Positions 1 to 64,000 of a stretch of 64,000 bases of DNA are shown here, one piece after another. Under the pieces are notes generated by a model. That model searched no databases and had not been told where the DNA came from. It saw nothing but the letters and a program-made list of their open reading frames with translations. Numbering within the stretch: position 1 is the stretch's first letter; each line of letters opens with the position of its first letter. The translations under genes and the position numbers were made by a program. Source of the stretch: Aureibaculum luteum (GTDB lineage Bacteria > Bacteroidota > Bacteroidia > Flavobacteriales > Flavobacteriaceae); NCBI RefSeq assembly GCF_003449015.1, contig NZ_QRGD01000002.1:124001-188000 (forward strand), in the 5' to 3' direction.

Positions 1-146
1 CCGACTGAAAAATAGGAATAAAAGTCAAGTCCAAAACCCGAAATAACGTGTTGAACATCGTAATCTCTAATTAAGTTATTTTATAGATATTTTATAAAAT
101 TTTATATTCGCAAGATTATTAAAATATCAAAAAAATTAGATTGATT

Positions 147-1544
147 ATGAGTAATACTTTATTTGACAAAGTTTGGGATGCCCATGTAGTACGTAAAATT
201 GAAGGAGGACCAGATGTTTTTTTTATCGACAGACATTTAATACATGAGGTTACAAGTCCTGTTGCTTTCTTGGGTTTAAAAACTAGAGGCATTAAAGTTA
301 TGGAGCCGAAGCGAACTTTCGCTACAGCTGACCATAATACACCAACTATAAATCAACATTTACCAGTTGAAGATCCACTTTCTGCTAATCAGTTAAAAGC
401 GTTGGAAGAAAATTCTAAAGAGCACGGTATTCTTCATTGGGGGTTAGGTCATGAAAATAATGGAATTGTACATGTTGTAGGACCAGAAAATGGAATCACA
501 TTACCAGGAGCTACAATAGTTTGTGGAGATTCACATACATCAACACATGGTGCTTTTGGTGCCATTGCTTTTGGTATTGGTACTTCGGAGGTTGAAATGG
601 TACTTTCTACACAATGTATTATGCAGCCTAAGCCTAAAAAAATGAGAATTAATATCGTTGGGAAACTGAATAGAGCAGTTACGCCTAAAGATGTTGCATT
701 ATATATTATTTCACAATTGTCAACTTCGGGTGCTACAGGTTATTTTGTAGAATATGCAGGTGATGTATTTGAGGAAATGTCTATGGAAGGAAGAATGACC
801 GTTTGTAACTTAAGTATAGAGATGGGAGCTAGAGGTGGCATGATTGCCCCTGATGAAAAAACATTTGATTATATAAAAGGAAGAAAGTTTACACCAAAAG
901 GAGCGGATTGGGATACGGCTATGGAGTATTGGAAAACGTTGAAAACGGATGCTGATGCTACTTTCGATAAAGAATATACATTTAATGCTTCAGATATAGA
1001 ACCAATGATTACCTATGGTACCAATCCAGGAATGGGTATGGGTATTTCTAATCAAATTCCACAATCTGATGCCGTAAAAGATGGTAAAGCTACTTATGAG
1101 AAATCATTGAGCTATATGGGGTATGAACAAGGAGAATCTATGATTGGTAAAACTATAGATTTTGTTTTTGTGGGTAGTTGTACAAATGGTAGAATAGAAG
1201 ACTTTAGATCTTTTGCATCTATTGTTAAAGGAAGAAAAAAAGCAGACAATGTTACAGCATGGTTAGTGCCAGGTTCACATAAAGTTGAAGCTCAAATTAA
1301 AGAAGAAGGTATTTTAGATATTTTAACAGATGCAGGTTTCGCATTAAGAGAGCCAGGTTGTTCAGCTTGTTTAGCGATGAATGATGATAAGGTACCTGCA
1401 GGGAAATATGCGGTAAGTACGTCCAATAGAAATTTTGAAGGTCGTCAAGGACCCGGTTCTCGTACATTATTAGCAAGTCCTTTAGTGGCAGCAGCAGCGG
1501 CAGTAACTGGTAAAGTAACTGATCCTCGTGAATTGATGGCGTAA
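147..1544 (+). CDS. leuC: 3-isopropylmalate dehydratase large subunit LeuC
   Basis: Large subunit of the aconitase-family enzyme that isomerises 2-isopropylmalate to 3-isopropylmalate in leucine synthesis; it works in the cytoplasm with LeuD. The 465-residue length is normal. The 4Fe-4S cluster ligands are visible in VGSCTNGR (about residue 347) and [10 protein letters not shown] (about 405-413), and [12 protein letters not shown] is the family signature. The open frame begins six bases earlier at a TTG, but the ATG at 147 gives the expected N-terminus ([15 protein letters not shown]). leuD follows after 45 bases, so the two are almost certainly co-transcribed. The last residues run through an alanine-rich stretch typical of LeuC. 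Confidence 0.97.
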
Positions 1545-1589
1545 GTGTCTACCAAATAACAATAAGTATAATAATAGAATAACCATACA

Positions 1590-2186
1590 ATGGCATACGA
1601 TAAATTTAATATATTACAAACATCAGCATACCCACTTTCAATAGAAAACGTGGATACCGACCAAATCATTCCTGCACGTTTTTTAAAAGCTACAGAAAGA
1701 AAAGGTTTTGGAGATAATCTTTTTAGAGATTGGAGATACAATTCAGATGATAGTCCGAAAGTAGATTTTCCTTTAAACAATCCAAAATACAGCGGTAAAA
1801 TTTTAGTTGGAGGGAGAAATTTTGGATCAGGATCTTCACGAGAACACGCAGCGTGGGCAGTATACGATTTTGGATTTAGATGTGTAATCTCTAGTTTTTT
1901 TGCAGATATTTTTAGAGGGAATTGCTTGAATGTAGGTGTTTTACCAGTTCAGATAAGCGAAAATTTTTTACAAGAAATATTTGGAGCTATTGAAGCTAAT
2001 CCGGACACGGAAATCAAAGTAGATTTACAAAATCAGACCGTTACACTTTTAAGTTCGGGTAATTCAGAGTCGTTTGAAATTAATTCTTATAAAAAGGAAA
2101 ATATGCTCAATGGTTTTGATGATATAGACTATTTACAAAATATAAAAGGAGAGATTCAAGAGTTTGTAAAAACACGTCCTTTTTAA
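1590..2186 (+). CDS. leuD: 3-isopropylmalate dehydratase small subunit LeuD
   Basis: Small (swivel-domain) subunit that completes the isopropylmalate isomerase with LeuC. The 198 residues are the usual bacterial length. Recognisable are the N-terminal VDTDQIIPARFLK segment and the substrate-loop motif GGRNFGSGSSREHA at about residues 71-84. It lies 45 bases after leuC and 24 bases before the LeuA-like gene, so the three form one operon. No Shine-Dalgarno sequence is seen, which is normal for Bacteroidota. Confidence 0.97.
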   Translation: MAYDKFNILQTSAYPLSIENVDTDQIIPARFLKATERKGFGDNLFRDWRYNSDDSPKVDFPLNNPKYSGKILVGGRNFGSGSSREHAAWAVYDFGFRCVISSFFADIFRGNCLNVGVLPVQISENFLQEIFGAIEANPDTEIKVDLQNQTVTLLSSGNSESFEINSYKKENMLNGFDDIDYLQNIKGEIQEFVKTRPF

Positions 2187-2210
2187 TATAATTTTCTACA
2201 GCAGACCTAT

Positions 2211-3728
2211 ATGACCAAGCGTAAAATTGAAATCATGGACACCACCTTACGAGATGGTGAACAAACTAGTGGTGTTTCATTTTCTTCATCAGAAAAGTTA
2301 ACCATTGCTCAATTATTATTAGAAGAACTAAAAGTTGATCGTATTGAAGTTGCTTCAACACGAGTTTCTGAAGGTGAATTTAATGCGGTTAAAAGCATAA
2401 CGGAATGGGCTAAAGAAAAAGGTTATTTAGATAAAATAGAGGTCTTATCTTTTGTAGATAACGGGTTGTCCATTGAGTGGATGAAGAATACGGGGGCTAA
2501 AGTTCAGAACTTACTGACCAAAGGCTCCTTAAATCATTTAAAATATCAGCTTAAAAAGACACCCGAACAACATTTTTCAGAAATAAAAAAAGTTATAGAA
2601 CTTGCTGTAGCCGCTTCTATTAAAACCAATGTTTATTTAGAAGATTGGAGTAATGGAATGCGGAATTCAGAAGCTTATGTCTATGAATATTTAGATTTTT
2701 TAGAAACGCAACCCGTAGAACGAATTTTATTACCAGATACTTTGGGGGTGTTATCTCCAGAAGAAAGTTTTAAATATCTCTCCGCCATACGAGCTAAATA
2801 TCCTAAAATGCATATTGACTTCCATGCTCATAATGATTATGATTTGGGAGTCTCAAATGCCTTAGAAGCTGTAAAGGCAGGTGTAAACGGATTGCATCTC
2901 ACAGTTAATGGAATGGGAGAGCGAGCGGGTAATGCTCCATTAGCAAGTGTAGTAGCTGTAATAAATGACTTTTTACCTGATATTGAAATTGGTGTCAATG
3001 AACAAGCTTTATATACGGTAAGTAAATTGGTAGAGACGTTCTCTGGCTTCAGAATTCCTGTTAATAAACCTGTTTTAGGAGATAACGTGTTTACGCAAAC
3101 AGCTGGTATTCATGCTGATGGCGATAGTAAAAATAACTTATACTTTAATGATTTATTACCTGAAAGGTTTGGCAGAAAACGGAAATACGCCTTAGGAAAA
3201 ACATCTGGAAAAGCCAATATTCAAAAGAATTTACAAGAGCTAGGTTTACAATTGAATGATGAAGATGTTTTAAAAGTAACGCAGCGTATTATTGAATTAG
3301 GTGATAAGAAAGAAGTAGTTACCAAGGAAGATTTACCTTATATAATTTCTGATGTCTTGGATAGTAATGTTTATGAAGAACGTATTACTATTGAATCTTA
3401 CGTGTTAACACATGCTAAGGGGTTAAAGCCATCTACAACCGTTTCTGTGAAAATAGATGGAGTCTTAATAGAGGAGCATTGTCAAGGTGATGGTCAATTT
3501 GATGCGTTTATGAATGCATTAGGTAAGGTATATAAAAGTAAAGGGTTAACATTACCTAAACTTACTGATTACGCAGTTAGAATTCCACCTGGATCAAGCT
3601 CTGATGCACTTTGTGAAACAGTAATTACTTGGAAAACTAATGATAAAACTTTTAAAACAAGAGGGTTAGATTCTGATCAAACCGTCTCGGCCATAAAAGC
3701 TACTCAAAAGATGTTGAATATAATTTAA
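2211..3728 (+). CDS. 2-isopropylmalate synthase / citramalate synthase family protein
   Basis: Acyl-transferring aldolase of the HMGL-like TIM-barrel family, condensing acetyl-CoA with a 2-oxoacid. The catalytic barrel occupies about residues 1-290: DTTLRDGEQTSG is the metal-binding signature, HAHNDYDLG supplies metal-ligand histidines, and NGMGERAGNAPL is the family signature. Residues about 370-505 form a LeuA-type allosteric dimerisation domain. Position directly after leuCD argues for 2-isopropylmalate synthase (leucine-inhibited). The sequence does not settle this against (R)-citramalate synthase, which has the same architecture and would feed isoleucine synthesis through the same LeuCD. 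No leuB follows in this window, so the pathway dehydrogenase must be elsewhere. Confidence 0.88.
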   Translation: MTKRKIEIMDTTLRDGEQTSGVSFSSSEKLTIAQLLLEELKVDRIEVASTRVSEGEFNAVKSITEWAKEKGYLDKIEVLSFVDNGLSIEWMKNTGAKVQNLLTKGSLNHLKYQLKKTPEQHFSEIKKVIELAVAASIKTNVYLEDWSNGMRNSEAYVYEYLDFLETQPVERILLPDTLGVLSPEESFKYLSAIRAKYPKMHIDFHAHNDYDLGVSNALEAVKAGVNGLHLTVNGMGERAGNAPLASVVAVINDFLPDIEIGVNEQALYTVSKLVETFSGFRIPVNKPVLGDNVFTQTAGIHADGDSKNNLYFNDLLPERFGRKRKYALGKTSGKANIQKNLQELGLQLNDEDVLKVTQRIIELGDKKEVVTKEDLPYIISDVLDSNVYEERITIESYVLTHAKGLKPSTTVSVKIDGVLIEEHCQGDGQFDAFMNALGKVYKSKGLTLPKLTDYAVRIPPGSSSDALCETVITWKTNDKTFKTRGLDSDQTVSAIKATQKMLNII

Positions 3729-3805
3729 CTTTAGTAAAGTTACATTTATAGCCAAATATTCCTTTTTTTTGATTAAATTACTACCTTAATTTTGTACGTT
3801 AAACT

Positions 3806-5116
3806 ATGGTAGCTATAAATATTACTTCAATTTCAAAAAAGATATTGTTCTCTTTTATATGCATGACTTTATCAGCAGGTACAGTGTTTGCATTTTCAAA
3901 TTTTCAGGAAGACCCAATTGAGTATACTAATGAATATTTAGAATACGGCGGTGTTGTTTTGGACAGTGAAACTGGTAATGCGTTGGTTTTTGCAACATTA
4001 ACGGTTAAAGAAACAAATATCAGTACGATAACAAATTCCGATGGCAAATTTCTGTTAAAAGTCCCAAAAGATCTAGACAATGGGGTGTTAATAATATCCT
4101 ATATTGGATTTGATACGAAGGAGGTTTTATTGACAACATTAAAGGCTGAAGATAATAAAATTGAATTAATCAATTCAATAATTAAGTTAGGGGAAATTAA
4201 ATTGGTAGCTCCAAATGATGCCAAAGCTTTGGTTAAATCTACCTTAAAGAAAAAAGCTATTAATAATGTGAATGAACCTGTCTTAATGACCGCTTTTTAC
4301 AGAGAAACTATTAAAAAAGGTCGCAAAAATGCCTCTTTAGCTGAAGCTATTGTAAATGTGTATAAGCAGCCTTATACCTCTTCTAGACAAGATGATATAG
4401 AGCTGTTTAAGGCAAGAAAAAGTACTGATTACAACAAGTTAGATACAGTAGCTTTAAAATTACAAGGAGGTCCTTATAATCCATTATATATCGATTTAAT
4501 GAAGTACCCTGAATATATTTTTAATTCGGATATGATTGATTCTTACAGATTTAGCTTTGCACCTACAACTACAATTAATGGTAATGCCGTTTATGTCGTT
4601 CAGTTTAAACAACTAAATACGGTTACAGAACCCTTATATTATGGAAAACTATATATAGATGTTGAAACTTCAGCGTTAAAAAGTGCGATCTACAATTTGA
4701 ATGTTGAAAATAAAGAATTAACAGGCGACCTTTTTGTGCGAAAAAAACCAAGGGATATTAAAGTGTATCCTACCAATGCGGCTTATAGGGTAGATTACCT
4801 AGAGAAAGATGGTAAATGGTATTATGGTTATGGAAATGTGCAATTGAGTTTTAAGGTGAAACGGAAACGTAAATTGTTTAGTTCGAACTATTCATTAACA
4901 AGTGAAATGGCGGTAACCGATTGGAAATTTAATATTGATAATGAGAAGTTAAAAAATAGAGAAAAGCTTAAGAAATCTGTTGTTATAAGTGATGCAGCAT
5001 CAGGGTTTTCAGATCCTGAATTTTGGGGAGCATATAATGTTATTGAACCTGAAAAGTCTATTGAATCTGCTATTAATAAAATAAAGAAACAACTAAATAA
5101 AGCCAATAAAGGGTAA
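3806..5116 (+). CDS. secreted carboxypeptidase-D-regulatory-like (DUF5686-type) protein
   Basis: Predicted envelope protein of 436 residues with an N-terminal signal peptide (hydrophobic stretch ILFSFICMTLSAGTVFAF). It is followed at about residues 45-120 by a CarboxypepD_reg-like beta-sandwich (GGVVLDSETGNALVFATLTVKETN, then TNSDGKFLL and YIGFDTKEV). The rest resembles the periplasmic part of DUF5686-type proteins of Bacteroidota but is shorter and lacks an outer-membrane barrel. Function is unknown; such domains act in surface assembly or TonB-linked systems. A possible -7 box, TAATTTTG, sits at 3787-3794, only 12 bases before the start codon. Confidence 0.75.
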   Translation: MVAINITSISKKILFSFICMTLSAGTVFAFSNFQEDPIEYTNEYLEYGGVVLDSETGNALVFATLTVKETNISTITNSDGKFLLKVPKDLDNGVLIISYIGFDTKEVLLTTLKAEDNKIELINSIIKLGEIKLVAPNDAKALVKSTLKKKAINNVNEPVLMTAFYRETIKKGRKNASLAEAIVNVYKQPYTSSRQDDIELFKARKSTDYNKLDTVALKLQGGPYNPLYIDLMKYPEYIFNSDMIDSYRFSFAPTTTINGNAVYVVQFKQLNTVTEPLYYGKLYIDVETSALKSAIYNLNVENKELTGDLFVRKKPRDIKVYPTNAAYRVDYLEKDGKWYYGYGNVQLSFKVKRKRKLFSSNYSLTSEMAVTDWKFNIDNEKLKNREKLKKSVVISDAASGFSDPEFWGAYNVIEPEKSIESAINKIKKQLNKANKG

Positions 5117-5143
5117 ACTGCTAATCAATTCTATTATTAAACG

Positions 5144-5151
5144 TACTTTTG
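5144..5151 (+). promoter_or_regulatory. -7 promoter box before the DEAD-box helicase
   Basis: TACTTTTG matches the Bacteroidota -7 consensus TAnnTTTG and lies 20 bases upstream of the helicase start codon. No clear -33 TTG is seen at the usual distance. Confidence 0.5.
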
Positions 5152-5170
5152 CAGAAAATTACATAAAATT

Positions 5171-6292
5171 ATGTCAACGTTTTCTGATTTAGGTATTCAA
5201 TCCTCTTATATAAAATCTTTGCAAGAATTAGGAATTACTGTTCCTACAGAAATTCAAGAAAAAGCTATTCCTGTACTTTTAAGTACAAAGACAGATTTTA
5301 TTGGATTAGCTCAAACAGGTACGGGTAAAACTGCCGCTTTCGGACTGCCTATTTTGCAATCAATAGATCCTTCTAAAGATGAGATTCAGGCTTTAATTTT
5401 GGCTCCAACGCGAGAATTGGTACAACAAATCCAGAAACAATTATTTAGGTTCACGAAGTATCATTCAAAAAAAATATTTTCTGAAGGAATTTATGGTGGT
5501 GAAAAAATTGATATTCAATTGAAAAGAATTCAACGTACCACGCATATTGTTGTTGCTACTCCTGGACGATTGATTGATTTTATTGAAAGAGGAGAAATTG
5601 ATTTACAACATATGAAGACGTTAGTTTTAGATGAGGCTGATGAAATGATGAGTATGGGATTTAAACAAGATTTAAATACCATATTAAAATATACAAGTGG
5701 GCTTAGAAATACATGGTTGTTTTCGGCTACCATGCCAGATGAAATTCAAAGTATCATTAAGAAATATATGTCGCCAAAGGCTGTACGAATTGCAGTAAAC
5801 GAAAACAACTTAGTAAATTCAAATATTAGTCATCAATATTTAATCACTACTATAAAGAAAAAAGTAGATGTTCTTATCCAGTTTTTAGAAAGTAAGCCCG
5901 AAGAACGAGGTATTATTTTTTGTAGAACAAAAGCAGGTACACAAAATCTTACAAATATTTTGAAGGAAGAAGGCTTCTCTGTAGGAGCTTTGGAAGGTGA
6001 TATGCAACAAAGAGATCGTGATAAGGTAATGCGGGCTTTTAAAAATGAAAGTGTACAAATCCTTATTTCAACAGATGTTTCTGCTCGTGGAATCGATGTT
6101 AATAGTTTAGCCTTTGTAATTCACCATCAATTGCCAGAGCAATTAGAATATTATACCCACAGAAGTGGTAGAACGGCAAGAGCTGGAAAAAAAGGAGTTT
6201 CAATGGCATTGATTTTGCCAAGTGAATTACAGTTGATTCACGGGCTTCAAAAGAGCTTAGACATAAAATTTACGGAAGTATTTTCATCTTAG
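5171..6292 (+). CDS. DEAD/DEAH-box ATP-dependent RNA helicase
   Basis: Cytoplasmic RNA helicase of the RhlE/DbpA-like class, 373 residues. Motifs in order are the Q motif (GITVPTEIQ), Walker A (AQTGTGKTAA), motif Ia (PTREL), GG, TPGR, DEAD (VLDEADEM), SAT, then in the second RecA domain IIFCRTKAG, TDVSARGID and the arginine-finger motif HRSGRTARAG. The protein ends soon after motif VI, so it is a bare helicase core without the basic or RRM tail that directs some relatives to a specific RNA. It has its own -7 box at 5144-5151. The exact RNA target cannot be read from the sequence. Confidence 0.93.
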   Translation: MSTFSDLGIQSSYIKSLQELGITVPTEIQEKAIPVLLSTKTDFIGLAQTGTGKTAAFGLPILQSIDPSKDEIQALILAPTRELVQQIQKQLFRFTKYHSKKIFSEGIYGGEKIDIQLKRIQRTTHIVVATPGRLIDFIERGEIDLQHMKTLVLDEADEMMSMGFKQDLNTILKYTSGLRNTWLFSATMPDEIQSIIKKYMSPKAVRIAVNENNLVNSNISHQYLITTIKKKVDVLIQFLESKPEERGIIFCRTKAGTQNLTNILKEEGFSVGALEGDMQQRDRDKVMRAFKNESVQILISTDVSARGIDVNSLAFVIHHQLPEQLEYYTHRSGRTARAGKKGVSMALILPSELQLIHGLQKSLDIKFTEVFSS

Positions 6293-6390
6293 AAAGAGCA
6301 TACTTATTTCTTTTAAAAATAGATCATTTTAATCATTTAGAAATTTTTTAGTAAATTTCATTCATCTAACTTAATGTTGAATAGACTATT

Positions 6391-6804
6391 ATGCTAAAGA
6401 ATATCTGCCTATTTATGGTCTTATCCGTTGTAATTGGATGTAAGAAAAAAATTGAAGACCCTTTTACTTGGAAAACAATAAAAGTTACTGCGACTGCCTA
6501 TAATTCAACTACAGCACAAACAGATGGGAATCCACATATTACCGCTTGGGGCGATAGTCTAAGACCTGGAATGCCATATATTGCCGTTTCTAGAGATTTA
6601 CTTAGAATGGGATTAAAGCATAATACACCCATAAAAATTGAAGGAATAAAAGGAACTTATCTTGTAAAAGATAAAATGCATTATCGTTGGAGAAATAAAA
6701 TTGATATCTATATGGGTAAAGATATTAAGCGAGCGAAAGAGTGGGGCCGTAAGAAATTAGAAATACAATACGGTGTTATCGATACTACAAAAATAAAAAA
6801 ATAA
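6391..6804 (+). CDS. 3D-domain lipoprotein
   Basis: Small predicted lipoprotein of 137 residues: an N-terminal hydrophobic segment ends in a VIGC lipobox. The body fits a 3D (Asp-Asp-Asp) double-psi beta-barrel: VTATAYNSTTAQTDGNP is followed by TAWGDSLRPGMPYIAVSRDLL and, towards the end, DKMHYRWRNKIDIYMGKD. Such domains occur in peptidoglycan-acting or peptidoglycan-binding proteins (MltA C-terminal and YorM-like proteins), and the conserved aspartates are present. It is likely attached to an envelope membrane and acts on or near murein. It stands alone between the helicase and the sigma factor. Confidence 0.75.
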   Translation: MLKNICLFMVLSVVIGCKKKIEDPFTWKTIKVTATAYNSTTAQTDGNPHITAWGDSLRPGMPYIAVSRDLLRMGLKHNTPIKIEGIKGTYLVKDKMHYRWRNKIDIYMGKDIKRAKEWGRKKLEIQYGVIDTTKIKK

Positions 6805-6859
6805 TTTTTTTGTGATTTTTCAGAGACTTCAGTTACTAATGGAGTGTAATTAATTTTGA

Positions 6860-7345
6860 ATGACCAAGAAACAAGCATTTACTGAAGTTATAAAAGAGAA
6901 CCAAGGAATTATTTTTAAAATAACTTCAGTTTACACAAATAACAAAGAAGATCAACAAGATTTATATCAAGAAATAGTTTATCAGCTGTTTAAGTCTTAT
7001 AAGACCTTTAAGGGTAACGCTAAAATTAGCACCTGGATGTATAGGGTAGCTTTAAATACATCAATAACCTACTTGAAAAAGGAAAAAAGAGGTGGCGTTC
7101 GAATTCCAATTGAAAAAATACTTACTTATAAAACGGAACAAGAAGATACCATTATAGAAGATCGTATTGTACTGTTACATACCAAGATTAAAAAATTAAA
7201 TATCATAGAAAAAGGTATAATTCTACTTTATTTAGAAGGAAAAAACTATGATGAAATAGCCGAGATAACAGGATTCACAAACACAAATGTGGGTACCAGA
7301 TTATCTCGAATTAAAGAAAAATTAAAAACACAAATTTTAAAGTAA
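6860..7345 (+). CDS. ECF-type RNA polymerase sigma factor
   Basis: Sigma-70 family protein of the extracytoplasmic-function size class, 161 residues. Region 2 is at about residues 10-75 (DQQDLYQEIVYQLFKSY, then WMYRVALNTSITYLKK). Region 4 is at about 105-160 with the helix-turn-helix NYDEIAEITGFTNTNVGTRLSRIKEKLK. The next gene starts one base after its stop and encodes a membrane protein, as is usual for a sigma factor and its membrane-bound partner or anti-sigma factor. The sequence TAATTTTG ends only one base before the ATG, so either it is a chance match or the mRNA has almost no leader. Confidence 0.9.
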   Translation: MTKKQAFTEVIKENQGIIFKITSVYTNNKEDQQDLYQEIVYQLFKSYKTFKGNAKISTWMYRVALNTSITYLKKEKRGGVRIPIEKILTYKTEQEDTIIEDRIVLLHTKIKKLNIIEKGIILLYLEGKNYDEIAEITGFTNTNVGTRLSRIKEKLKTQILK

Positions 7346-7346
7346 T

Positions 7347-7958
7347 ATGGAATTAGAAGAAATGAAATCGCTTTGGTTCAATTTATCTAAAGAAGTTGAA
7401 CAACAAAAAATATTAACTGATCATTTAATAATTGAAATGACAAAGGAACGTATTAACTCGAAATTGAATAAAATAGCTCTTCCTGAAATGATTGGAGCAT
7501 TGGTTTGTTTTACTGGAGCCTTATTTATTCTAGTAAATTTTTCAAAATTAGATACCTGGTATTTTATTACCTGTGGTGTTTTTACTATTTTGTATCTTAT
7601 TTTACTGCCTATAGTTTCGCTAAGAAGTTTATTCAAAATGAAAAATGTTTCGCTTGATGATACTAATTATAAGCAGACCTTAATTAAATTTTCAAGAAAT
7701 AAAAAAAGATATATGATGATTCAAAAATCAAGTATCTACTTTAGTCTTTTATTAGTATTTACAGCAATGCCTTTAGCAGGTAAAATAATAAATAATAAAG
7801 ATATTTTCTTTGAAAGTAACATTTGGTATATCTATTTACCCATTATGTTGGTATTTCTATTTTTCTTTTCAAGATGGGGAATTAAATGTGTAAATAATGT
7901 AACGCAATCAAGTGAAGATTTATTAAAGGACCTTGAAAAATCTTCAAGTAGTAATTAA
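7347..7958 (+). CDS. membrane protein, probable partner of the ECF sigma factor
   Basis: A 203-residue protein with a soluble N-terminus (about 45 residues, ELEEMKSLWFNLSKEVEQQ) and four predicted membrane segments arranged as two pairs (about 50-70, 75-95, 125-145 and 160-178). It begins immediately after the sigma-factor gene, so translation is probably coupled. The layout, a cytoplasmic head followed by membrane helices, is what is commonly seen in flavobacterial genes next to ECF sigma factors. I infer a role in holding or sensing for the sigma factor. No anti-sigma zinc-finger motif is visible and no specific family is recognised. Confidence 0.75.
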   Translation: MELEEMKSLWFNLSKEVEQQKILTDHLIIEMTKERINSKLNKIALPEMIGALVCFTGALFILVNFSKLDTWYFITCGVFTILYLILLPIVSLRSLFKMKNVSLDDTNYKQTLIKFSRNKKRYMMIQKSSIYFSLLLVFTAMPLAGKIINNKDIFFESNIWYIYLPIMLVFLFFFSRWGIKCVNNVTQSSEDLLKDLEKSSSSN

Positions 7959-8160
7959 AATAAATTTTTATTTAAAAATAAAGTAAATTTTATTAATCTG
8001 ATAATTAGTTGTTTAAATAATATCTTCTAAAAAATGTAAAAAAACATTGATTTTATGTAGGAGTTTTTGGGTAGAAGTTGTTTTAATAGTGAATAGTGAA
8101 ATAATATTAATCAAATTATAATAACAGATATACTATAAGATTAATAGAACAAAGGGGTAA
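7959..8160 (+). other. gene-free stretch upstream of a terminator
   Basis: About 200 A+T-rich bases between the sigma-factor operon and the terminator at 8161. No convincing reading frame is present. It is either a long 3' untranslated region of the operon or holds a small RNA ending at that terminator. Confidence 0.4.
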
Positions 8161-8202
8161 AAAACTGTCTTAACGCAATGGTGAGTTAAGGCAGTTTTTT
8201 TT
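8161..8202 (+). terminator. strong rho-independent terminator
   Basis: A 14-bp stem pairs AAAACTGTCTTAAC (8161-8174) with GTTAAGGCAGTTTT (8185-8198), with one G-U pair and a ten-base loop, followed by a run of eight T. It lies 200 bases after the sigma-factor operon. Confidence 0.9.
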
Positions 8203-8251
8203 GCGTTATTTTAAATTATCAAAATACATTATTATATGTAATTAAGTTTAG

Positions 8252-8259
8252 TATTTTTG
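8252..8259 (+). promoter_or_regulatory. -7 promoter box before the amidase gene
   Basis: TATTTTTG matches TAnnTTTG and lies 29 bases before the start codon at 8288, directly downstream of the terminator that isolates this gene from the sigma-factor operon. Confidence 0.45.
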
Positions 8260-8287
8260 AAACGTTAAAAGTGGAAAATCGTACTCA

Positions 8288-8944
8288 ATGAAATGTAGTG
8301 TATTGTTAATTGTTTTTATAGCCTTTTTTTCCTGTAAATCTGCTCAAAAAATTGTGGATAAGCCAATAGTTTTTGACGAAGAAAGGAAGGCGTTAACCTT
8401 AGCTTATTTGTCTAATCGTTATGGATTAGAACAAGAATTGCCAATAATAGAGCCTAAAATGGTGGTACTACACTGGACGGCTATTCCTACTTTAGAAAAA
8501 TCTTTTACAGCGTTTAATAAATCAGCTTTACCAAACTGGAGACCTGCATTGGTTAATAAGAGTGGTTTAAATGTTTCTTCACAATTTTTAGTAGCTCAAG
8601 ATGGTACTATTTATCGTTTAATGCCCGAAACTTTTATGGCTAGGCATGTTATTGGATTAAACCATGCAGCAATTGGCATAGAAAATGTAGGAGGTACAAA
8701 AGATACGCCATTGACGGAGGCTCAATTAAAATCTAATATATGGTTGGTTACTTATTTAGCTAAAAAATATGATATTCAATATGTGATTGGACATTATGAA
8801 TATACTAATTTTGAAGGACATCCATTATGGTTAGAAAAAGATGCCAATTATAGAACAGAAAAAACTGATCCTGGTATAGATTTTGTAAACAAAGTTAAAA
8901 GTGCTACAAAAAGCTTAAATTTGAAACCAACACCTTTAAAATAA
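8288..8944 (+). CDS. N-acetylmuramoyl-L-alanine amidase, lipoprotein
   Basis: Peptidoglycan amidase of the Amidase_2/PGRP fold, 218 residues, with a lipoprotein signal peptide ending in FFSC. It would cut the bond between N-acetylmuramic acid and the stem peptide. Zinc-site residues are visible: H in VVLHWTAIP, the H of IGHYEYTN, and the late KTDPG segment supplying D. GIENVGG and FLVAQDGTIYRLMP are typical core strands. An M14 peptidase follows 88 bases downstream, so the pair may act together in murein recycling or remodelling. Confidence 0.9.
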   Translation: MKCSVLLIVFIAFFSCKSAQKIVDKPIVFDEERKALTLAYLSNRYGLEQELPIIEPKMVVLHWTAIPTLEKSFTAFNKSALPNWRPALVNKSGLNVSSQFLVAQDGTIYRLMPETFMARHVIGLNHAAIGIENVGGTKDTPLTEAQLKSNIWLVTYLAKKYDIQYVIGHYEYTNFEGHPLWLEKDANYRTEKTDPGIDFVNKVKSATKSLNLKPTPLK

Positions 8945-9031
8945 GAATTGATTTATACGAGGCATTAAAATCAACTTAATGATAATGCCAAGGGTAAAAC
9001 TTCAACGAATAATGATCAAGACAATTAAACT

Positions 9032-10498
9032 ATGAAATTAAGAATACTACTTATAACTATTATCCTATTAAGTACAGAATTAATGTTGGGTCAATCTGAA
9101 GAAATGACCAGCGAACTTTATAAGACTTATGAAAAGTTTAAAGAGGTAAGTTTAGACAAACGAAGAATTAAGCATACTAATATAAAGCCATTAGTTGATA
9201 AATTTCATAAGAATTCAAAGTTTACTGTAAACAAAGTTGGACAATCTATAGAAGGTCGCGATTTAAATCTAATAAGTATTGGTAAAGGTAAAACCAATGT
9301 TTTTTTATGGTCACAAATGCATGGTGATGAACCAACCGCTACACAAGCCATCTTTGATATTTTAAACTTTTTAGATAGTGATGATTTTTCAAAAGAGAAA
9401 AAGAAAATATTAAAAAAATTGACATTGCACTTTTTGCCAATGCTTAATCCTGATGGAGCGGAAGTTTTTACGAGAAGAAATGCTCTGGGTGTTGATATTA
9501 ATAGAGATGCCTTGCGTTTGCAATCGCCAGAAGGAAAAACGTTAAAGCGTGTTAGGGATAGTTTAAATGCTGAATTCGGATTCAATTTACATGACCAAAG
9601 TACCTATTACAATGCTGAGAGAACGGATAAACCAGCAACGATTTCTTATTTGGCACCTGCTTATAATTATGAAAAGGAAATAAACGATGTTAGAGCCAAT
9701 GCCATGAAGGTTATTGTTTATATGAATTCTATTATACAAAAATATGCCCCAGGTCAAGTAGGGCGTTATAGTGATGATTTTGAGCCTAGAGCATTTGGAG
9801 ATAATATTACAAAGTGGGGTACGAGTGCAATTTTAATAGAATCAGGGGGGTATTTAAATGATGTGGAAAAACAAGAAATTAGAAAACTAAATTATGTTTC
9901 TATTCTTTCTGCAATTTATACAATTGCAAATGGTGATTATAATGATATCGCTGTTGAAGATTACAATAAAATCCCTCAGAATGATCGTAAATTATTTAAT
10001 CTAAAAATTAAAAATCTTACCTATGAGCTAAACGGGAAACCTTATAAAATAGATTTAGGTATCAATCGCATCGAGGTTGATAATAGAGAAAATACAGATT
10101 TTTATAATGTTGGTAGAATTGTAGACTTAGGAGATTTGTCTACTTATTATGGATATGAAACTTTTGATGCAGAAGGTTATAAAATTGTTGCAGGTACATT
10201 ATACCCAACAATGATTGCTTCTAGTACAAGTTACGAAAGACTGAATGCTTTATCGATGTTAAAAAAGGGATATGGCTATGTTAAAATGGCAAAATTACCT
10301 GATGTTAGATATACAAGTAAACCAATGACTGTATTAAAAGTAACTAAAGCTACTCCTAAATTGGATGTTAATGTTGGTAGAAATCCGACGTTTTTATTGC
10401 AGAAAAACGGTGTGAATGAGTATGCTGTGGTAAACGGTTATTTAATTAATTTAAATGGTGAAAACCCTAATTTTAAAAACGGTTTAATTTATAAGTAA
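9032..10498 (+). CDS. M14 family zinc carboxypeptidase
   Basis: Secreted metallocarboxypeptidase of 488 residues with a signal peptide (MKLRILLITIILLSTELMLG). The M14 zinc motif HxxE is in QMHGDEPTAT at about residue 97, the substrate motif NPDG and the third zinc ligand in FNLHDQ follow, and the catalytic glutamate is in LIESGGY at about residue 270. The C-terminal 200 residues are an extra region of unknown fold. Substrate could be protein peptides or murein stem peptides; the amidase gene upstream favours the latter weakly. Confidence 0.88.
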   Translation: MKLRILLITIILLSTELMLGQSEEMTSELYKTYEKFKEVSLDKRRIKHTNIKPLVDKFHKNSKFTVNKVGQSIEGRDLNLISIGKGKTNVFLWSQMHGDEPTATQAIFDILNFLDSDDFSKEKKKILKKLTLHFLPMLNPDGAEVFTRRNALGVDINRDALRLQSPEGKTLKRVRDSLNAEFGFNLHDQSTYYNAERTDKPATISYLAPAYNYEKEINDVRANAMKVIVYMNSIIQKYAPGQVGRYSDDFEPRAFGDNITKWGTSAILIESGGYLNDVEKQEIRKLNYVSILSAIYTIANGDYNDIAVEDYNKIPQNDRKLFNLKIKNLTYELNGKPYKIDLGINRIEVDNRENTDFYNVGRIVDLGDLSTYYGYETFDAEGYKIVAGTLYPTMIASSTSYERLNALSMLKKGYGYVKMAKLPDVRYTSKPMTVLKVTKATPKLDVNVGRNPTFLLQKNGVNEYAVVNGYLINLNGENPNFKNGLIYK

Positions 10499-10505
10499 GA
10501 AGAGA

Positions 10506-11048
10506 TTACCAACCCATTCTTTTTTTTAATCCGTCAATATGAGCATAGTGGTGAACGGAATGCCATGCGTAAATTCCGATATTTTCAGCAAGAGAAACTT
10601 CTTCATTGGTTTCTGGGTGTACAAAAGTATGTTGTAACTCGTTAGCACTTAATCCCTTTAAGAAATACACCCATTTTTGATGTAATGTATCTAAAGATCT
10701 TAAAGAGAGTAGGATGGGGGCAGATTTACCATCTCTAAGTTCAGCCCAGCGATCTTCATAATAGGTTTTTATGATTGGTTTCACTTCTGTTAAAGCCCAT
10801 TTAAAGCGGATATAGCTATTGTAATGGCTATCTGACAAATGATGCACAACTTGTCTAACTGTCCAACCACCAGGTCTGTAAGGTGTATCCAATTGCGAAT
10901 CATTCAAATAGCTTACAAGTTTTGTCAATTGTTCTGGGAAATCTTCCAAAATTTGAATCCAATCTGTAATATGTTGGGAAGAAATAGGAGTGGGTATTTT
11001 TGCTTTACCTATAGGATATTTAAGGATATCAATGTCTGTTACTGGCAT
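10506..11048 (-). CDS. DinB/YfiT-family putative metal-dependent hydrolase
   Basis: A four-helix-bundle DinB_2 protein of 180 residues, the YfiT/BstA group, which includes thiol transferases and metal-dependent hydrolases. The three-histidine metal site is visible: H in VVHHLSDSH at about residue 64, and HSVHHYAHI near the C-terminus. The open frame could start at 11102, but that would translate through the terminator hairpin of the upstream gene. A -7 box at 11081-11088 lies inside that extension, so I place the start at the ATG at 11048 (MPVTDIDILKYP). It converges with the M14 gene, with 7 bases between the stop codons. Confidence 0.85.
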   Translation of the reverse strand: MPVTDIDILKYPIGKAKIPTPISSQHITDWIQILEDFPEQLTKLVSYLNDSQLDTPYRPGGWTVRQVVHHLSDSHYNSYIRFKWALTEVKPIIKTYYEDRWAELRDGKSAPILLSLRSLDTLHQKWVYFLKGLSANELQHTFVHPETNEEVSLAENIGIYAWHSVHHYAHIDGLKKRMGW

Positions 11049-11080
11049 TTTAGTTTTAATTTTAAGAAGCAACAACACTA

Positions 11081-11088
11081 CAAATATA
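11081..11088 (-). promoter_or_regulatory. -7 promoter box of the DinB/YfiT gene
   Basis: On the minus strand the sequence reads TATATTTG, a full match to TAnnTTTG, 33 bases before the chosen start codon. It supports the shorter form of the gene. Confidence 0.6.
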
Positions 11089-11089
11089 A

Positions 11090-11118
11090 AAAAAGACTCC
11101 ATTTTGTGGAGTCTTTTT
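11090..11118 (-). terminator. bidirectional-looking terminator after the immunophilin gene
   Basis: A stem of GACTCCA (11095-11101) and TGGAGTC (11107-11113) with a five-base loop, flanked by A runs on one side and T runs on the other. It ends transcription of the peptidyl-prolyl isomerase gene 30 bases after its stop codon. Confidence 0.85.
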
Positions 11119-11147
11119 TAAAATTTTTATAAAACCTTGTGTGAATT

Positions 11148-12080
11148 TTATTTCACATCTATCAATTCCACATCAAAGATTAATGGAGCGTCAGGAGGAA
11201 TTACTCCACCTGCACCTCTAGAACCATAAGCTAATGCTGATGGAATTACCATACGAGCTTTATCTCCAACTTGTAATAGTTGAATACCTTCATCCCAACC
11301 TGCAATAACTTGGCCAACACCAATTGCAAACTCGATAGGTTCTTTACGTTCAAATGATGAATCGAAAACGGTACCATCTAATAACTGGCCTCTGTAGTGC
11401 ACAGAAACTTTAGCACCTTTAGTGGCACTTTTTCCATTTCCTTTTTCCGTGATTTTATATCTTAATCCGCTATCTGTTTTTTCAAAACCTTTAGAAACAT
11501 CACTCAATAATTTTTCAGAATTTTCTTTTTCTTCAGCTTCTCTTTTTGCTCTAGAACCTTCAAAAGTTCTAAAAGCCTCTATAGCGTTAAAATCTTCTGC
11601 TTCTTTACCAACTCTTATAATTTCAATGCTTTCTGTTTTGTCATCTTGTTGAATACTGTCAACAACATCTTGACCTTCTATAACATTTCCAAATATGGTG
11701 TGCTTATTATCTAACCAAGGAGTTGGTACATGCGTAATAAAAAACTGACTTCCATTAGTTGCTGTACCAGAATTGGCCATAGATAAAACACCCGGTTTGT
11801 CATGTTTTAAATCAGGATGAAATTCGTCATCAAAACTATAACCTGGATTTCCAGTACCTGTTCCTTGTGGACAACCACCTTGAATCATAAAATCAGGTAT
11901 TACCCTGTGAAATTTTAAACCATCATAGTAAGGTTTTCCTTGTGGAAGTATATTATTTTCTAAATTCCCTTCTGCTAGAGCGACAAAATTACCAACTGTT
12001 CCAGGTGTTTTGTCGTATGTTAACTCAACTATTATTTCACCTTTGGTGGTGTTGAATTTTGCGTATAATCCGTCTTTCAT
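11148..12080 (-). CDS. dual-domain immunophilin: cyclophilin-FKBP fusion
   Basis: Two unrelated peptidyl-prolyl isomerase domains in one 310-residue chain. Residues about 1-165 are a cyclophilin ([18 protein letters not shown], then [22 protein letters not shown] and [10 protein letters not shown]). A charged helical linker spans about 165-205. Residues about 205-310 are an FKBP ([21 protein letters not shown], then [13 protein letters not shown] and [18 protein letters not shown]). Active-site residues of both look intact. No signal peptide is seen, so it probably acts in the cytoplasm on folding proline-containing proteins. Dual-family immunophilins are known from Flavobacterium and relatives. 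Confidence 0.93.
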
Positions 12081-12118
12081 TATTATATTTTTTAAATGTA
12101 CTCGTTTTTAATTGTCGG

Positions 12119-12126
12119 CAAAGATA
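12119..12126 (-). promoter_or_regulatory. -7 promoter box of the immunophilin gene
   Basis: On the minus strand TATCTTTG matches TAnnTTTG and sits 39 bases before the start codon at 12080. Confidence 0.5.
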
Positions 12127-12157
12127 GTTTGCTTTTAAGCGAAATAAAAACCAAATA

Positions 12158-15100
12158 CTATTTATTTAGTTCTTTTAATAGTATTTCAATTGCTTTATCT
12201 AATTGAGGCTGCTTACCCTCTAATCTATCTTTAAAGCTTTCAGCTACATAAACATCAGGACTTACGCCTTCACTTTCCAAGTTTTTACCATCAAGCGTAT
12301 AACATCCCCAAGAAGGCAAACGATAAAAAGAACCATCAACTAAAGATTTACCTGTGGTAAAAATAATCCATCGATAAGTTTCAGTTCCTACAATGGTGCC
12401 TAAACCCAACTCTTTGAATCCACTAGCAGTCATCTCAGCATCAGATAATGATTGTTCATTAATTAAAAGAACAATTGGTTTATTACCATAATTAAAATTA
12501 GACTGGCCGGTTAACTTACCTTCTCTATATTTCCAATTTAAATATTTTTTTTGTTGTAAAAAATTAAGCACACCATCATGTACATTTCCACCTGTGTTAA
12601 AACGTAAGTCAACTATTAAAGCCTTTTTATCGGCCTCGTTACTTACTAAATCTTCTTTAAATTTTGTCAATTCGCCACCAGACATATTTTTCATATGAAC
12701 ATAGGCTATTTTATTATTTGATTTAGTATCTACATAGTTTTGGTTAAAATCTTGCCATTCATCATAAAGTAAGCTTTTGATAGTATTAGTAGATGAAGCA
12801 TGAACATTTACTTTATGTTCAACACCTTTACGTTTCAATGTTAGTGTAATCTCATTTTCAAAAGAGGGAACAGAGAAATATTTTTCTCTATTTTCTGTTT
12901 TTACAATTTTGACTCCATTTACGGCTACTAATTCATCACCCTTTTTTATGTTTTTACCTTTTACATCTGTAGGACTTTCTTTTACAATCGCATCTACGAT
13001 ATACGGATGAGTATTATTAAATAAAATTCCGGTTGCTAAAGAACGTGTACCATAATAAACATCTTGTTCATTACCATGCGAGTTGAATCCAAAATGTGAC
13101 GTGTTCAATTCTCCAAGCATATCATTAAAAATTAAACTTAAATCATTTCTACTGGTAACATTGGGTAAATATTGAGCATAATGGTCGCGTAATTTTTGCC
13201 AGTTTTGACCATGGAAATTTTCATCATAGAAATTCTCTTCCATACCCGCCCAAGCTTCATAAAACATTTGATCAAATTCATTTACAAGAGCTTTATTAAA
13301 TGTGAAATTGGTTTCAATTTCCTTTAACTTATTACCCTCTATATCAAGTGTTGCAATAGCTCCATCAAAAAGGATATAATTGTTTTTAGATGAGGATACA
13401 ATTTGATAACTATTAATTTTCTTATCACTTACACTTTCGGTTTTGTTTTTTTCAAAAGGTTCTAAAGTAGTTTTCCATAGTTTGCTTTTACCTTCACTAT
13501 GATTAGAAATATAGTAAATAAAGGTTTTATCATCTTTTGTTACAACGGTAATATTTTCTTGCTGACCAAAACTGGGACTAATTTGTTTTAGACGTTCCAT
13601 TGTATTATTTGGGTTAATAGTTACCACTGGTTTTACAACTTTTTCTTCCTCCTTATTTTTGTCTTTTTCCTTTTTTGATTTAGATTCCTCTTTTTTCTCT
13701 TCTTCAAATAATTTTTCAATTTTATTTAATTTAAAAGGGGCTTCATATTTATCTAAAGCCATTTGATAAATTTTAGAATTTGTAGTTCCCATTGGATAGC
13801 CTGGTTGTAGTTTATCAGAAGAAAAGTAGATAAATTTACCATCAGGAGACCAAGTAGGTTCTGATTCAGATACTTTGGTATTGGTTAAGTTTGTCGTTTT
13901 TTTTGTAGCGATTTCATAAGTAAAAATGTCAGATTCAAAATTGCGATGTGCATTGTAAACTACATACTTATCATCTGGAGAAAAATAAGGATTACTATTA
14001 TAAAAACCCCATAATTCATCGGTTACAATGGTGTTTGTTTTAAAAGTAATTAAATCTATGATAATTATATTATTTCTTCCACTGATATAAACACCCTTTG
14101 TTCTATCACTATTAAAAGTTAGTTGTCTATTATTCTTATTGTTTTTTGTAATTTGTTTTTTATTGGAATTATCTTCGGCATTTATTGAATACCAGTTGTA
14201 GTACCCTTTTAAGGATTGCGAATAAATTAAGGTTTTATTATTTTTTAACCATTTTACCTCTTGTACAGCTTCTATCGGGTCCGTTTTTATTTCTTTTATA
14301 AATTTTCCTTTTATATCAGAAATAAATAATCTACCTCTTGAAACAAAAGCTAACTTTTTATCATCTGGTGATACATCAAAATAGCTTATTTTACCTTTAG
14401 TTTTAAAACTCTGATCTTTATTTAAGGTATTGTTTTTAAAAATTCGAATTATTGGTTTACTCGTTTTTCCAGAGTTTACATCATAAACATAAATTTGATA
14501 ATCTTTTCTAAAAACAACTTTTTCTCCATTGGCACTTACTTTAGGCCACATTATTGAAGTTTTAAAATTTGTAAGTGATTTTTTTACACCATTATTAAAC
14601 GTGTAAAGATTGTATTCATCATTGGCTTCATCAGATTTAAAATATAGAGTTCCATTTTTATCGAAAGTCGCTCCAAAATCTTTACCTCTATATGTTGTAT
14701 ATTTTTTAAATGCCTTGGTTTTTGTGTTGTATGATTTTATGTCAGGATTGTAATCTCCTTTATATCTTTTCCTATGTGCAAATCGACCACTTTCCCATGA
14801 TTCGTTAAAATAAATTTCATCATTAAGCGGATTTTCAACTACGTTGTGAACGGTATTAAAATAGTTTTCAAATAGTCGTATCGGGGTTCCTCCATTTTTA
14901 TTAATACTATAGGTTGTAAAACTATTGAACCGTCCAGAAGTAAAATAAATGGTAGCACTGTCCCAGCTCCAAGAAGAAACTTTATCATCACTTTCATGAA
15001 AAGTAAGTTGCGTAATTTCTCCACCTTTTAAAGGTATAATGTATACATCTGCATTACCGAATTGATTACTCGAGAACGCTAACCATTTTCCATCAGGAGA

Positions 15101-15322
15101 TACACTAGGATTGGTTTCGTCGCCTTCCATTGCTGTTAATCTTTGAGCGTTTCCTCCAGAAGTAGGTACTTTCCATAGATCACTATCCATACTAAAAATA
15201 ATAGATTCAGCATTTGGTGTTAATGTTGGATCAAGCGTAAAAAAAGTGTCGGTATGTTGTGCGGAAGTAAGATGGACTATTGAAAAGGCAATAGTCATTA
15301 ACAGGAATTTATAGAACTTCAT
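12158..15322 (-). CDS. tricorn-like S41 family peptidase
   Basis: Secreted protease of 1054 residues. A signal peptide (MKFYKFLLMTIAFSIVHLTSA) starts at the ATG at 15322; the frame is open 36 bases further upstream but that extension has no signal-peptide logic. The first half has WD40/PD40-like propeller repeats (PSVSPDGKWLAFSS, then PTWSPDGKFIYFSSD). A lysine/glutamate-rich linker follows near residue 565, then a PDZ domain (KKGDELVAVNGVKI) and an S41 catalytic domain with LIVDLRFNTGGNVHDG, and NEQSLSDAEMTASGFK carrying the nucleophile serine. This matches bacterial tricorn homologues that degrade peptides. Confidence 0.92.
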   Translation of the reverse strand: MKFYKFLLMTIAFSIVHLTSAQHTDTFFTLDPTLTPNAESIIFSMDSDLWKVPTSGGNAQRLTAMEGDETNPSVSPDGKWLAFSSNQFGNADVYIIPLKGGEITQLTFHESDDKVSSWSWDSATIYFTSGRFNSFTTYSINKNGGTPIRLFENYFNTVHNVVENPLNDEIYFNESWESGRFAHRKRYKGDYNPDIKSYNTKTKAFKKYTTYRGKDFGATFDKNGTLYFKSDEANDEYNLYTFNNGVKKSLTNFKTSIMWPKVSANGEKVVFRKDYQIYVYDVNSGKTSKPIIRIFKNNTLNKDQSFKTKGKISYFDVSPDDKKLAFVSRGRLFISDIKGKFIKEIKTDPIEAVQEVKWLKNNKTLIYSQSLKGYYNWYSINAEDNSNKKQITKNNKNNRQLTFNSDRTKGVYISGRNNIIIIDLITFKTNTIVTDELWGFYNSNPYFSPDDKYVVYNAHRNFESDIFTYEIATKKTTNLTNTKVSESEPTWSPDGKFIYFSSDKLQPGYPMGTTNSKIYQMALDKYEAPFKLNKIEKLFEEEKKEESKSKKEKDKNKEEEKVVKPVVTINPNNTMERLKQISPSFGQQENITVVTKDDKTFIYYISNHSEGKSKLWKTTLEPFEKNKTESVSDKKINSYQIVSSSKNNYILFDGAIATLDIEGNKLKEIETNFTFNKALVNEFDQMFYEAWAGMEENFYDENFHGQNWQKLRDHYAQYLPNVTSRNDLSLIFNDMLGELNTSHFGFNSHGNEQDVYYGTRSLATGILFNNTHPYIVDAIVKESPTDVKGKNIKKGDELVAVNGVKIVKTENREKYFSVPSFENEITLTLKRKGVEHKVNVHASSTNTIKSLLYDEWQDFNQNYVDTKSNNKIAYVHMKNMSGGELTKFKEDLVSNEADKKALIVDLRFNTGGNVHDGVLNFLQQKKYLNWKYREGKLTGQSNFNYGNKPIVLLINEQSLSDAEMTASGFKELGLGTIVGTETYRWIIFTTGKSLVDGSFYRLPSWGCYTLDGKNLESEGVSPDVYVAESFKDRLEGKQPQLDKAIEILLKELNK

Positions 15323-15445
15323 AATAATAAGGTTTGGTTTAAACCTTAAAATTACCAAATTTTATTAGAAACGCGATAAATTTAGAAAAACGTATGGTTA
15401 AAATTAACTAGTTGAGTAATTTAACCATTCAAATAAGAAACAGAA

Positions 15446-16267
15446 CTACTTTATAATCTTAAAAGTCCCGTTTTTATCACCAACCTCTACTTGAATAAGG
15501 TATACACCATCTGGTAAATGATCCATATATAATTTAGATTCTGAAGCGACAGGTTTTTTTGACAATACCTTCTGACCAATAGTATTATAAACGTTTACAA
15601 TGGCGATGTTTTCATCTGCTCTCAACGTTAAAACATCATTGGTTACAGGGTTAGGTGAATAATTAAAACCAACGGAAACCAAGTCTTCAATACTGGCAGT
15701 TGTAGTATTTAGTAAGGTGTAATGGTCTATGCCAATGCCCCATGTGAAGGTGTTTTCATCATCATAAATAAATTTGACTTTGAAAGCATTATTAATATAT
15801 GCTGTTACATCGATGCTTACACTTTGGTTACTACCGCTATTCGGAGCTGTATCATCACCATCTACTAAAAGTACATTTTGCCATATTGTACCATCCCAAA
15901 CATCAACCATAAAATTACCACTATTGCTAAATGTTTGATGATTATATATCAGCTCTATTGCAGCTGTAGAAACACTTTGGGCAATTAAATCTATGGAAGG
16001 ACCTTCTAATTCTACGTAATTATTCACAAAACTACCACAGCTATTGTCATTAAAAATTACCCCACCTGAAGAGAAACTAGCAGGATTTGTATAGCCACTA
16101 CCAATGAGTGAACCTGAATATCCAAACTGCCAAGTGCAGCCGGTAGGACCAGAAGTTGCTGACCAACCCTCAGGAATTACTGACGCATTAAAATTCTCCT
16201 CTTGTATTTGAGCGTTGCCTATCCAGGCCATACAGCATAACATACACAGTAAAATTACTTTTCTCAT
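15446..16267 (-). CDS. type IX secretion cargo with choice-of-anchor-J-like domain
   Basis: Extracellular protein of 273 residues. A signal peptide begins at the ATG at 16267 (MRKVILLCMLCCMAWIGNAQ); the longer open frame adds seven unlikely residues. Residues about 20-185 form a MAM/choice-of-anchor-J-like sandwich (ENFNASVIPEGWSA, then FVNNYVELEGPSIDL and VDVWDGTIWQNV). The last 75 residues are a type A sorting domain for the type IX secretion system (YSPNPVTNDVLTLR, then VNVYNTIGQKVLS and LPDGVYLIQVEV, ending KIIK). It would be exported across the outer membrane and attached to or released from the surface. No catalytic motif is seen. Confidence 0.88.
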   Translation of the reverse strand: MRKVILLCMLCCMAWIGNAQIQEENFNASVIPEGWSATSGPTGCTWQFGYSGSLIGSGYTNPASFSSGGVIFNDNSCGSFVNNYVELEGPSIDLIAQSVSTAAIELIYNHQTFSNSGNFMVDVWDGTIWQNVLLVDGDDTAPNSGSNQSVSIDVTAYINNAFKVKFIYDDENTFTWGIGIDHYTLLNTTTASIEDLVSVGFNYSPNPVTNDVLTLRADENIAIVNVYNTIGQKVLSKKPVASESKLYMDHLPDGVYLIQVEVGDKNGTFKIIK

Positions 16268-16504
16268 AGAATTGAATTTTAATTCCACTATAATTATTCG
16301 AATTCTACTTGATATATGTTTTTAAGTAGTGATTTTTTTTCCATACTTTTTTGTTTATGATAAGCTCGTTATTAAACAGCGTTCATCATTTATTATAAAC
16401 AATCTAAGTTAGAGGTAAATAGTATAACGTAAAAAGTGTTAAAATATTTTAGAAAAAGTGTACTATAAAATCAACGTCAAAAATGTACGGAAACTATTAG
16501 AAAC

Positions 16505-16523
16505 ACTAATGCTCAGCATTAGT
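16505..16523 (-). other. perfect inverted repeat after aroC
   Basis: ACTAATGC and GCATTAGT form an 8-bp stem with a three-base loop, 32 bases past the aroC stop codon. No T run follows on either strand, so it is a 3' stabiliser or weak terminator at best. Confidence 0.4.
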
Positions 16524-16554
16524 ACAATAGCCCATGATATTACGGAATTAAAAA

Positions 16555-17616
16555 CTAAATTTTACTTGAATTATCTAACATATAAAAATCCATCAAAACC
16601 ATAGCTGTTAAAGCTTCTACAATAGGTACAGCTCTGGGTACAACACAAGGATCATGTCTTCCTTTACCTTGCACATTTATGGCATTACCTTCTGTGTCTA
16701 TGGTATCATATTTTTGAAGTAATGTGGCTACCGGTTTAAATGCGACGTTAAAATAAATATCCATTCCGTTAGAAATACCACCTTGAATACCACCAGATAA
16801 ATTTGTTTTAGTAGATCCGTCTGCATTAAAAGCATCATTATGTTCAGATCCTTTTAGTTTTGTGCCTTCAAAACCACTACCATATTCAAAACCTTTTACG
16901 GCGTTTATGGTAAGCATGGCTTGACCTAATCTGGCATGTAATTTATCAAAAATGGGTTCACCAAAACCTAAGGGTACATTTTTAGCTACACAAGTAATGG
17001 TACCACCAATGGTATCACCTTGTTTTTTAATAGCTTTTATATGGTCTATCATTTTTGTAGCTGTTTCTGTATCAGGACAACGAACAGCATTTGATTCTGT
17101 TTGCGATAAATCTAATTCTTGATAGGATTTATCTAAAGTAATTGCTCCTACAGAATTGGTAAACGCATTAATTTTTATGTCTTTTAGTATTTGCTTGGCG
17201 ATGGCTCCGGCAACAATCCAATTGGCAGTTTCACGAGCAGATGAGCGTCCTCCACCTCTAAAATCTCTTAAACCATATTTTTTAGTATATGTATAATCAG
17301 CATGAGAAGGTCTAAAAGTATTTTTAATATCTGAGTAATCATTGGATTTTTGATTGGTGTTTTTGATTATAAAACCAATAGAAGTACCCGTAGTTTGACC
17401 ATCAAATATACCCGATAAAAACTCAACAGTGTCAGGTTCTTTCCGTTGGGTAACAATAGCAGATTGACCAGGTTTACGTCGATCTAATTCATTTTGAATC
17501 GCTTTAAAATCTAATGTGATACCAGCGGGACAGCCATCTATAATACCACCAATAGCGGCTCCATGTGATTCTCCAAACGTAGTCAGTTTAAATAATTTTC
17601 CTATACTGTTGCTCAT
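16555..17616 (-). CDS. aroC: chorismate synthase AroC
   Basis: Final enzyme of the shikimate pathway, turning 5-enolpyruvylshikimate-3-phosphate into chorismate using reduced FMN. The 353 residues are the normal length. Signatures visible are [18 protein letters not shown] near the N-terminus, the [14 protein letters not shown] / [13 protein letters not shown] region, and the C-terminal [19 protein letters not shown]. It stands alone on the minus strand with a -7 box 19 bases before its start codon. Its 3' end faces the T9SS cargo gene across 287 bases. Confidence 0.97.
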
Positions 17617-17865
17617 TTACTAAAAATTGAAAAGCAAAGATAAAATAATAATTCTATACTATAAGCTTAGGTTCAATATAACTTTTCTTTCGTATTGTTA
17701 TCTTTTTAAGCATTTGAATATTGAATATTCATTTTTGTATTGATAAAATATTGCAAATATCTCACCCCTTCAATGGCTTTAAAATAGAATTCACCTTTAT
17801 GGTATCGTTTATCATTTCATAGTTTTTATTCTCCCAATTTGTAGCGAGCAATCATTTTCATAAAA
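17617..17865. other. intergenic stretch between aroC and the stress island
   Basis: The two diverging units are separated by 438 bases. This part holds the aroC -7 box (17635-17642, minus strand TATCTTTG) and, at 17700-17765, A+T-rich sequence with short inverted repeats but no gene. The stress-type promoter follows at 17866. Confidence 0.4.
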
Positions 17866-17908
17866 TGACCTACGTCATTTTACGAAATATAGAGAAGGCA
17901 TAATTTTA
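17866..17908 (+). promoter_or_regulatory. stress-regulon operator A and -7 box
   Basis: Palindrome TGACCTACGTCA at 17866-17877, extended to an eight-base perfect arm on each side (AAAATGAC / GTCATTTT), then 23 bases, then TAATTTTA at 17901-17908. It is the first of the series and drives the 18055 gene through a 140-base leader. Confidence 0.75.
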
Positions 17909-17965
17909 CAGTTAAATAAATCAACCATAAAAGTTAGAATTTGAAGCGTCTGTAATTTCTTTAAA

Positions 17966-17975
17966 TGAACGTTCA
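17966..17975. promoter_or_regulatory. TetR-type palindrome in the leader
   Basis: TGAACGTTCA is a perfect ten-base palindrome located within the predicted transcript leader, about 80 bases before the 18055 start codon. Its form resembles operators of TetR-family repressors, which commonly control exporter operons such as the one downstream. No TetR gene is in the window. Confidence 0.35.
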
Positions 17976-18054
17976 CAGCATTAAAGTATAGTAACAGCAG
18001 ACGATACAATTAGAGTAAAGTAAATCATTAAATGAAATAATAAAAAAATAGATT

Positions 18055-18525
18055 ATGAATAATTTCAGATATAGACCAAAAGACAATTTTATTCAAGAGG
18101 CAAACTGGAAACAACTTTTTGTTCTTACAGAACATTGGAAATCTGATCTTTTGTTTTTTGCAGATGATATAAAATTTCTACATGATTTAATTGATAAATA
18201 TTTTCTATGGATAGCAAGAAAAGAACATATTGATAAGGTACAAGAGATAGAAATTAACTTGCTAAATGTAGATAGACAAAATTCTTTGTTATTAAAGAAA
18301 ACGAATAAACATCTAGAACATTTAGAAGCTTTAATTGATGATCCGTTTAAATATGATGCTTATGAATTTAGAAATGAACATGAGCAACTTGAAGATGATT
18401 TATCTGATTTCCTAAAATCTTTTAGAAAAAATAGAAAGGAAGTTTTTAGTATTACTGAATTTATAATTGATAAAGAAGAATTAGTAAGGCATTTAGACTT
18501 TAGTAAAATTAAAAATTATGCTTAA
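18055..18525 (+). CDS. uncharacterised helical protein, paralogue of the 44577 gene
   Basis: A 156-residue, highly charged, probably all-helical cytoplasmic protein without signal peptide or membrane segment. I do not recognise a named family. It shares a pattern with the protein at 44577-44984: an early tryptophan and aromatic-acidic block (HWKSDLLFFADDIKF here, WMDTVDFWKDEVRFF there), and a late HEQLEDDLSDFLKSFRKNRK-like helix. Both genes are under the palindromic stress operator. The macA-like gene follows after 93 bases, so this may be the first gene of the exporter operon. Confidence 0.7.
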   Translation: MNNFRYRPKDNFIQEANWKQLFVLTEHWKSDLLFFADDIKFLHDLIDKYFLWIARKEHIDKVQEIEINLLNVDRQNSLLLKKTNKHLEHLEALIDDPFKYDAYEFRNEHEQLEDDLSDFLKSFRKNRKEVFSITEFIIDKEELVRHLDFSKIKNYA

Positions 18526-18618
18526 AATATGTGATTCTATAGCTATAGGTTAACATTGACCTGTATCATATTAATTACAAATTCATATATAAAATTTTAC
18601 ATTTCAAAATTGAAGGAG

Positions 18619-19839
18619 ATGAAAAAATACAGATGGTTAATAGTTACAGCAGTTATTGTAATTGCAGCAATAGGTTATTTTTATGTAAGGCCTAAAATTG
18701 AGTCTAAAAAAGTAGCTTATACGTTTACCGTTTTTCAAAAAGGTGATATTGAGTCTGATGTGTCTAGCACAGGAACATTGGAAGCCATTAATACTGTAGA
18801 TGTAGGTACACAAATATCTGGTACCATCTCTAAAATATATGTTGATTACAATGACCAAGTAAAGGCAGGGCAATTATTGGCTACTATGGACATGAAGATG
18901 CTACGCACGGCGTTAGAATCTGCTTCGGCCAATTTAGCCGTGAGTCAAGCCCAATTGAATCAGGTTGAAGATGATTATAAAAGGAATAAGGTGCTGTTTG
19001 AAAAAGATGTTATATCTGAAAAAGAATATAATACTTCAAAATATAGTTATGAGCAAGCTGTTAGTTACAAAAAAGCATCTCAAGCTGCACTTACAAATGC
19101 ACAGGTTAATATGGGATATGCAAAAATATTATCACCTATTAATGGTGTCGTTATTGAAAAAACCGTAGATGAAGGACAGACCGTTGCTGCAAGTTTTTCT
19201 ACACCAACAATGTTTATTATAGCGGAAGATTTGTCTAAAATGCAAATTTTGGCAGATGTTGATGAAAGTGATATTGGTTATGTAAAGGATAGTATGGACG
19301 TACGTTTTACCATACAAACCTATCCAGATAAAAAGTTTTTTGGTAAAGTGAGCCAAATCCGATTACAGCCTACAGAAATAAACAATGTAGTTAATTATCA
19401 GGTAGTTATTGATATAGAAAATAAGGGTGGGTTATTAATACCAGGAATGACTACGAACATAGAGTTTATTACAGCTAAAGCAAAAAATGTATGGCTTATA
19501 AATAATTCTGCTTTACGCTTTAGACCCACTGAAGCAATGCTACAAGAAGTTAAACCTATATTAGAAGATAAGGCAAAAACAATAGTATCTGATTCTCTAC
19601 AGGTAGCGTTTAAAAATGCGATTAATAATGAAGAGTTATTTACGCCAACAAATTTCAAGAAAAGTTTACCCGCCAATATTAATGGTTTCTTTTATAATAA
19701 TGAAAACGGTAAACTAGATTTCAAATTTATAGAAACAGGTATTACATCAGGGTTACAGTCTGAAGTTATAAAATTTTTAGATGAATCTGAAATAACAGAA
19801 AATATAAAGGCTATCAACGGTATAAAATCTAAAAAATAG
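18619..19839 (+). CDS. MacA/HlyD-type periplasmic adaptor subunit
   Basis: Membrane-fusion protein of a tripartite efflux pump, 406 residues. One N-terminal membrane anchor (WLIVTAVIVIAAIGYFYV) is followed by a biotinyl-lipoyl half (GTLEAINTVDVGTQISGTI), a coiled-coil hairpin at about residues 95-165 and the second lipoyl half (ILSPINGVVIEKTVDEGQTV). The frame is open 63 bases further upstream, but the ATG at 18619 is preceded by GAAGGAG, an unusually good ribosome-binding site for this phylum, and gives a proper membrane anchor. It couples the inner-membrane MacB-like transporter encoded by the next two genes to an outer-membrane channel not present here. Confidence 0.92.
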   Translation: MKKYRWLIVTAVIVIAAIGYFYVRPKIESKKVAYTFTVFQKGDIESDVSSTGTLEAINTVDVGTQISGTISKIYVDYNDQVKAGQLLATMDMKMLRTALESASANLAVSQAQLNQVEDDYKRNKVLFEKDVISEKEYNTSKYSYEQAVSYKKASQAALTNAQVNMGYAKILSPINGVVIEKTVDEGQTVAASFSTPTMFIIAEDLSKMQILADVDESDIGYVKDSMDVRFTIQTYPDKKFFGKVSQIRLQPTEINNVVNYQVVIDIENKGGLLIPGMTTNIEFITAKAKNVWLINNSALRFRPTEAMLQEVKPILEDKAKTIVSDSLQVAFKNAINNEELFTPTNFKKSLPANINGFFYNNENGKLDFKFIETGITSGLQSEVIKFLDESEITENIKAINGIKSKK

Positions 19840-19845
19840 AAAAAG

Positions 19846-20598
19846 ATGCCTGTAAAAAAAGTCATAGAAACCAAAAAGTTAAACCGTATTTTTAAAAATG
19901 GTGAAATAGAGGTGCATGCCCTAACGGACATAGATATGATTATTGAAGAAGGTGAATTTGTTGCCATTATGGGAGCGTCTGGTTCTGGAAAGTCAACCTT
20001 ACTACATATTATTGGCTGTTTAGATAGGGCTACCTCCGGCGAATATGATTTAGACGGAGTACAAGTAAATAAATTAGGTAAAAATCAGTTGGCAGATGTC
20101 CGAAATCAAAAAATAGGTTTCATTTTTCAAAGTTATAATTTATTGTCACGTACTACGGCACTTGAAAATGTTGAACTGCCTCTTATTTATGATAGAACGG
20201 GGCAATTTCCGAACTCAAAAGAACTGGCTCAAAAAGCTCTTGAACAAGTGGGATTAGCAGACCGTATTTACCATAAATCAAATGAACTTTCTGGTGGACA
20301 ACAACAGCGTGTTGCTATTGCTAGAGCATTGGTTAACAATCCCGCTCTTATTTTAGCAGATGAACCTACAGGTAACTTAGATAGTAAAGCCAGTATTGAT
20401 ATTGCCGATCTTTTTGTTCAATTGAATAATAAGGGAAAAACAATTGTTATGATTACGCATGAACCAGAAATTGCACAATTTGCAAAACGCATGATTTATT
20501 TACGAGATGGACAAATTATTTCTGATAAAGTTATAGAAAAAAGGAGTACAAAAGCATTTGCACTCAAAGAATTGGAAAAACCAGTTGAAACTCCTTAA
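19846..20598 (+). CDS. MacB/LolD-type ABC transporter ATPase
   Basis: Cytoplasmic ATPase of 250 residues powering the exporter. Motifs: Walker [11 protein letters not shown] at about residue 43, Q-loop [12 protein letters not shown] signature [15 protein letters not shown], Walker [13 protein letters not shown], and the H-loop histidine in MITHEPE. It begins 6 bases after the adaptor gene and ends 10 bases before the permease gene, a compact operon. In the MacB family ATPase and permease are often fused; here they are separate proteins. Confidence 0.95.
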
Positions 20599-20608
20599 TT
20601 GAACAATT

Positions 20609-21823
20609 ATGAAAAGGTTTTTGAAAATATTTAAAGTTGCTTTTCTGTCTATCTATAAGAATAGGACGCGGAGTTTATTGACTATGTTGGGTATTATAAT
20701 TGGTGTAGGAGCTGTTATTATGACCATATCAGCAGGAGAAGGAGCAACATTAGAGGTTGAAAACCAAATATCAGGGTTAGGTACCAATCTATTAATGATA
20801 CAAACCAAGTCAGAACATAAGGCAGGTATCAATGTAAGAATGGGACGCCCTATTGATGAGAAAGATTTTGAAATGCTTAAAAAAAATTCAGTTTGGATGC
20901 CCCAATTATCTCCTCTAGTAGCTATTGGAGCTCAAGCTATAGGGCCAAGTGGTTATAAATCTACTATGGTTTATGGAGTTTCTTACGATTATTTTTATAT
21001 AACGAGTAGGGCATTACAAACGGGTAGTTTTTTTACCGAAGACGACGTGCGAACAGCAAAAAAGTATTGTGTTATCGGCCAAACCATACGAGAAGAACTT
21101 TTCCCAGGAGAAGACCCTATTGGTCATCAAATACGTATAGATAAAGTTCCTTTTACCGTACTAGGTCTTTTAACTGAAGAAGGTTCGGGGGGTATGCAGG
21201 ATATGGATGATATAATATTAGCTCCTTATACAACAATTCAAAATAGACTGTATGGTCATCAAAGGGGGTATACTATGATTTTGGGGAGTGCATTAAGCGA
21301 AGATCATATTGCTGACGCAGAAATGGAGGCCTCTGAACTATTACGAGAGTCTCATAAAATAATAGATGGAGATGAAGATGATTTTGAAATTATGACACAA
21401 ATTGAACTGCAGGAAATTACGGGAAATATTACAGGAATCTTAACCATTCTGTTAGGTGCCGTAGCTAGTATTTCATTAATTGTTGGAGGTATTGGTATTA
21501 TGAATATTATGCTGGTTTCCGTTACTGAGCGAACTCGAGAAATAGGTACTAGACTAGCGATTGGAGCTAGAGAAAGCGATATTTTAACTCAGTTTTTAAT
21601 AGAAGCCATAGTGCTCAGCTTGGTGGGAGGTATTTTAGGAATAGTATTTGGAATTATAGGAAATCAAATTATTTATAAAGTGACTGGGTTTTTTATTCCC
21701 ACCGTTGGTTATTCAATACTCATTGGGTTTGGGTTTTCAGCTCTAGTAGGTGTTGCTTTTGGATATTTTCCAGCACGAAAAGCAGCAAAATTGAATCCGA
21801 TAGATGCTTTACGATATGAATAA
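20609..21823 (+). CDS. MacB-type FtsX-like ABC permease
   Basis: Inner-membrane permease of 404 residues. The topology is one membrane helix near the N-terminus (TRSLLTMLGIIIGVGAVIM), a large periplasmic MacB_PCD domain (about 45-270) and three C-terminal helices with the FtsX core (GGIGIMNIMLVSVTERTREI, a MacB hallmark, then GARESDILTQFLIEA). With the ATPase and adaptor it would export macrolide-like compounds, lipids or lipoproteins from the periplasmic side. The substrate cannot be inferred from sequence. The stress-type promoter A lies upstream of the cluster. Confidence 0.94.
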   Translation: MKRFLKIFKVAFLSIYKNRTRSLLTMLGIIIGVGAVIMTISAGEGATLEVENQISGLGTNLLMIQTKSEHKAGINVRMGRPIDEKDFEMLKKNSVWMPQLSPLVAIGAQAIGPSGYKSTMVYGVSYDYFYITSRALQTGSFFTEDDVRTAKKYCVIGQTIREELFPGEDPIGHQIRIDKVPFTVLGLLTEEGSGGMQDMDDIILAPYTTIQNRLYGHQRGYTMILGSALSEDHIADAEMEASELLRESHKIIDGDEDDFEIMTQIELQEITGNITGILTILLGAVASISLIVGGIGIMNIMLVSVTERTREIGTRLAIGARESDILTQFLIEAIVLSLVGGILGIVFGIIGNQIIYKVTGFFIPTVGYSILIGFGFSALVGVAFGYFPARKAAKLNPIDALRYE

Positions 21824-21862
21824 AAAGTAATATAAAAGTAAGACAAATAAAAATATAAAATC

Positions 21863-22081
21863 ATGAAAGATCTACATACGATACTTAAGGAAGTAACGAA
21901 ACTAACCTTGAATATTCAAATGAATTATCCTGAGCTTTATCGCTCATTAGATGAAAATCCGATGGCATTACCTGTCACTAGTCATCCTCAGATAGATAAA
22001 AAAGTGATGCAAGAATATTTGGTAGGATTAAAGGAGTTGTTAGAACGGTATATAGCCGAAGAGAAAATTAAAAACGAATAA
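21863..22081 (+). CDS. small conserved-looking protein, unknown function
   Basis: A 72-residue soluble protein, predicted helical (MKDLHTILKEVTKLTLNIQ, then the C-terminal helix MQEYLVGLKELLERYIAEEK), with a central NPMALPVTSHPQID segment. It begins 40 bases after the permease and ends 25 bases before the ArsC-like gene, in the same orientation, so it is probably part of the exporter transcript. No family is recognised. Regular codon use and tight packing argue that it is real. Confidence 0.65.
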   Translation: MKDLHTILKEVTKLTLNIQMNYPELYRSLDENPMALPVTSHPQIDKKVMQEYLVGLKELLERYIAEEKIKNE

Positions 22082-22106
22082 AAAATTGACTTTTAAAAGC
22101 TACGTC

Positions 22107-22472
22107 ATGGGAGAAATTGCTACATCAAACCGAGAAATAACTTTGTTATATAGTTCAAATTCTGAAAGAGCAAAACAGGCCTTAGCTTATGCAAAAACAG
22201 AAGGTTTGGCAATACACGAAGTAGATATTTTAAAAACGAAACTTACGGGTCTCCAAATAATAGAACTTGCAGATAGATTACATCTAGAACCCGCTGATCT
22301 TGTTAATCAAGAACACCCTGCTTATACTTCGCATTTGCAACATCATGATTTATCAACGGATGATTGGATAAAAATGATACGGCATAATCCAGAAATAATG
22401 AAACAACCCATTGCTTTGAAAGGCGATAAAACAGTATTAGTAGAAACACCTACCGATATTTTAAAAATATAA
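22107..22472 (+). CDS. ArsC/Spx-like protein lacking the catalytic cysteine
   Basis: Thioredoxin-fold protein of about 121 residues resembling arsenate reductase/Spx. The family layout is visible: an N-terminal strand (EITLLYSSNSERAKQAL), then IHEVDILKTKLTGLQIIELADRL, and the C-terminal QPIALKGDKTVLVETP block that contains the conserved proline and substrate loop. The redox cysteine expected in the first loop is replaced (SSNSER), and no cysteine occurs at all. A reductase role is therefore unlikely; a binding or regulatory role is more plausible. I chose the ATG at 22107 over the upstream TTG at 22086. Confidence 0.75.
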   Translation: MGEIATSNREITLLYSSNSERAKQALAYAKTEGLAIHEVDILKTKLTGLQIIELADRLHLEPADLVNQEHPAYTSHLQHHDLSTDDWIKMIRHNPEIMKQPIALKGDKTVLVETPTDILKI

Positions 22473-22533
22473 AATAAATTGAGCAGTTTAAATCAAGATG
22501 ATTGGTGTAGTAAAATGATTTTATTAATGTAAC

Positions 22534-22576
22534 TGACCATGGTCATTTCAAGAACGCTTCAATTCATTTAGCTTTG
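22534..22576 (+). promoter_or_regulatory. stress-regulon operator B and -7 box
   Basis: TGACCATGGTCA, a perfect 12-base palindrome at 22534-22545, then 23 bases, then TAGCTTTG at 22569-22576. The start codon of the next gene is 55 bases downstream. Confidence 0.8.
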
Positions 22577-22631
22577 AAATACTATTAAATGAGTAATGAA
22601 AAATTTAATTTAATTTTTAAAGAATAAAATC

Positions 22632-23021
22632 ATGATTAAAGAAAACACAAAAACAAAAGAGCTCGGTATTTATATGGATCATTCAAAAGCAAAATTAATT
22701 GATTTACATTCTGAGAAAAATAGTTACACGATTACATCTGAATTTACTTTTGAAACAAAAGCAGAGGCCTTAACTAGAAGTGAAAACCTTATGCATAATA
22801 AACGACAACAAATGCAAGAGGAGTATTATGATAAAATTGCTCAAGTTATTTTGAAATATGATGATGTACTTCTTTTTGGTTTGACCAAAGCGAAAACAGA
22901 ACTTTTTAATTATCTGAATGAAGATTTACGTTTTAAAGATATTAAAATTAGTGTTGAGCCTGCCGATAAGTTAACGTTAAATCAACAAGATGCTTTTGTG
23001 AGAACATATTTTGAAAAATAA
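22632..23021 (+). CDS. uncharacterised stress protein, possibly eRF1/host-attachment-like fold
   Basis: A 129-residue soluble protein. The opening (KELGIYMDHSKAKLIDL) and the middle (YYDKIAQVILKYDDVLLFGLTKAKTELFNYL) follow the alternating strand-helix pattern of the bacterial eRF1-domain or host-attachment proteins: an early GIxMDxxKA strand and a later hydrophobic strand ending in a small-residue turn before a helix. The similarity is only to the pattern, so the call is tentative. The gene has its own stress operator and is not overlapped by neighbours. Confidence 0.6.
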   Translation: MIKENTKTKELGIYMDHSKAKLIDLHSEKNSYTITSEFTFETKAEALTRSENLMHNKRQQMQEEYYDKIAQVILKYDDVLLFGLTKAKTELFNYLNEDLRFKDIKISVEPADKLTLNQQDAFVRTYFEK

Positions 23022-23032
23022 GCACTATTTGC

Positions 23033-23053
23033 GTTGTTGTTGTTGTTGTTGTT
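23033..23053. repeat. GTT trinucleotide repeat
   Basis: Seven perfect GTT units directly after the 22632 gene, in non-coding sequence. Such microsatellites can vary in copy number by slippage. Confidence 0.9.
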
Positions 23054-23205
23054 AAATACAATTAATAAGATATGTTTATTCTAAAAGTTATCAATCTATA
23101 ATGGTTTTTTAAAACTGATGTAGAGTTTTTTACGATGTTACAATACATAATAACTCTCAATTACTATTCATTGAGAGACAACATAACCAATTAAATTTTT
23201 AAGTT

Positions 23206-23556
23206 ATGATTAAAGACTATTCAAAACACTATAGTAATCTTACTAAATTAATGCGTGAAATGGGTGCTGAAATGCCTGAAGTAATGGGTGGATTTAATAA
23301 GTTACACGAAGCTAGTATTAAAGAAGGTGTGCTCTCTTCAAAAAACAAAGAACTTATTGCATTAGGAATTGCCATAACGGTAAGGTGCGATGGCTGTATT
23401 GCCTTTCATGTGCACGATGCTTTAAGTTCAGGAGCAAGTTCAGAAGAAATTATGGAAACTATTGGTGTCGCTATTCTTATGGGAGGAGGACCTGCATTAG
23501 TGTATGGTTGCCAAGCCATGGAGGCCTTAAGTCAATTTGTGGTATTGGAAAGATAG
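23206..23556 (+). CDS. carboxymuconolactone decarboxylase / AhpD-like protein
   Basis: AhpD-like alkylhydroperoxidase-fold protein of 116 residues. The redox CxxC motif with downstream histidine is present (RCDGCIAFHVHDAL at about residues 60-73), preceded by the typical helix LSSKNKELIALGIAITV. Such proteins reduce peroxides or act as disulfide relays, usually as oligomers in the cytoplasm. A half palindrome (TGATGTAG) lies at 23116 but lacks its right arm. A second, longer AhpD-like protein with a membrane tail is at 46819. Confidence 0.88.
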   Translation: MIKDYSKHYSNLTKLMREMGAEMPEVMGGFNKLHEASIKEGVLSSKNKELIALGIAITVRCDGCIAFHVHDALSSGASSEEIMETIGVAILMGGGPALVYGCQAMEALSQFVVLER

Positions 23557-23636
23557 TTATTTCTTGCCTGATTATTTTTGTAATTCTAAATAAAAATTGG
23601 TCATTTGTTCTTTCAAAGGATAAATAAAAAATAATA

Positions 23637-24458
23637 ATGAAAAACCATAAATTATTAATTATCATTTTTACGTTTATATTTCTTTACGGATGTAAAACGC
23701 AACAGGTTCAATCTAAACAAGAAGTAAATGGAAATATTCCCCTTCGAGAATATTCGATTCAAGCGGTTTTATGGCAACAAAATGCAGCAGAATATAGAGC
23801 ATTGGCGTACCAAGCATTCAATTTAGCACAGCTTCAGTTAGATAATATAATTGCGAATAACAAAGAGGCTAAGAAGCCTCTAGCAATAGTAACAGATATT
23901 GATGAAACGTTATTAGATAATAGTCCATACAGCGGAAAACAGATAGAACTTGATGAAGAATATACGTCACTCAGATGGGCAGAATGGGTAAAGCTAAAAA
24001 AAGCAGAAGCGATACCGGGTGCATTACAATTTTTTAATTATGCAAAAAGTAAAGGTGTAGAAGTGTTTTATATTTCTAATAGATCTATCAAACAAAAAAA
24101 TGAAACTATAGAGAATCTTTTATTAATAGGATTTCCTTTTGCTGATAAAGCACATGTTTTATTAAAAGATGAAACTAGCGGAAAAGAACCAAGAAGACTT
24201 CTAGTACAAGAAAATTTCGAAATTGTATTATTAATTGGTGATAATTTATCTGATTTCTCGGAAACATTTGAGAACAGTTCTACAGAGGTTAGAAATAACA
24301 AGGTAGATAGTTTAAGATCCACATTTGGTACAACGTTTATTGTACTACCCAATCCAATGTATGGAGACTGGGAAACAAAGGGTATTATGGAAGGAAAGTA
24401 TGATTGGACTAATTTTCAAAAAGACTCACTTCGAGTAAAAAAAATAAAGACTTACTAA
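23637..24458 (+). CDS. class C acid phosphatase, lipoprotein e(P4) family
   Basis: Surface or periplasmic lipoprotein of 273 residues; the signal peptide ends in FLYGC. The HAD-type active site is clear: DIDETLLDNSPY holds the nucleophile and acid aspartates, then WAEWVKLKKAEAIPGAL, the FYISNR motif, and LIGDNLSDF near residue 202. Relatives dephosphorylate nucleotides such as NMN and 5'-nucleotides so that nucleosides can be imported. A TAnnTTTG box (TATTTTTG, 23573-23580) lies 56 bases upstream, suggesting an independent promoter. Confidence 0.93.
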   Translation: MKNHKLLIIIFTFIFLYGCKTQQVQSKQEVNGNIPLREYSIQAVLWQQNAAEYRALAYQAFNLAQLQLDNIIANNKEAKKPLAIVTDIDETLLDNSPYSGKQIELDEEYTSLRWAEWVKLKKAEAIPGALQFFNYAKSKGVEVFYISNRSIKQKNETIENLLLIGFPFADKAHVLLKDETSGKEPRRLLVQENFEIVLLIGDNLSDFSETFENSSTEVRNNKVDSLRSTFGTTFIVLPNPMYGDWETKGIMEGKYDWTNFQKDSLRVKKIKTY

Positions 24459-24487
24459 ACACCTTAGAAAGGTAATATATAAAAGAA

Positions 24488-24530
24488 TGATCTAAGTCAT
24501 TTTAAATGTGCTGTTAAATTTAAATCTTTG
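24488..24530 (+). promoter_or_regulatory. stress-regulon operator C and -7 box
   Basis: TGATCTAAGTCA at 24488-24499, then exactly 23 bases, then AATCTTTG at 24523-24530 (one mismatch to TAnnTTTG). It precedes the UbiB-type kinase gene. Confidence 0.65.
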
Positions 24531-24624
24531 AAGTATAGAATACTGAGAAGTATGATACTGAATTTGCTATAAAACTGTAGGAGTTTCCGAATTAAATGGT
24601 AACCCAATAGAGGTATATACAACT

Positions 24625-24652
24625 CTTAAAAAAGAATTCTATTTTTTTTAAG
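24625..24652 (+). promoter_or_regulatory. leader hairpin before the ABC1 kinase gene
   Basis: CTTAAAAAA (24625-24633) pairs with TTTTTTAAG (24644-24652) within the roughly 140-base leader that follows operator C. It resembles a weak terminator or attenuator but is purely A-T in the stem core. Confidence 0.3.
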
Positions 24653-24676
24653 GAAATATATAACTAAAATTATGTT

Positions 24677-26359
24677 ATGGCAGGTTTAAAAATTCCAAAA
24701 CAACAGGAACTAAAAAGATATAACAAACTATTTGCTGTACTCACAAAATATGGCTTTGAGGATGTTATGGCTCACAACCAAATAAAAAAAATAATTCCCA
24801 AAAGTTATCTTAAAAAACATCCTGATACGCAAAAGAATCTTTCTTTTACAAAATACGAGCGTATACGAATGATGTTGGAAGAGTTGGGACCTACTTATGT
24901 GAAATTGGGACAAATATTTAGCAACAGAGAAGATATGTTGCCACCTGATTTAATAAAGGAACTTGTAAAGCTACAAGATCATGTATTGACATTAAAAAAT
25001 TTCAATATTAATGAAGTAGTTGAAAAGGAATTAAAAATAAATAGTACAGATTATTTTCAATCAATTGATACAACACCTTTAGCAGCAGCATCTCTAGCTC
25101 AAGTACATAAAGCAATATTATTAAACGGAAATGAAGTAGTATTAAAAGTACAACGGCCCGATATCAAAGAAACAATAGAAGCTGACATTTTGGTAATGAA
25201 ACAAGTTGCTAAAAGTTTAGAAAAACATAGCAGTCAAGCAAAAGCCTTTCAGCCCAAGCAAATAATAGCTTCTTTTGAAAAAAGTATTAGAGAAGAGCTT
25301 CAGTTTTTACAGGAAGTTGAAAACATGGAACATTTTGCTAAAGATTTTAAAGGCAATGCATCTATTTATGTTCCTAAAGTGTATCGAGAACTATCTACAG
25401 ACACGCTTATTTGTATGGAATTTATTGATGGAATTAAAGTTTCAGAAATTGATATGCTTACTTCGTTAAATATAGATTGTAGTGCTGTTGCTAAGGTTGG
25501 CGTAGATTTATATTTAGAACAGATATTAGAGCAAGGTTTTTTTCATGCCGATCCGCATCCTGGAAATATTTTTGTACTTCCAAAGACCCAACAAATTTGT
25601 TTTATTGATTTTGGAATGATGGGGTCAATTATGCCAAATGACAGAGAAACGTTAAGCGATCTCTTGTTATATTTTATGAAATATGATGTAAAAAAAATAA
25701 TTCAATTATTAGAGAAAATTGCAGTAAAAGCCAATATTGATGATTATAAAAAATTAGAGTATGATTTGTATGAATTGATAGTAGGAGTCAGTAATACTTC
25801 CATTAAAAATATCAGAATGGGGATTGTTCTTAATCAGTTTAAATCCGTTTTATATGGAAACCATATAGTTTTACCCCATTATATGTATATGCTCATTCGC
25901 GGTTTAATAATTATAGAAGGCGTAGGTTTAAAACTAGATCCTAAATTTAATATCACAGATAATTTAGAACCTTACACTACTAAAATCACGAAAAAGCGTT
26001 TCAGTCTAAAACGTTTGTTAAAAAAGAACTTCACAAAATTACAAGACCTAAACAGTCTCGCTGATTCATTACCAGATGACATTACTATCATTCTAAATAA
26101 AATTAAAGAAGGAAAACTAGTAATTGTACATAAGCATAAGGGCCTAAAAGAATTTCAAAGCACACTAAATAAAGCTTCTAATCGGTTAGTTTTTGCGGTT
26201 ATTATTGCCGCATTATCTATAGGTTCATCCATTTTAGTGATCGCTAAAATGCCTCCTTTGGTATATGGTATTCCTTTACTCGGAGCTATTGGTTTTATAC
26301 TCTCTGCATTTTTAGGATTTTATATCGTTATTTCCATTTTTAAGAATAAAGAGTATTAA
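24677..26359 (+). CDS. ABC1/UbiB-family atypical kinase
   Basis: Protein of 560 residues of the ABC1K/AarF/UbiB family, atypical kinases or ATPases that support ubiquinone or menaquinone synthesis and lipid transport. Visible are the KxGQ motif (YVKLGQIFSNREDMLP), the AAASLAQVHKA loop that replaces the P-loop, the lysine in VVLKVQRP, the catalytic loop FFHADPHPGNI and the metal motif IDFGMMG. Two C-terminal membrane helices anchor it. It starts a two-gene unit with the MgtC/DUF4010 gene 21 bases downstream and is under operator C. Confidence 0.93.
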   Translation: MAGLKIPKQQELKRYNKLFAVLTKYGFEDVMAHNQIKKIIPKSYLKKHPDTQKNLSFTKYERIRMMLEELGPTYVKLGQIFSNREDMLPPDLIKELVKLQDHVLTLKNFNINEVVEKELKINSTDYFQSIDTTPLAAASLAQVHKAILLNGNEVVLKVQRPDIKETIEADILVMKQVAKSLEKHSSQAKAFQPKQIIASFEKSIREELQFLQEVENMEHFAKDFKGNASIYVPKVYRELSTDTLICMEFIDGIKVSEIDMLTSLNIDCSAVAKVGVDLYLEQILEQGFFHADPHPGNIFVLPKTQQICFIDFGMMGSIMPNDRETLSDLLLYFMKYDVKKIIQLLEKIAVKANIDDYKKLEYDLYELIVGVSNTSIKNIRMGIVLNQFKSVLYGNHIVLPHYMYMLIRGLIIIEGVGLKLDPKFNITDNLEPYTTKITKKRFSLKRLLKKNFTKLQDLNSLADSLPDDITIILNKIKEGKLVIVHKHKGLKEFQSTLNKASNRLVFAVIIAALSIGSSILVIAKMPPLVYGIPLLGAIGFILSAFLGFYIVISIFKNKEY

Positions 26360-26380
26360 TTTTTTTAATATTCAAAGATT

Positions 26381-27652
26381 ATGCAAATACATCAAGAAAT
26401 TAGCGAGTTGGTTGGATCCTACATATTGGGTGTACTAATCAGTTTAGGTGTTGGCTTAATATTGGGGCTTGAAAGAGAATATGACAAACTTAAAGAAGAA
26501 AGGGGGTTTGCTGGAATTCGTACCTTTCCTATTGTTGCAATTCTAGGGTTTACTTTAGGAACATTAACTGAAAAATTTACGCCGTGGTTATTAATAGTGG
26601 GGTTTGGATCATTTATTTTCTTTTTGGTACTTAATAATTTTTACCAGAAACAGGAAGAATATGCCAAAGGTATTACTACCAATATAGCCTTGATAGTCAC
26701 TTTTGTTTTAGGGGTTATGATCTCTGCAGAATATTATCGTGATGCGGTAGCTACGTCGGTAATAATTGTAACATTACTTTCACTCAAAAATCGATTTCAT
26801 TCTGTTATTAGTAATATAACTTCTGAAGAACTATTTGCATTTATAAAGTTTTCAATAATAGCTTTGTTAATTCTACCCTTTCTACCTAACAAAACGTATG
26901 GTCCAGATCATTTACTCAATCCTTTTGAAATTGGTTCTATTATCGTAATTGTCTCTTTTCTGAATTTCATTGGCTATTTTTTAGTAAAATTTGTGGGTTC
27001 TAAAAAAGGGATTCTTCTTACGGCTATTCTTGGCGGATTAATATCTAGTACCGCAGTGGCTTGGAATTACGCCTCAAGAAGTAAGGATTCTCCAGAGCTT
27101 TCAAAAAAATATAGTGCAGGTATTATTGTAGCCTCGGCAATTATGTTTCCTAGAATAGCCTTATTAGCTTATATTTTTAACAATGCAATTATTAAATATT
27201 TAGCACTACCATTTGGTTTATTGACTTTGATTTGTATCATAGCTACTTTAGTATTAATGCGGAAAGATGACAGCAAGCCTGATACTGATATTAAACTGGG
27301 TAATCCGCTTAACATGTTAAATGCGATAGGATTCGGAGTGGTCTATTTAGTGATCCTTTTTGCCGTTTATTATAGTAACCGATTATTTGGTGAAAGTGGT
27401 TTGTATTATTCTGCATTAATAGCAGGTTTGGCAGACACGGATGCCATTACTATTAGCATGGCTAAGTTTTCTTTAGACGGAGAAAAATTGCAACTAGCAT
27501 CATCGGTTATTATTGCAGCTACGATGAGTAATATGTTTGTAAAGCTTATTACTACAATAATAAAAGGTTCAAAAACTACAGGTAAACTAGTAAGCTACGC
27601 TTTTGGCAGTGTTATTTTGGTGGGAGTAATCTATATTCTTATCCATAACTGA
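26381..27652 (+). CDS. MgtC/SapB-DUF4010 family membrane protein
   Basis: Polytopic inner-membrane protein of 423 residues with about eleven hydrophobic segments. The N-terminal part carries the MgtC-like motif (GLILGLEREYDKLKEERGFAGIR in part: arginine and charged loop after the first helix). The C-terminal two thirds match the DUF4010 region (GGLISSTAVAWNYASRS, then ALIAGLADTDAITISMAKFS). The function is not established; MgtC domains are tied to magnesium stress and ATP-synthase regulation. It follows the UbiB-type gene after 21 bases and shares its promoter. Confidence 0.85.
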   Translation: MQIHQEISELVGSYILGVLISLGVGLILGLEREYDKLKEERGFAGIRTFPIVAILGFTLGTLTEKFTPWLLIVGFGSFIFFLVLNNFYQKQEEYAKGITTNIALIVTFVLGVMISAEYYRDAVATSVIIVTLLSLKNRFHSVISNITSEELFAFIKFSIIALLILPFLPNKTYGPDHLLNPFEIGSIIVIVSFLNFIGYFLVKFVGSKKGILLTAILGGLISSTAVAWNYASRSKDSPELSKKYSAGIIVASAIMFPRIALLAYIFNNAIIKYLALPFGLLTLICIIATLVLMRKDDSKPDTDIKLGNPLNMLNAIGFGVVYLVILFAVYYSNRLFGESGLYYSALIAGLADTDAITISMAKFSLDGEKLQLASSVIIAATMSNMFVKLITTIIKGSKTTGKLVSYAFGSVILVGVIYILIHN

Positions 27653-27701
27653 TCACAACTTTATTTTCTCTTCTATTATCGTTTCTAGGTTCTAAATAAT
27701 T

Positions 27702-27720
27702 AAAAAAAGCATCTTTTTTT
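27702..27720 (+). terminator. weak A/T hairpin after the MgtC/DUF4010 gene
   Basis: AAAAAAAG, a three-base loop and CTTTTTTT, followed by a few more A/T bases. It sits 50 bases after the stop codon and just before operator D; it could end transcription in either direction. Confidence 0.4.
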
Positions 27721-27727
27721 ATCATGC

Positions 27728-27770
27728 TGACCTAGGTCAGTGTCACTATTGTTAAAGCAAATTAATTTTG
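27728..27770 (+). promoter_or_regulatory. stress-regulon operator D and -7 box
   Basis: The best copy: TGACCTAGGTCA, a perfect palindrome at 27728-27739, 23 bases, then the full -7 consensus TAATTTTG at 27763-27770. Confidence 0.85.
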
Positions 27771-27824
27771 TTGGTATAATCTAGACAGGAGGTATAAATT
27801 TTCTGTCAGTTAAATACACATACA

Positions 27825-28097
27825 ATGAAAAAAATAAACTCAGAAGAAGCAAAAGTGATTGGAAATAATTTGGGTATCGATTGGAATGCTATTCGATTAG
27901 ACGAATTCACAAAAGGTGTAAATGTTGAATTTGAACATGGCACAAGATATCCAGAAACCAATGTGACTAATAATGATACAGCCTTAACAGGAAAAATAGC
28001 TTGGGCACATTTAAAAGAGTTTCCTGATTATTATACACGGTTAGAGAAAATGGAAAATAAAGCGGAAGCGTATTGGAAAGAACGAGAGTTAAACTAA
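27825..28097 (+). CDS. DUF5661-like small protein
   Basis: A 90-residue soluble protein. The signature of the DUF5661 group is recognisable: LGIDWNAIRLDEFTKGVNVE, then EHGTRYPETNVTNNDTALTG, then KIAWAHLKEFPDYYTRLEKM. The function of this family is unknown. It is a single-gene unit with its own perfect stress operator on each side (D upstream, E downstream for the ferritin operon), so it should be strongly co-induced with ferritin. Confidence 0.8.
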   Translation: MKKINSEEAKVIGNNLGIDWNAIRLDEFTKGVNVEFEHGTRYPETNVTNNDTALTGKIAWAHLKEFPDYYTRLEKMENKAEAYWKERELN

Positions 28098-28117
28098 TGT
28101 GAAAATTTTATACGCTC

Positions 28118-28160
28118 TGACCTAGGTCAGTGTATTACAGTTAAGAGCTATCTAATTTTG
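28118..28160 (+). promoter_or_regulatory. stress-regulon operator E and -7 box
   Basis: TGACCTAGGTCA at 28118-28129, identical to operator D, 23 bases, then TAATTTTG at 28153-28160. It starts the ferritin operon. Confidence 0.85.
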
Positions 28161-28227
28161 ACCTATAAATCTTTACCTAGAGATAAAGAATAATAACAAC
28201 AATATATAATATTTAAAAAATTAAATC

Positions 28228-28737
28228 ATGGAAACAAAATCAGAATTTTTAAGCGAAGCTATGGTTAAGTTACTAAATTATCGTGTGGAACAAGAAGAGT
28301 ATTCTTCAAGAATATACTTGGCTATGTCTACTTGGTTAGATGATAAGGGGTTTGTGGGAGCTTCCAAATTATTTAAACAATATAGCGATGAAGAAATTGT
28401 ACATGCAAATAAAGCACGAAAAATGCTTTTAGCAAACGGGTTACGACCTGTAACACCAGCTTTAAAACAACCAAAACAAGATTTTTTAAGTCTACCTGAT
28501 GTCATACAATCAGCATTGGCACATGAACAAGAAATTACAAGACAATGTTATGCCCTTACTAAAGCTGCCCATGACGAAGGTAATTTTATGGTAGTGGAAT
28601 TGGGCTTATGGTACTCTAAAGAACAAGCAGAGGAATTAAGCAAAGTACAGTACCTATTAGATCGTCTGGAAGCTTTTGGTGAAGAGTTAAGCATGTTGAG
28701 AAGACTAGATGATGAAATGGGACAATTGGCATCATAA
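28228..28737 (+). CDS. ferritin
   Basis: Iron-storage ferritin of 169 residues, forming a 24-subunit shell in the cytoplasm. The ferroxidase-centre residues appear in the expected helices: E in RVEQEEYSSRIYLAMS, the SDEEIVHANK pair of E and H, E in LAHEQEITRQ, and EQAEE near residue 133. It starts an apparent operon with the DUF1269-like protein, gpmA, three lipoproteins and HdeD, under operator E. Together with the Dps protein at 33536 it gives the regulon two iron-sequestering systems. Confidence 0.93.
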   Translation: METKSEFLSEAMVKLLNYRVEQEEYSSRIYLAMSTWLDDKGFVGASKLFKQYSDEEIVHANKARKMLLANGLRPVTPALKQPKQDFLSLPDVIQSALAHEQEITRQCYALTKAAHDEGNFMVVELGLWYSKEQAEELSKVQYLLDRLEAFGEELSMLRRLDDEMGQLAS

Positions 28738-28791
28738 TTAGGTAAAATTCACATTAAAAAAAATAGTAATAACATTTAAATAACAAATAAA

Positions 28792-29610
28792 ATGGCAAAT
28801 ATTATAGTAGTTCCATTTAAGGAAGAAAAAAGGGCCATAGATGCCTTACACAAAATTAAAGAATTAGATGCTTATGGAGATATTACCCTCTATGAACATA
28901 TGATGATTCGAAAAAAAGAAAACAATCAATTTGAAGTATTAAACGATCAAACTGATGAAGAAGGCTGGAGAACCTTAACAGGAGCTGCAGTTGGTGGTTT
29001 ATTAGGAGCCATTGCAGGACCTGTAGGTTTTGTTATCGGATTGTATTCAGGTTTAGCCGTTGGTGCAATTGCCGATGTAAGTCGTTATGATTTTGAAGAT
29101 GATTTTGTAAAAAAAGTAAGTAATCAAATGACTGTGGGTACCATTGCTATAATTGCTGAGGTAGGAGAAGACAGTTCCGTTTTTATTAATGAAGCTCTTG
29201 AACCTTATAGTTCAGAAATTATAAGAAGTGAAGCAGGAATAGAATTTGACGATTATATAGATGGACAAATTGAAGATATTGAAGATAAAATTGAAGACGA
29301 ACGCGAAAAACTCAAAAAAGCTACTAAGGAAGAAAAGGTTAAAATAAAATCTAAGATAGCTGAACTTAAAGCCAAACGTAAAATTAAAATTGCTGCGTTA
29401 GAAACAAAAAGAAAACAGGCATTAAAAATAATTAAAGACAAAACAGACAATAGAATTAAACAAATGGAAAATCGTCTTAATGACTATGAACATTCTGTTT
29501 CTAATTCAATAATGAAAGTTAGAAAAAATAGATTGAAAAAAAGAATCAAAAAACAAGAAGAAAAATTATATCAATTGCATGCTGCATTATGTGAAGATAT
29601 TGTGGATTGA
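28792..29610 (+). CDS. DUF1269-like membrane-associated protein with coiled-coil tail
   Basis: A 272-residue protein in two parts. Residues about 1-150 match the DUF1269 pattern: a ferredoxin-like N-terminus (IIVVPFKEEKRAIDALHKI), a glycine-zipper hydrophobic hairpin (GGLLGAIAGPVGFVIGLYSG), and later VGTIAIIAEVGEDSS. Residues about 155-270 are an unusually long, lysine/glutamate-rich coiled coil. Such proteins are found in stress-induced clusters, but their role is not established. The coiled-coil tail is an addition to the usual short form. Confidence 0.75.
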   Translation: MANIIVVPFKEEKRAIDALHKIKELDAYGDITLYEHMMIRKKENNQFEVLNDQTDEEGWRTLTGAAVGGLLGAIAGPVGFVIGLYSGLAVGAIADVSRYDFEDDFVKKVSNQMTVGTIAIIAEVGEDSSVFINEALEPYSSEIIRSEAGIEFDDYIDGQIEDIEDKIEDEREKLKKATKEEKVKIKSKIAELKAKRKIKIAALETKRKQALKIIKDKTDNRIKQMENRLNDYEHSVSNSIMKVRKNRLKKRIKKQEEKLYQLHAALCEDIVD

Positions 29611-29644
29611 TTTTAAGGTTTTTAATATTTAAAATATAGTAGAG

Positions 29645-30355
29645 ATGGGAAAGTTAATTTTAGTGAGACATGGAAAAAGTATATGGAATGTAGAAAATAT
29701 ATTTACAGGATGGACAGATGTAGATATTGCAGCCGAAGGTGTTGAAGAAGCCATAATAGCAGGTGAAATTATTCGAGATCGCAATATATCCATTGATATT
29801 TGTTTTTCATCTTATTTGAAAAGAGCCATTAAAACTGCCGCTATTATTTTGGATACTAGTGATATGATGTACATTGATTTCATAAAAAGTTGGAAGCTAA
29901 ATGAACGTAATTACGGTGCTTGGCAAGGAAGAAATAAAGATGAAGTGAAAAGAGATGTTGGTGAAGATTTTTATTGGAAGGTTAGGAGGGGATTTAGCAC
30001 TCCACCTCCTAAACTATCCATAGGTGATGAACGGAATCCGAAATTCGATGAGAAATACAGAAAAGTCAATGTAGATGAATTACCCATCGGTGAATCATTA
30101 AAAGACACCAAACAAAGAACGGTCGCCTATTTTTATGAAGCTATTGTCCCTGAACTTGTAAAAGGTAAAACGGTATTGGTGGCGGCTCATGGAAATTCCA
30201 TTCGAGCTTTAATAGGACATATTGATGGTATTGTTGCAGAAGAAATGCCAAAAGTTGAGGTTCAAACAGGTGTCTTAAATATTTATGAGTTTGATAATAT
30301 CATGAATGTTAAAGAGAAATATGTACTGCAAAAGGAAGTTGAAGTATTTCATTAA
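29645..30355 (+). CDS. gpmA: 2,3-bisphosphoglycerate-dependent phosphoglycerate mutase
   Basis: Glycolytic mutase interconverting 3- and 2-phosphoglycerate, 236 residues. The phosphohistidine motif LVRHGKSIWN is at residues 5-14, GWTDVDIAAEG follows, LNERNYGAWQGRNKDEV carries the catalytic Glu region, and the second histidine lies in VAAHGNSIRAL. It is 34 bases after the DUF1269-like gene and 16 before the first lipoprotein gene, so it is inside the stress operon rather than with other glycolysis genes. It may be a stress-inducible second mutase. Confidence 0.93.
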   Translation: MGKLILVRHGKSIWNVENIFTGWTDVDIAAEGVEEAIIAGEIIRDRNISIDICFSSYLKRAIKTAAIILDTSDMMYIDFIKSWKLNERNYGAWQGRNKDEVKRDVGEDFYWKVRRGFSTPPPKLSIGDERNPKFDEKYRKVNVDELPIGESLKDTKQRTVAYFYEAIVPELVKGKTVLVAAHGNSIRALIGHIDGIVAEEMPKVEVQTGVLNIYEFDNIMNVKEKYVLQKEVEVFH

Positions 30356-30371
30356 TAAATGGTAAAAAGAG

Positions 30372-30860
30372 ATGCGTATTGCAAATTTATCGATAATGGT
30401 AATTCTGGTAGGAAGCATTTTAACAAGTTGTGGCTCTGCTAAAACAAAAGCTATACATGGGTCAAAAAAAACTACCAATACAGCCAATATACCATTAAAT
30501 CAAAATGCTAAAGATACTGTTATAGATACTGAAATAACTAAAAAAGAAGGATGGGAAGAATTTAATATTGATTCTCAAAAAAACCTATTAAAAATAGAAA
30601 ATCAAATTGAAGCATTAAGAAGGGAGATTGCAAATCATGACAAAAAAAATCAAAAGAAAAAGATCAAAACACTGGATTCATTAGAAGAAAAAAAGAATAT
30701 ACTCAAATCGAGATTAGTTAAAATTAATAAAAGAATTAAATCAAATATAGAAGATATAAATAGAACACAAGAAGTAGTAACAATAGCTTTTGAAAAGGAC
30801 TTTGTTCAAGATTTAAATGAGCTTTTAATGGGGCTTAGAGATTTTTTGAAAAATAAATAA
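30372..30860 (+). CDS. stress lipoprotein 1 (coiled-coil, sll1863-like)
   Basis: A 162-residue predicted lipoprotein with signal ending LTSC. The mature part is a long lysine-rich coiled coil after a WEEFNIDSQ segment. It is the first and most divergent of three tandem paralogues; the 20 bases at 30414-30433 that encode the end of the signal peptide are identical in all three genes. The family resembles what is annotated in Bacteroidota as sll1863-type stress response proteins. It probably sits in the envelope; the mechanism is unknown. Confidence 0.72.
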   Translation: MRIANLSIMVILVGSILTSCGSAKTKAIHGSKKTTNTANIPLNQNAKDTVIDTEITKKEGWEEFNIDSQKNLLKIENQIEALRREIANHDKKNQKKKIKTLDSLEEKKNILKSRLVKINKRIKSNIEDINRTQEVVTIAFEKDFVQDLNELLMGLRDFLKNK

Positions 30861-30872
30861 AAATAGATAGTA

Positions 30873-31373
30873 ATGAAAAAAAATATTTTATCCTTTACCA
30901 TAATAGTTCTTATGGTAGGGAGCATTTTAACAAGTTGTGGAACGGCAGTAAAGAAAGATGTTGCATCCGCTAAAGAAAATGCAAAGACAGCACATAATGA
31001 TTTGAATCAGGCAAGAAAAGATTCTCAAGTAGAAGTTAGTAGTACTATGAAAGCAGACTGGGTAAAATTCAAAACAGATTCTCAAATTGCATTAGACAAT
31101 AGTAAGACTGAAATTAAGAAATTACGAGGGGTAATAGCAAGTTCCAATGAAGCATGTCAGCAAGAGTTAAATAAAGAACTTGACATATTAGAACAAAATA
31201 GAAATGATCTTAAAAAAAGATTGAAACAAAAAAATAATACACTCGAAAAAAGTTTGACTAAAATTAATGAAGCCGACAATGCATTAAGAAAAGATTTTCA
31301 AAAACAGTTTGTTTTGGATATGAGTGAGTTACAAACAGCATTAAAAGATTTTTTTAGTAAAAACGCTATATAA
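30873..31373 (+). CDS. stress lipoprotein 2 (coiled-coil, sll1863-like)
   Basis: A 166-residue lipoprotein with signal MVGSILTSCG. The mature part has the family pattern: a polar linker, then DWVKFKTDSQIALDNSKTEI, a helical hairpin with LEQNRNDLKKRLKQK, and a C-terminal DFQKQFVLDMSELQTALKDF. It begins 13 bases after paralogue 1, and paralogue 3 follows after 60 bases. A single cysteine (EACQQEL) in the mature coil is unique to this copy. Confidence 0.75.
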   Translation: MKKNILSFTIIVLMVGSILTSCGTAVKKDVASAKENAKTAHNDLNQARKDSQVEVSSTMKADWVKFKTDSQIALDNSKTEIKKLRGVIASSNEACQQELNKELDILEQNRNDLKKRLKQKNNTLEKSLTKINEADNALRKDFQKQFVLDMSELQTALKDFFSKNAI

Positions 31374-31433
31374 TAAAGTATTATGATCTTTTAATAATAA
31401 CAATAAAATAATAACAATGTAAATATTAAAATT

Positions 31434-31934
31434 ATGAAAACAAAAGTTTTATCCTTTACCATAATCGTTTTTATGGTGGGAAGCATTTTAACAAGTTGTG
31501 GTAATCAATCCAAACAAGATGCGAAAGAAGTTAAACAAGATGCAAAAGAATTGAGTAAAGACTTAAAACAAGGAGCAAAAGACTCTAGTCAAGAGATTAA
31601 AACAGCAGTACAATCAGATTGGAATACATTCAAAACTTCATCTGAAAAAGCTATTGAAAATACAGACAAAGAAATTAAAGTACTTAGAACAAAAATTGCG
31701 AAAGCCAATAAAAATGAAAAAGAAAAATTGACAAAAGCATTGAATAAATTAGAAGAAAAAAACAAAGAACTTAAAGAGAAACTAGCACAAAGAGGCAAAG
31801 AATTTAAAGAAGATGTAATTGATTTTAATGAATCAGCAAAAGCAAACGAAGAAAAATTTGAACGAGAATTTACCCATGATATGAATGAATTAGGTACCGC
31901 TTTAAAAGATCTTTTTAAAAATAACGTGGATTAA
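31434..31934 (+). CDS. stress lipoprotein 3 (sll1863 family)
   Basis: A 166-residue lipoprotein, the copy closest to the sll1863-type stress proteins. The signal ends LTSCG, a lysine/aspartate-rich repeat (KQDAKEVKQDAKELSKDLKQ) leads into SDWNTFKTSSEKAIENTDKE, then a coiled coil and the C-terminal FEREFTHDMNELGTALKDLF motif. It lies between paralogue 2 and the HdeD gene (21 bases). Confidence 0.78.
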   Translation: MKTKVLSFTIIVFMVGSILTSCGNQSKQDAKEVKQDAKELSKDLKQGAKDSSQEIKTAVQSDWNTFKTSSEKAIENTDKEIKVLRTKIAKANKNEKEKLTKALNKLEEKNKELKEKLAQRGKEFKEDVIDFNESAKANEEKFEREFTHDMNELGTALKDLFKNNVD

Positions 31935-31954
31935 TAATCCTAAACTATAAAGTT

Positions 31955-32524
31955 ATGTCAACTTCAATTTTAAGTTCAGCACAAACTGCAGTAAAAAATT
32001 GGTGGATTTCTCTCTTAATAGGTGTCCTATATATTATTGCTGGAGTTTGGGTGTTTCAAACACCATTAGAAAGTTATGTATCATTAAGTATTATTTTTAG
32101 TGTATTCATCTTTGTTTCAGGTATATCTCAAATTGCATTATCTATTTCTAGTAAAAATGAGATGCAAGATTGGGGATGGTATTTGGCAGGTGGTATTCTA
32201 GATCTTATAATTGGTGTTTTATTAATAACGCACCCATTAATGACTATGGCTATTTTACCTTTTTATGTGGGTTTTTGGCTATTATTTCAAGGGTTTATGG
32301 CAATTGGGTTATCATTTCAATTAAAATCAGTTCGAGGCCCATTTTGGGGATGGTTACTATTTTTAGGAATTCTTACATTACTATTTTCTTTTCTATTATT
32401 AGCAAATCCAATTTTAGCAGGCGTAAGTATTGTTTATATGACAGCATTGGCATTTGTTACTGCTGGTATATTTAGAATAATACTAGCCTTTAATTTAAAA
32501 AAAATAAAAAACACTATTGATTAA
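31955..32524 (+). CDS. HdeD family (DUF308) membrane protein
   Basis: Inner-membrane protein of 189 residues with six predicted helices arranged as three similar pairs, the HdeD/DUF308 fold (SLLIGVLYIIAGVWVF, then YLAGGILDLIIGVLLITHP and WLLFLGILTLLFSFLLLANP). HdeD proteins are linked to acid resistance at high cell density in enterobacteria; the biochemical role is not known. It is the last gene of the run started at the ferritin operator. Confidence 0.88.
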   Translation: MSTSILSSAQTAVKNWWISLLIGVLYIIAGVWVFQTPLESYVSLSIIFSVFIFVSGISQIALSISSKNEMQDWGWYLAGGILDLIIGVLLITHPLMTMAILPFYVGFWLLFQGFMAIGLSFQLKSVRGPFWGWLLFLGILTLLFSFLLLANPILAGVSIVYMTALAFVTAGIFRIILAFNLKKIKNTID

Positions 32525-32580
32525 TTAGTTTAAGCAGTACTATAAGAGATAGAGGTCATAAGCTTTTTTAATTTGATTTG

Positions 32581-32679
32581 TTATTTATTCTCCTCTGAGT
32601 AAATTCTTTAACTGGTAAAATAAATAGTAAGAATTGGTTTATAGAAAATACTTTATCTGTTAAAGCAATTGCGAGGTAG
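32581..32679 (+). pseudogene. remnant of a DUF2238 gene N-terminus
   Basis: Translated in the frame of 32581, this non-coding stretch gives VNSLTGKINSKNWFIENTL, preceded by a TGA where the intact neighbour has tryptophan and ending at a TAG. The gene starting at 32729 reads INTLVGTTDIANWLIENTL at the matching place. Identity is strong in NW-x-IENTL-x-V and also visible in the DNA (near 32638-32670 and 32847-32879). It is a decayed partial duplicate left upstream of the living copy. Confidence 0.7.
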
Positions 32680-32728
32680 TTATAATTGATTACTTAGTGT
32701 TACATTTATAAAAAAGAATTGTTGTGGA

Positions 32729-33364
32729 ATGAAATTGTATAGTGGTGCTATAACTGTTATTGAACGTAAGTTATTTTTATTTGTACTCGTATTTGTGTTT
32801 TTATGGATAAACACTTTAGTAGGAACTACAGATATTGCCAATTGGCTTATAGAAAATACCTTAACTGTTATAGCATTGCTTTTTTTAATTTTCACTTATA
32901 AATCGTATCGTTTTAGCAATTTTAGTTATTTCTTAATCTGTGTTTTTTTATGCTTGCATGTGTATGGTTCTGAATACACCTATGCCGAGAATCCATTTGG
33001 GTTTTGGCTTCAAGACGTCTTGCATTCCTCCAGAAACCCTTATGATAGGCTAGTACATTTTAGTTTATTATTGTATTATCCTCTGTACGAGTGTATTTTA
33101 AAATGGTTAAAACTTGAAAAAAGAGAAGTATTTATACTCCCTATTTTAACAATTCTTTCGGCAAGTGCTTTATATGAAATTATAGAATGGCTTGTTGCCG
33201 ATGTGTTTTTTGTAGAACAAGGTATTTCATATTTAGGTACTCAAGGTGATGTTTGGGATTCGCAAAAAGATATGGCAGTGGCTTTTTTTGGCAACATATC
33301 AGGAGTAATATTTTATTATATATATAGATTGTATAATCAGTCAAGATCTAAAACAGATACTTAA
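32729..33364 (+). CDS. DUF2238 (YjdF-like) membrane protein
   Basis: Membrane protein of 211 residues with about five to six helices. The family motif is clear: HVYGSEYTYAENPFGFWLQD followed by RNPYDRLVHFSLLL, and later SALYEIIEWLVADVFF and GTQGDVWDSQKDMAVAF with conserved acidic and tryptophan residues. The function is unknown. A degraded copy of its first coding part lies directly upstream. No stress operator is found in front of it, so it either reads through from the ferritin operon or uses an unseen promoter. Confidence 0.85.
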   Translation: MKLYSGAITVIERKLFLFVLVFVFLWINTLVGTTDIANWLIENTLTVIALLFLIFTYKSYRFSNFSYFLICVFLCLHVYGSEYTYAENPFGFWLQDVLHSSRNPYDRLVHFSLLLYYPLYECILKWLKLEKREVFILPILTILSASALYEIIEWLVADVFFVEQGISYLGTQGDVWDSQKDMAVAFFGNISGVIFYYIYRLYNQSRSKTDT

Positions 33365-33437
33365 AAGAAAGACAACTTCTCAGATTGTAAAATTTTACCT
33401 AACGTTAATTTATTTATTACTAAAACACTCCATTTAG

Positions 33438-33507
33438 TTAAAGTTTTCAAAAAAGATTTTAAACTGACATGGGTCAGTAATATAGTTTTCAGATTCAAAT
33501 ACCTTTG
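33438..33507 (+). promoter_or_regulatory. stress-regulon operator F with upstream A-rich block
   Basis: TGACATGGGTCA at 33465-33476, 23 bases, then TACCTTTG at 33500-33507. Upstream, the 26-base block starting TTAAAGTTTTCAAAAAAG (33438) recurs in the same phase before operators G, H and I. It drives the Dps gene. Confidence 0.8.
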
Positions 33508-33535
33508 GTTAATTATTAATTAAAAAATCAGAAAC

Positions 33536-34012
33536 ATGAAAACACCAAACATTGGAATATCAAAAGAAAACAGACAGTCTATTGCCAACCAATTGTCAAA
33601 AATATTGGCAGATGAATTTGTACTCTATTCAAAAACACTGAATTTTCACTGGAATATAGAAGGTACTGACTTTCATTCCGTACACCTTTATCTTGAAACT
33701 TTATATGAAGAGCAACAAGAAATTGTTGATACCGTAGCCGAAAAAATACGTATGCTTGGTCATTATGTACCCGCTACTTTAAAAGATTATTCAAAATTAA
33801 CTCACCTTACCGAACAAACAAAAGGTGGCAATGATAGTCAAAGCATATTTGCAGAGTTACTGGAAGACCATGAGAGCATCATCGTTTTTATTCGAGAAGA
33901 AATAGAACCAATTGCAGAGAAATGGAAAGCTCAGGGCATTAGCGACTATATAACAGGGCTAATGGAACAACATGAAAAAACTGCTTGGATGTTGCGTTCA
34001 CATTTAAAGTAA
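33536..34012 (+). CDS. dps: Dps family DNA-protecting ferroxidase
   Basis: Mini-ferritin of 158 residues forming a 12-subunit shell that oxidises iron with hydrogen peroxide and shields DNA. The intersubunit ferroxidase ligands are visible: KTLNFHWNIEGTDFHSVHL supplies histidines, and LYEEQQEIVDTVAEKI the D/E residues. The N-terminus is short, without the lysine-rich tail of E. coli Dps, so DNA binding is uncertain. It has its own stress operator and is separated from the ferric reductase gene by 107 bases. Confidence 0.93.
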   Translation: MKTPNIGISKENRQSIANQLSKILADEFVLYSKTLNFHWNIEGTDFHSVHLYLETLYEEQQEIVDTVAEKIRMLGHYVPATLKDYSKLTHLTEQTKGGNDSQSIFAELLEDHESIIVFIREEIEPIAEKWKAQGISDYITGLMEQHEKTAWMLRSHLK

Positions 34013-34119
34013 TTTAAGTTACTACATATTTATATATGATTACGTTTTAGAAAATTTATAAAAGCGGTATAAATATTAATAAATATGAATTGAATATTTT
34101 AGTTTATCACGACAAATAA

Positions 34120-35481
34120 ATGATTATGCTTAGAAATATCAAAATCGCATTGTGGATAATTCTCGTAGGATTGACTGGTTTATGGGTATTGGCAATTATG
34201 CCTTTTCCAGATGCAATGACAGGAAAAGCTATACGTGATTTATTTATTCAATATTCTGGTATCATTGGTATTGGAGTAATGAGTATCGCTATGGTACTTG
34301 CACTTCGTCCAGTTTGGCTAGAACCCATGCTTGGGGGCTTAGATAAATCTTATAGACTTCACAAATGGTTAGGAGTTATTGGGTTGGGAGCTGCGGTGTT
34401 TCATTGGATTGCTGCGAAAGCCCCCCATTGGTTATCAAGCCTTGGGTTGATAGAGGGGGGGCGTGGCCGTGGACATGGTGATGGAGCAAATTCAGCATCA
34501 GATTCACTTAATCAGGTTCAGGCGTTTTTTGATGGTCTGCATGGGCCTGCCAAGTTTATTGGTGAATGGGCATTCTATGGGCTGGTTCTTTTAATTGCAT
34601 TGTCCTTAATAAAACGATTTCCTTACCGGATTTTTGCAAAGACCCACACGATCATCGCAGTGGTGTATCTCATTTTGGTATTTCACACAGTGGTGCTATT
34701 AGATTTTGCTTCATGGACACAGCCATTGGGTATTGTAATGGGTATGTTGTTATTGGCAGGTGTAGTCTCGGCTATTCTTGTGTTGACACGTCAGGTTGGT
34801 AAGCGACGAAAAGTGGAAGGTACTATAGAGGAACAACACTATTTTCCTAAAATGAAGGTGTTGGAAACCTTAATTTTGCTCAAAGTGGGATGGAAAGGAC
34901 ACAAGAGTGGTCAATTTGCTTTTGTTACTTTTGATAGTAAAGAAGGGCAACATCCTTATACTATTGCCTCAGACTGGGATGAAAATAATCCTCGTATTAT
35001 GTTTATTACCAAGGCACTGGGTGATTATACAAACCACTTACCTGAAAAGCTAAATATTGGTGACAAAGCAATTGTAGAGGGTCCTTATGGCTGCTTTACT
35101 TTTGATGATACTGCCAAACGTCAAATCTGGATTGGTGGTGGTATTGGTATTACACCTTTTATTGCTCGTATGAAACACCTCGCTCATAATCGAGTATCTC
35201 AACCTATCGATTTATTTCATTGTACCACTGAACTGGAACCTGATGCGTTAAAGAAATTAACTGCTGATGCTGCGGCTGCCAATGTGAACTTACATGTGAT
35301 AATTGACAGTAGAGATGGTCAGTTAACTGGAGAAAAGTTACGTACAATAGTTCCAGACTGGAAGTCGGCCAGTGTTTGGTTTTGTGGTCCCGTTGGTTTT
35401 GGAAAAGCATTACATAAAGACTTTTTGAAAAACGGATTACCTACTAAGAATTTTCATCAAGAGCTTTTTGACATGCGTTAA
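34120..35481 (+). CDS. ferric reductase-like flavocytochrome
   Basis: Membrane electron-transfer protein of about 453 residues. Six N-terminal helices carry the FRE/NOX-type ferric-reductase domain with paired histidines (YRLHKWLGVIG, AAVFHWIAA, then AKTHTIIAV and LVFHTVVLL) for two b hemes. The C-terminal half is an FAD/NAD-binding ferredoxin-reductase module (HPYTIASDW for FAD, IGGGIGITPFIARM for NAD, and WFCGPVGFG). Start is the ATG at 34120 or 34126. The gene is visibly richer in G+C than its neighbours and has a seven-G run at 34455-34461, which hints at transfer from another lineage. Confidence 0.88.
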   Translation: MIMLRNIKIALWIILVGLTGLWVLAIMPFPDAMTGKAIRDLFIQYSGIIGIGVMSIAMVLALRPVWLEPMLGGLDKSYRLHKWLGVIGLGAAVFHWIAAKAPHWLSSLGLIEGGRGRGHGDGANSASDSLNQVQAFFDGLHGPAKFIGEWAFYGLVLLIALSLIKRFPYRIFAKTHTIIAVVYLILVFHTVVLLDFASWTQPLGIVMGMLLLAGVVSAILVLTRQVGKRRKVEGTIEEQHYFPKMKVLETLILLKVGWKGHKSGQFAFVTFDSKEGQHPYTIASDWDENNPRIMFITKALGDYTNHLPEKLNIGDKAIVEGPYGCFTFDDTAKRQIWIGGGIGITPFIARMKHLAHNRVSQPIDLFHCTTELEPDALKKLTADAAAANVNLHVIIDSRDGQLTGEKLRTIVPDWKSASVWFCGPVGFGKALHKDFLKNGLPTKNFHQELFDMR

Positions 35482-35669
35482 GTGAAAGGTGATAAGGGGA
35501 TAATTTATCAATTTTGAATATTTATATGATGCATATGGCGTTGGTATACATCGCTTTATTATAGAATACGATAGAAAGACTCAATAAATTTTTTCATACT
35601 GATTTGTTCAAATTGACAAACAGTTATATCTAAATAATTTCTTTTGTGATCAATTAAAAATATATTAAA

Positions 35670-36140
35670 ATGATTTATAGACTGATACTATTTTTAGTAC
35701 TTAATTTTGCAGCACTTGGTGTTGGAGGATTTTTAGCAGGCAATGGAGCTTCTTCTGATTGGTATGCACATATTGACAAAGCTCCGTGGACACCACCAGG
35801 TTGGGTCTTTGGCTTTGCATGGTTTACGATTATGATATGTTTTAGTTTTTACTTAGCCTATTTATGGCCAGAAATTGAAAACAAAAATCTACTCATTGGT
35901 TTATTAGTCGTACAGTATTTATTGAACATGGCATGGAATCCGACATTCTTCTATTATCATTATGTTCTGGCAGGCCTATTGGTTTTAATTGGACTTGCAT
36001 TTGTTGTCGGAGTCTTTTTATTTTTTTATTGGCCAGAGTTAAAATTAAAATCGATATTGATAATTCCTTATTTTATTTGGTTATTAATTGCAACGTCACT
36101 CAATGGGTACGTCTTATTTAAAAATCAAATTATTATATAA
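35670..36140 (+). CDS. tspO: TspO/MBR family tryptophan-rich sensor protein
   Basis: Membrane protein of 156 residues with five helices, the TspO fold. Typical residues are present: ASSDWYAHIDKAPWTPPGWVF in the first loop (WxPP), the YLLNMAWNPTFFYYH helix with conserved W-N-P, and many aromatic residues. TspO proteins bind porphyrins and heme breakdown products and act in oxidative and stress responses. A degenerate operator-like site (TGATTTGTTCAA, 35600-35611) lies upstream in the phase used by the regulon, but its -7 box is poor. Confidence 0.92.
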   Translation: MIYRLILFLVLNFAALGVGGFLAGNGASSDWYAHIDKAPWTPPGWVFGFAWFTIMICFSFYLAYLWPEIENKNLLIGLLVVQYLLNMAWNPTFFYYHYVLAGLLVLIGLAFVVGVFLFFYWPELKLKSILIIPYFIWLLIATSLNGYVLFKNQIII

Positions 36141-36206
36141 AAATAGCTTGTAATAACAGATGATATATTAAGATTGCTATGTAAGGACAATACAATACTC
36201 ACGTTG

Positions 36207-36276
36207 TTAAAGTTTTCAAAAAAAGTTTTATACTGATGTAGGTCAGGGTTCTCACATTAGAACCACTATATCTTTG
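36207..36276 (+). promoter_or_regulatory. stress-regulon operator G with upstream A-rich block
   Basis: A-rich block TTAAAGTTTTCAAAAAAAG from 36207, palindrome TGATGTAGGTCA at 36234-36245, 23 bases, then TATCTTTG at 36269-36276. It drives the first BON gene. Confidence 0.8.
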
Positions 36277-36311
36277 ATGTATAATTAGTGTTTAATTTAA
36301 TTTATAAAATT

Positions 36312-36965
36312 ATGAGAACAGATTCAAGTATTAAAAGAGATGTTTTAGATGAATTAATATGGCAACCAAGCATTGATGAAACTCAAATTGGGGTTGTTGT
36401 AAAAAATGGTGTTGTAACACTTACTGGGGTTGTAGATAGTTACATGAAAAAACAAGAGGTAGAAAAAGCTGCAAAAAGTGTGTTAGGTGTAAAAGCAGTA
36501 GCTGAAGATATTGAAGTTAAATATGGTACTGCTTCACATACATCAGATTCAGAAATTGCAGCCGCAGCAGTAAAAGCATTAAAATGGAATATTACAGTAC
36601 CTGAGAAAAAAATAGAGGTAAAAGTTGAAGATGGTTGGGTTTATCTTACAGGTGAAGTAGTGTGGGATTTTGAGAAAAATTCAGCGAAAAATGCTGTTAA
36701 AAATATTCCCGGTGTTAAATATGTGGTAAATAATATTACGCTTAAAAATAATATAGATGCTATCAATATTAAAGAAAAGATCAAAAAAGCATTTGAACGT
36801 TCTGCAGATATTGATTCGAAAAGTATTACCGTAAGTGCCGAAGGTCATAATGTGAAGTTAACAGGAAAGGTACATTCATTAAAAGAAAAAGATGAAGCAA
36901 GAAAAACGGCGTTTTATGCACCTGGAGTATACACTGTAGATAATGAATTAGAAGTTGTGTATTAG
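36312..36965 (+). CDS. triple-BON-domain protein 1
   Basis: A 217-residue protein made of three BON domains (about residues 4-70, 78-146 and 148-216), each with the core GVVTLTGxV pattern (VVKNGVVTLTGVVDSYM, then VEDGWVYLTGEVVWD and EGHNVKLTGKVHS). BON domains bind phospholipid surfaces or polymers and are common in osmotic-shock proteins such as OsmY. No signal peptide is seen, so unlike OsmY it is probably cytoplasmic. I use the ATG at 36312; the upstream TTG at 36288 gives a poor N-terminus. It is the first of four paralogues in 6.3 kb, each with its own operator. Confidence 0.92.
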   Translation: MRTDSSIKRDVLDELIWQPSIDETQIGVVVKNGVVTLTGVVDSYMKKQEVEKAAKSVLGVKAVAEDIEVKYGTASHTSDSEIAAAAVKALKWNITVPEKKIEVKVEDGWVYLTGEVVWDFEKNSAKNAVKNIPGVKYVVNNITLKNNIDAINIKEKIKKAFERSADIDSKSITVSAEGHNVKLTGKVHSLKEKDEARKTAFYAPGVYTVDNELEVVY

Positions 36966-37018
36966 GTTATCTGAAAAGCAATTACAAGTTATTTTTAATC
37001 CTATTAATTCTAAGAAAT

Positions 37019-37057
37019 TGCCTTAATTCAATAACATGGATTAGGGCATTTTTTTTT
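37019..37057 (+). terminator. terminator after BON gene 1
   Basis: TGCCTTAATTC (37019-37029) pairs with GGATTAGGGCA (37038-37048), followed by nine T. The stem resembles the terminator after BON gene 2, consistent with duplication of the whole unit. Confidence 0.88.
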
Positions 37058-37171
37058 ACTCTATTTAACTGATTTTATTTTAAAAAAAAAATATTGCAGT
37101 ATTAATAAAACTATAACTTTACTTGAACTTTAATTAGGTTAAAAAATGGAATTTATAAATAGAACACTGTG

Positions 37172-37241
37172 TTAATAAATTCAAAAAAAGTTTAGAACTG
37201 ATCTAGGTCAGTGTTTCTTTTCACTTGCCATGATAATTTTG
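37172..37241 (+). promoter_or_regulatory. stress-regulon operator H with upstream A-rich block
   Basis: A-rich block from 37172 (TTAATAAATTCAAAAAAAG), palindrome TGATCTAGGTCA at 37199-37210, 23 bases, then TAATTTTG at 37234-37241. It drives the aldehyde dehydrogenase gene. Confidence 0.8.
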
Positions 37242-37266
37242 ATTTTGAATTCTAAAAATTAAAATA

Positions 37267-38670
37267 ATGGAAATAATAAAACAAACATCGAGTATTAAAA
37301 CAGTCAACCCCTATAATAATGAATTGGTGAAAGAGTTTGCACCTATGACTGATATTGAACTAGCAGCAATAATTGATAAGGCTGACAAAGCTTTTGCTTC
37401 TTGGAAAAATCAATCTTATGAAGAAAGAGCAAAAGTAATGCATAAGGTAGCATCTTTGATGCGAGAGAGGAAAGAGGAATTGGGAAAATTAGCCACATTA
37501 GAAATGGGTAAACTAATTTCTGAATCAATTTACGAAGTAGAATTATCCGCAGATATTTTTGATTATTACGCTGATAAAGCTGCTGAATTATTAGCTGATA
37601 AACCGTTAGAAGTTAAAAATGGAGAAGCATTTATCTCCTATGAACCTATTGGAACTATTCTAAGCATTCAACCATGGAATTTTCCCTACTATCAAATCAC
37701 CAGAAGTGCCGCCTCAAATCTTATGGCTGGTAATACAATGGTGTTAAAACATGCTTCAAACGTACCTCAGTGTGCTCAATTAATGGAAGACTTATTTATA
37801 AAGGCAGGCTTACCTGTTGGAGTTTATAATAACATTTTTATTCCAGGAAAAGAAATTAAAAGTTTGGTTTCAAATCCTAAAATTAAGGCAGTTTCTTTAA
37901 CGGGAAGTGAACTTGCAGGAACTAGTATTGCTAGTGCAGCTGGAGCGAAAGCAAAAAAAGTAACATTGGAATTAGGAGGTAGTGATCCTTTTATAGTTTT
38001 AGATGATGTGGATATTGATTTGGCGGTGAAAACTGCTGTTGATGGAAGAATGTGGAATGCGGGTCAAGTTTGTGTTTCCCCTAAAAGGGTTATCGTTCCA
38101 GAAAAAATGAAAGCAGCCTTTTTAGCGAAAGTAAAAGATGTTTTTGCCACTTTAAAAGTGGGTGATCCAATGGATAAGGAAACCAACGTAGCTCCTTTGA
38201 GTACAGAAGCCGCTGCAAATGATGTAATTGCCCAAATTAATAAAGCCGCACAACAAAATGCGACAATTGTATTGGGGGGTAAACGTATGGATAGGAAAGG
38301 AGCCTTTGTAGAGCCCACCATAATTACAGACATAACCTCAGAAATGGATGCTTTCCATGAAGAAATATTTGGTCCCGTGTTTATGTTGTATAGCTACAAA
38401 GATATAGATGAGGCTATCAGTATTGCTAATGCTACGAAGTTTGGTTTGGGTGGCACCGTTTTTGGCAACAATATCAAAAAAGCCGTTGAGGTGGCTCGAA
38501 AAATAGATACCGGTATGGTATATATCAATCATGTTACTGGAATTGCACCAGAATTACCTTTTGGAGGAACAAAAAATTCAGGTTTCGGTAGAGAACAAGC
38601 TCCTATGGGAATTTATGAATTTGTTAATGAGAAATTGATTCGTACAACAACTCCTAAGGCTATTTATTAA
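37267..38670 (+). CDS. NAD(P)-dependent succinate-semialdehyde-type aldehyde dehydrogenase
   Basis: Aldehyde dehydrogenase superfamily, 467 residues, closest in pattern to succinate-semialdehyde dehydrogenases (GabD-like). Motifs: IQPWNFPYYQITRSAASNLMAG (cofactor and oxyanion Asn), TLELGGSDPFIVL with the general-base Glu, WNAGQVCVSPKRV with the catalytic Cys, and EEIFGPVFMLY. It would oxidise short semialdehydes to acids in the cytoplasm, helping remove reactive aldehydes under stress. It is monocistronic with its own operator H and a terminator 139 bases past the stop codon. Confidence 0.92.
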   Translation: MEIIKQTSSIKTVNPYNNELVKEFAPMTDIELAAIIDKADKAFASWKNQSYEERAKVMHKVASLMRERKEELGKLATLEMGKLISESIYEVELSADIFDYYADKAAELLADKPLEVKNGEAFISYEPIGTILSIQPWNFPYYQITRSAASNLMAGNTMVLKHASNVPQCAQLMEDLFIKAGLPVGVYNNIFIPGKEIKSLVSNPKIKAVSLTGSELAGTSIASAAGAKAKKVTLELGGSDPFIVLDDVDIDLAVKTAVDGRMWNAGQVCVSPKRVIVPEKMKAAFLAKVKDVFATLKVGDPMDKETNVAPLSTEAAANDVIAQINKAAQQNATIVLGGKRMDRKGAFVEPTIITDITSEMDAFHEEIFGPVFMLYSYKDIDEAISIANATKFGLGGTVFGNNIKKAVEVARKIDTGMVYINHVTGIAPELPFGGTKNSGFGREQAPMGIYEFVNEKLIRTTTPKAIY

Positions 38671-38991
38671 AAAGTTTTGTGTAGCCTTGTAAAGGTGTGC
38701 TATCTAAACACGTATCGAATCTGATTTATAACTTAGACAATAGAAATAGTAGTAGGATTTCATAAGCCTGATGACTAACTCATAATTGGAAGAGTTAAAT
38801 TGTAAATGACCCACTAATTTAAAATAATTAGTGGGTTTATTTATTTTTCAGATTTTATTTAAAATCTTTTCTATGTTTTTTCCAACCCTTTTATGAGCAA
38901 CTACTAATAAATTTCTTTCTATGTTTTATTTAACTCAGAATTAATTTTCAATGGTAGAGCATACTTCTTACACAATAAATAGTATTCTCTG
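38671..38991. other. gene-free stretch after the aldehyde dehydrogenase
   Basis: The gap to BON gene 2 is 428 bases. It holds a terminator (38809-38850) and then the A-rich block and operator I. No reading frame worth calling is present. Confidence 0.5.
38809..38850 (+). terminator. terminator after the aldehyde dehydrogenase gene
   Basis: ACCCACTAATT (38809-38819) pairs perfectly with AATTAGTGGGT (38826-38836), six-base loop, then a T-rich tract. Confidence 0.88.
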
Positions 38992-39061
38992 TTAAAATTT
39001 TCAAAAATAAGTTGATGCTGATGTAGGTCAGTGTCTTTATTCTAATGCTGATGTAATTTTG
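38992..39061 (+). promoter_or_regulatory. stress-regulon operator I with upstream A-rich block
   Basis: A-rich block from 38992 (TTAAAATTTTCAAAAATAAG), palindrome TGATGTAGGTCA at 39019-39030, 23 bases, then TAATTTTG at 39054-39061. The palindrome is identical to that of operator G, in front of the other close BON paralogue. Confidence 0.82.
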
Positions 39062-39098
39062 GGGTATTAATAAAAGTTTAATTTAAATCATAGAAATT

Positions 39099-39752
39099 AT
39101 GAGAACAGATTTTAGTATTAAAGAAGATGTCTTAGATGAACTAGAATGGCAACCAAGCATCGATGAAACTCAAATTGGAGTAACTGTAAAAGATGGTGTG
39201 GTAACACTTTCAGGAACTGTTGACAGCTATGTTAAAAAACGTGAAGCTGAAAAAGCTGCAAAAAGTGTAGTTGGCGTAAAAGCGGTAGCTGAAGATATTG
39301 AGGTTAAATATGGAACAACTTCACATAAATCAGATACTGAAATAGCCACAGCAGCAGTAAGTGCATTAAAATGGAATATTGCGGTGCCTGAAAACAAAAT
39401 TGATGTAAAAGTTGAAGATGGTTGGGTTTATTTGACAGGTGAAGTAAAATGGGAATTTGAAAAAAAAGCAGCTACAAAAGCAGTTGAAAATTTAACCAGT
39501 GTAAAATATGTGGTAAATAATATTTCACTCAAAAACAATATTGACGTTAGTGATATAGAAACCAAAATCAAAAAAGCATTTGAACGTTCAGCAGATATTG
39601 ATGCAAATAGTATTAGTGTAAAAACGGAAGGTCATACTGTAAAATTATCAGGGAAAGTACATTCATTAAAAGAAAAAGATGAAGCTAGAAATACTGCTTA
39701 TTTTGCCCCAGGCGTATGGAGTGTAGACAATGAATTAGAAGTGGTGTATTAA
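39099..39752 (+). CDS. triple-BON-domain protein 2
   Basis: A 217-residue protein with three BON domains, very close to BON protein 1 (shared blocks include DVLDEL-x-WQPSIDETQIGV, AAKSV-x-GVKAVAEDIEVKYG and KIKKAFERSADID). The BON cores are VKDGVVTLSGTVDSY, VEDGWVYLTGEVKWE and EGHTVKLSGKVHS. The promoter, gene and terminator of this unit all resemble those of BON gene 1, so the complete cassette was duplicated. Predicted cytoplasmic, surface- or lipid-binding; exact role unknown. Confidence 0.92.
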   Translation: MRTDFSIKEDVLDELEWQPSIDETQIGVTVKDGVVTLSGTVDSYVKKREAEKAAKSVVGVKAVAEDIEVKYGTTSHKSDTEIATAAVSALKWNIAVPENKIDVKVEDGWVYLTGEVKWEFEKKAATKAVENLTSVKYVVNNISLKNNIDVSDIETKIKKAFERSADIDANSISVKTEGHTVKLSGKVHSLKEKDEARNTAYFAPGVWSVDNELEVVY

Positions 39753-39801
39753 TTTTTTCTAAAAAAACTTTTAAGAAGTCGATTCGATCGTTTTCTTATA
39801 G

Positions 39802-39844
39802 AAAATTGTCCTAACTCATTAAATGAATTAGGGCAATTTTTTTT
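39802..39844 (+). terminator. terminator after BON gene 2
   Basis: AATTGTCCTAA and TTAGGGCAATT form an 11-bp stem with one G-U pair, extended by outer A-T pairs, then eight T. It ends four bases before operator J, so one unit stops where the next begins. Confidence 0.88.
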
Positions 39845-39848
39845 ATAC

Positions 39849-39891
39849 TGACCTTGGTCAGTAACTAATACTCTTTATCATACTAACTTTG
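39849..39891 (+). promoter_or_regulatory. stress-regulon operator J and -7 box
   Basis: TGACCTTGGTCA at 39849-39860, 23 bases, then TAACTTTG at 39884-39891. It drives BON gene 3 and lies directly against the preceding terminator, leaving no room for the A-rich block. Confidence 0.82.
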
Positions 39892-39928
39892 TAGTATACT
39901 TATTATTTCATAGTAAAAAAAATGTATC

Positions 39929-40597
39929 ATGAAATCAGATTTAAAAATTAAGAACGATGTTCTAGAAGAATTATCATGGCAACCCAATATCGATGAAACT
40001 CAAGTTGGTGTAGCGGTAAAAAATGGTATTGTTACCCTTACAGGTATTGTAAGTGATTTAACAAAAAAGGATGCTATTGAGAGAGCTGTTAAAAATATAG
40101 CGGGTGTAAAAGCAATAGCAGAAGAGATAAAAGTGAAATATGGCGATAGTGACAAGCATTTAGATATAGAAATTGCAAAGGCTGCAATAGATGCTTTAGA
40201 ATGGAATGCCTCTGTGCCCATGGATCAAATAATTGTAGAAGTTGATCACGGTACCATTTATTTAACAGGAGAAGTAGAATGGGCCTATCAAAAAGACTTT
40301 GCCAAAAGAACAATTGAAAACTTATTTGGAGTAAAAGAAGTTATTAATAATATTCAGTTGTCACATAAAACAACAGCTAGTGATGTAGCCGATAAAATAG
40401 AAAAAGCATTGGAACGCTCTGCAACTATTGATTCGAAAAACATAATGGTTCACCTTGATGAAAATACGATAGTATTGGGTGGAATGGTTCACTCTTTAAA
40501 AGAAAAAGATGATGCAGAAATTGCGGCATATAGTGCTCCTGGAGTAACCAATGTTATCAATGAACTTGAAGTAGAGTATTCCCCAGTTTATCTATAA
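39929..40597 (+). CDS. triple-BON-domain protein 3
   Basis: A 222-residue paralogue with the same three-BON layout (VKNGIVTLTGIVSDL, VDHGTIYLTGEVEWA and LDENTIVLGGMVHS). It is more diverged than copies 1 and 2 and ends in a short extra tail (YSPVYL). A 3-hydroxyacyl-CoA dehydrogenase gene follows after 123 bases without an evident terminator, so they may share a transcript. Confidence 0.9.
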   Translation: MKSDLKIKNDVLEELSWQPNIDETQVGVAVKNGIVTLTGIVSDLTKKDAIERAVKNIAGVKAIAEEIKVKYGDSDKHLDIEIAKAAIDALEWNASVPMDQIIVEVDHGTIYLTGEVEWAYQKDFAKRTIENLFGVKEVINNIQLSHKTTASDVADKIEKALERSATIDSKNIMVHLDENTIVLGGMVHSLKEKDDAEIAAYSAPGVTNVINELEVEYSPVYL

Positions 40598-40720
40598 TGT
40601 AATTTGCATTGTACATGTGATACAAGTAGGAAAATTGGATTGTAATTCTAAATGAACAGAAATTTCAAAAAAGGCTGTTTTAATTGAGGTAAAATAAATA
40701 AACTATTTAAATATATAAAA

Positions 40721-41617
40721 ATGAATTATAAAAATATAACCATAGCCGGAAGTGGTGTTTTAGGATACCAGATTGCATTTCAAACTGCATTTCATGGCTT
40801 TCATGTAACCGTTTACGATATCAATGATACTGTTTTAGAAAAAGCAAAAGCAAAATTCGAAAGGTTAAGTAAAGCTTATAAAAGAGATCTAAACGCATCA
40901 GAGCAACAAATTGAGAAAACACGTTTAAATTTAAGGTATAGTTCCAATTTGGCTGAAGCGGTAAAAGATGCAGATTTACTAATTGAAGCGGTACCTGAAA
41001 ATCCAACAATAAAAATTGAATTTTACAAAAAATTAGCAAAAGTAGCACCTGAAAAAACAGTATTTGCAACCAACTCTTCAACACTTTTACCGAGTCAATT
41101 TTCAGAATTTACAGGTCGACCTACAAAATTTTTAGCGTTGCATTTTGCCAATACCATATGGATTCATAATACCGCAGAAATAATGGGTCATCCAACAACT
41201 GACCCTGAGGTATTTAAAGATGTCGTAGCTTTTGCAAAAGCTATTGGTATGTTAGCCTTGCCTTTACATAAAGAGCAACCAGGATACATCCTAAATTCGT
41301 TACTAGTGCCAATGCTAAGTGCCGCAACAGACTTATTGGTTAGTGAAGTTGCCGAAGTAGAAACCATAGATAAAACATGGATGAAAGCAACTGGAGCACC
41401 GTTAGGACCTTTTGGTATTCTTGATGTTGTAGGGATTACAACCGCCTACAATATTGATAAAATGAAAGCAGAGAAAACCAAAGATGAATTAAAAATTAAA
41501 ACAGTAAACTACTTAAAAGAAAAATTTATAGATAAAAACAAATTAGGGGTTTCTACAGGAGAAGGGTTTTATAAATACCCTAATCCAGCTTATGAAAGCC
41601 CAGATTTTTTAAAATAG
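40721..41617 (+). CDS. 3-hydroxyacyl-CoA (3-hydroxybutyryl-CoA) dehydrogenase
   Basis: Short-form NAD-dependent 3-hydroxyacyl-CoA dehydrogenase, 298 residues. The N-terminal Rossmann motif is ITIAGSGVLGYQIA with the acidic end VYDIND; ATNSSTLLPSQ and the catalytic histidine in LALHFANTIWIH follow; the C-terminal helical domain has GYILNSLLVPML and STGEGFYKYP. It would interconvert acetoacetyl- and 3-hydroxybutyryl-CoA or similar in the cytoplasm. No thiolase or hydratase gene is nearby, so this is a stress-linked single enzyme, not a beta-oxidation operon. Confidence 0.9.
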   Translation: MNYKNITIAGSGVLGYQIAFQTAFHGFHVTVYDINDTVLEKAKAKFERLSKAYKRDLNASEQQIEKTRLNLRYSSNLAEAVKDADLLIEAVPENPTIKIEFYKKLAKVAPEKTVFATNSSTLLPSQFSEFTGRPTKFLALHFANTIWIHNTAEIMGHPTTDPEVFKDVVAFAKAIGMLALPLHKEQPGYILNSLLVPMLSAATDLLVSEVAEVETIDKTWMKATGAPLGPFGILDVVGITTAYNIDKMKAEKTKDELKIKTVNYLKEKFIDKNKLGVSTGEGFYKYPNPAYESPDFLK

Positions 41618-41881
41618 GTATTAAAATGTTGTAGGTTGCTTTATTTTATTTTGATGTATGTCATGTTTTAAAATTGAGTTAGTAGCTATATATAGAAATA
41701 GTCTTAGCTATTCAGTTTCGGATATCTACTTTTCCCTAGCAGAGATCATTTTCTTTATAAAGTTAAAGAAACGTATGGGTGCTATGATAAGTTGAATAGT
41801 AGAATAGGGGAGTTGTCTATTATTAAAAAACTTGAGTAACTTGAAATATAATGTCAAAATAGATAAGAATTCTATATAGGC
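41618..41881. other. gene-free stretch before BON gene 4
   Basis: The gap is 344 bases including operator K. Besides that operator I see no gene, terminator or repeat of note here. Confidence 0.4.
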
Positions 41882-41924
41882 TGATATAGATCATTTTAGA
41901 TGGTGGTTTTCTAAAGTAATTTTA
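41882..41924 (+). promoter_or_regulatory. stress-regulon operator K and -7 box
   Basis: TGATATAGATCA at 41882-41893, 23 bases, then TAATTTTA at 41917-41924. It drives BON gene 4. Palindrome and -7 box are both weaker than in operators D to J. Confidence 0.7.
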
Positions 41925-41961
41925 CATGTATTAGTTATTGTTTAATTTAGAAGTAAGTAAA

Positions 41962-42618
41962 ATGAAAACAGATTTAAAAATAAAGAATGATGTACTCCAA
42001 GAACTTGCGTGGCAACCTAACGTAGATGAAACTCAGATAGGAGTAGTCGTTGAAAACGGAGTTGTTATGCTAACAGGTGTAGTTGATAATTACCTCGTAA
42101 AAGTGGCAGCAGAGAAGGCAGCAAAAAGAGTAAAAGGTGTAAAAGCATTTGCGGGTGACATTCATGTAAAATATGGTACTAATTTTCAAAAAACGGATAT
42201 TGAAATAGGTAAAGCAATTGTAAAAGCTTTTGAATGGAATACAGCTGTGCCTGAAGATAAAATTTCAATTGAAGTACGCGATGGTTGGGTTACTATATCG
42301 GGAGAGGTAGAATGGGCATATGAAAGAGATGCCGCTGCTAGAGTTATAGAGAGCATAAAAGGCGTTAAGTGGATCAACAATACGATTACAATAATATCAG
42401 AAAAAATAAAAGAAGACGTTACAGGCAAAATTGCTAAAGCTTTTAAACGTTCAGCTGATATAGAAGCAGATGGAATCACTGTTGAAATAATAAATGGTTT
42501 GGTAAAACTAAGAGGAATTGTGCATTCAATTTCTGAAAAAAAAGCAGCTGAAAAAGCAGCGTATTTTTCTCCAGGAGTTGATGTCATTATAAATGAGTTA
42601 GAAGTAATAGACAATTAG
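41962..42618 (+). CDS. triple-BON-domain protein 4
   Basis: A 218-residue fourth paralogue with three BON domains (VENGVVMLTGVVDNY, VRDGWVTISGEVEWA and IINGLVKLRGIVHS). The start is the ATG at 41962; an in-frame TTG at 41938 would add eight residues after the -7 box but is less likely. The exonuclease III gene starts 26 bases downstream and is probably co-transcribed, linking this BON protein to DNA repair. Confidence 0.9.
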   Translation: MKTDLKIKNDVLQELAWQPNVDETQIGVVVENGVVMLTGVVDNYLVKVAAEKAAKRVKGVKAFAGDIHVKYGTNFQKTDIEIGKAIVKAFEWNTAVPEDKISIEVRDGWVTISGEVEWAYERDAAARVIESIKGVKWINNTITIISEKIKEDVTGKIAKAFKRSADIEADGITVEIINGLVKLRGIVHSISEKKAAEKAAYFSPGVDVIINELEVIDN

Positions 42619-42644
42619 TTTTAAATCTAACAATAGGAATAGGT

Positions 42645-43406
42645 ATGCATATAATATCTTGGAATGTAAATGGAATACGTGCCATTGTAAAGAAGAATTT
42701 TGTTGAAAGTGTTAAAAAACTGAATCCAGATATTATTTGCTTGCAAGAGACAAGAGCTAGCGAAAAGGAAGTTGAAAAAGCATTATTACCTTTTAAAGAG
42801 TACTATCAATACTGCAACGCTGCAGATAAAAGTGGGTATTCGGGCACTACCATATTGAGTAAGTCAAAACCAGACTTTATAAAAAATGATTTGAACATTG
42901 CAGAACATTATACTGAAGGTAGAGTGCTATGCACCAGTTACCCAGATTTCTATTTGATAAATGTATATGTGCCTAATTCTGGACAGCAATTAGATCGCTT
43001 GGCATATCGAAAAAAATGGGATGCCGATTTTTTAATCTATTTAAAAGAGTTAGAGAAAACGAAACCTGTCATTGTTTGTGGCGATTTTAATGTAGCCCAT
43101 AATTCTATAGATCTGAAAAATGATAGATCTAATTATAACAAAACGGCAGGGTATACTCAGGTTGAAATTGATGGAATGGATAATTTAATAAAATCAGGCT
43201 TTGTAGATGCTTTTAGACATTTTTATCCCGATGAGGTTGCTTATACGTATTGGAGTTATCGCTTTAAAGCTAGAGAGCGAAATACCGGATGGCGAATTGA
43301 TTATTTTTTAGTTAATAAATCAATATTATCTAGAGTAAAAGCCGTTTCTATATATTCAGATATAATGGGGTCAGATCATTGTCCAATAGGTCTAGAAATT
43401 GAATAA
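42645..43406 (+). CDS. xth: exodeoxyribonuclease III
   Basis: AP endonuclease and 3' exonuclease of the ExoIII/EEP family, 253 residues. Motifs: SWNVNGIRAI, IICLQETRASE (metal Glu), YVPNSGQ, VCGDFNVAH (catalytic Asp and Asn), YTYWSYR, RIDYFLVN and the C-terminal GSDHCPIG with the catalytic histidine. It repairs abasic sites and oxidative 3' ends. Its position after BON gene 4 places it under operator K, so oxidative DNA repair appears to be part of the regulon. Confidence 0.95.
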   Translation: MHIISWNVNGIRAIVKKNFVESVKKLNPDIICLQETRASEKEVEKALLPFKEYYQYCNAADKSGYSGTTILSKSKPDFIKNDLNIAEHYTEGRVLCTSYPDFYLINVYVPNSGQQLDRLAYRKKWDADFLIYLKELEKTKPVIVCGDFNVAHNSIDLKNDRSNYNKTAGYTQVEIDGMDNLIKSGFVDAFRHFYPDEVAYTYWSYRFKARERNTGWRIDYFLVNKSILSRVKAVSIYSDIMGSDHCPIGLEIE

Positions 43407-43514
43407 GTACCCTAAATAAATTCACTTTTTAAGTTGGTTTATTTTCCCTTTGTAATCCTTAATTTTGATTAAAATAGTTGCTTTTCTAACTGTTTTTTTT
43501 GAATTAATTTATTA

Positions 43515-43943
43515 TTGAGAAATAATATCAAAATTACATTTCTATTGGTATTACTACTTATGGCAATTGCAAATTATAAAATAAGAGATAAGACAAATTC
43601 TTCAACGTTGATAACTGCCTTATCAATCATAGGTCTAAGTATTGGAGGTATACTTATCTTATATTATGAATTCACTCATGAATTAGAGCAAATGCTCGCA
43701 ATAATTATTCTGTATATTATATTAGCTTTTGGTGCATGGATCTATTCAAAAAAGTTAGTAAGCAGGTTCAGAAATAATACAATTTTTCCTGAAAGAATAA
43801 CTACTTTATATTTAGATACTAATAGTTTTCTAAATACCCTTTTAAAACGTCCACTTGAAACTCTCCTACAACAGATAGGTCCACATCAGCATTCATTAAT
43901 ACCAGTCCATAACCTAAATGAGAGAGCTTACAGTCATTCATAA
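43515..43943 (+). CDS. possible small membrane protein
   Basis: A 142-residue frame with a TTG start (or ATG at 43560, MAIANYKIRDKTN). The first 95 residues have three hydrophobic segments and read like a real small membrane protein. The last 40 residues are antisense to the 43819 gene and have no recognisable features, so the true C-terminus may differ. TAATTTTG at about 43462 could be its -7 box. I would keep it as doubtful. Confidence 0.4.
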   Translation: MRNNIKITFLLVLLLMAIANYKIRDKTNSSTLITALSIIGLSIGGILILYYEFTHELEQMLAIIILYIILAFGAWIYSKKLVSRFRNNTIFPERITTLYLDTNSFLNTLLKRPLETLLQQIGPHQHSLIPVHNLNERAYSHS

Positions 43944-44175
43944 TTTCATGGTTTATTTCGGTAAGCAATGGTAAAAAATGTTCGCGAATCTCTACGCCAG
44001 ATGATTTTCCAATTTTAATTGCTTTTACTACAGCATCCGAAATTTGATTAGGTGACAATCCTTTAACTAATAAATCACTTGCAAGGTGCTCCATGTGTAT
44101 ACTATAATAAAAGTCTAAAAAATTATCAATAGAATCTGGCTTTATAAATTCTTCTCTATAAATTGCTATTTCCAT
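43819..44175 (-). CDS. uncharacterised protein of the sigma-DnaJ operon
   Basis: A 118-residue soluble protein, mixed helix and strand, with no recognised family (IKPDSIDNFLDFYYSIHMEHL, then SDAVVKAIKIGKSSG and HLGYGLVLMNADVDLSVVG). It starts 36 bases after the thioredoxin gene and is the last gene of the minus-strand stress operon. Its 3' end overlaps a doubtful plus-strand frame. Confidence 0.65.
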   Translation of the reverse strand: MEIAIYREEFIKPDSIDNFLDFYYSIHMEHLASDLLVKGLSPNQISDAVVKAIKIGKSSGVEIREHFLPLLTEINHEIMNDCKLSHLGYGLVLMNADVDLSVVGEFQVDVLKGYLENY

Positions 44176-44211
44176 GGTGTTTGATTTTAAAATTATTATT
44201 AGATAATATGT

Positions 44212-44511
44212 TTAAACGTTTTGTTTAATAATTGAAAGAAGCTGTTCTTTGGTTTGTACTCCAGATTGACGCCAAACAATTTTTCCATCCTTAAATAAAA
44301 TCAATGTTGGTACACCTCTTACATTATAGCGTTGAGCTATAGGTTGGTTTTTATCAATATCTATTTTGATAATGCGAACCTTTCCATCAATTTCATTTGC
44401 TACTTGTTTTATTATGGGAGATTGTGCTTTACAAGGACCACACCATTCTGCATGAAAATCAACAAGTACGGGCTTATCGCCCTTAATTAGTTTACTGAAA
44501 TCTGCTTTCAT
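44212..44511 (-). CDS. thioredoxin
   Basis: Cytoplasmic thioredoxin, 99 residues. The active site is AEWCGPCKAQSP at about residues 20-31, the cis-proline lies in VRGVPTLILFKDG, and the buried aspartate in VLVDFHAEW. It reduces protein disulfides. It is in the operon of a sigma factor, a DnaJ protein and two unknown genes; a stable hairpin stands between it and the gene before it, so its level may be set separately. Confidence 0.93.
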   Translation of the reverse strand: MKADFSKLIKGDKPVLVDFHAEWCGPCKAQSPIIKQVANEIDGKVRIIKIDIDKNQPIAQRYNVRGVPTLILFKDGKIVWRQSGVQTKEQLLSIIKQNV

Positions 44512-44532
44512 ATGTTTATATTTAAAATGTGC

Positions 44533-44557
44533 TATAAAACGCCCATTTGTATGGGCG
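44533..44557 (-). terminator. hairpin between the 44577 and thioredoxin genes
   Basis: CGCCCAT and ATGGGCG form a perfect 7-bp G+C-rich stem with a four-base loop (44540-44557). On the minus strand it is followed by TTTTATA. It lies within the operon, 22 bases before the thioredoxin start codon, so it acts as a partial terminator or RNA-processing boundary. Confidence 0.7.
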
Positions 44558-44576
44558 ATTTATTAGTTACATAAAT

Positions 44577-44984
44577 TTATAGCTTTTTTGTATAATCAAA
44601 AACAACTCTTTTAAAGGCTTTAAACTCTTTTGTGAAATCTGCCATACGCAATGAAATCTCATGATGTTTTTCTCTGTAATCATCATCAGACAATCCTTTT
44701 TCAGCCAATTCTATTCTTGATAATAACTGTTCGTGCTCTACAATGCTCACTTCTAAATCGTCAAATAAATCAATGTGAACTTTATCTAGATTTTTTAGCA
44801 TCATTTCATATACTGGATCATTTTTCTTAGAAACCTCTTTTTTCTTTAATAAATCGTTGAAAAAACGAACTTCATCTTTCCAAAAATCTACGGTATCCAT
44901 CCATTCTTTACTCTCAAAATGTAAAACGTCTAACCCTGCTCCTAATAAGAATTCTGTTTTGGGGTTTAAAATTGTAGTGTTCAT
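44577..44984 (-). CDS. uncharacterised helical protein, paralogue of the 18055 gene
   Basis: A 135-residue, charged, probably all-helical cytoplasmic protein of no named family. It shares with the 18055 protein an early WMDTVDFWKDEVRFFNDLL block and a late HEISLRMADFTKEFKAFKR helix. Both members are controlled by the palindromic stress operator, one directly and this one as third gene of the sigma-DnaJ operon. It starts 11 bases after the DnaJ gene. Confidence 0.72.
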   Translation of the reverse strand: MNTTILNPKTEFLLGAGLDVLHFESKEWMDTVDFWKDEVRFFNDLLKKKEVSKKNDPVYEMMLKNLDKVHIDLFDDLEVSIVEHEQLLSRIELAEKGLSDDDYREKHHEISLRMADFTKEFKAFKRVVFDYTKKL

Positions 44985-44995
44985 AATTGTATGTT

Positions 44996-45931
44996 TTAAT
45001 TTGATTTTATAGGTTCTTTTTTATGTAACTGTTGTAATTCTTTAAATAAATTCTCTTCTTCTTTTGTAAGATTTTTTGGTAAATTCACATTTAGTTTGAC
45101 TAATAAATCACCATAAGTGGATGGTTTACGATAGTTAGGCATTCCTTTGCCTTTAAGTCTAAGTGTCTTACCTGAATTGCTGTTTTTTGGTACTGTAATA
45201 TTTAGTGATCCAGAAAGGGTGGGTACATTTATCTTACCACCCAAAATTGCGGTATATAAATCTACGTCGGCATTATATAAAAGATCATCCCCTCTTCTTT
45301 TAAATCGATGATCTGGCTGAACTTTTAATATGATATATAAATCACCTCGGTTTCCACCTTTAACACCTTTTTGTCCTTTACCTTTAATTTTTAATTGCAA
45401 TCCATCATACGAGCCAGGTTTTATGGTAATACGTAACTTTTCATTATGTATTTCAAAGGTTCGTTTACTTCCTTTATAGGCTTCTAGCAGCGTAATGGGC
45501 ATTTCTGCTTTCGTATCACCTCCTGAAAAAGAAGATTGATTTGCTCTACCACCAAAAAAGGTTTCAAAAAAGCTAGAAAAATCTTCACCACCAGCGGCAC
45601 CTTGTCCAAAAATATCAGAAGGATCTCCTTGAGCGTATCTCGATTTTCTTCCACTTTGATTCGCTTGGTTTGCATACTCACGCCAATTATCTCCGGTGTT
45701 TTGATAAGCATCCCAATTAGAGCCTAGTGTGTCATATTTCTCACGCTTTTCTTTATCACTAAGCACTTCATTTGCTTCATTCAATTCCTTGAACTTATCT
45801 TCAGCAGTTTTATCATCAGGATTTTTATCAGGATGATATTTCCCTGCCAATTTTCTATATGCTTTTTTTATCTCTTTTGAAGAGGCATCTTTATTAACTC
45901 CTAATATTTTATAATAATCCTTGTAATTCAT
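44996..45931 (-). CDS. DnaJ/CbpA-type co-chaperone
   Basis: J-domain protein of 311 residues. The N-terminal J domain has [33 protein letters not shown] in part, with the essential HPD. A glycine/phenylalanine-rich region follows at about 75-140. The C-terminal substrate-binding domains (about 140-300) lack the DnaJ zinc finger, which makes it CbpA-like. It stimulates DnaK in the cytoplasm. The ATG at 45931 is preferred; the frame extends to a TTG at 45940. It begins 12 bases after the sigma-factor gene. Confidence 0.93.
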
Positions 45932-45943
45932 TTTCAACAAGTT

Positions 45944-46717
45944 TTATTTGTTAATAGCATATCTATTGAAAAAACTTAATTGTAGTGCTTTTCTAGCGTC
46001 TTCTAATAATTTTTCGACCTGTGTAATACTACTATTTCTTATTTCTGCAATTTCTTTTGCTGTAAATTTATAATTGGTAAACAATTCAAAAACAGAACTC
46101 ATAGCCAAAGGTAATTGTTGAAGTACCATAGCTATTTGGGTATGAATTCTTTCTTTACTTATTTCTTTATCAAGTTTTTTAACTATTTTATTCTCTTTAT
46201 TTTCTATAAACACATGGTTTAAAGTGTAATCATTATGGTTATATGACATGTCGTCTAACTCTTCAATCAATAAGAAATCACCACCAGCATCAACAGTGTA
46301 GTTTTCTTCCATTTCATCCCACTCAGGTTTAGTGTACGTATCAATATTTTTAAAGAAAAGTTCGTCAAATTCTTCTTCTACAATGGTATCTTCCAATAAT
46401 TGATTGGTTTTTTTAAATAACCATAAATAGAAATCTTTCTGATTTTCAAACCCGTCTATATGATCATAAATTTCTATAAAAAGTTGATCAATAAAATCAT
46501 CAGCTTTATATTTATTTTTTGAAAAATGTCCATTTTTTATGGCTGAATTTAACCTACCAACTATATATTTATTTATCTCAGGTAAAATTTTCAAGACCAA
46601 TTCATTAAAAGATTCCTTGTCTTCTTCTTTTTTAAGTTGAACAAGATCGGGAAATACTTGAGTAATAATCACACGAAACTCTTTGTGCTGTTTGTTATAT
46701 TTTACCATGTCCTCCAT
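45944..46717 (-). CDS. sigma-70-like regulatory protein
   Basis: A 257-residue protein with a sigma-70 region 2-like part (INKYIVGRLNSAIKNGHFS, then KADDFIDQLFIEIYDHIDGF and FYLWLFKKTNQLLED) and a C-terminal region 4-like helix-turn-helix (LQQLPLAMSSVFELFTNYKF, then TAKEIAEIRNSSITQVEKLL). Between them lies an acidic insert of about 80 residues. It may redirect RNA polymerase or act as a regulator of the operon it heads (DnaJ, unknown, thioredoxin, unknown). It is under operator L. Confidence 0.8.
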   Translation of the reverse strand: MEDMVKYNKQHKEFRVIITQVFPDLVQLKKEEDKESFNELVLKILPEINKYIVGRLNSAIKNGHFSKNKYKADDFIDQLFIEIYDHIDGFENQKDFYLWLFKKTNQLLEDTIVEEEFDELFFKNIDTYTKPEWDEMEENYTVDAGGDFLLIEELDDMSYNHNDYTLNHVFIENKENKIVKKLDKEISKERIHTQIAMVLQQLPLAMSSVFELFTNYKFTAKEIAEIRNSSITQVEKLLEDARKALQLSFFNRYAINK

Positions 46718-46742
46718 TTTTATTTATTTTAATTTTACAGTG

Positions 46743-46785
46743 TAAAGGTGTGAACATATAAGCAAAATTAAAATGACCTAGATCA
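46743..46785 (-). promoter_or_regulatory. stress-regulon operator L and -7 box
   Basis: On the minus strand: TGATCTAGGTCA (46785-46774), 23 bases, then CACCTTTA (46750-46743), a two-mismatch -7 box. It starts the sigma-DnaJ-thioredoxin operon 26 bases before the start codon. Confidence 0.68.
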
Positions 46786-46818
46786 GTTCATAAATAGTGT
46801 TCTTTGATTGCTTTTCAT

Positions 46819-47475
46819 TCAATCTTTTTTATTCTTTTGTTTTTTTTTATCAAGTCTTATATTGGGTAAACCAATCAGACCTCTTAAAAGACCATGAAGA
46901 ATGGCAATGGGTAATAGAAGGATACCCATAATTAGTGTACCAAGTTCAAAAATCAAGGAGCTATCTTTGTATGGTTTCCCTTTTAGTCTCGATTGAAATG
47001 CACTAAATGGAATACCTAGCATATTGCCAACAGTTATTATTTGAATTACAGAAAGTATAATACGAGCTTCTTGCTTACCATATTCTTTAACAATAGCATC
47101 GTAAGCATATTTTTTAGGATAACCTCTTGAATCTGCATAATGTTGAGCAAACAATATTGCTATGGCTTCTTGTGGTTTTATAAAATTATTTTCACCACCT
47201 AAAAAGCTACTTATTTCTTTACCACTCATGCCGAGACGTAAAGCCAATTTAGCATGTCCATATGAGCAAATGGTACAACCATTTACTTCAGTTACTGCCA
47301 ATTGTAAGCGATTTACAAAATCTTTATCAACCAATTGGCTTTTGTTATTTTCAATCATTTTTATCATTGCTTTAGGGATATAAATAAAAGCACGGTACAT
47401 TTCTCCTAACCCGAATTTATTTTTAAACGCTGATCGAGAGCTTATGGCTTTTGGTATGTGTATATCTGCTTTCAT
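46819..47475 (-). CDS. AhpD-like protein with membrane tail
   Basis: A 218-residue carboxymuconolactone-decarboxylase-like protein. The redox motif is in VNGCTICSYGHAKLAL at about residues 64-79 (CxxC with following histidine). Residues about 170-205 add a hydrophobic segment (LGTLIMGILLLPIAILHGLL) and a basic tail ending in many lysines, so it is probably attached to the inner membrane. It likely handles peroxides or acts as a disulfide relay. A degenerate operator lies upstream in the correct phase. Confidence 0.82.
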   Translation of the reverse strand: MKADIHIPKAISSRSAFKNKFGLGEMYRAFIYIPKAMIKMIENNKSQLVDKDFVNRLQLAVTEVNGCTICSYGHAKLALRLGMSGKEISSFLGGENNFIKPQEAIAILFAQHYADSRGYPKKYAYDAIVKEYGKQEARIILSVIQIITVGNMLGIPFSAFQSRLKGKPYKDSSLIFELGTLIMGILLLPIAILHGLLRGLIGLPNIRLDKKKQKNKKD

Positions 47476-47529
47476 TTTTAGATTATGTATCTATTACCTT
47501 CTAACCAACTCTTTAATAATTAATTGAAA

Positions 47530-47572
47530 CAAAATCAATGGTTTGCGAAAAAGGTTCCATTAAAGCAAATCA
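47530..47572 (-). promoter_or_regulatory. degenerate stress operator before the AhpD-like gene
   Basis: On the minus strand TGATTTGCTTTA (47572-47561) has five of the six core bases of TGA-N6-TCA, and TGATTTTG (one mismatch to TAnnTTTG) follows after exactly 23 bases. It may be a weak regulon site. Confidence 0.35.
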
Positions 47573-47625
47573 GTACTGAATTTATCTTTAAGGAACCCTC
47601 TTCCTAAATAATTTTTCATTTAGAA

Positions 47626-47829
47626 CTAAGCCGTAATGGCAAAAGTTACTTTTGTGGTTACACGGTATTCTGCTACCTGATTGTTATTAACTGTTGCCTG
47701 CATATCTTTTACATAAACAGATTTAATGTTTTTTACTGTTTTGGAAACTTCAGTAACAACATTTTTAACCGCATCATCAAAACTTACGGTAGAATTTCCT
47801 AATACTTCAATTACTTTTAATACTGACAT
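47626..47829 (-). CDS. dodecin, flavin-binding storage protein
   Basis: A 67-residue dodecin. Twelve copies form a hollow sphere that binds flavins pairwise, buffering free FMN/FAD and limiting photo-oxidative damage. The family pattern is visible: KVIEVLGNSTVSFDDAVKNV at the start, KNIKSVYVKDMQATVNNNQV in the middle and EYRVTTKVTFAI at the end. It is a single-gene unit under operator M. Confidence 0.94.
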   Translation of the reverse strand: MSVLKVIEVLGNSTVSFDDAVKNVVTEVSKTVKNIKSVYVKDMQATVNNNQVAEYRVTTKVTFAITA

Positions 47830-47858
47830 AACTAAGTGATTTTAAAATTAATATTTAT

Positions 47859-47901
47859 TAAAGGTAGAAATCAAATTTATCATACAAAATGATCTTGATC
47901 A
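47859..47901 (-). promoter_or_regulatory. stress-regulon operator M and -7 box
   Basis: On the minus strand: TGATCAAGATCA (47901-47890), 23 bases, then TACCTTTA (47866-47859), one mismatch to TAnnTTTG. It drives dodecin. Confidence 0.7.
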
Positions 47902-48115
47902 GGAAACGAAAATAAGTAGCAACATGATTTAAATTACAAAAAGAACTGATTACTTCATTTTGAAATTTCAATATTGAACTTGTTTTTTGTTTTGATAACG
48001 ATAGCAGAATACCGCTTAAAGAGACTGAAATTATATACCTTTTAGATGCTGTTTTATAGGTTGAATGGTTTATAAGGTGCTTTATTTTTTTATGATTTAT
48101 TAAACCATGATGCTA

Positions 48116-48610
48116 CTATACATCTTCCAATGCAGTTTTTAAATGCTGTAAGTCATCATCAAAACCTCTTATGATCAATAAATAATTCCCATTATGTAAC
48201 ATCTCTATAAAAGTATTTACATTTGTTTCTTGAGCACCTAAGCCTCTTAAAATACCATTGAGCCCTACTGAAATACCTCCTAATGCTTTTCCATTAATTT
48301 CGTGCATAAACAATGATGTTAATGAGCCAATAATATATACAGTACCTATTTCAGGGTTTTTAAAGACACCAAATTCGATAGAAGATCCGAGTACTTTTTT
48401 CCAATATTCTTTTAATTGTTTCTCAAATTGAATTGGATCTTTTTTGTTTTTAAAAGACGCTTCATTGGTAAACATACTAAGAATAGATAATTGAGAATTT
48501 ATTTCGCTATCATTCTTTAAAATATCTATAGAGGTTACTAATTTCTTAAATTGCGAATATGACTTTATAAAAATATGTTTCTTCTTCGCATGTTGCAAGC
48601 TATAACTCAT
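48116..48610 (-). CDS. uncharacterised stress-linked protein
   Basis: A 164-residue protein starting at the ATG at 48610 (MSYSLQHAKKKHIFIKSY); the frame extends to a TTG at 48616. It has a helical N-terminal half and a C-terminal half with a glycine-rich hydrophobic stretch (GKALGGISVGLNGILRGLG) followed by a strand-helix ending (LLIIRGFDDDLQHLKTAL). That ending resembles proteins with a glycine-zipper and a ferredoxin-like stress domain, but I cannot assign a family. It is transcribed away from the YtxH operon from the shared operator N. Confidence 0.68.
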   Translation of the reverse strand: MSYSLQHAKKKHIFIKSYSQFKKLVTSIDILKNDSEINSQLSILSMFTNEASFKNKKDPIQFEKQLKEYWKKVLGSSIEFGVFKNPEIGTVYIIGSLTSLFMHEINGKALGGISVGLNGILRGLGAQETNVNTFIEMLHNGNYLLIIRGFDDDLQHLKTALEDV

Positions 48611-48658
48611 AATCAATTTTTAAAAGTATTATCATTTTTCCAGTAATACTTATGGGAG

Positions 48659-48732
48659 CTAAATTAATAGGTTAAATAATTATAATGAATGACCTGGGTC
48701 ATTTTAAAAGATAATTTACCTGTTTATTTTTG
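48659..48732. promoter_or_regulatory. shared divergent stress operator N with two -7 boxes
   Basis: TGACCTGGGTCA at 48690-48701. On the plus strand TATTTTTG follows after 23 bases (48725-48732). On the minus strand TAATTTAG, one mismatch, also follows after 23 bases (48666-48659). One palindrome therefore appears placed to activate both the 48116 gene and the YtxH operon. Confidence 0.75.
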
Positions 48733-48796
48733 TAGTGTAAAAATTGATTTATTAATCTGTCTGCCTTTGTTGGTGGACATCTAAAAATTTTAAATT

Positions 48797-49129
48797 ATGT
48801 CAAATACTAGTGAAAATGCATTATTCGCACTGTTAACAGGAGTTGCTATTGGGGCTGGAATCGGAATTCTTTACGCACCTGATAAAGGTAAAAAAACCAG
48901 AAAAAGAATTAAACAAAAAACAGAAGATACCAAGCACATTATTTCTGATCGAATTTCTCATGCTAAAGAAGAATTAACAAAAGCCGTTAATGAAAAAAAA
49001 GAAGAATTTGAACAAAAATTAGATGATACTATTTCAACAATGAGTGGAAAAGCTGAGGATATTATTGATAGTTTAGAAAATAAGTTAGAAGAACTTAAAA
49101 CCAAAAATACTCACTTACAAAAAAACTAG
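48797..49129 (+). CDS. YtxH-domain protein
   Basis: A 110-residue protein of the YtxH/general stress family. One N-terminal membrane or glycine-rich segment (LFALLTGVAIGAGIGILYAPDKGKKTR in part: the GILYAPxxGKxTR motif is diagnostic) is followed by a long charged coiled coil. It is probably anchored in the inner membrane. It is the first of three tightly packed genes (next start 2 bases after its stop). Confidence 0.9.
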   Translation: MSNTSENALFALLTGVAIGAGIGILYAPDKGKKTRKRIKQKTEDTKHIISDRISHAKEELTKAVNEKKEEFEQKLDDTISTMSGKAEDIIDSLENKLEELKTKNTHLQKN

Positions 49130-49131
49130 TT

Positions 49132-49482
49132 ATGGCTTTTGAGGAGTTAAAAGAAAACTTATTTGAAGCAGATGTTAATATACAATCCTACATAAAAAGT
49201 AGTGAAGAATATATTAAGCTTAAAAGTTTTAAAGCACTTATGATTGGTATTACTTTTATTACCAAATTACTAATTGTAAGTGCTTTGGTAGGTATAGCAT
49301 TGTTGATTTTATCACTTGCATTAGCAATCTTTTTTGGTGAAGTTTTGGACAATCTTGTTTTTGGCTTTTTAATTGTCGGTTTGTTTTATGCTTTGATTGG
49401 GCTCTTGACTTATTTTTTAAGGAATAAGGTAAATAGTCCGTTATTGAAAAAATTTTCTAATTATTATTTTAATAAGATATGA
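49132..49482 (+). CDS. phage-holin-superfamily-like membrane protein
   Basis: A 116-residue protein with a charged helical N-terminus (about 40 residues) and two membrane helices (LLIVSALVGIALLILSLALA and LVFGFLIVGLFYALIGLLTY), the arrangement annotated as holin-superfamily or DUF1469 in stress clusters. It starts 2 bases after YtxH and overlaps the next gene by 4 bases. There is no sign of phage genes; the name reflects the fold only. Confidence 0.8.
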   Translation: MAFEELKENLFEADVNIQSYIKSSEEYIKLKSFKALMIGITFITKLLIVSALVGIALLILSLALAIFFGEVLDNLVFGFLIVGLFYALIGLLTYFLRNKVNSPLLKKFSNYYFNKI

Positions 49483-49700
49483 TACCTAATAGCTATAAAT
49501 CATTTGAAGAAATAGATGAGCAGTTAAAAATTTTAAGTCTGCAAAACAATATTTATAAAGAGTTGATTAAACTAAATTTAAAAAGCTCTAAAAATAATTT
49601 AAAAGTGGAAAGTATTAAGAATGAACTTAAAAGCGTAGTACAAGAAAAGCTGCTTGCATTTGTGGCGAATAAGTTATTAAAAAAACTAAGAAGGAATTAG
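49479..49700 (+). CDS. small protein of the YtxH operon
   Basis: A 73-residue basic helical protein (SFEEIDEQLKILSLQNNIYK, then LVVQEKLLAFVANKLLKKL-like helix near the end). It overlaps the preceding gene by 4 bases, so translation is coupled. Small helical proteins of this type often complete YtxH-holin gene trios in Flavobacteriaceae. Function unknown. Confidence 0.72.
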   Translation: MIPNSYKSFEEIDEQLKILSLQNNIYKELIKLNLKSSKNNLKVESIKNELKSVVQEKLLAFVANKLLKKLRRN

Positions 49701-49709
49701 AATAATATA

Positions 49710-50780
49710 TTATCCAAATTCTGCTATTTCTTTTAGAGTTTCTTTATTTAATATAACGAGTCTTCTGCCAGATTCTACACCAATTAAACCTTCGTTTTTG
49801 AATTCGGTTAACATTCTAATTGCTGTTTCTGTAGCAGTTCCTATGAGTCCTGCAAAATCTTCTCTAGGGATACTAATACCTTTATGTTTTTGATCTTTAA
49901 TCATTCCTTTTGCATCAAGTTCCAGTAGTGTTTTAGCTGCTTTTTGACGCACAGTTGCAAAAGCCATATCTACTAGTTGTTCTTGTAAATGAATCATATT
50001 ATTTGAGATCATACTAATAAACTTATTAGAAACGTCTCTATTATCATATAATAGTTTTGTGAAATCTGTTTTAGGAATTTCACAAATTTCAGCATCTTCT
50101 AATACGGTAGCTGATTCTATATAGGTTCTATTATCACCTAAAAGAGACAGTTGTCCTATAAAATCTCCATCTCTGTATAAACCTGTAACAAATTCTTTCC
50201 CAGTTTCTGTACATCTATAGGTTTTTACCGTGCCACTATGAATAAAAAACATTCGATGTGCCGCATCTCCTTCTGCAAAAATTTCTTCTTTGTTTTTATA
50301 AAGTTTAAGGCTTCTGTCTTTAGAAAGATCTTGTAAATCTAAATATTTTGATGCTTCTTTTAAAAAGTCATTTACACCCTCAATATTATTAGAAAATTTT
50401 CTTTTCAAAAAGGCATTCTTTTTTAAACGACTTTTTATAGCACCTAACAGTTCATCTTCTTCAAAAGGTTTTGTTAAATAGTCATCAGCTCCTAAATTCA
50501 TACCTTTTCTCATATCCGCTTTTTCAGCTTTCGCTGTTAAAAAGATAAATGGAATCCCTGCCGTCTTTACGTTTTTACTCAAACTTTCAAAGACTCCATA
50601 TCCATCTAATTCTGGCATCATAATATCACATAGAATGACATCTGGCATAAACTGATTCGCCTTTACAACGCCAACTTTTCCGTTTTCGGCAGTGCTCACT
50701 ATATAATTTTCCAGTTCTAAAATGTCGGCTATATTTTCACGAACATTTTGATTGTCTTCTATTAAGAGTATTTTTTTCAT
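49710..50780 (-). CDS. REC-CRP/FNR response regulator, candidate master regulator of the stress regulon
   Basis: A 356-residue fusion. Residues 1-120 are a receiver domain with phosphoacceptor D52 (LCDIMMPELDG), T82 and K103. Residues about 150-265 are a cyclic-nucleotide-binding-like beta-roll (EEIFAEGDAAHRMFFIHSG, GDFIGQLSLLGDNRTYIE) without the arginine-serine pair needed for cAMP. Residues about 275-350 are a CRP-type winged helix with the recognition helix TATETAIRM; E318 and R322 match the CRP/FNR residues that read TGA. It overlaps its kinase by 4 bases. The TGA-N6-TCA operators across the island fit this helix; that link is inference. Confidence 0.93.
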   Translation of the reverse strand: MKKILLIEDNQNVRENIADILELENYIVSTAENGKVGVVKANQFMPDVILCDIMMPELDGYGVFESLSKNVKTAGIPFIFLTAKAEKADMRKGMNLGADDYLTKPFEEDELLGAIKSRLKKNAFLKRKFSNNIEGVNDFLKEASKYLDLQDLSKDRSLKLYKNKEEIFAEGDAAHRMFFIHSGTVKTYRCTETGKEFVTGLYRDGDFIGQLSLLGDNRTYIESATVLEDAEICEIPKTDFTKLLYDNRDVSNKFISMISNNMIHLQEQLVDMAFATVRQKAAKTLLELDAKGMIKDQKHKGISIPREDFAGLIGTATETAIRMLTEFKNEGLIGVESGRRLVILNKETLKEIAEFG

Positions 50781-52438
50781 TTTTTTTCATTTTTTATTGG
50801 AAGCTCCACATAAAAAGTGGTTCCAATATTTAAATCACTTTTTAAGGTAATAGTACCTCCCATTAATTCTATATATGACTTTACGATATTCAGTCCTAAT
50901 CCAGTTCCTTCAATATGTGTCGTGTTCTTAGCACGAAAAAAACGTTTAAATAAATTCGTTTGATCCTCTTCAGGGATACCAACCCCTTGATCTGTTATTT
51001 CAAATAATAAACGTTGCTTGTCGGTTTTTATATTAAAAATTATCTCCTTTTCTTCTTCAGAGTATTTTATGGCATTAGATAACAAATTAAAAACAATATG
51101 TTTCAAAAATTTTTGATCTAAAAATACCTCAATACTTGGTTGTTTATAATTCAAGGTTATGGTTTGTCCATTCTTTTTAATACCTTCAATTTCTTCAATT
51201 AAAGAATTTGAAAATTCTATAAAATCAAATGATACAGGTTCAGCAACTACTTGACCTTCTTGTAATTTACTCAATGATAGGAAATCATTGAGAATGATAA
51301 CTAAATTTTTAACACTTGACCTTATTTTAGATACATAATTTAATCTTCTGTCCTCATGGCCAGGAGCATTTAATTTTTCAATTAATATGGCAGAAGATAA
51401 TATGGCACTTAAAGGAGTTCTAAATTCATGAGAGGCCATTGAAATAAACCGTGATTTTAATTCACTCAATTCCTTCTCTTTTTTTAATGTATTTAATATT
51501 TCAATCTCAATTTCTTTTTGATAAGATATATTATTATATACCAACAATACTTCTTCTATTTTTTTATCTATATTTATAAGTGGTGTGGTATTGACCATAT
51601 ATGTTCTATCTTGAAATTTAACTTCAAAAGAACAATGTTCTCCTTTTAAGGTTTTTTCAATATGACTTTTAACTTTTGTGCTTACCTCTTGTGGTACTAT
51701 TTGAACATTACCAATAGTATCTCCTATTTTTACGATTTCTCTAAACCCTAAATCGTCTAACTCTTCTCCTTCAATAAATACAATTTTTAAATTAGCATTG
51801 ACAACAACAACAAATCCCTTAGGGAAATTTTGTGCAATGTTAGAAAGTAAAATTCTACTAGATAAAATTCTGTTTTCGGCTGCTTTGGTTAGTTGTATTT
51901 GATCTCCCAAACTTAAATTAGACTCCACTAATTTTTGTACCGTAGAGGTGAGTTCCAGGGTTCGTTCCATTACTTTTTCTTCGAGAGCGAAGGCATGAGC
52001 AAGGTCTTGAATTTTGGTAGAATTAATAGCACTTAAGGCCAATTTTTGTTTAGCAAGCAAACGCTCAGAAATATCAATAATAAAAACAATTAGTCCTTGA
52101 ATACCATCAATTTTTATTGTATTTAAATTTATTTCTATGGGAAATTTTGAATTGTCTTTTTTTATACCAAAAACATCCAAATCTTTTCCAAAACACTTAT
52201 TTTTGAGCTCTAGGAAATTGGTTGCATTAGTACCTTCTTTATTAAGTAATAATTCCTTTGAGATAAGCTTTTCTATATTCCTTTCCAGTAGTTTATTCGT
52301 TTCATAACCAAACATGGTTTCGCTAGCAGGATTCGCCTTAATGATGAACCCATTAGGGTCTAAAACTAAAATACCTTCGAAAGAAGCGTTAAAAATGCTT
52401 TGTAAAATGTCTTCGTTTTCTAATTCATCTATTACCAT
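50777..52438 (-). CDS. soluble PAS-PAS histidine kinase
   Basis: A 553-residue kinase without membrane segments, so it senses a cytoplasmic signal. PAS domain 1 covers about 10-125 (ILQSIFNASFEGILVLDPNG), a coiled coil about 130-185, a second PAS-like domain about 195-305, HisKA about 328-395 with phospho-acceptor H337 (MASHEFRTPLSA), and the HATPase domain to the end (NLLSNAIKYS, ITDQGVGIPEED, GTGLGLNIVKSYIELMGG). It overlaps the response-regulator gene by 4 bases, making a clear two-component pair. A -7 box (minus-strand TAAATTTG, 52484-52477) is upstream; no stress palindrome is seen there. Confidence 0.93.
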   Translation of the reverse strand: MVIDELENEDILQSIFNASFEGILVLDPNGFIIKANPASETMFGYETNKLLERNIEKLISKELLLNKEGTNATNFLELKNKCFGKDLDVFGIKKDNSKFPIEINLNTIKIDGIQGLIVFIIDISERLLAKQKLALSAINSTKIQDLAHAFALEEKVMERTLELTSTVQKLVESNLSLGDQIQLTKAAENRILSSRILLSNIAQNFPKGFVVVVNANLKIVFIEGEELDDLGFREIVKIGDTIGNVQIVPQEVSTKVKSHIEKTLKGEHCSFEVKFQDRTYMVNTTPLINIDKKIEEVLLVYNNISYQKEIEIEILNTLKKEKELSELKSRFISMASHEFRTPLSAILSSAILIEKLNAPGHEDRRLNYVSKIRSSVKNLVIILNDFLSLSKLQEGQVVAEPVSFDFIEFSNSLIEEIEGIKKNGQTITLNYKQPSIEVFLDQKFLKHIVFNLLSNAIKYSEEEKEIIFNIKTDKQRLLFEITDQGVGIPEEDQTNLFKRFFRAKNTTHIEGTGLGLNIVKSYIELMGGTITLKSDLNIGTTFYVELPIKNEKK

Positions 52439-52476
52439 ATTAAATAGTATCGATTTAATTCAATGTAAAGAATTAA

Positions 52477-52484
52477 CAAATTTA
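52477..52484 (-). promoter_or_regulatory. -7 promoter box of the two-component operon
   Basis: Minus-strand TAAATTTG matches TAnnTTTG, 39 bases before the kinase start codon. No TGA-N6-TCA palindrome lies 23 bases upstream, so the regulator pair does not seem to be autoactivated through that site. Confidence 0.45.
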
Positions 52485-52508
52485 TAAATACTTTCTTTAG
52501 AAAATCTC

Positions 52509-53561
52509 TTAATTTTTTTTGATTTCCATTTTTCTTAACTGAGGTAAGGCATTTGGATACGATTTTTTAATAAAATCAATTAATTCTTCTCTAATTTGAC
52601 ATCGTAAATCCCATGTGTCAGAAGCGTTTTTCGCACTGAATGCTGCTCTAAGTTCCATGGAATGGACATCAGAATCTGTTACTAATAAGTTTGCCTCATT
52701 TTTATCCCATAAAGGATTATTATTTAAAATATCCAATAATTTCGCTCTTAATTCTTCAACAGGAAAGGTATAATCAACGTATAGAAAAACGGTTCCGATA
52801 AGGTCAGCGGAGTTAAAGGTCCAGTTTACAAACGGTTTATCATTAAAATAACTTAAGGGTAATACCAATCTACGTTTATCCCATATTTTTATAACCACAT
52901 AGGTAAGGGTAATGTCTTCTACCTCGCCAAATTCACCTTCAATAACAACTTCATCATCAATTTTAATAGGTTGGGTAAAGGCAATTTGAAACCCAGTAAT
53001 TAAGTTTGCGATTGATTTTTGTGCGGCTACACCAACAATAATCCCAATAACACCGGCAGATGTTAATATGGTAGTGCCTAATTTTTTAGCAGCAGGGATA
53101 TTCCATAAAATAGCAGAACAAGCCAGTGTGATAATTATTATGATGGAAATACTCTTTATAAAGCGGAGTTGTGTTAGTACTTTTCTGTCTTTCGTTTTAT
53201 GATTGGTGTCAATGCTAAATTTTTGTTTTACAATTTCTTCAATTGCATTTATGGATGCAATTACTATCCATGAAAAATTGATTATAATAAGGGCTTCTAT
53301 AACCTTGTGCCACAGCGGAATTAGTTTTAAATATAATAGGAACCCATATATAAATAAAATGGGTAATAAAAACATTGCAGGTGTTTTTAAATGCTTTAGA
53401 AGTTGTTTTTTTAAAATGGTTGGTTTACGTTGGTTACCAAGTTTTAAAATTGTAAAAATTATCCATCTTAATGCTAAACCTAAAAGAATACTAGCTACTA
53501 TTATTACTAGATAGGTAAGCCATGATTCTTCGCCAAGAAATTTTGAAATACTATTTACCAT
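52509..53561 (-). CDS. MscS-type mechanosensitive channel
   Basis: Small-conductance mechanosensitive channel of 350 residues. Four membrane helices precede the pore-lining helix and gate (TTILTSAGVIGIIVGVAAQK, then SIANLITGFQIAFTQP), followed by the beta domain (IDDEVVIEGEFGEVEDITL, then RRLVLPLSYFNDKPFVNWTF) and a cytoplasmic alpha/beta domain. It releases solutes on osmotic down-shock. It lies between the two-component pair and the patatin gene without a stress palindrome of its own. Confidence 0.92.
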   Translation of the reverse strand: MVNSISKFLGEESWLTYLVIIVASILLGLALRWIIFTILKLGNQRKPTILKKQLLKHLKTPAMFLLPILFIYGFLLYLKLIPLWHKVIEALIIINFSWIVIASINAIEEIVKQKFSIDTNHKTKDRKVLTQLRFIKSISIIIIITLACSAILWNIPAAKKLGTTILTSAGVIGIIVGVAAQKSIANLITGFQIAFTQPIKIDDEVVIEGEFGEVEDITLTYVVIKIWDKRRLVLPLSYFNDKPFVNWTFNSADLIGTVFLYVDYTFPVEELRAKLLDILNNNPLWDKNEANLLVTDSDVHSMELRAAFSAKNASDTWDLRCQIREELIDFIKKSYPNALPQLRKMEIKKN

Positions 53562-53676
53562 ATTCTTTCCTTCAAAATATTATTTCTTATCAAAGTAATT
53601 GATAAAAATCATTCAATGATAAGCCTTATAAATTTGTGTCTTTTAGTCATGATATTTAAATTATGTGGCAAGTATA

Positions 53677-54444
53677 TTAGTTATCAATAAATAGTTTATT
53701 CTTTTTCAATAACGCTATTGTAGAGGTATAACCAATTTCAAAAATAGCTTGGACATTATTCATACTAAAGGTACTATAATCGCTTAAAACCTCTGGTTTT
53801 ACAATTAAATCGCAATCTGAAAATTTAGCGGCTGACTCCGCAACAGATTTTATTTTATAGGCTCTTTCCACAACATTATAAGAGTGTTTTAAATTTTCAA
53901 TTTCAATTTTTTTTAATGGATTTACAAACACCCCAATTATTTTGTCACAATCATTTTTTAAAGGTTCGACAGGAAAATTATTTAGTGTACCACCATCTAC
54001 ATAATAAGAACCTTCAATTTCCATTGGAGTAAAAACACCAGGAAAAGAAGCAGAGGCTAAAACGACTCTAATCAGCTCTCCTGTATTAAAAATCTTTAAA
54101 GTACCTTTTACGATATCGGTAGCAGTTATATAAAGTGGTTTTTGCAACGCAGCAAAATTATCTTCCTTAAAATATACTTTAAAAGAATTATAGAATTTAT
54201 CGGTATCAATAAACCCCGGTTTTCTATAAGCATACTTATGTCTATTAAAAAGAGTAATGGTTTTAAAGAAATTCAACATTTCAGACCAGTCAACACCAGC
54301 CGCATATAAAGCACCAACAATAGCCCCAGCACTTGTACCTGAAATGTGAGAAGGGTGAATTTTGTGTTCAGACAACGCTTTTATTACACCAATATGTGCA
54401 GCTCCTCTTGCTCCTCCACCAGATAATACTAAGCCAATATTCAT
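53677..54444 (-). CDS. patatin-like phospholipase (RssA-like)
   Basis: Serine lipase of 255 residues. The oxyanion motif GLVLSGGGARGAAHIGV is at the N-terminus, the nucleophile elbow GTSAGAIVGALYAAG follows at about residue 37, and the catalytic aspartate is in YVDGGTLNNFP at about 148. It would release fatty acids from phospholipids or acyl-CoA, at the inner face of the membrane or in the cytoplasm as no signal peptide is seen. It is monocistronic under operator O, the last one of the island. Confidence 0.92.
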   Translation of the reverse strand: MNIGLVLSGGGARGAAHIGVIKALSEHKIHPSHISGTSAGAIVGALYAAGVDWSEMLNFFKTITLFNRHKYAYRKPGFIDTDKFYNSFKVYFKEDNFAALQKPLYITATDIVKGTLKIFNTGELIRVVLASASFPGVFTPMEIEGSYYVDGGTLNNFPVEPLKNDCDKIIGVFVNPLKKIEIENLKHSYNVVERAYKIKSVAESAAKFSDCDLIVKPEVLSDYSTFSMNNVQAIFEIGYTSTIALLKKNKLFIDN

Positions 54445-54464
54445 ACCTTTTCAATTTATAACAA

Positions 54465-54507
54465 CAAAGGTATTGCGAAATTTATTAGTTAAAAATGACA
54501 GAAGTCA
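54465..54507 (-). promoter_or_regulatory. stress-regulon operator O and -7 box
   Basis: On the minus strand: TGACTTCTGTCA (54507-54496), flanked by AA and TT, 23 bases, then a perfect TACCTTTG (54472-54465), 21 bases before the patatin start codon. Confidence 0.78.
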
Positions 54508-54763
54508 TTCTTAACTAATAAATTAACATATAGGTTAAAAAAAAGACAATTAGGTTCTTTAAAACACTGTGTTTTTTATAAAATACATTTATTATTTAGG
54601 GAATGTATTTAAGTAATTATGAATAGGGAAGGTGAAGTCCCTTAAAAAGGATATGGAAGACTATCATTTAGGTATTCCATTTTAGCTTTTATAAGGTTTG
54701 AAAATGATTAAAAAACATAATTCGCAATATAAAGAAAAGCTAATTCCTAACTGTTTTCATTAT
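54508..54763. other. gene-free stretch between patatin and the PLP enzyme
   Basis: The gap of 319 bases holds operator O at its left end. The rest is A+T-rich with no reading frame or terminator that I can support. Confidence 0.4.
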
Positions 54764-56857
54764 TTAATCTAACAATTCGGGACTACTAAGAATCAATTCT
54801 ATTTTTTTAATAATTACAGTTATTTGATTCATTTGTAATTCTATATTTCTAAAATAGATACTGATATCTCTATTCACCCAACTTTCAGAAATAACCCTTG
54901 CTCCTAAACTAATTCTTAAAATGGCACTCTGAAAATCATTTCCATATTTCACATTTACTGCCTGTCCGATATGACATTTTTGGGCAGCAAGTCTAATTAT
55001 TTCTAAGGAAGAATCTTTAAATTGATCAGATAAATCAGAATTTAATAAAATATAGAGCTTTTTTACATGATCAACAGATAGAGCTGTATCATTTTTAAGA
55101 ATGAAAAAAGGAAAAATGGTGCGAATATTTCTTATTCCAAATTCTTTACTATTATAACTGTTCGTTTTAGTTTCATCACCATAAAGAGGTTGTAAAAATT
55201 CTGCATCATTAATAGAATCTTCAACGAAATTACAAAACATCTCAATGCCCATATTTCTATATAGAATAGGTGTTTTGAAATATCTTTCCATTTCAACTAT
55301 AGCAGCATTCCAACGCATGTACGAACCATAATTAAACCCTTCTGATAAATCTTTTGAACAGGACCATGATGTTGGCCAATCAGAATGATTGTAGTATTTG
55401 GTTAACCCCTCTGGTAATTTATTTTCTATAGTATGAATTAATTTACTAACACACTCCGGTAGAATTAATGCACCTGAATAGGGAGGGCCTGTAAAGTATT
55501 TACTTCCAGTTATAGAAACAATATATCCTTTATTTAAATAATGTTGTATATCAGTTGGATCTAACCGAAGTTGGGCGGCATCCACAAGAACTTGCATAGA
55601 TAAGTTTTCAAGTGAATCTAAATCTTTCATCATTTTTTCACTAGGAGATTGATAGCCTAGCTTTGATTGATCCATGGTATGTAAAACAACATGCCGACCT
55701 AAAGCATTGGTTTTAGAAATAGCATTAAATACTTCGGAATCTAATTGATTGGATGATTTTAATGCACCATTTTCATCTCTAAAAGGGATTTGAATTAAAT
55801 CAATATCTCTAAATCCATTAATTTTGTCGCCTTTTTTAACAGGATGATTTAAAGCGGTTGTATTTTCAAAATGACATCCTTTTAAAGCTGTTGGTACACC
55901 GCTGCCTGTTTCATCAGAAGCTACCAAAACATGCGTAATATCTTTGTCTGAAATGATTTGTGTAATAGCGGCTATTTGGAGTGAAGAATCTGTGCCTGAA
56001 GGAGAGAATATTATTTGACATTCATCTTTTAATCTAAAGATCTTCCTTAGATTACTCTTTAAGAGTTCAGAAAAATTAACGGTCGCATTTTTAAAGCCAT
56101 TTTTTAAGCTATTACTTATTAATATACTTCTAACCTTATCCGTTTTATCAAAAGCAAAATTAGAAACACTTGTTGCCGTTGATGATGCAAAAGTAAAAGC
56201 ATCAGGTCTCGGAAATGGCCTACAACCATATTTATTTAGTAAATTAATTTCGTCAATATTTAAACGAAGATCACCACCGTCCATTAATAAATATTCAGTT
56301 GGTTTTGCTAAATTTTCAATAATTGGCTTCCATGATTCTTTAAATACTTTGGTTGATTTTTTTAATCCATGAAAGTCTTGTAATTTTTCATATTCTAATA
56401 AAGATTCAGTATGTATAGCCTCATCCTTTTTAATCAGATCCAATAAAAAATAATTAAGAGATTTTAATTTTTCTTTATCATCTTCAGGTAATAATTTATA
56501 AAATATACGCGTCACTTTAAGTGCTGCAATATCACATAATATAGTATCACTTTTGTCACTACCCAATGCTTTATACCAAAGTTGCCATTCTATACCATAT
56601 CTTAAATAAACTAAGGCCAAAACGGGTTTGCTTAAATATAATGAACCAATTATAATAGATTTGTTCGGTACAATTTTGAAAACATCAGGTTGACTATTAG
56701 ACGTAATTATATTTATGTTGTTTAGCTTAGGAACTGTATTAAATCTTTTTAAAACGCGAACCAAATAATTCACATTTTCTTTTTCAAATAAACTTGTTCT
56801 TTTATATTGATCTTCAATAAGTATATTATTCGTCATAGGTGTTTTTGTTAAAAACAT
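54764..56857 (-). CDS. large fold-type I PLP-dependent enzyme of unknown substrate
   Basis: A 697-residue protein. The N-terminal 230 residues are helical and match no family I know. From about 240 a fold-type I PLP domain follows: a phosphate-binding turn SPSGTDSSLQ (286-294), a conserved D426 in VLVDAAQLR for the pyridine nitrogen, and Schiff-base lysine K453 in SITGSKYFTGPP. The small domain ends with RISLGARVISESW. The layout is like class V aminotransferases or lyases but with a long extra N-terminus. An alternative ATG lies at 56836. It sits downstream of a stand-alone ribA, which may mark a small biosynthetic locus. Confidence 0.72.
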   Translation of the reverse strand: MFLTKTPMTNNILIEDQYKRTSLFEKENVNYLVRVLKRFNTVPKLNNINIITSNSQPDVFKIVPNKSIIIGSLYLSKPVLALVYLRYGIEWQLWYKALGSDKSDTILCDIAALKVTRIFYKLLPEDDKEKLKSLNYFLLDLIKKDEAIHTESLLEYEKLQDFHGLKKSTKVFKESWKPIIENLAKPTEYLLMDGGDLRLNIDEINLLNKYGCRPFPRPDAFTFASSTATSVSNFAFDKTDKVRSILISNSLKNGFKNATVNFSELLKSNLRKIFRLKDECQIIFSPSGTDSSLQIAAITQIISDKDITHVLVASDETGSGVPTALKGCHFENTTALNHPVKKGDKINGFRDIDLIQIPFRDENGALKSSNQLDSEVFNAISKTNALGRHVVLHTMDQSKLGYQSPSEKMMKDLDSLENLSMQVLVDAAQLRLDPTDIQHYLNKGYIVSITGSKYFTGPPYSGALILPECVSKLIHTIENKLPEGLTKYYNHSDWPTSWSCSKDLSEGFNYGSYMRWNAAIVEMERYFKTPILYRNMGIEMFCNFVEDSINDAEFLQPLYGDETKTNSYNSKEFGIRNIRTIFPFFILKNDTALSVDHVKKLYILLNSDLSDQFKDSSLEIIRLAAQKCHIGQAVNVKYGNDFQSAILRISLGARVISESWVNRDISIYFRNIELQMNQITVIIKKIELILSSPELLD

Positions 56858-56861
56858 TCAT

Positions 56862-56881
56862 CAGAATAAAGTACTATTCTG
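56862..56881. promoter_or_regulatory. inverted repeat before the PLP-enzyme gene
   Basis: CAGAATA and TATTCTG form a perfect 7-base inverted repeat around a six-base centre, five bases upstream of the first possible start codon. It may be an operator or a leader hairpin. Confidence 0.4.
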
Positions 56882-57040
56882 AGGCGTCTAAATTAAGAAA
56901 AATTAAAGTCTTATTTCTTTTCAATAAAAAAAGATATTCAGTGGTTATTGTTAAACAAAACCATTTATGTAACAAGACAAAATTATAATATCTAAGTGGC
57001 CAATTTCTGCATAACTAGAAGTGGATTCAGTTAGATGTAT

Positions 57041-57664
57041 TTATGATCGTATTGAGGTATCGTTTTTACTAAGTTGATGGCCCATCTGGTTTTCTTTGGT
57101 GCTTAAATAATCTTTATTGAATTCATTTGAATTTATTATGATAGGAACACGTTCAACAATCTTAATTCCACTTTGTTCTAATTTATTAATTTTATCAGGA
57201 TTATTAGTTAAGAGTTTAATTTTATGTACGCCAAGGGCATTAAGAATATCGGCACCTACTTCATATTCTCGCTCGTCTGGAGCAAAACCCAAGTGTACGT
57301 TTGCTTCTAAAGTATCCATACCTTGTTCTTGTAGTTTATAAGCCTTGATCTTATTCATAAGACCAATTCCCCTTCCTTCTTGTTGTAAATAGACGATGAT
57401 TCCCTTTCCTTCCTTTTCAATTAATTTCATGGATGCGATGAGTTGTTCTCCACAATCACATTTTAAGGATCCAAATATATCTCCGGTAGCACAAGAAGAA
57501 TGAATTCGTGTTAGCACATTATCCTTTGATGAGATATTTCCCTTAATTAGGACTATATGCTCAAGACCGCTTATTTTTTCTTGAAATGGGATAAGTTCAA
57601 AGTGGCCATATTTGGTTGGCAGTTGAACTCTTTCTCCTTTTATAATAGATGTCTTTCTGACCAT
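57041..57664 (-). CDS. ribA: GTP cyclohydrolase II (stand-alone RibA)
   Basis: Opens GTP to the 2,5-diaminopyrimidine precursor of riboflavin and of some deazapurine-like or pyrimidine-derived metabolites; about 207 residues. The zinc cysteines are in [33 protein letters not shown] is the GTP-binding core, and [10 protein letters not shown] is also typical. Most Flavobacteriaceae carry a bifunctional RibBA, so this single-domain form may be a second, dedicated copy. Start is the ATG at 57664 rather than the GTG at 57682. It lies 61 bases after the DUF5320 gene. Confidence 0.92.
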
Positions 57665-57725
57665 TATTCTTTTAATTTTCACTTTTTAAATTTAAGGAAT
57701 AAATACTTACATTATAATAATAAAA

Positions 57726-57911
57726 CTATTCGTTTTTTTTAATGCTATTTTGTAGGTTTTCTTTTGGGATTGAATCACTTGACGCTTTTTTATTAAAAAA
57801 ATAATTTTCTTCAATACTTTTTATTTCGAAGTGATTTTTTTTACATTTCCCAAGTTTTTTTCCTGTTTTTGGACCTAAACCACCTGGGCCTTTTTGATCT
57901 AAATTTGGCAT
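57726..57911 (-). CDS. DUF5320-like small protein
   Basis: A 61-residue protein whose first 23 residues fit the DUF5320 pattern: MPNLDQKGPGGLGPKTGKKL then GKC, i.e. repeated GPxGxGPxTG with a following cysteine. The remainder is a charged helix. DUF5320 genes regularly accompany NifX/NifB-like iron-molybdenum-cofactor-type proteins and DUF134 regulators, exactly as here. The role is unknown. Confidence 0.78.
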   Translation of the reverse strand: MPNLDQKGPGGLGPKTGKKLGKCKKNHFEIKSIEENYFFNKKASSDSIPKENLQNSIKKNE

Positions 57912-57967
57912 AAGTTATATAGTTTAAGAGGCACAAACAGCAATATTTAATGTATAGGAAATTCCTT

Positions 57968-58345
57968 TTATGAGTGATTGCATTGTTGTTTTTTATGATG
58001 AGTATGTCCACATGTTTCTCCGCCATCAATTAGTAAATTGCTGGTATACTGCTCTATAAGTGTATCTACATTACCAGAACAACCTCTAATTACATTAATA
58101 CCTAAACTATTTAAAACAGTAAAGGCTCCCGTTCCTAAACCCCCAGCAATCATTACTTGAACGCCTTTTTTTGCTAATACACTTCCTATATTAGATTTGC
58201 AACCACAGCCTTTTTCAGAAGCCAATTGTTCAACATTAGTTATACGGTTATCTTCAGAAAGTGTATAAATATTATAAAATTTACAATGTCCGAAATGATC
58301 TTCAATTTGATTGTTTTTACCTAAGGGTATTGCTACTTTTTTCAT
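57968..58345 (-). CDS. NifX/NifB-like (dinitrogenase iron-molybdenum cofactor) domain protein
   Basis: A protein of about 125 residues with the Fe-Mo-cofactor-binding fold: KKVAIPLGKNNQIEDHFGHC, then FYNIYTLSEDN, a CGCKSN cysteine pair, VQVMIAGGLGTGAF and LNSLGINVIRGCSGNVD. The C-terminal tail is rich in histidine and cysteine (CGHTHHKKQQCNHS), suggesting metal binding. No nitrogenase genes are present, so it more likely handles iron-sulfur or other metals. I prefer the ATG at 58345 over that at 58354. It follows DUF134 after 24 bases. Confidence 0.88.
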   Translation of the reverse strand: MKKVAIPLGKNNQIEDHFGHCKFYNIYTLSEDNRITNVEQLASEKGCGCKSNIGSVLAKKGVQVMIAGGLGTGAFTVLNSLGINVIRGCSGNVDTLIEQYTSNLLIDGGETCGHTHHKKQQCNHS

Positions 58346-58369
58346 ACTATTCATTCTTTTATTACGTAT

Positions 58370-58768
58370 TCAAATTTTATGTTCTCTACTACAAAATTTA
58401 TCTTTTGATGTACATATGACCTTATCTTTTTCGCCTTCTACTAAATTGTTGCAATTTTTACAGCGATACCATTCTTTGTCTAATTCATAATTTCCACCTT
58501 CGATTTCAATTGCTTTTCCCTCAACAAATGCCTTAGTGATGGTTTTTAATGCCTTATTATAAATTCGAGTAAGTGTTGGTCTAGAAATTTCCATCAATAC
58601 GGCAGCTTCCTTTTGTTGAAGCATTTTATAATTAACTAAGCGTATACTTTCGTACTCTTCAAGTGTAAGTTGCACTGTTTTAAGTTTGCAACGAGGAATT
58701 CCATAAGGTTTAAAACCTTTCATGATTGGAGGTTGCAAAATTTTTCTGTTTTTTTCAGGTCTTGCCAT
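58370..58768 (-). CDS. DUF134 family DNA-binding protein
   Basis: A 132-residue protein of the DUF134 family: ARPEKNRKILQPP at the start, FKPYGIPRCKLKTVQLTLEE, then a sigma-region-4-like helix-turn-helix (MLQQKEAAVLMEISRPTLTRIYNKAL). A C-terminal cysteine cluster (CKNCN and two later cysteines) probably holds a metal. It is the first gene of the DUF134-NifX-DUF5320(-ribA) run and likely regulates it. Two palindromes flank its -7 box. Confidence 0.88.
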   Translation of the reverse strand: MARPEKNRKILQPPIMKGFKPYGIPRCKLKTVQLTLEEYESIRLVNYKMLQQKEAAVLMEISRPTLTRIYNKALKTITKAFVEGKAIEIEGGNYELDKEWYRCKNCNNLVEGEKDKVICTSKDKFCSREHKI

Positions 58769-58769
58769 G

Positions 58770-58811
58770 GTACTTTAAATGAAAGTACAAATATAATGAA
58801 CGCACGTTCAT
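58770..58811 (-). promoter_or_regulatory. DUF134 promoter with two palindromes
   Basis: On the minus strand the -7 box TATATTTG (58795-58788) is directly preceded by the 16-base palindrome ATGAACGTGCGTTCAT (58811-58796). It is followed by a second inverted repeat, GTACTTT-N5-AAAGTAC (58788-58770), that ends one base before the start codon. Both placements would block polymerase, so repression is likely. Confidence 0.7.
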
Positions 58812-59069
58812 AATAAAAGTAAAACAGATTTATTTTAATGATACTATTTTACAACAGATTAAAATGTGAAAACTTAAGGTTTCTAAAAATTGTTATTGTG
58901 TTATTTTATCTGGTAATAATTTTATATTTATTTGACTTTTCTATATATTCTTACCTACATTTTTTTGCTGTCTGTGGGATCATTTTTAGATTTATGTGAA
59001 AAAGGAGATTGGTAATACGCTGATGATAAATTATGAAAAACGATCCTTAAAGTTTAAATTAACGATAAA
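58812..59069. other. intergenic stretch between DUF134 and trmL
   Basis: The two diverging genes are 399 bases apart. Apart from the two promoters described at its ends I see only A+T-rich sequence. Confidence 0.4.
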
Positions 59070-59097
59070 TTGTAGGCAACAATATTTCTTATATTTG
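59070..59097 (+). promoter_or_regulatory. standard Bacteroidota promoter of trmL
   Basis: TTG at 59070-59072, 17 bases, then TATATTTG at 59090-59097. This is the ordinary -33/-7 arrangement and contrasts with the stress promoters, which lack the -33 element. The start codon is 70 bases downstream. Confidence 0.6.
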
Positions 59098-59167
59098 TAC
59101 TAGTCTATAAAAGATATGTTTGTCATTTGACACATATTCACGTATTGTTAAGCATAAAATTTAAAGA

Positions 59168-59626
59168 ATGGGATTTAATATTGTATTAATTGAACCGGAG
59201 ATACCTATGAATACAGGAAACATTGGTCGATTAAGTTTGGCCTCTGGCTCAACTTTGCATCTCGTAAAACCATTTGGCTTCGAATTAAATGATAAGAGAG
59301 TGAAAAGAGCAGGGCTGGACTATTGGAAGCATATTTCTCTTTTCATTTATGAAAGTATTGATGAATTTTTCTCAATACATAAAGGTAAGCATTTTGCATT
59401 CCTTTCGAGTCATGGTACTCAAGATTACTGTGCTATAGACTACAAAGACGACATGTTTCTGGTTTTTGGAAAAGAATCCGTTGGTTTGCCTAAAAATATA
59501 GTGGCAGAAAATCCCAATTCAGTATTTACTATTCCCTTATTTAGTCCTCATATTCGGAGTTTAAACCTAGCCAATTCTGTTAGTATAGTGGTTTATGAAG
59601 GGATTCGAAACATAAGAACACTTTAA
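59168..59626 (+). CDS. trmL: tRNA (cytidine(34)-2'-O)-methyltransferase TrmL
   Basis: SPOUT-family methyltransferase of 152 residues that 2'-O-methylates the wobble base of tRNA-Leu isoacceptors. Family motifs: NIVLIEPEIPMNTGNIGRL at the N-terminus, HLVKPFGF, LVFGKESVGLPK and the knot-forming IPLFSPHIRSLNLANSVSIV. It is monocistronic with a clear promoter. The exonuclease gene follows after 59 bases. Confidence 0.94.
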   Translation: MGFNIVLIEPEIPMNTGNIGRLSLASGSTLHLVKPFGFELNDKRVKRAGLDYWKHISLFIYESIDEFFSIHKGKHFAFLSSHGTQDYCAIDYKDDMFLVFGKESVGLPKNIVAENPNSVFTIPLFSPHIRSLNLANSVSIVVYEGIRNIRTL

Positions 59627-59685
59627 AAAATCGTTTTTTTATCCTTTAAAAATGTAACTTTAAAAATCAAAAAGGGAATAATAAT

Positions 59686-61041
59686 TTGAAATATGCAATT
59701 GTCGATATAGAAACTACAGGGCTAGGAGCAAAGGGTAACAAAATAACGGAGATCTCCATTTTTGTTCATGATGGCAAGCAGGTTATTAAAGAATTTACCA
59801 CCTTGGTTAACCCTGAGTCTTCTATAAGTTACAAAATATCTGGACTTACCGGTATTACTAACGAAATGGTTCGTAAGGCACCCAAATTCCATGAAATAGC
59901 AAAAGATGTAATTGAATACACTGAAGATTGCATATTTGTAGCACACAATGTCAATTTTGACTTTAATGTTATAAAGCACGAACTTCAAGAGCTCGGAGCA
60001 GAATTTAAAAGAAAGAAATTATGCACCATCCGTTTGGCGAGAAAATTAATACCAGGACAACGTTCTTATAGCCTAGGTGCTTTGTGTACAAGTTTAGGTA
60101 TTCATATAAAAAACCGACATAGAGCCCGTGGAGATGCAAAGGCTACGGTTATTTTATTAGAAAAGTTACTCGCATTAGATTCTGGTCTTGTGTTTGATTC
60201 CTATTTAAATAATAGATCAAGACAAGCAACATTACCGCCATTGTTGTCAAAAACTCTTATTGATGACTTACCTAATAAACCAGGAGTTTATTATTTTAAA
60301 GATGACAACAACAACGTAATCTATGTAGGTAAAGCTATAGATATTAAACAACGTGTGTTAAGCCATTTATATAGCAAGGCCAATAAAGAATTGAAATTAT
60401 GCACAGAAACGGCTAATATTACGTTTGAACTTACAGGTAGCGAACTAGTGGCGTTGCTATTAGAATCTCATGAAATTAAAAGGTTATATCCAAAATATAA
60501 TAGAGCACAAAAGAAAAATCGAGCCAGTTTTGGTTTAACCACCTACCAAGATTTAAGCGGCATTATTCATATAACGTACAATAGCTTAAAACTAATTTCA
60601 AACCCAATTTTAAAGCTATACAATCAAACAGAATGTCGAACTTTTTTAGAAGAATTCTGTGAAGCACATAAATTGTGTCCTAAATATTGTAGTTTACAGA
60701 ATATTCCTGGCGGATGTTTTCATTACCATATAAAAACCTGTAAAGGCGTTTGTAGGGATTTGGAAGAAGTTGAGTCTTATAATTTAAGGGTTAAAAAAGC
60801 ACTTTCAAGTATCGAAAAATTGAATAGTACTTTTATTATTAAAGAAAAAGGTAGAACAGAGGAGGAGGAAGCAGTAGTGCTTATTAAAAATGGATTGTAC
60901 CAGGGGTTTACTTTTGTTACTGAGAAAGAGGAAACCACCTCCATATTAGAATATGAGCAATTAATAGAACTCAAAGAAGACAATAGTGATACTCAGCGAA
61001 TAGTTAGACGTTATTTAGAAAAAACGAATTTTAAATTTTAA
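59686..61041 (+). CDS. DEDDh exonuclease-GIY-YIG nuclease fusion
   Basis: A 451-residue fusion. Residues about 1-165 are a DnaQ-like 3'-5' exonuclease (AIVDIETTG, IFVAHNVNFDF and the HRARGDA motif of DEDDh). Residues about 200-285 are a UvrC-like GIY-YIG nuclease (NKPGVYYFKDDNNNVIYVGK, then KQRVLSHLYS with the catalytic Arg). The rest resembles the Cys-containing middle part of UvrC-like proteins. This is the known exonuclease-Cho-like fusion with a likely repair role. The start must be the TTG at 59686, since the exonuclease motif begins at residue 5 and no in-frame ATG precedes it closely. Confidence 0.9.
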   Translation: MKYAIVDIETTGLGAKGNKITEISIFVHDGKQVIKEFTTLVNPESSISYKISGLTGITNEMVRKAPKFHEIAKDVIEYTEDCIFVAHNVNFDFNVIKHELQELGAEFKRKKLCTIRLARKLIPGQRSYSLGALCTSLGIHIKNRHRARGDAKATVILLEKLLALDSGLVFDSYLNNRSRQATLPPLLSKTLIDDLPNKPGVYYFKDDNNNVIYVGKAIDIKQRVLSHLYSKANKELKLCTETANITFELTGSELVALLLESHEIKRLYPKYNRAQKKNRASFGLTTYQDLSGIIHITYNSLKLISNPILKLYNQTECRTFLEEFCEAHKLCPKYCSLQNIPGGCFHYHIKTCKGVCRDLEEVESYNLRVKKALSSIEKLNSTFIIKEKGRTEEEEAVVLIKNGLYQGFTFVTEKEETTSILEYEQLIELKEDNSDTQRIVRRYLEKTNFKF

Positions 61042-61148
61042 TTAAATGTTTTGAACCTTATATGATAGTGTATTTTCGTTATTCACGTTTTTTAGTACGA
61101 TTTCTTCTTATAGTCAAATTTGTTTTTGACTTCTGCCTTTACAATTAT

Positions 61149-61803
61149 TTAGATTAATTCTTTGTCAATTTCTGATATTAATTTCTCCACGTTTTCCTTA
61201 AGACCCGATTGCATAAAAATAAAAGTTTGAATGGCATCAATTGTATATCTTATTACTCTTTTATAAGCTTTGTTTGTAATGAATTGTTGATAGTTTTTTG
61301 GCTTAAAAGACCTATGTAATTCAAATGTTTCAAACTCTTCCATAAACATTGGCTTAATATAATTGGTATAGTGCTCTGTAAAATAGATGCCCTCATAAGA
61401 TTTGTATATACCAAATTGAACTCCATATAGATTTGAAACTGATGCTCTTATTGAATCATTAGAAATTAAAAACAATGCCGATTATTTAAGGTAGTTGAAC
61501 GTAGTTTCGTTTGGAGAAAATATAAGGTATGGGTACAAATTTGTGAAATGATAATCTAAAGAGTCATGATATTTTGTGTTGTTTTCCATGTTGTTAATAA
61601 TAATTTCGTTTGCAGTTTTGGAAATTATTAAAGACTCAATATTTGAGTTTATATCATCAAGATTCTGTGTTAATTCAAGCCGAAATTCTTTTAGAATCTG
61701 GTGTTCTAATTCATCAGAATGCCCGATTTCCGATGTGTCATGGTTTTTACAACTGGTCATTATGATTCCAATAGCTATGACGAAAAAATATACTTTTTTT
61801 CAT
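61149..61803 (-). pseudogene. broken lipoprotein gene of a DUF6090-like family
   Basis: Two reading-frame pieces (61760-61482 and 61475-61149) lie in the same frame, separated only by a TAA at 61484-61482. Read through, the protein continues TFNYLK-stop-SALFLISNDSIRASV, matching the LKSSGxxxLISNDSLR pattern of flavobacterial DUF6090-like proteins. Upstream, removing one A from the seven-A run at 61794-61800 joins an ATG at 61803 to a perfect lipoprotein signal (MKKVYFFVIAIGIIMTSC). The restored protein would have about 217 residues. Two lesions point to real decay, although homopolymer sequencing error is possible for one of them. Confidence 0.72.
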
Positions 61804-61821
61804 ACTGTTAGATTTATTGAA

Positions 61822-62554
61822 TTATTTTTTTGTAAAGGGAATTATCATTGGAACTTCATTTTGGTACGTTTCATATGCTTCACCAATATACTTTCTTAGG
61901 TCTTTTTCTTCTAAATATTTTACCGCTATAAAAATATAGATGGTTGTTATTAGTGTAAAGAATAAATGCCCAACAGTCATTGTTGGAGTTGCCCAAAAGG
62001 CAATTAGAAATCCTAACATAATTGGATGTCTTACCAATTTATATAAATAGTTTGTTTGAAATTTTGGATTTGGAGTTTTTTTGTTTTTAAGGTTGTTAAA
62101 AATTTGAGCTAAACCAAAAAGTTCAAAATGATTAATCATAAATGTTGATAGAAGAACTATAAGCCATCCTGCAAAAAAATATTCCCATTAAAATAATAGA
62201 TAAAATATCATTTTCGATTTTCCAAACTAGTATTGTGATAGGTTGCCATTGCCAATAAATTAATAGCAATGCCAAACTTGAGAGTAAAATATAAGTACTC
62301 CGTTCCATGGCGTGACTAAAGATGGATGTAAACCATTTTTTAAATTTTGGTCTTGCCATAACACTATGCTGTATTGCAAATACACTTAATAGAATTGTAT
62401 TGGTTAGAATCGCTTTAAGCAAAGTTGGCTCGACACCGGAATCTATTGTTTTCGGAACAAAAAAATTACCAACAAAGCCTATGGCATATAAAAAAGCAAC
62501 TAGAAATATACAATAGGCTACTATTCCATATATAAAGATGATTGATTTTTTCAT
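61822..62554 (-). pseudogene. mddA: frameshifted methanethiol S-methyltransferase (MddA/NnrU-like)
   Basis: Two overlapping frames encode the halves of one isoprenylcysteine-methyltransferase-fold membrane protein. The N-terminal half (62554-62132) goes out of frame at a seven-base run (A on the plus strand, 62173-62179). Deleting one base restores GIFFAGWLIVLLSTFMINHF and joins the C-terminal half with its LYKLVRHPIMLGFLIAFW S-adenosylmethionine-binding motif and EEKDLRKYIGEAYETY. The repaired product of about 243 residues has the size of MddA, which makes dimethylsulfide from methanethiol. It is broken by mutation, phase-variable at the run, or a sequencing error. Confidence 0.8.
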
Positions 62555-62649
62555 AATTTGTATTTTTGGTTATAATACAAAATTCAGCTAAAAGAGTTGA
62601 TTTTGATATCCTTAAAAATCCAACAAATGTGCTCTAAGGTCCAAATTTT

Positions 62650-63855
62650 TTATGAATGAATCTTCGATATAGATTTCGATTTGTATTGATTAGGAGTGAA
62701 CTTGAATTTTTCTTTAAATGATTGAATAAAATGAGAGTTGTTTTTAAACCCACTCTCATAACATATTTGGTTTACGTTTAAATCGCTTTCAAGTAAAAGT
62801 GTTTTAGCGTATTCTAGACGCTTCGTCTTAAGCCATCTAAAAGGTGTCGTGTTAAATGTATTTTTGAAATCTCTTTTAAACGCTGTTAAGCTTCGGCCAC
62901 ATAATTTGGCGAATTCTTCAACTTTTAAATTATATAAAAAATTTTCTGACATTACAATTCCTAGATCTATCCCTATTTTGCTACTTTTTTGCTTTGTACT
63001 TTGAAACTCTGATTTATTTGGACGTATACCTGTAACAAATTCTTCTATTTCTGCTAAAATTAAATATGTGTCACCTGTCCAGAAAAGATGGTCTTTACCA
63101 TTAAGTTCAACTAATTGGGAATTTGGAATGTGTTCTGCCAGATATCTGCCTTCTTCAACAAGTATATCTAAATCCTCTTTTCTAAATAGAAGAAGTGTTG
63201 GAACTTTAATTGAACCCAAAATTCCAGTCACATCAATCTTTACAGACTGCTTATGTAAAATTAATGCAGCTTTTGGGCTTCCACCGGAACGTAAATAACT
63301 AGCCAGCCAATCCAAAAAAGCACTATCATGTGCTAATGATGGAACTAATAACTTTAGTCCATCAAGATTTCCATGTGCCCAATTGTCTTCAATTGCTTTA
63401 TTTGAAATTTCACGTTCTTCATCTGTTGGAGCCCAAGGATAATCTTTTGAATATCTGCGTTTGGCAAATATTCCAAAGCCAATAACTCCTATGGTTTTTT
63501 GAGGATAATTTAAAGAAAATAAAAGACTAACTGAGCCTCCTTCGGAATGGCTAAATAAAAATGCCTTTTTTGAATTCGTAGCATCTAAAACGGCATTGAT
63601 ATCATCCATTCGTTCTTCCATAGTGGAATATTCATCGGAACGATCTGAAAGTCCTGTTCCTCTTTTATCGAAGATAATCAATCTAGAGAATAAAGAAAGC
63701 CTTGTTAAAAAAGCAGCAAGCCTTGGTTCAGCCCACATCATATCAATATTTGAAACCCAACCAGGAATGTATAAAATGTCGATTGATCCTTCACCTATCA
63801 CTTGATAAGCAATATTAAAATCACCACTTTTAGTATAGTTAGTTTTGGGTTTCAT
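62650..63855 (-). CDS. alpha/beta-hydrolase fused to an AraC-type DNA-binding domain
   Basis: A 401-residue fusion. Residues about 10-275 are an alpha/beta-hydrolase: oxyanion strand ILYIPGWVSNIDMMW, then FDKRGTGLSDRS, the nucleophile elbow FSHSEGGS with S104, and a late GKDHLFW histidine, so the catalytic triad looks complete. Residues about 295-400 are an AraC/XylS domain with two helix-turn-helix motifs (VEEFAKLCGRSLTAFKRDFK, then NQICYESGFKNNSHFIQSFK). It looks like a one-component regulator whose sensor is an enzyme-like domain that binds or hydrolyses a small molecule. The neighbouring broken mddA is a possible former target. Confidence 0.88.
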   Translation of the reverse strand: MKPKTNYTKSGDFNIAYQVIGEGSIDILYIPGWVSNIDMMWAEPRLAAFLTRLSLFSRLIIFDKRGTGLSDRSDEYSTMEERMDDINAVLDATNSKKAFLFSHSEGGSVSLLFSLNYPQKTIGVIGFGIFAKRRYSKDYPWAPTDEEREISNKAIEDNWAHGNLDGLKLLVPSLAHDSAFLDWLASYLRSGGSPKAALILHKQSVKIDVTGILGSIKVPTLLLFRKEDLDILVEEGRYLAEHIPNSQLVELNGKDHLFWTGDTYLILAEIEEFVTGIRPNKSEFQSTKQKSSKIGIDLGIVMSENFLYNLKVEEFAKLCGRSLTAFKRDFKNTFNTTPFRWLKTKRLEYAKTLLLESDLNVNQICYESGFKNNSHFIQSFKEKFKFTPNQYKSKSISKIHS

Positions 63856-64000
63856 ATAGTTTTAATCAGTACAAGCTCCATACGTCCAAGAATTTCCGGA
63901 ATGTTTGAAAGCATATATCTATTCTAGATATTACCAAATATAAGAAATATAGTTACGTTTAACTTGCAGTTTATTAATACTTTAGGTAGCCAAGTGAAAA
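63856..64000. other. window end
   Basis: A+T-rich upstream region of the hydrolase-AraC gene. No further gene begins before the window ends. Confidence 0.4.

Follow-up and report, generated by a model that had tools for sequence, protein, structure and literature searches.

Within the window, by which we mean the whole 64,000-nucleotide stretch of Aureibaculum luteum DNA analyzed here, the minus-strand gene at 49710..50780 encodes a candidate regulator of 356 amino acids, in which Pfam recognized a receiver (REC), a cNMP-binding fold (cNMP_binding, 9.2e-21), and a CRP helix-turn-helix (HTH_Crp_2, 1.2e-12); the last two are the make-up of the CRP/FNR superfamily. Alignment gave E-T-A-I-R as the recognition helix and showed that the acidic pair, phosphorylated aspartate, Thr/Ser, and lysine of receivers were present (D9, D52, T82, and K104). 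A crude motif for three of those receiver residues fit 64 of 80 relatives. The N-terminal cysteine cluster of Fe-S FNR was absent from 49710, the N terminus being the receiver, and the positions that we take to contact cAMP in CRP (E72 and R82-S83) were not kept when compared by eye. None of the best 60 of 284 matches in a PDB sequence search covered both the receiver and the CRP parts, each of the best 25 of 103 NCBIfam matches covered one half of the protein, and an AlphaFold model (mean pLDDT, 72.9; pTM, 0.40) was too weak to give the domain arrangement. The regulator gene overlaps by 4 bases the gene for a PAS histidine kinase of 553 amino acids (50777..52438, minus strand; Pfam PAS, HisKA, and HATPase_c), and a gene for an MscS-type channel (52509..53561, minus strand; Pfam MS_channel_2nd) is probably in one operon with both. 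A patatin-like phospholipase gene identified by Pfam (53677..54444, minus strand) is a candidate target.

The preliminary description had proposed fifteen promoters made of TGA-N6-TCA, 23 bases, and a TAnnTTTG-like box. The palindrome was indeed found at all 15 sites and on the minus face of the site at 48690 (16 of 16 faces). At a distance of 23 bases past it, the box read TAnnTTTG at 10 of the 16 faces and TAnnTTTA at 3, giving TAnnTTT[G/A] at 13 of 16, and an ORF start lay 11 to 146 bases past the box at each face. Predicted operator-promoters on the plus strand (palindrome and box in parentheses, 23 bases apart throughout) lie at 17866..17908 (TGACCTACGTCA, TAATTTTA) before an ORF of no family (18055-18525); at 22534..22576 (TGACCATGGTCA, TAGCTTTG) before an ORF of no family (22632-23021) and then a CMD/AhpD-like gene (23206-23556); at 24488..24530 (weaker; TGATCTAAGTCA, AATCTTTG) before an ABC1/UbiB-type kinase gene (24677-26359); at 27728..27770 (TGACCTAGGTCA, TAATTTTG) before a DUF5661 protein gene (27825-28097); and, with the same palindrome and box, at 28118..28160 before a ferritin gene (28228-28737). 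Further plus-strand sites are predicted at 33465..33507 (TGACATGGGTCA, TACCTTTG) before a Dps-like ferritin gene (33536-34012); at 36234..36276 (TGATGTAGGTCA, TATCTTTG), 39019..39061 (TGATGTAGGTCA, TAATTTTG), and 39849..39891 (TGACCTTGGTCA, TAACTTTG) before triple-BON protein genes (36288-36965, 39099-39752, and 39929-40597, respectively); at 37199..37241 (TGATCTAGGTCA, TAATTTTG) before an aldehyde dehydrogenase gene (37267-38670); at 41882..41924 (TGATATAGATCA, TAATTTTA) before genes for a BON protein (41938-42618) and an Exo_endo_phos protein (42645-43406); and at 48690..48732 (TGACCTGGGTCA, TATTTTTG) before a YtxH protein gene (48797-49129). The minus face of this last site, with box TAATTTAG, looks onto an ORF of no family (48116-48616). 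On the minus strand, the site named 46774 (46743..46785, weaker; TGATCTAGGTCA, CACCTTTA) precedes a weakly ECF-sigma-like gene (45944-46717), with DnaJ (44996-45940), an ORF of no family (44577-44984), and thioredoxin (44212-44511) further behind; the site named 47890 (47859..47901; TGATCAAGATCA, TACCTTTA) precedes a minus-strand dodecin gene (47626-47829); and the site named 54496 (54465..54507; TGACTTCTGTCA, TACCTTTG) precedes the patatin gene and possibly also serves the regulator operon. The boxes departing from TAnnTTT[G/A] are those at 24488, 46774 (minus), and 48690 (minus). Pfam checks of the gene calls bore out the target types that had been named, backing ferritin, a Dps-like ferritin, four BON proteins, dodecin, DnaJ, thioredoxin, a CMD/AhpD-like protein, an Exo_endo_phos protein, and an ABC1 (UbiB-type) kinase.

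The spacing of 23 is far beyond chance, as had been claimed. The window contains 38 copies of TGA-N6-TCA in total; TAnnTTTG occurred 10 times at spacing 23 and at most once at every other spacing from 0 to 59, and in 200 Markov-1 sequences the mean at spacing 23 was 0.04 (maximum, 1). Across the whole genome the full pattern matched 33 times and the reversed control pattern 0 times. The island sites also occur, with different letters in the spacer, in two genomes of the same genus: the full pattern is present at 10 of them in G001 and at 11 in G002. When TGAC-N4-RTCA was sought with the spacer free between 13 and 33 bases, it was exactly 23 in 14 of 16 own-genome matches and in 13 of 18 and 11 of 18 matches in two same-genus genomes, all tallied from the match list. 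The counterpart of the 54496 site in G001 has a 22-base spacer, which counts against strict fixity. A chance or compositional artefact has in its favor the A+T richness of the genome (31% G+C), but it is excluded for practical purposes by the reversed-pattern, other-spacing, and Markov controls and by the scrambled half-sites described below.

The primary sigma factor of Bacteroidota is unusual and recognizes a -33/-7 promoter, and little is known of how activators act there. If the box lies at -12 to -5, the position given for Flavobacterium psychrophilum in PMC9723704, the palindrome is centered at -41.5. With start positions taken from that box, the predicted promoters have the layout of class II CRP/FNR activation, in agreement with the center near -41 proposed earlier. 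The accompanying claim that the usual -33 element is removed did not hold as worded: positions 1 to 4 after the palindrome were T in 80, 78, 61, and 59% of 54 sites, so that the -33 region is not blank.

Relatives of the regulator in other Bacteroidota were followed in 80 loci, the best of 584; since these loci were centered on the regulator, their gene company comes without an independent background. They contained 59 exact sites at spacing 23 and no more than 6 at any other single spacing from 10 to 39, while six scrambled half-sites gave at most 2 at any spacing from 18 to 28. The 23-base site stood upstream of 67 of 1,261 ORFs, compared with 0.78 on average across 27 other spacings. The 79 genes behind the sites included 15 Usp, 10 kinase, 4 BON, 3 COX1/FixO, and 2 FixS genes, and the MscS family (MS_channel_2nd) accounted for 3 of these 79 genes of other loci. 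Sites preceded 14 of 70 Usp ORFs versus 53 of 1,191 other ORFs (P = 7e-6); in a control set of 67 random ORFs from these loci, the 25 families listed first (of 117) did not include Usp. Usp genes were present in 34 of the 80 loci and ccoN-like genes in 19, and hemN was also among the partner genes of the pair across the phylum. Judged from sequence, the regulator-kinase pair is widespread in Bacteroidota. The domain make-up of 49710 and the occurrence of its relatives alongside these sites in other genomes fit its earlier nomination as regulator, and it is the likely activator of the island.

The bare motif is not specific to this regulator or to one stress regulon, contrary to what the preliminary description supposed. 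In 14 class-level genomes without a full-length regulator there were 84 matches versus 11 for the reversed control; 23 class-level genomes with the regulator had 210, and the per-genome difference was not significant (P = 0.26). Counts of the general motif were therefore rejected as evidence for the regulator, since regulator-free genomes carry it too. FNR-like proteins may also read the bare motif. The GG-core operator behaved differently, with 38 matches in 25 family genomes containing the full-length regulator versus 8 in 35 without it, and 0 control matches in all 60. The operator was enriched around the regulator gene: 22 of the 38 matches lay within 50 kb of it, or 13 of 26 with the genome of A. 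luteum left out (coordinates read off). Genome G070 has a close relative of the regulator, yet no GG-core match. Twelve of the 13 window sites and 32 of 36 sites of Flavobacteriaceae-type loci had G or C at position 5 or 8 of the core, as did 6 of 13 sites around the C40 paralogue of 49710 and 4 of 16 in two genomes lacking the regulator. The core letters of window sites and of the two regulator-free genomes differed (P = 5e-4) in this small, hand-typed set, and outside the genus the G+C core becomes less marked. AT-rich versions stand in the A. luteum genome before hemN, N2O-reductase, Rnf, and PFOR-type genes, which were named by eye from sequence.

One of the FNR-like proteins is L031, a single-domain CRP/FNR protein beside the cbb3 operon (C40, 230.4 kb), and it raises the prospect that the island belongs to an FNR-like regulon in which L031 is the main activator and 49710 modulates a subset of genes or acts elsewhere. 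Its closest match is Fnr (87.8 bits, below the cut-off of 228), the cbb3 operon beside it has TGA-N6-TCA 23 bases from GATCTTTG, and regulator-free genomes hold the motif well above control. Its recognition helix (E-S-A-I-R) resembles that of 49710, and that of L036 reads E-S-L-S-R; because the L031 and L036 helices are similar, the helix cannot by itself mark 49710 as the reader, and helix differences were rejected as a way to prove which protein recognizes the sites. However, the GG-core matches track the regulator gene and the core letters differ where the regulator is missing, and we regard control chiefly by L031 as distinctly unlikely. A reader outside the CRP/FNR family, or a role as repressor sites, is very improbable: neither has specific support, the -41.5 center, TGA/TCA half-sites, and nearby CRP-type regulator fit CRP/FNR activators, and a repressor would have no need of a fixed spacing to the box.

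In 70 of the 80 loci, an ORF of 250 or more codons ends at the regulator start, and 69 of these 70 carry a kinase H-box. The PAS domains of the L098 and L093 kinases were FixL-like (E = 1.5e-28) and DosP/FixL-like (E = 1.4e-13), respectively, and 5 partner kinases carried a FixL signature. A proximal-histidine pattern fit 49 of 70 kinases versus 1.15 in shuffles, and a second one fit 37 of 70 versus 0.1; a loose pattern (56 of 70) was dropped for these two tighter ones, which have shuffled controls. For the N-terminal PAS of the window kinase, the closest PDB entries were DosP and FixL (E = 1.4e-4 and 3.8e-4), and the proximal heme histidine was absent from it and from the paralogue's kinase. 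Oxygen sensing is thus not required of the window kinase, which suits the idea that 49710 responds not to oxygen but to energy depletion or stress in general, as a regulon replacing sigma-S or sigma-B; the targets (Dps, ferritin, OsmY-like BON, dodecin, DnaJ, thioredoxin, and YtxH) also resemble such regulons. Against this stand the cbb3 oxidase and Usp genes adjoining relatives of the pair, the FixL/DosP-like PAS domains in many partner kinases, and a promoter box that is an ordinary sigma-A box, and we consider it somewhat unlikely. The sigma-S/sigma-B substitute proposed earlier was not supported as worded; the sigma-A box, the partner genes (Usp, cbb3, and hemN), and the PAS kinases point to oxygen or redox. 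Because the pair is tied to Usp, its own kinase gene, BON, and cbb3 oxidase, the ancestral signal was probably low oxygen or redox state, which in many members would be sensed by FixL/DosP-like heme PAS domains.

Taking the motif, spacing, domain make-up, conservation, and gene company as observed, we think it probable that the island is the regulon of a two-component system, in which 49710, a response regulator with a CRP/FNR output, activates through TGA-N6-TCA. The PAS kinase at 50777 would sense a signal and phosphorylate the 49710 receiver; the active dimer would bind the palindrome by its CRP helix-turn-helix at -41.5 and, as the geometry suggests, use class II contact to activate a sigma-A promoter (TAnnTTTG). 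The window pair looks like a derived branch, given its G+C-rich operator core and the loss of the kinase heme histidine. A broader proposal, which we put forward tentatively and with not quite even confidence, is that Bacteroidota own a widespread receiver-CRP fusion for oxygen/redox and survival, with FixL/DosP-like PAS kinases and a site exactly 23 bases before the -7 box of sigma-A promoters that have no normal -33 element, and that in the window genus a duplicated pair captured a large island of stress-protection genes, equipped with a G+C-core operator of its own and doing a sigma-S-like job.

A counterpart is the alphaproteobacterial FixL-FixJ-FixK system (PMC4999443). Both run from a PAS kinase through a response regulator to a CRP/FNR-type activator, with cbb3 oxidase, hemN, and Usp genes nearby and FixL-type PAS domains in some partner kinases. 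The output of FixJ is of the LuxR type, and FixK, which lacks a receiver, is a protein of its own. Here, in place of separate FixJ and FixK, receiver and CRP output are fused in 49710, before a Bacteroidota -7 box, so that the pair would act like that system telescoped into two proteins. Escherichia coli CRP/FNR class II promoters share the -41.5 center, the TGA/TCA half-sites, and the dispensability of a proper upstream core element, whereas here receiver phosphorylation would replace cAMP or the Fe-S cluster and the box is TAnnTTTG. The DosS/DosT-DosR dormancy regulon of Mycobacterium likewise places Usp, ferritin-type, and chaperone genes under two-component control linked to low oxygen, but DosR has an unrelated, LuxR-type output domain and another site. 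Sigma-S and sigma-B regulons have some kinds of target in common with the island (Dps, OsmY-like BON, and ferritin); unlike them, the island keeps the sigma-A box and has no alternative sigma promoter. Aerobic Bacteroidota are not known to have sigma-S or sigma-B. Our search of the open-access literature with few terms, which is weak evidence of absence, found no description of a receiver-CRP regulon in Bacteroidota. With its spacing fixed across the phylum, a class II arrangement of this kind would let activated promoters be found by a direct rule. It would also link a conserved two-component pair that has no name yet to a set of genes, and would offer one candidate explanation of how survival genes and microaerobic respiration are coordinated in aerobic Bacteroidota.

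Conservation of single targets was uneven. Two of five close Dps relatives tested together with target relatives (L161 and L162) were without the site, and 0 of 26 distant Dps-type loci (L163 to L188) had it with a proper box. The Dps relatives in G017 (59%) and G029 (51%), both genomes with the regulator, lack it. An 83% identical relative of the Dps-like ferritin at 33536-34012 in G027 keeps the site on another contig than the regulator, and two relatives of the triple-BON protein at 39099-39752 in G072 keep it as well, one of them about 275 kb from the regulator.

The recurrent promoter pattern noted in the preliminary description is real. The palindromes listed there were all present in the window, and the TAnnTTTG-like box lay 23 bases behind them as described in 13 of the 16 faces, i.e., reading directions of a site (TAnnTTTG in 10 and TAnnTTTA in 3); the remaining three (24488, 46774 minus, and 48690 minus) showed one or two box departures. 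Among the 38 copies of TGA-N6-TCA in the window, a TAnnTTTG 23 bases on occurred 10 times, versus a mean of 0.04 in Markov-1 sequences, and no other spacing between 0 and 59 bases occurred more than once. The whole A. luteum genome had 33 matches versus 0 for the reversed pattern, and when the spacer behind a stricter palindrome was left free between 13 and 33 bases, 14 of the 16 matches in this genome had 23 bases. The island sites were kept in same-genus genomes with different spacer letters; the counterpart of the 54496 site in one of these (G001) had a 22-base spacer.

Class II activation by CRP and FNR occurs from a centre at -41.5. If TAnnTTTG, the sigma-A box, spans -12 to -5, as in a transcription-start map of Flavobacterium psychrophilum (PMC9723704), a 23-base spacer would place the palindrome at -47 to -36 and its predicted centre at -41.5, so that the class II reading of the geometry was sound. 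The -33 element, previously considered removed, appears instead to be weakened, since a T tract right behind the palindrome (80, 78, 61, and 59% T over 54 sites) occupies its position.

At every face, an ORF started 11 to 146 bases past the box, and Pfam recovered the stress-type families that had been named, either behind the sites or in following genes. The first genes encoded ferritin, a Dps-like ferritin, four BON proteins, aldehyde dehydrogenase, dodecin, YtxH, patatin, and an ABC1 (UbiB-type) kinase, and genes further on encoded DnaJ, thioredoxin, a CMD/AhpD-like protein, and an Exo_endo_phos nuclease. The first gene behind the 46774 site (45944..46717, minus) was weakly ECF-sigma-like (TIGR02937, 38.1 bits, below the cut-off of 42.9); judged by sequence, its product is a possible candidate sigma factor within the regulon. 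Four small proteins without a family, several of them behind sites (window 18055..18525, plus, and 44577..44984, minus; L038:18705..19142 and L041:13349..13768 in other loci), were distantly alike (E values of 6e-7 and 3e-9 for tested pairs, as single comparisons; the fourth by eye). Three similar-looking tandem lipoproteins (30372..31934, plus) likewise had no family, and a 697-aa protein (54764..56857, minus) had no match in a Pfam search at E 0.01.

The product of the proposed regulator gene (49710..50780, minus) combines a receiver, a cNMP-binding fold, and a CRP helix-turn-helix (Pfam), with D9, D52, T82, and K104 of the receiver kept in an alignment, and its gene overlaps that of a PAS histidine kinase (50777..52438, minus). 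The island is best described as a predicted CRP/FNR regulon under direct two-component control, resembling FixL-FixJ-FixK in layout but with the last two (FixJ and FixK) fused. The genome holds seven HTH_Crp_2 matches in all and two genes of the 49710 type; the paralogue, approximately 46% identical, belongs to a second PAS-kinase/REC-CRP pair on another contig (loci L038 and L039, C40:158-198 kb), amid 23-base sites, universal stress proteins, a HemN-like gene, and an Rrf2-like gene. Genes resembling an N2O-reductase cluster were also seen there by eye.

A scan of named genomes gave 584 loci, the best 80 of which were analysed; these came from Flavobacteriaceae, Cytophagales, Chitinophagales, Saprospiraceae, and others, and two records (L103 and L112) were labelled as non-Bacteroidota. 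In a draw of 148 phylum genomes, full-length matches occurred in 23, all of the window's class as read from the match list. In 70 of the best 80 loci, an ORF of 250 codons or more ended at the regulator start, and 69 of these ORFs had a kinase H-box. TGA-N6-TCA stood 23 bases before TAnnTTTG at 59 sites in 35 of these 80 loci; the runner-up spacing, 22 bases, gave 6 sites, and scrambled half-sites gave at most 2 at any spacing from 18 to 28. With TTTA allowed, the sites numbered 82, of which 80 had an ORF start at most 350 bases away, versus 53 for the 27 other spacings summed (39 with an ORF), and a 23-base site lay upstream of 67 of 1,261 ORFs versus a mean of 0.78 for each other spacing. 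The 79 proteins behind 23-base sites in these best 80 of 584 loci included Usp (15), PAS kinases (10, which we infer to be mostly from the regulator's own operon), BON (4), COX1 and FixO (3), YtxH (3), MscS (3), CMD (2), and FixS (2). A site preceded 14 of 70 Usp ORFs versus 53 of 1,191 others (p = 7e-6), and in a control set of 67 ORFs drawn from these loci, Usp was absent from the 25 commonest families. By presence, the 80 loci, which were chosen by regulator and have no independent background, included Usp in 34, relatives of cbb3-type ccoN in 19, HemN in 7, and BON in 4.

Oxygen limitation is reported to induce cbb3 oxidase and haem synthesis in F. psychrophilum (PMC9723704). For the PAS of the L098 kinase, the nearest match was FixL (E = 1.5e-28); for that of the L093 kinase, the nearest were DosP (1.4e-13) and FixL (2.5e-11). 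A proximal haem histidine pattern was present in 49 of 70 partner kinases versus 1.15 in shuffles, suggesting that the kinase/REC-CRP family senses oxygen or redox. The window kinase did not match this pattern, although its PAS was nonetheless nearest DosP/FixL (1.4e-4 and 3.8e-4); the window pair may have shifted to another input.

Whether a 49710-type regulator reads the sites was weighed from both sides. The GG-core operator, a stricter palindrome (TGAYNNNGGTCA at 23), had 38 matches in the 25 family genomes that encode a full-length regulator but 8 in the 35 that lack one, its control pattern having 0 in all 60; 22 of the 38 lay within 50 kb of a regulator gene (13 of 26 with the A. luteum genome excluded; rough binomial p = 2e-12). 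The site was also kept before unlinked target relatives, namely BON proteins of G072 and a Dps relative (83%) of G027; the Dps relatives of G017 (59%) and G029 (51%) had no site. The bare motif, in contrast, was equally common in class-level genomes with and without the regulator (9.1 versus 6.0 per genome, p = 0.26; control totals of 16 and 11), which counts against this regulator as the reader. Moreover, an FNR-like protein adjoining the A. luteum cbb3 operon shares the helix E-S-A-I-R, and L036 has E-S-L-S-R. With GG-core linkage on one side and the bare motif and shared helices on the other, these sequence comparisons make it most likely that several CRP/FNR paralogues share the frame TGA-N6-TCA at -41.5 and that core letters sort them. 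Core position 5 or 8 was C or G in 12 of the 13 sites of the window versus 4 of 16 sites of two regulator-less genomes. In L190:5817..15065, a cbb3 operon diverges from the FNR-like gene. The start predicted for the first gene of this operon is overlapped by a TGA-N6-TCA that stands 23 bases from GATCTTTG, so that the true start is probably further in.
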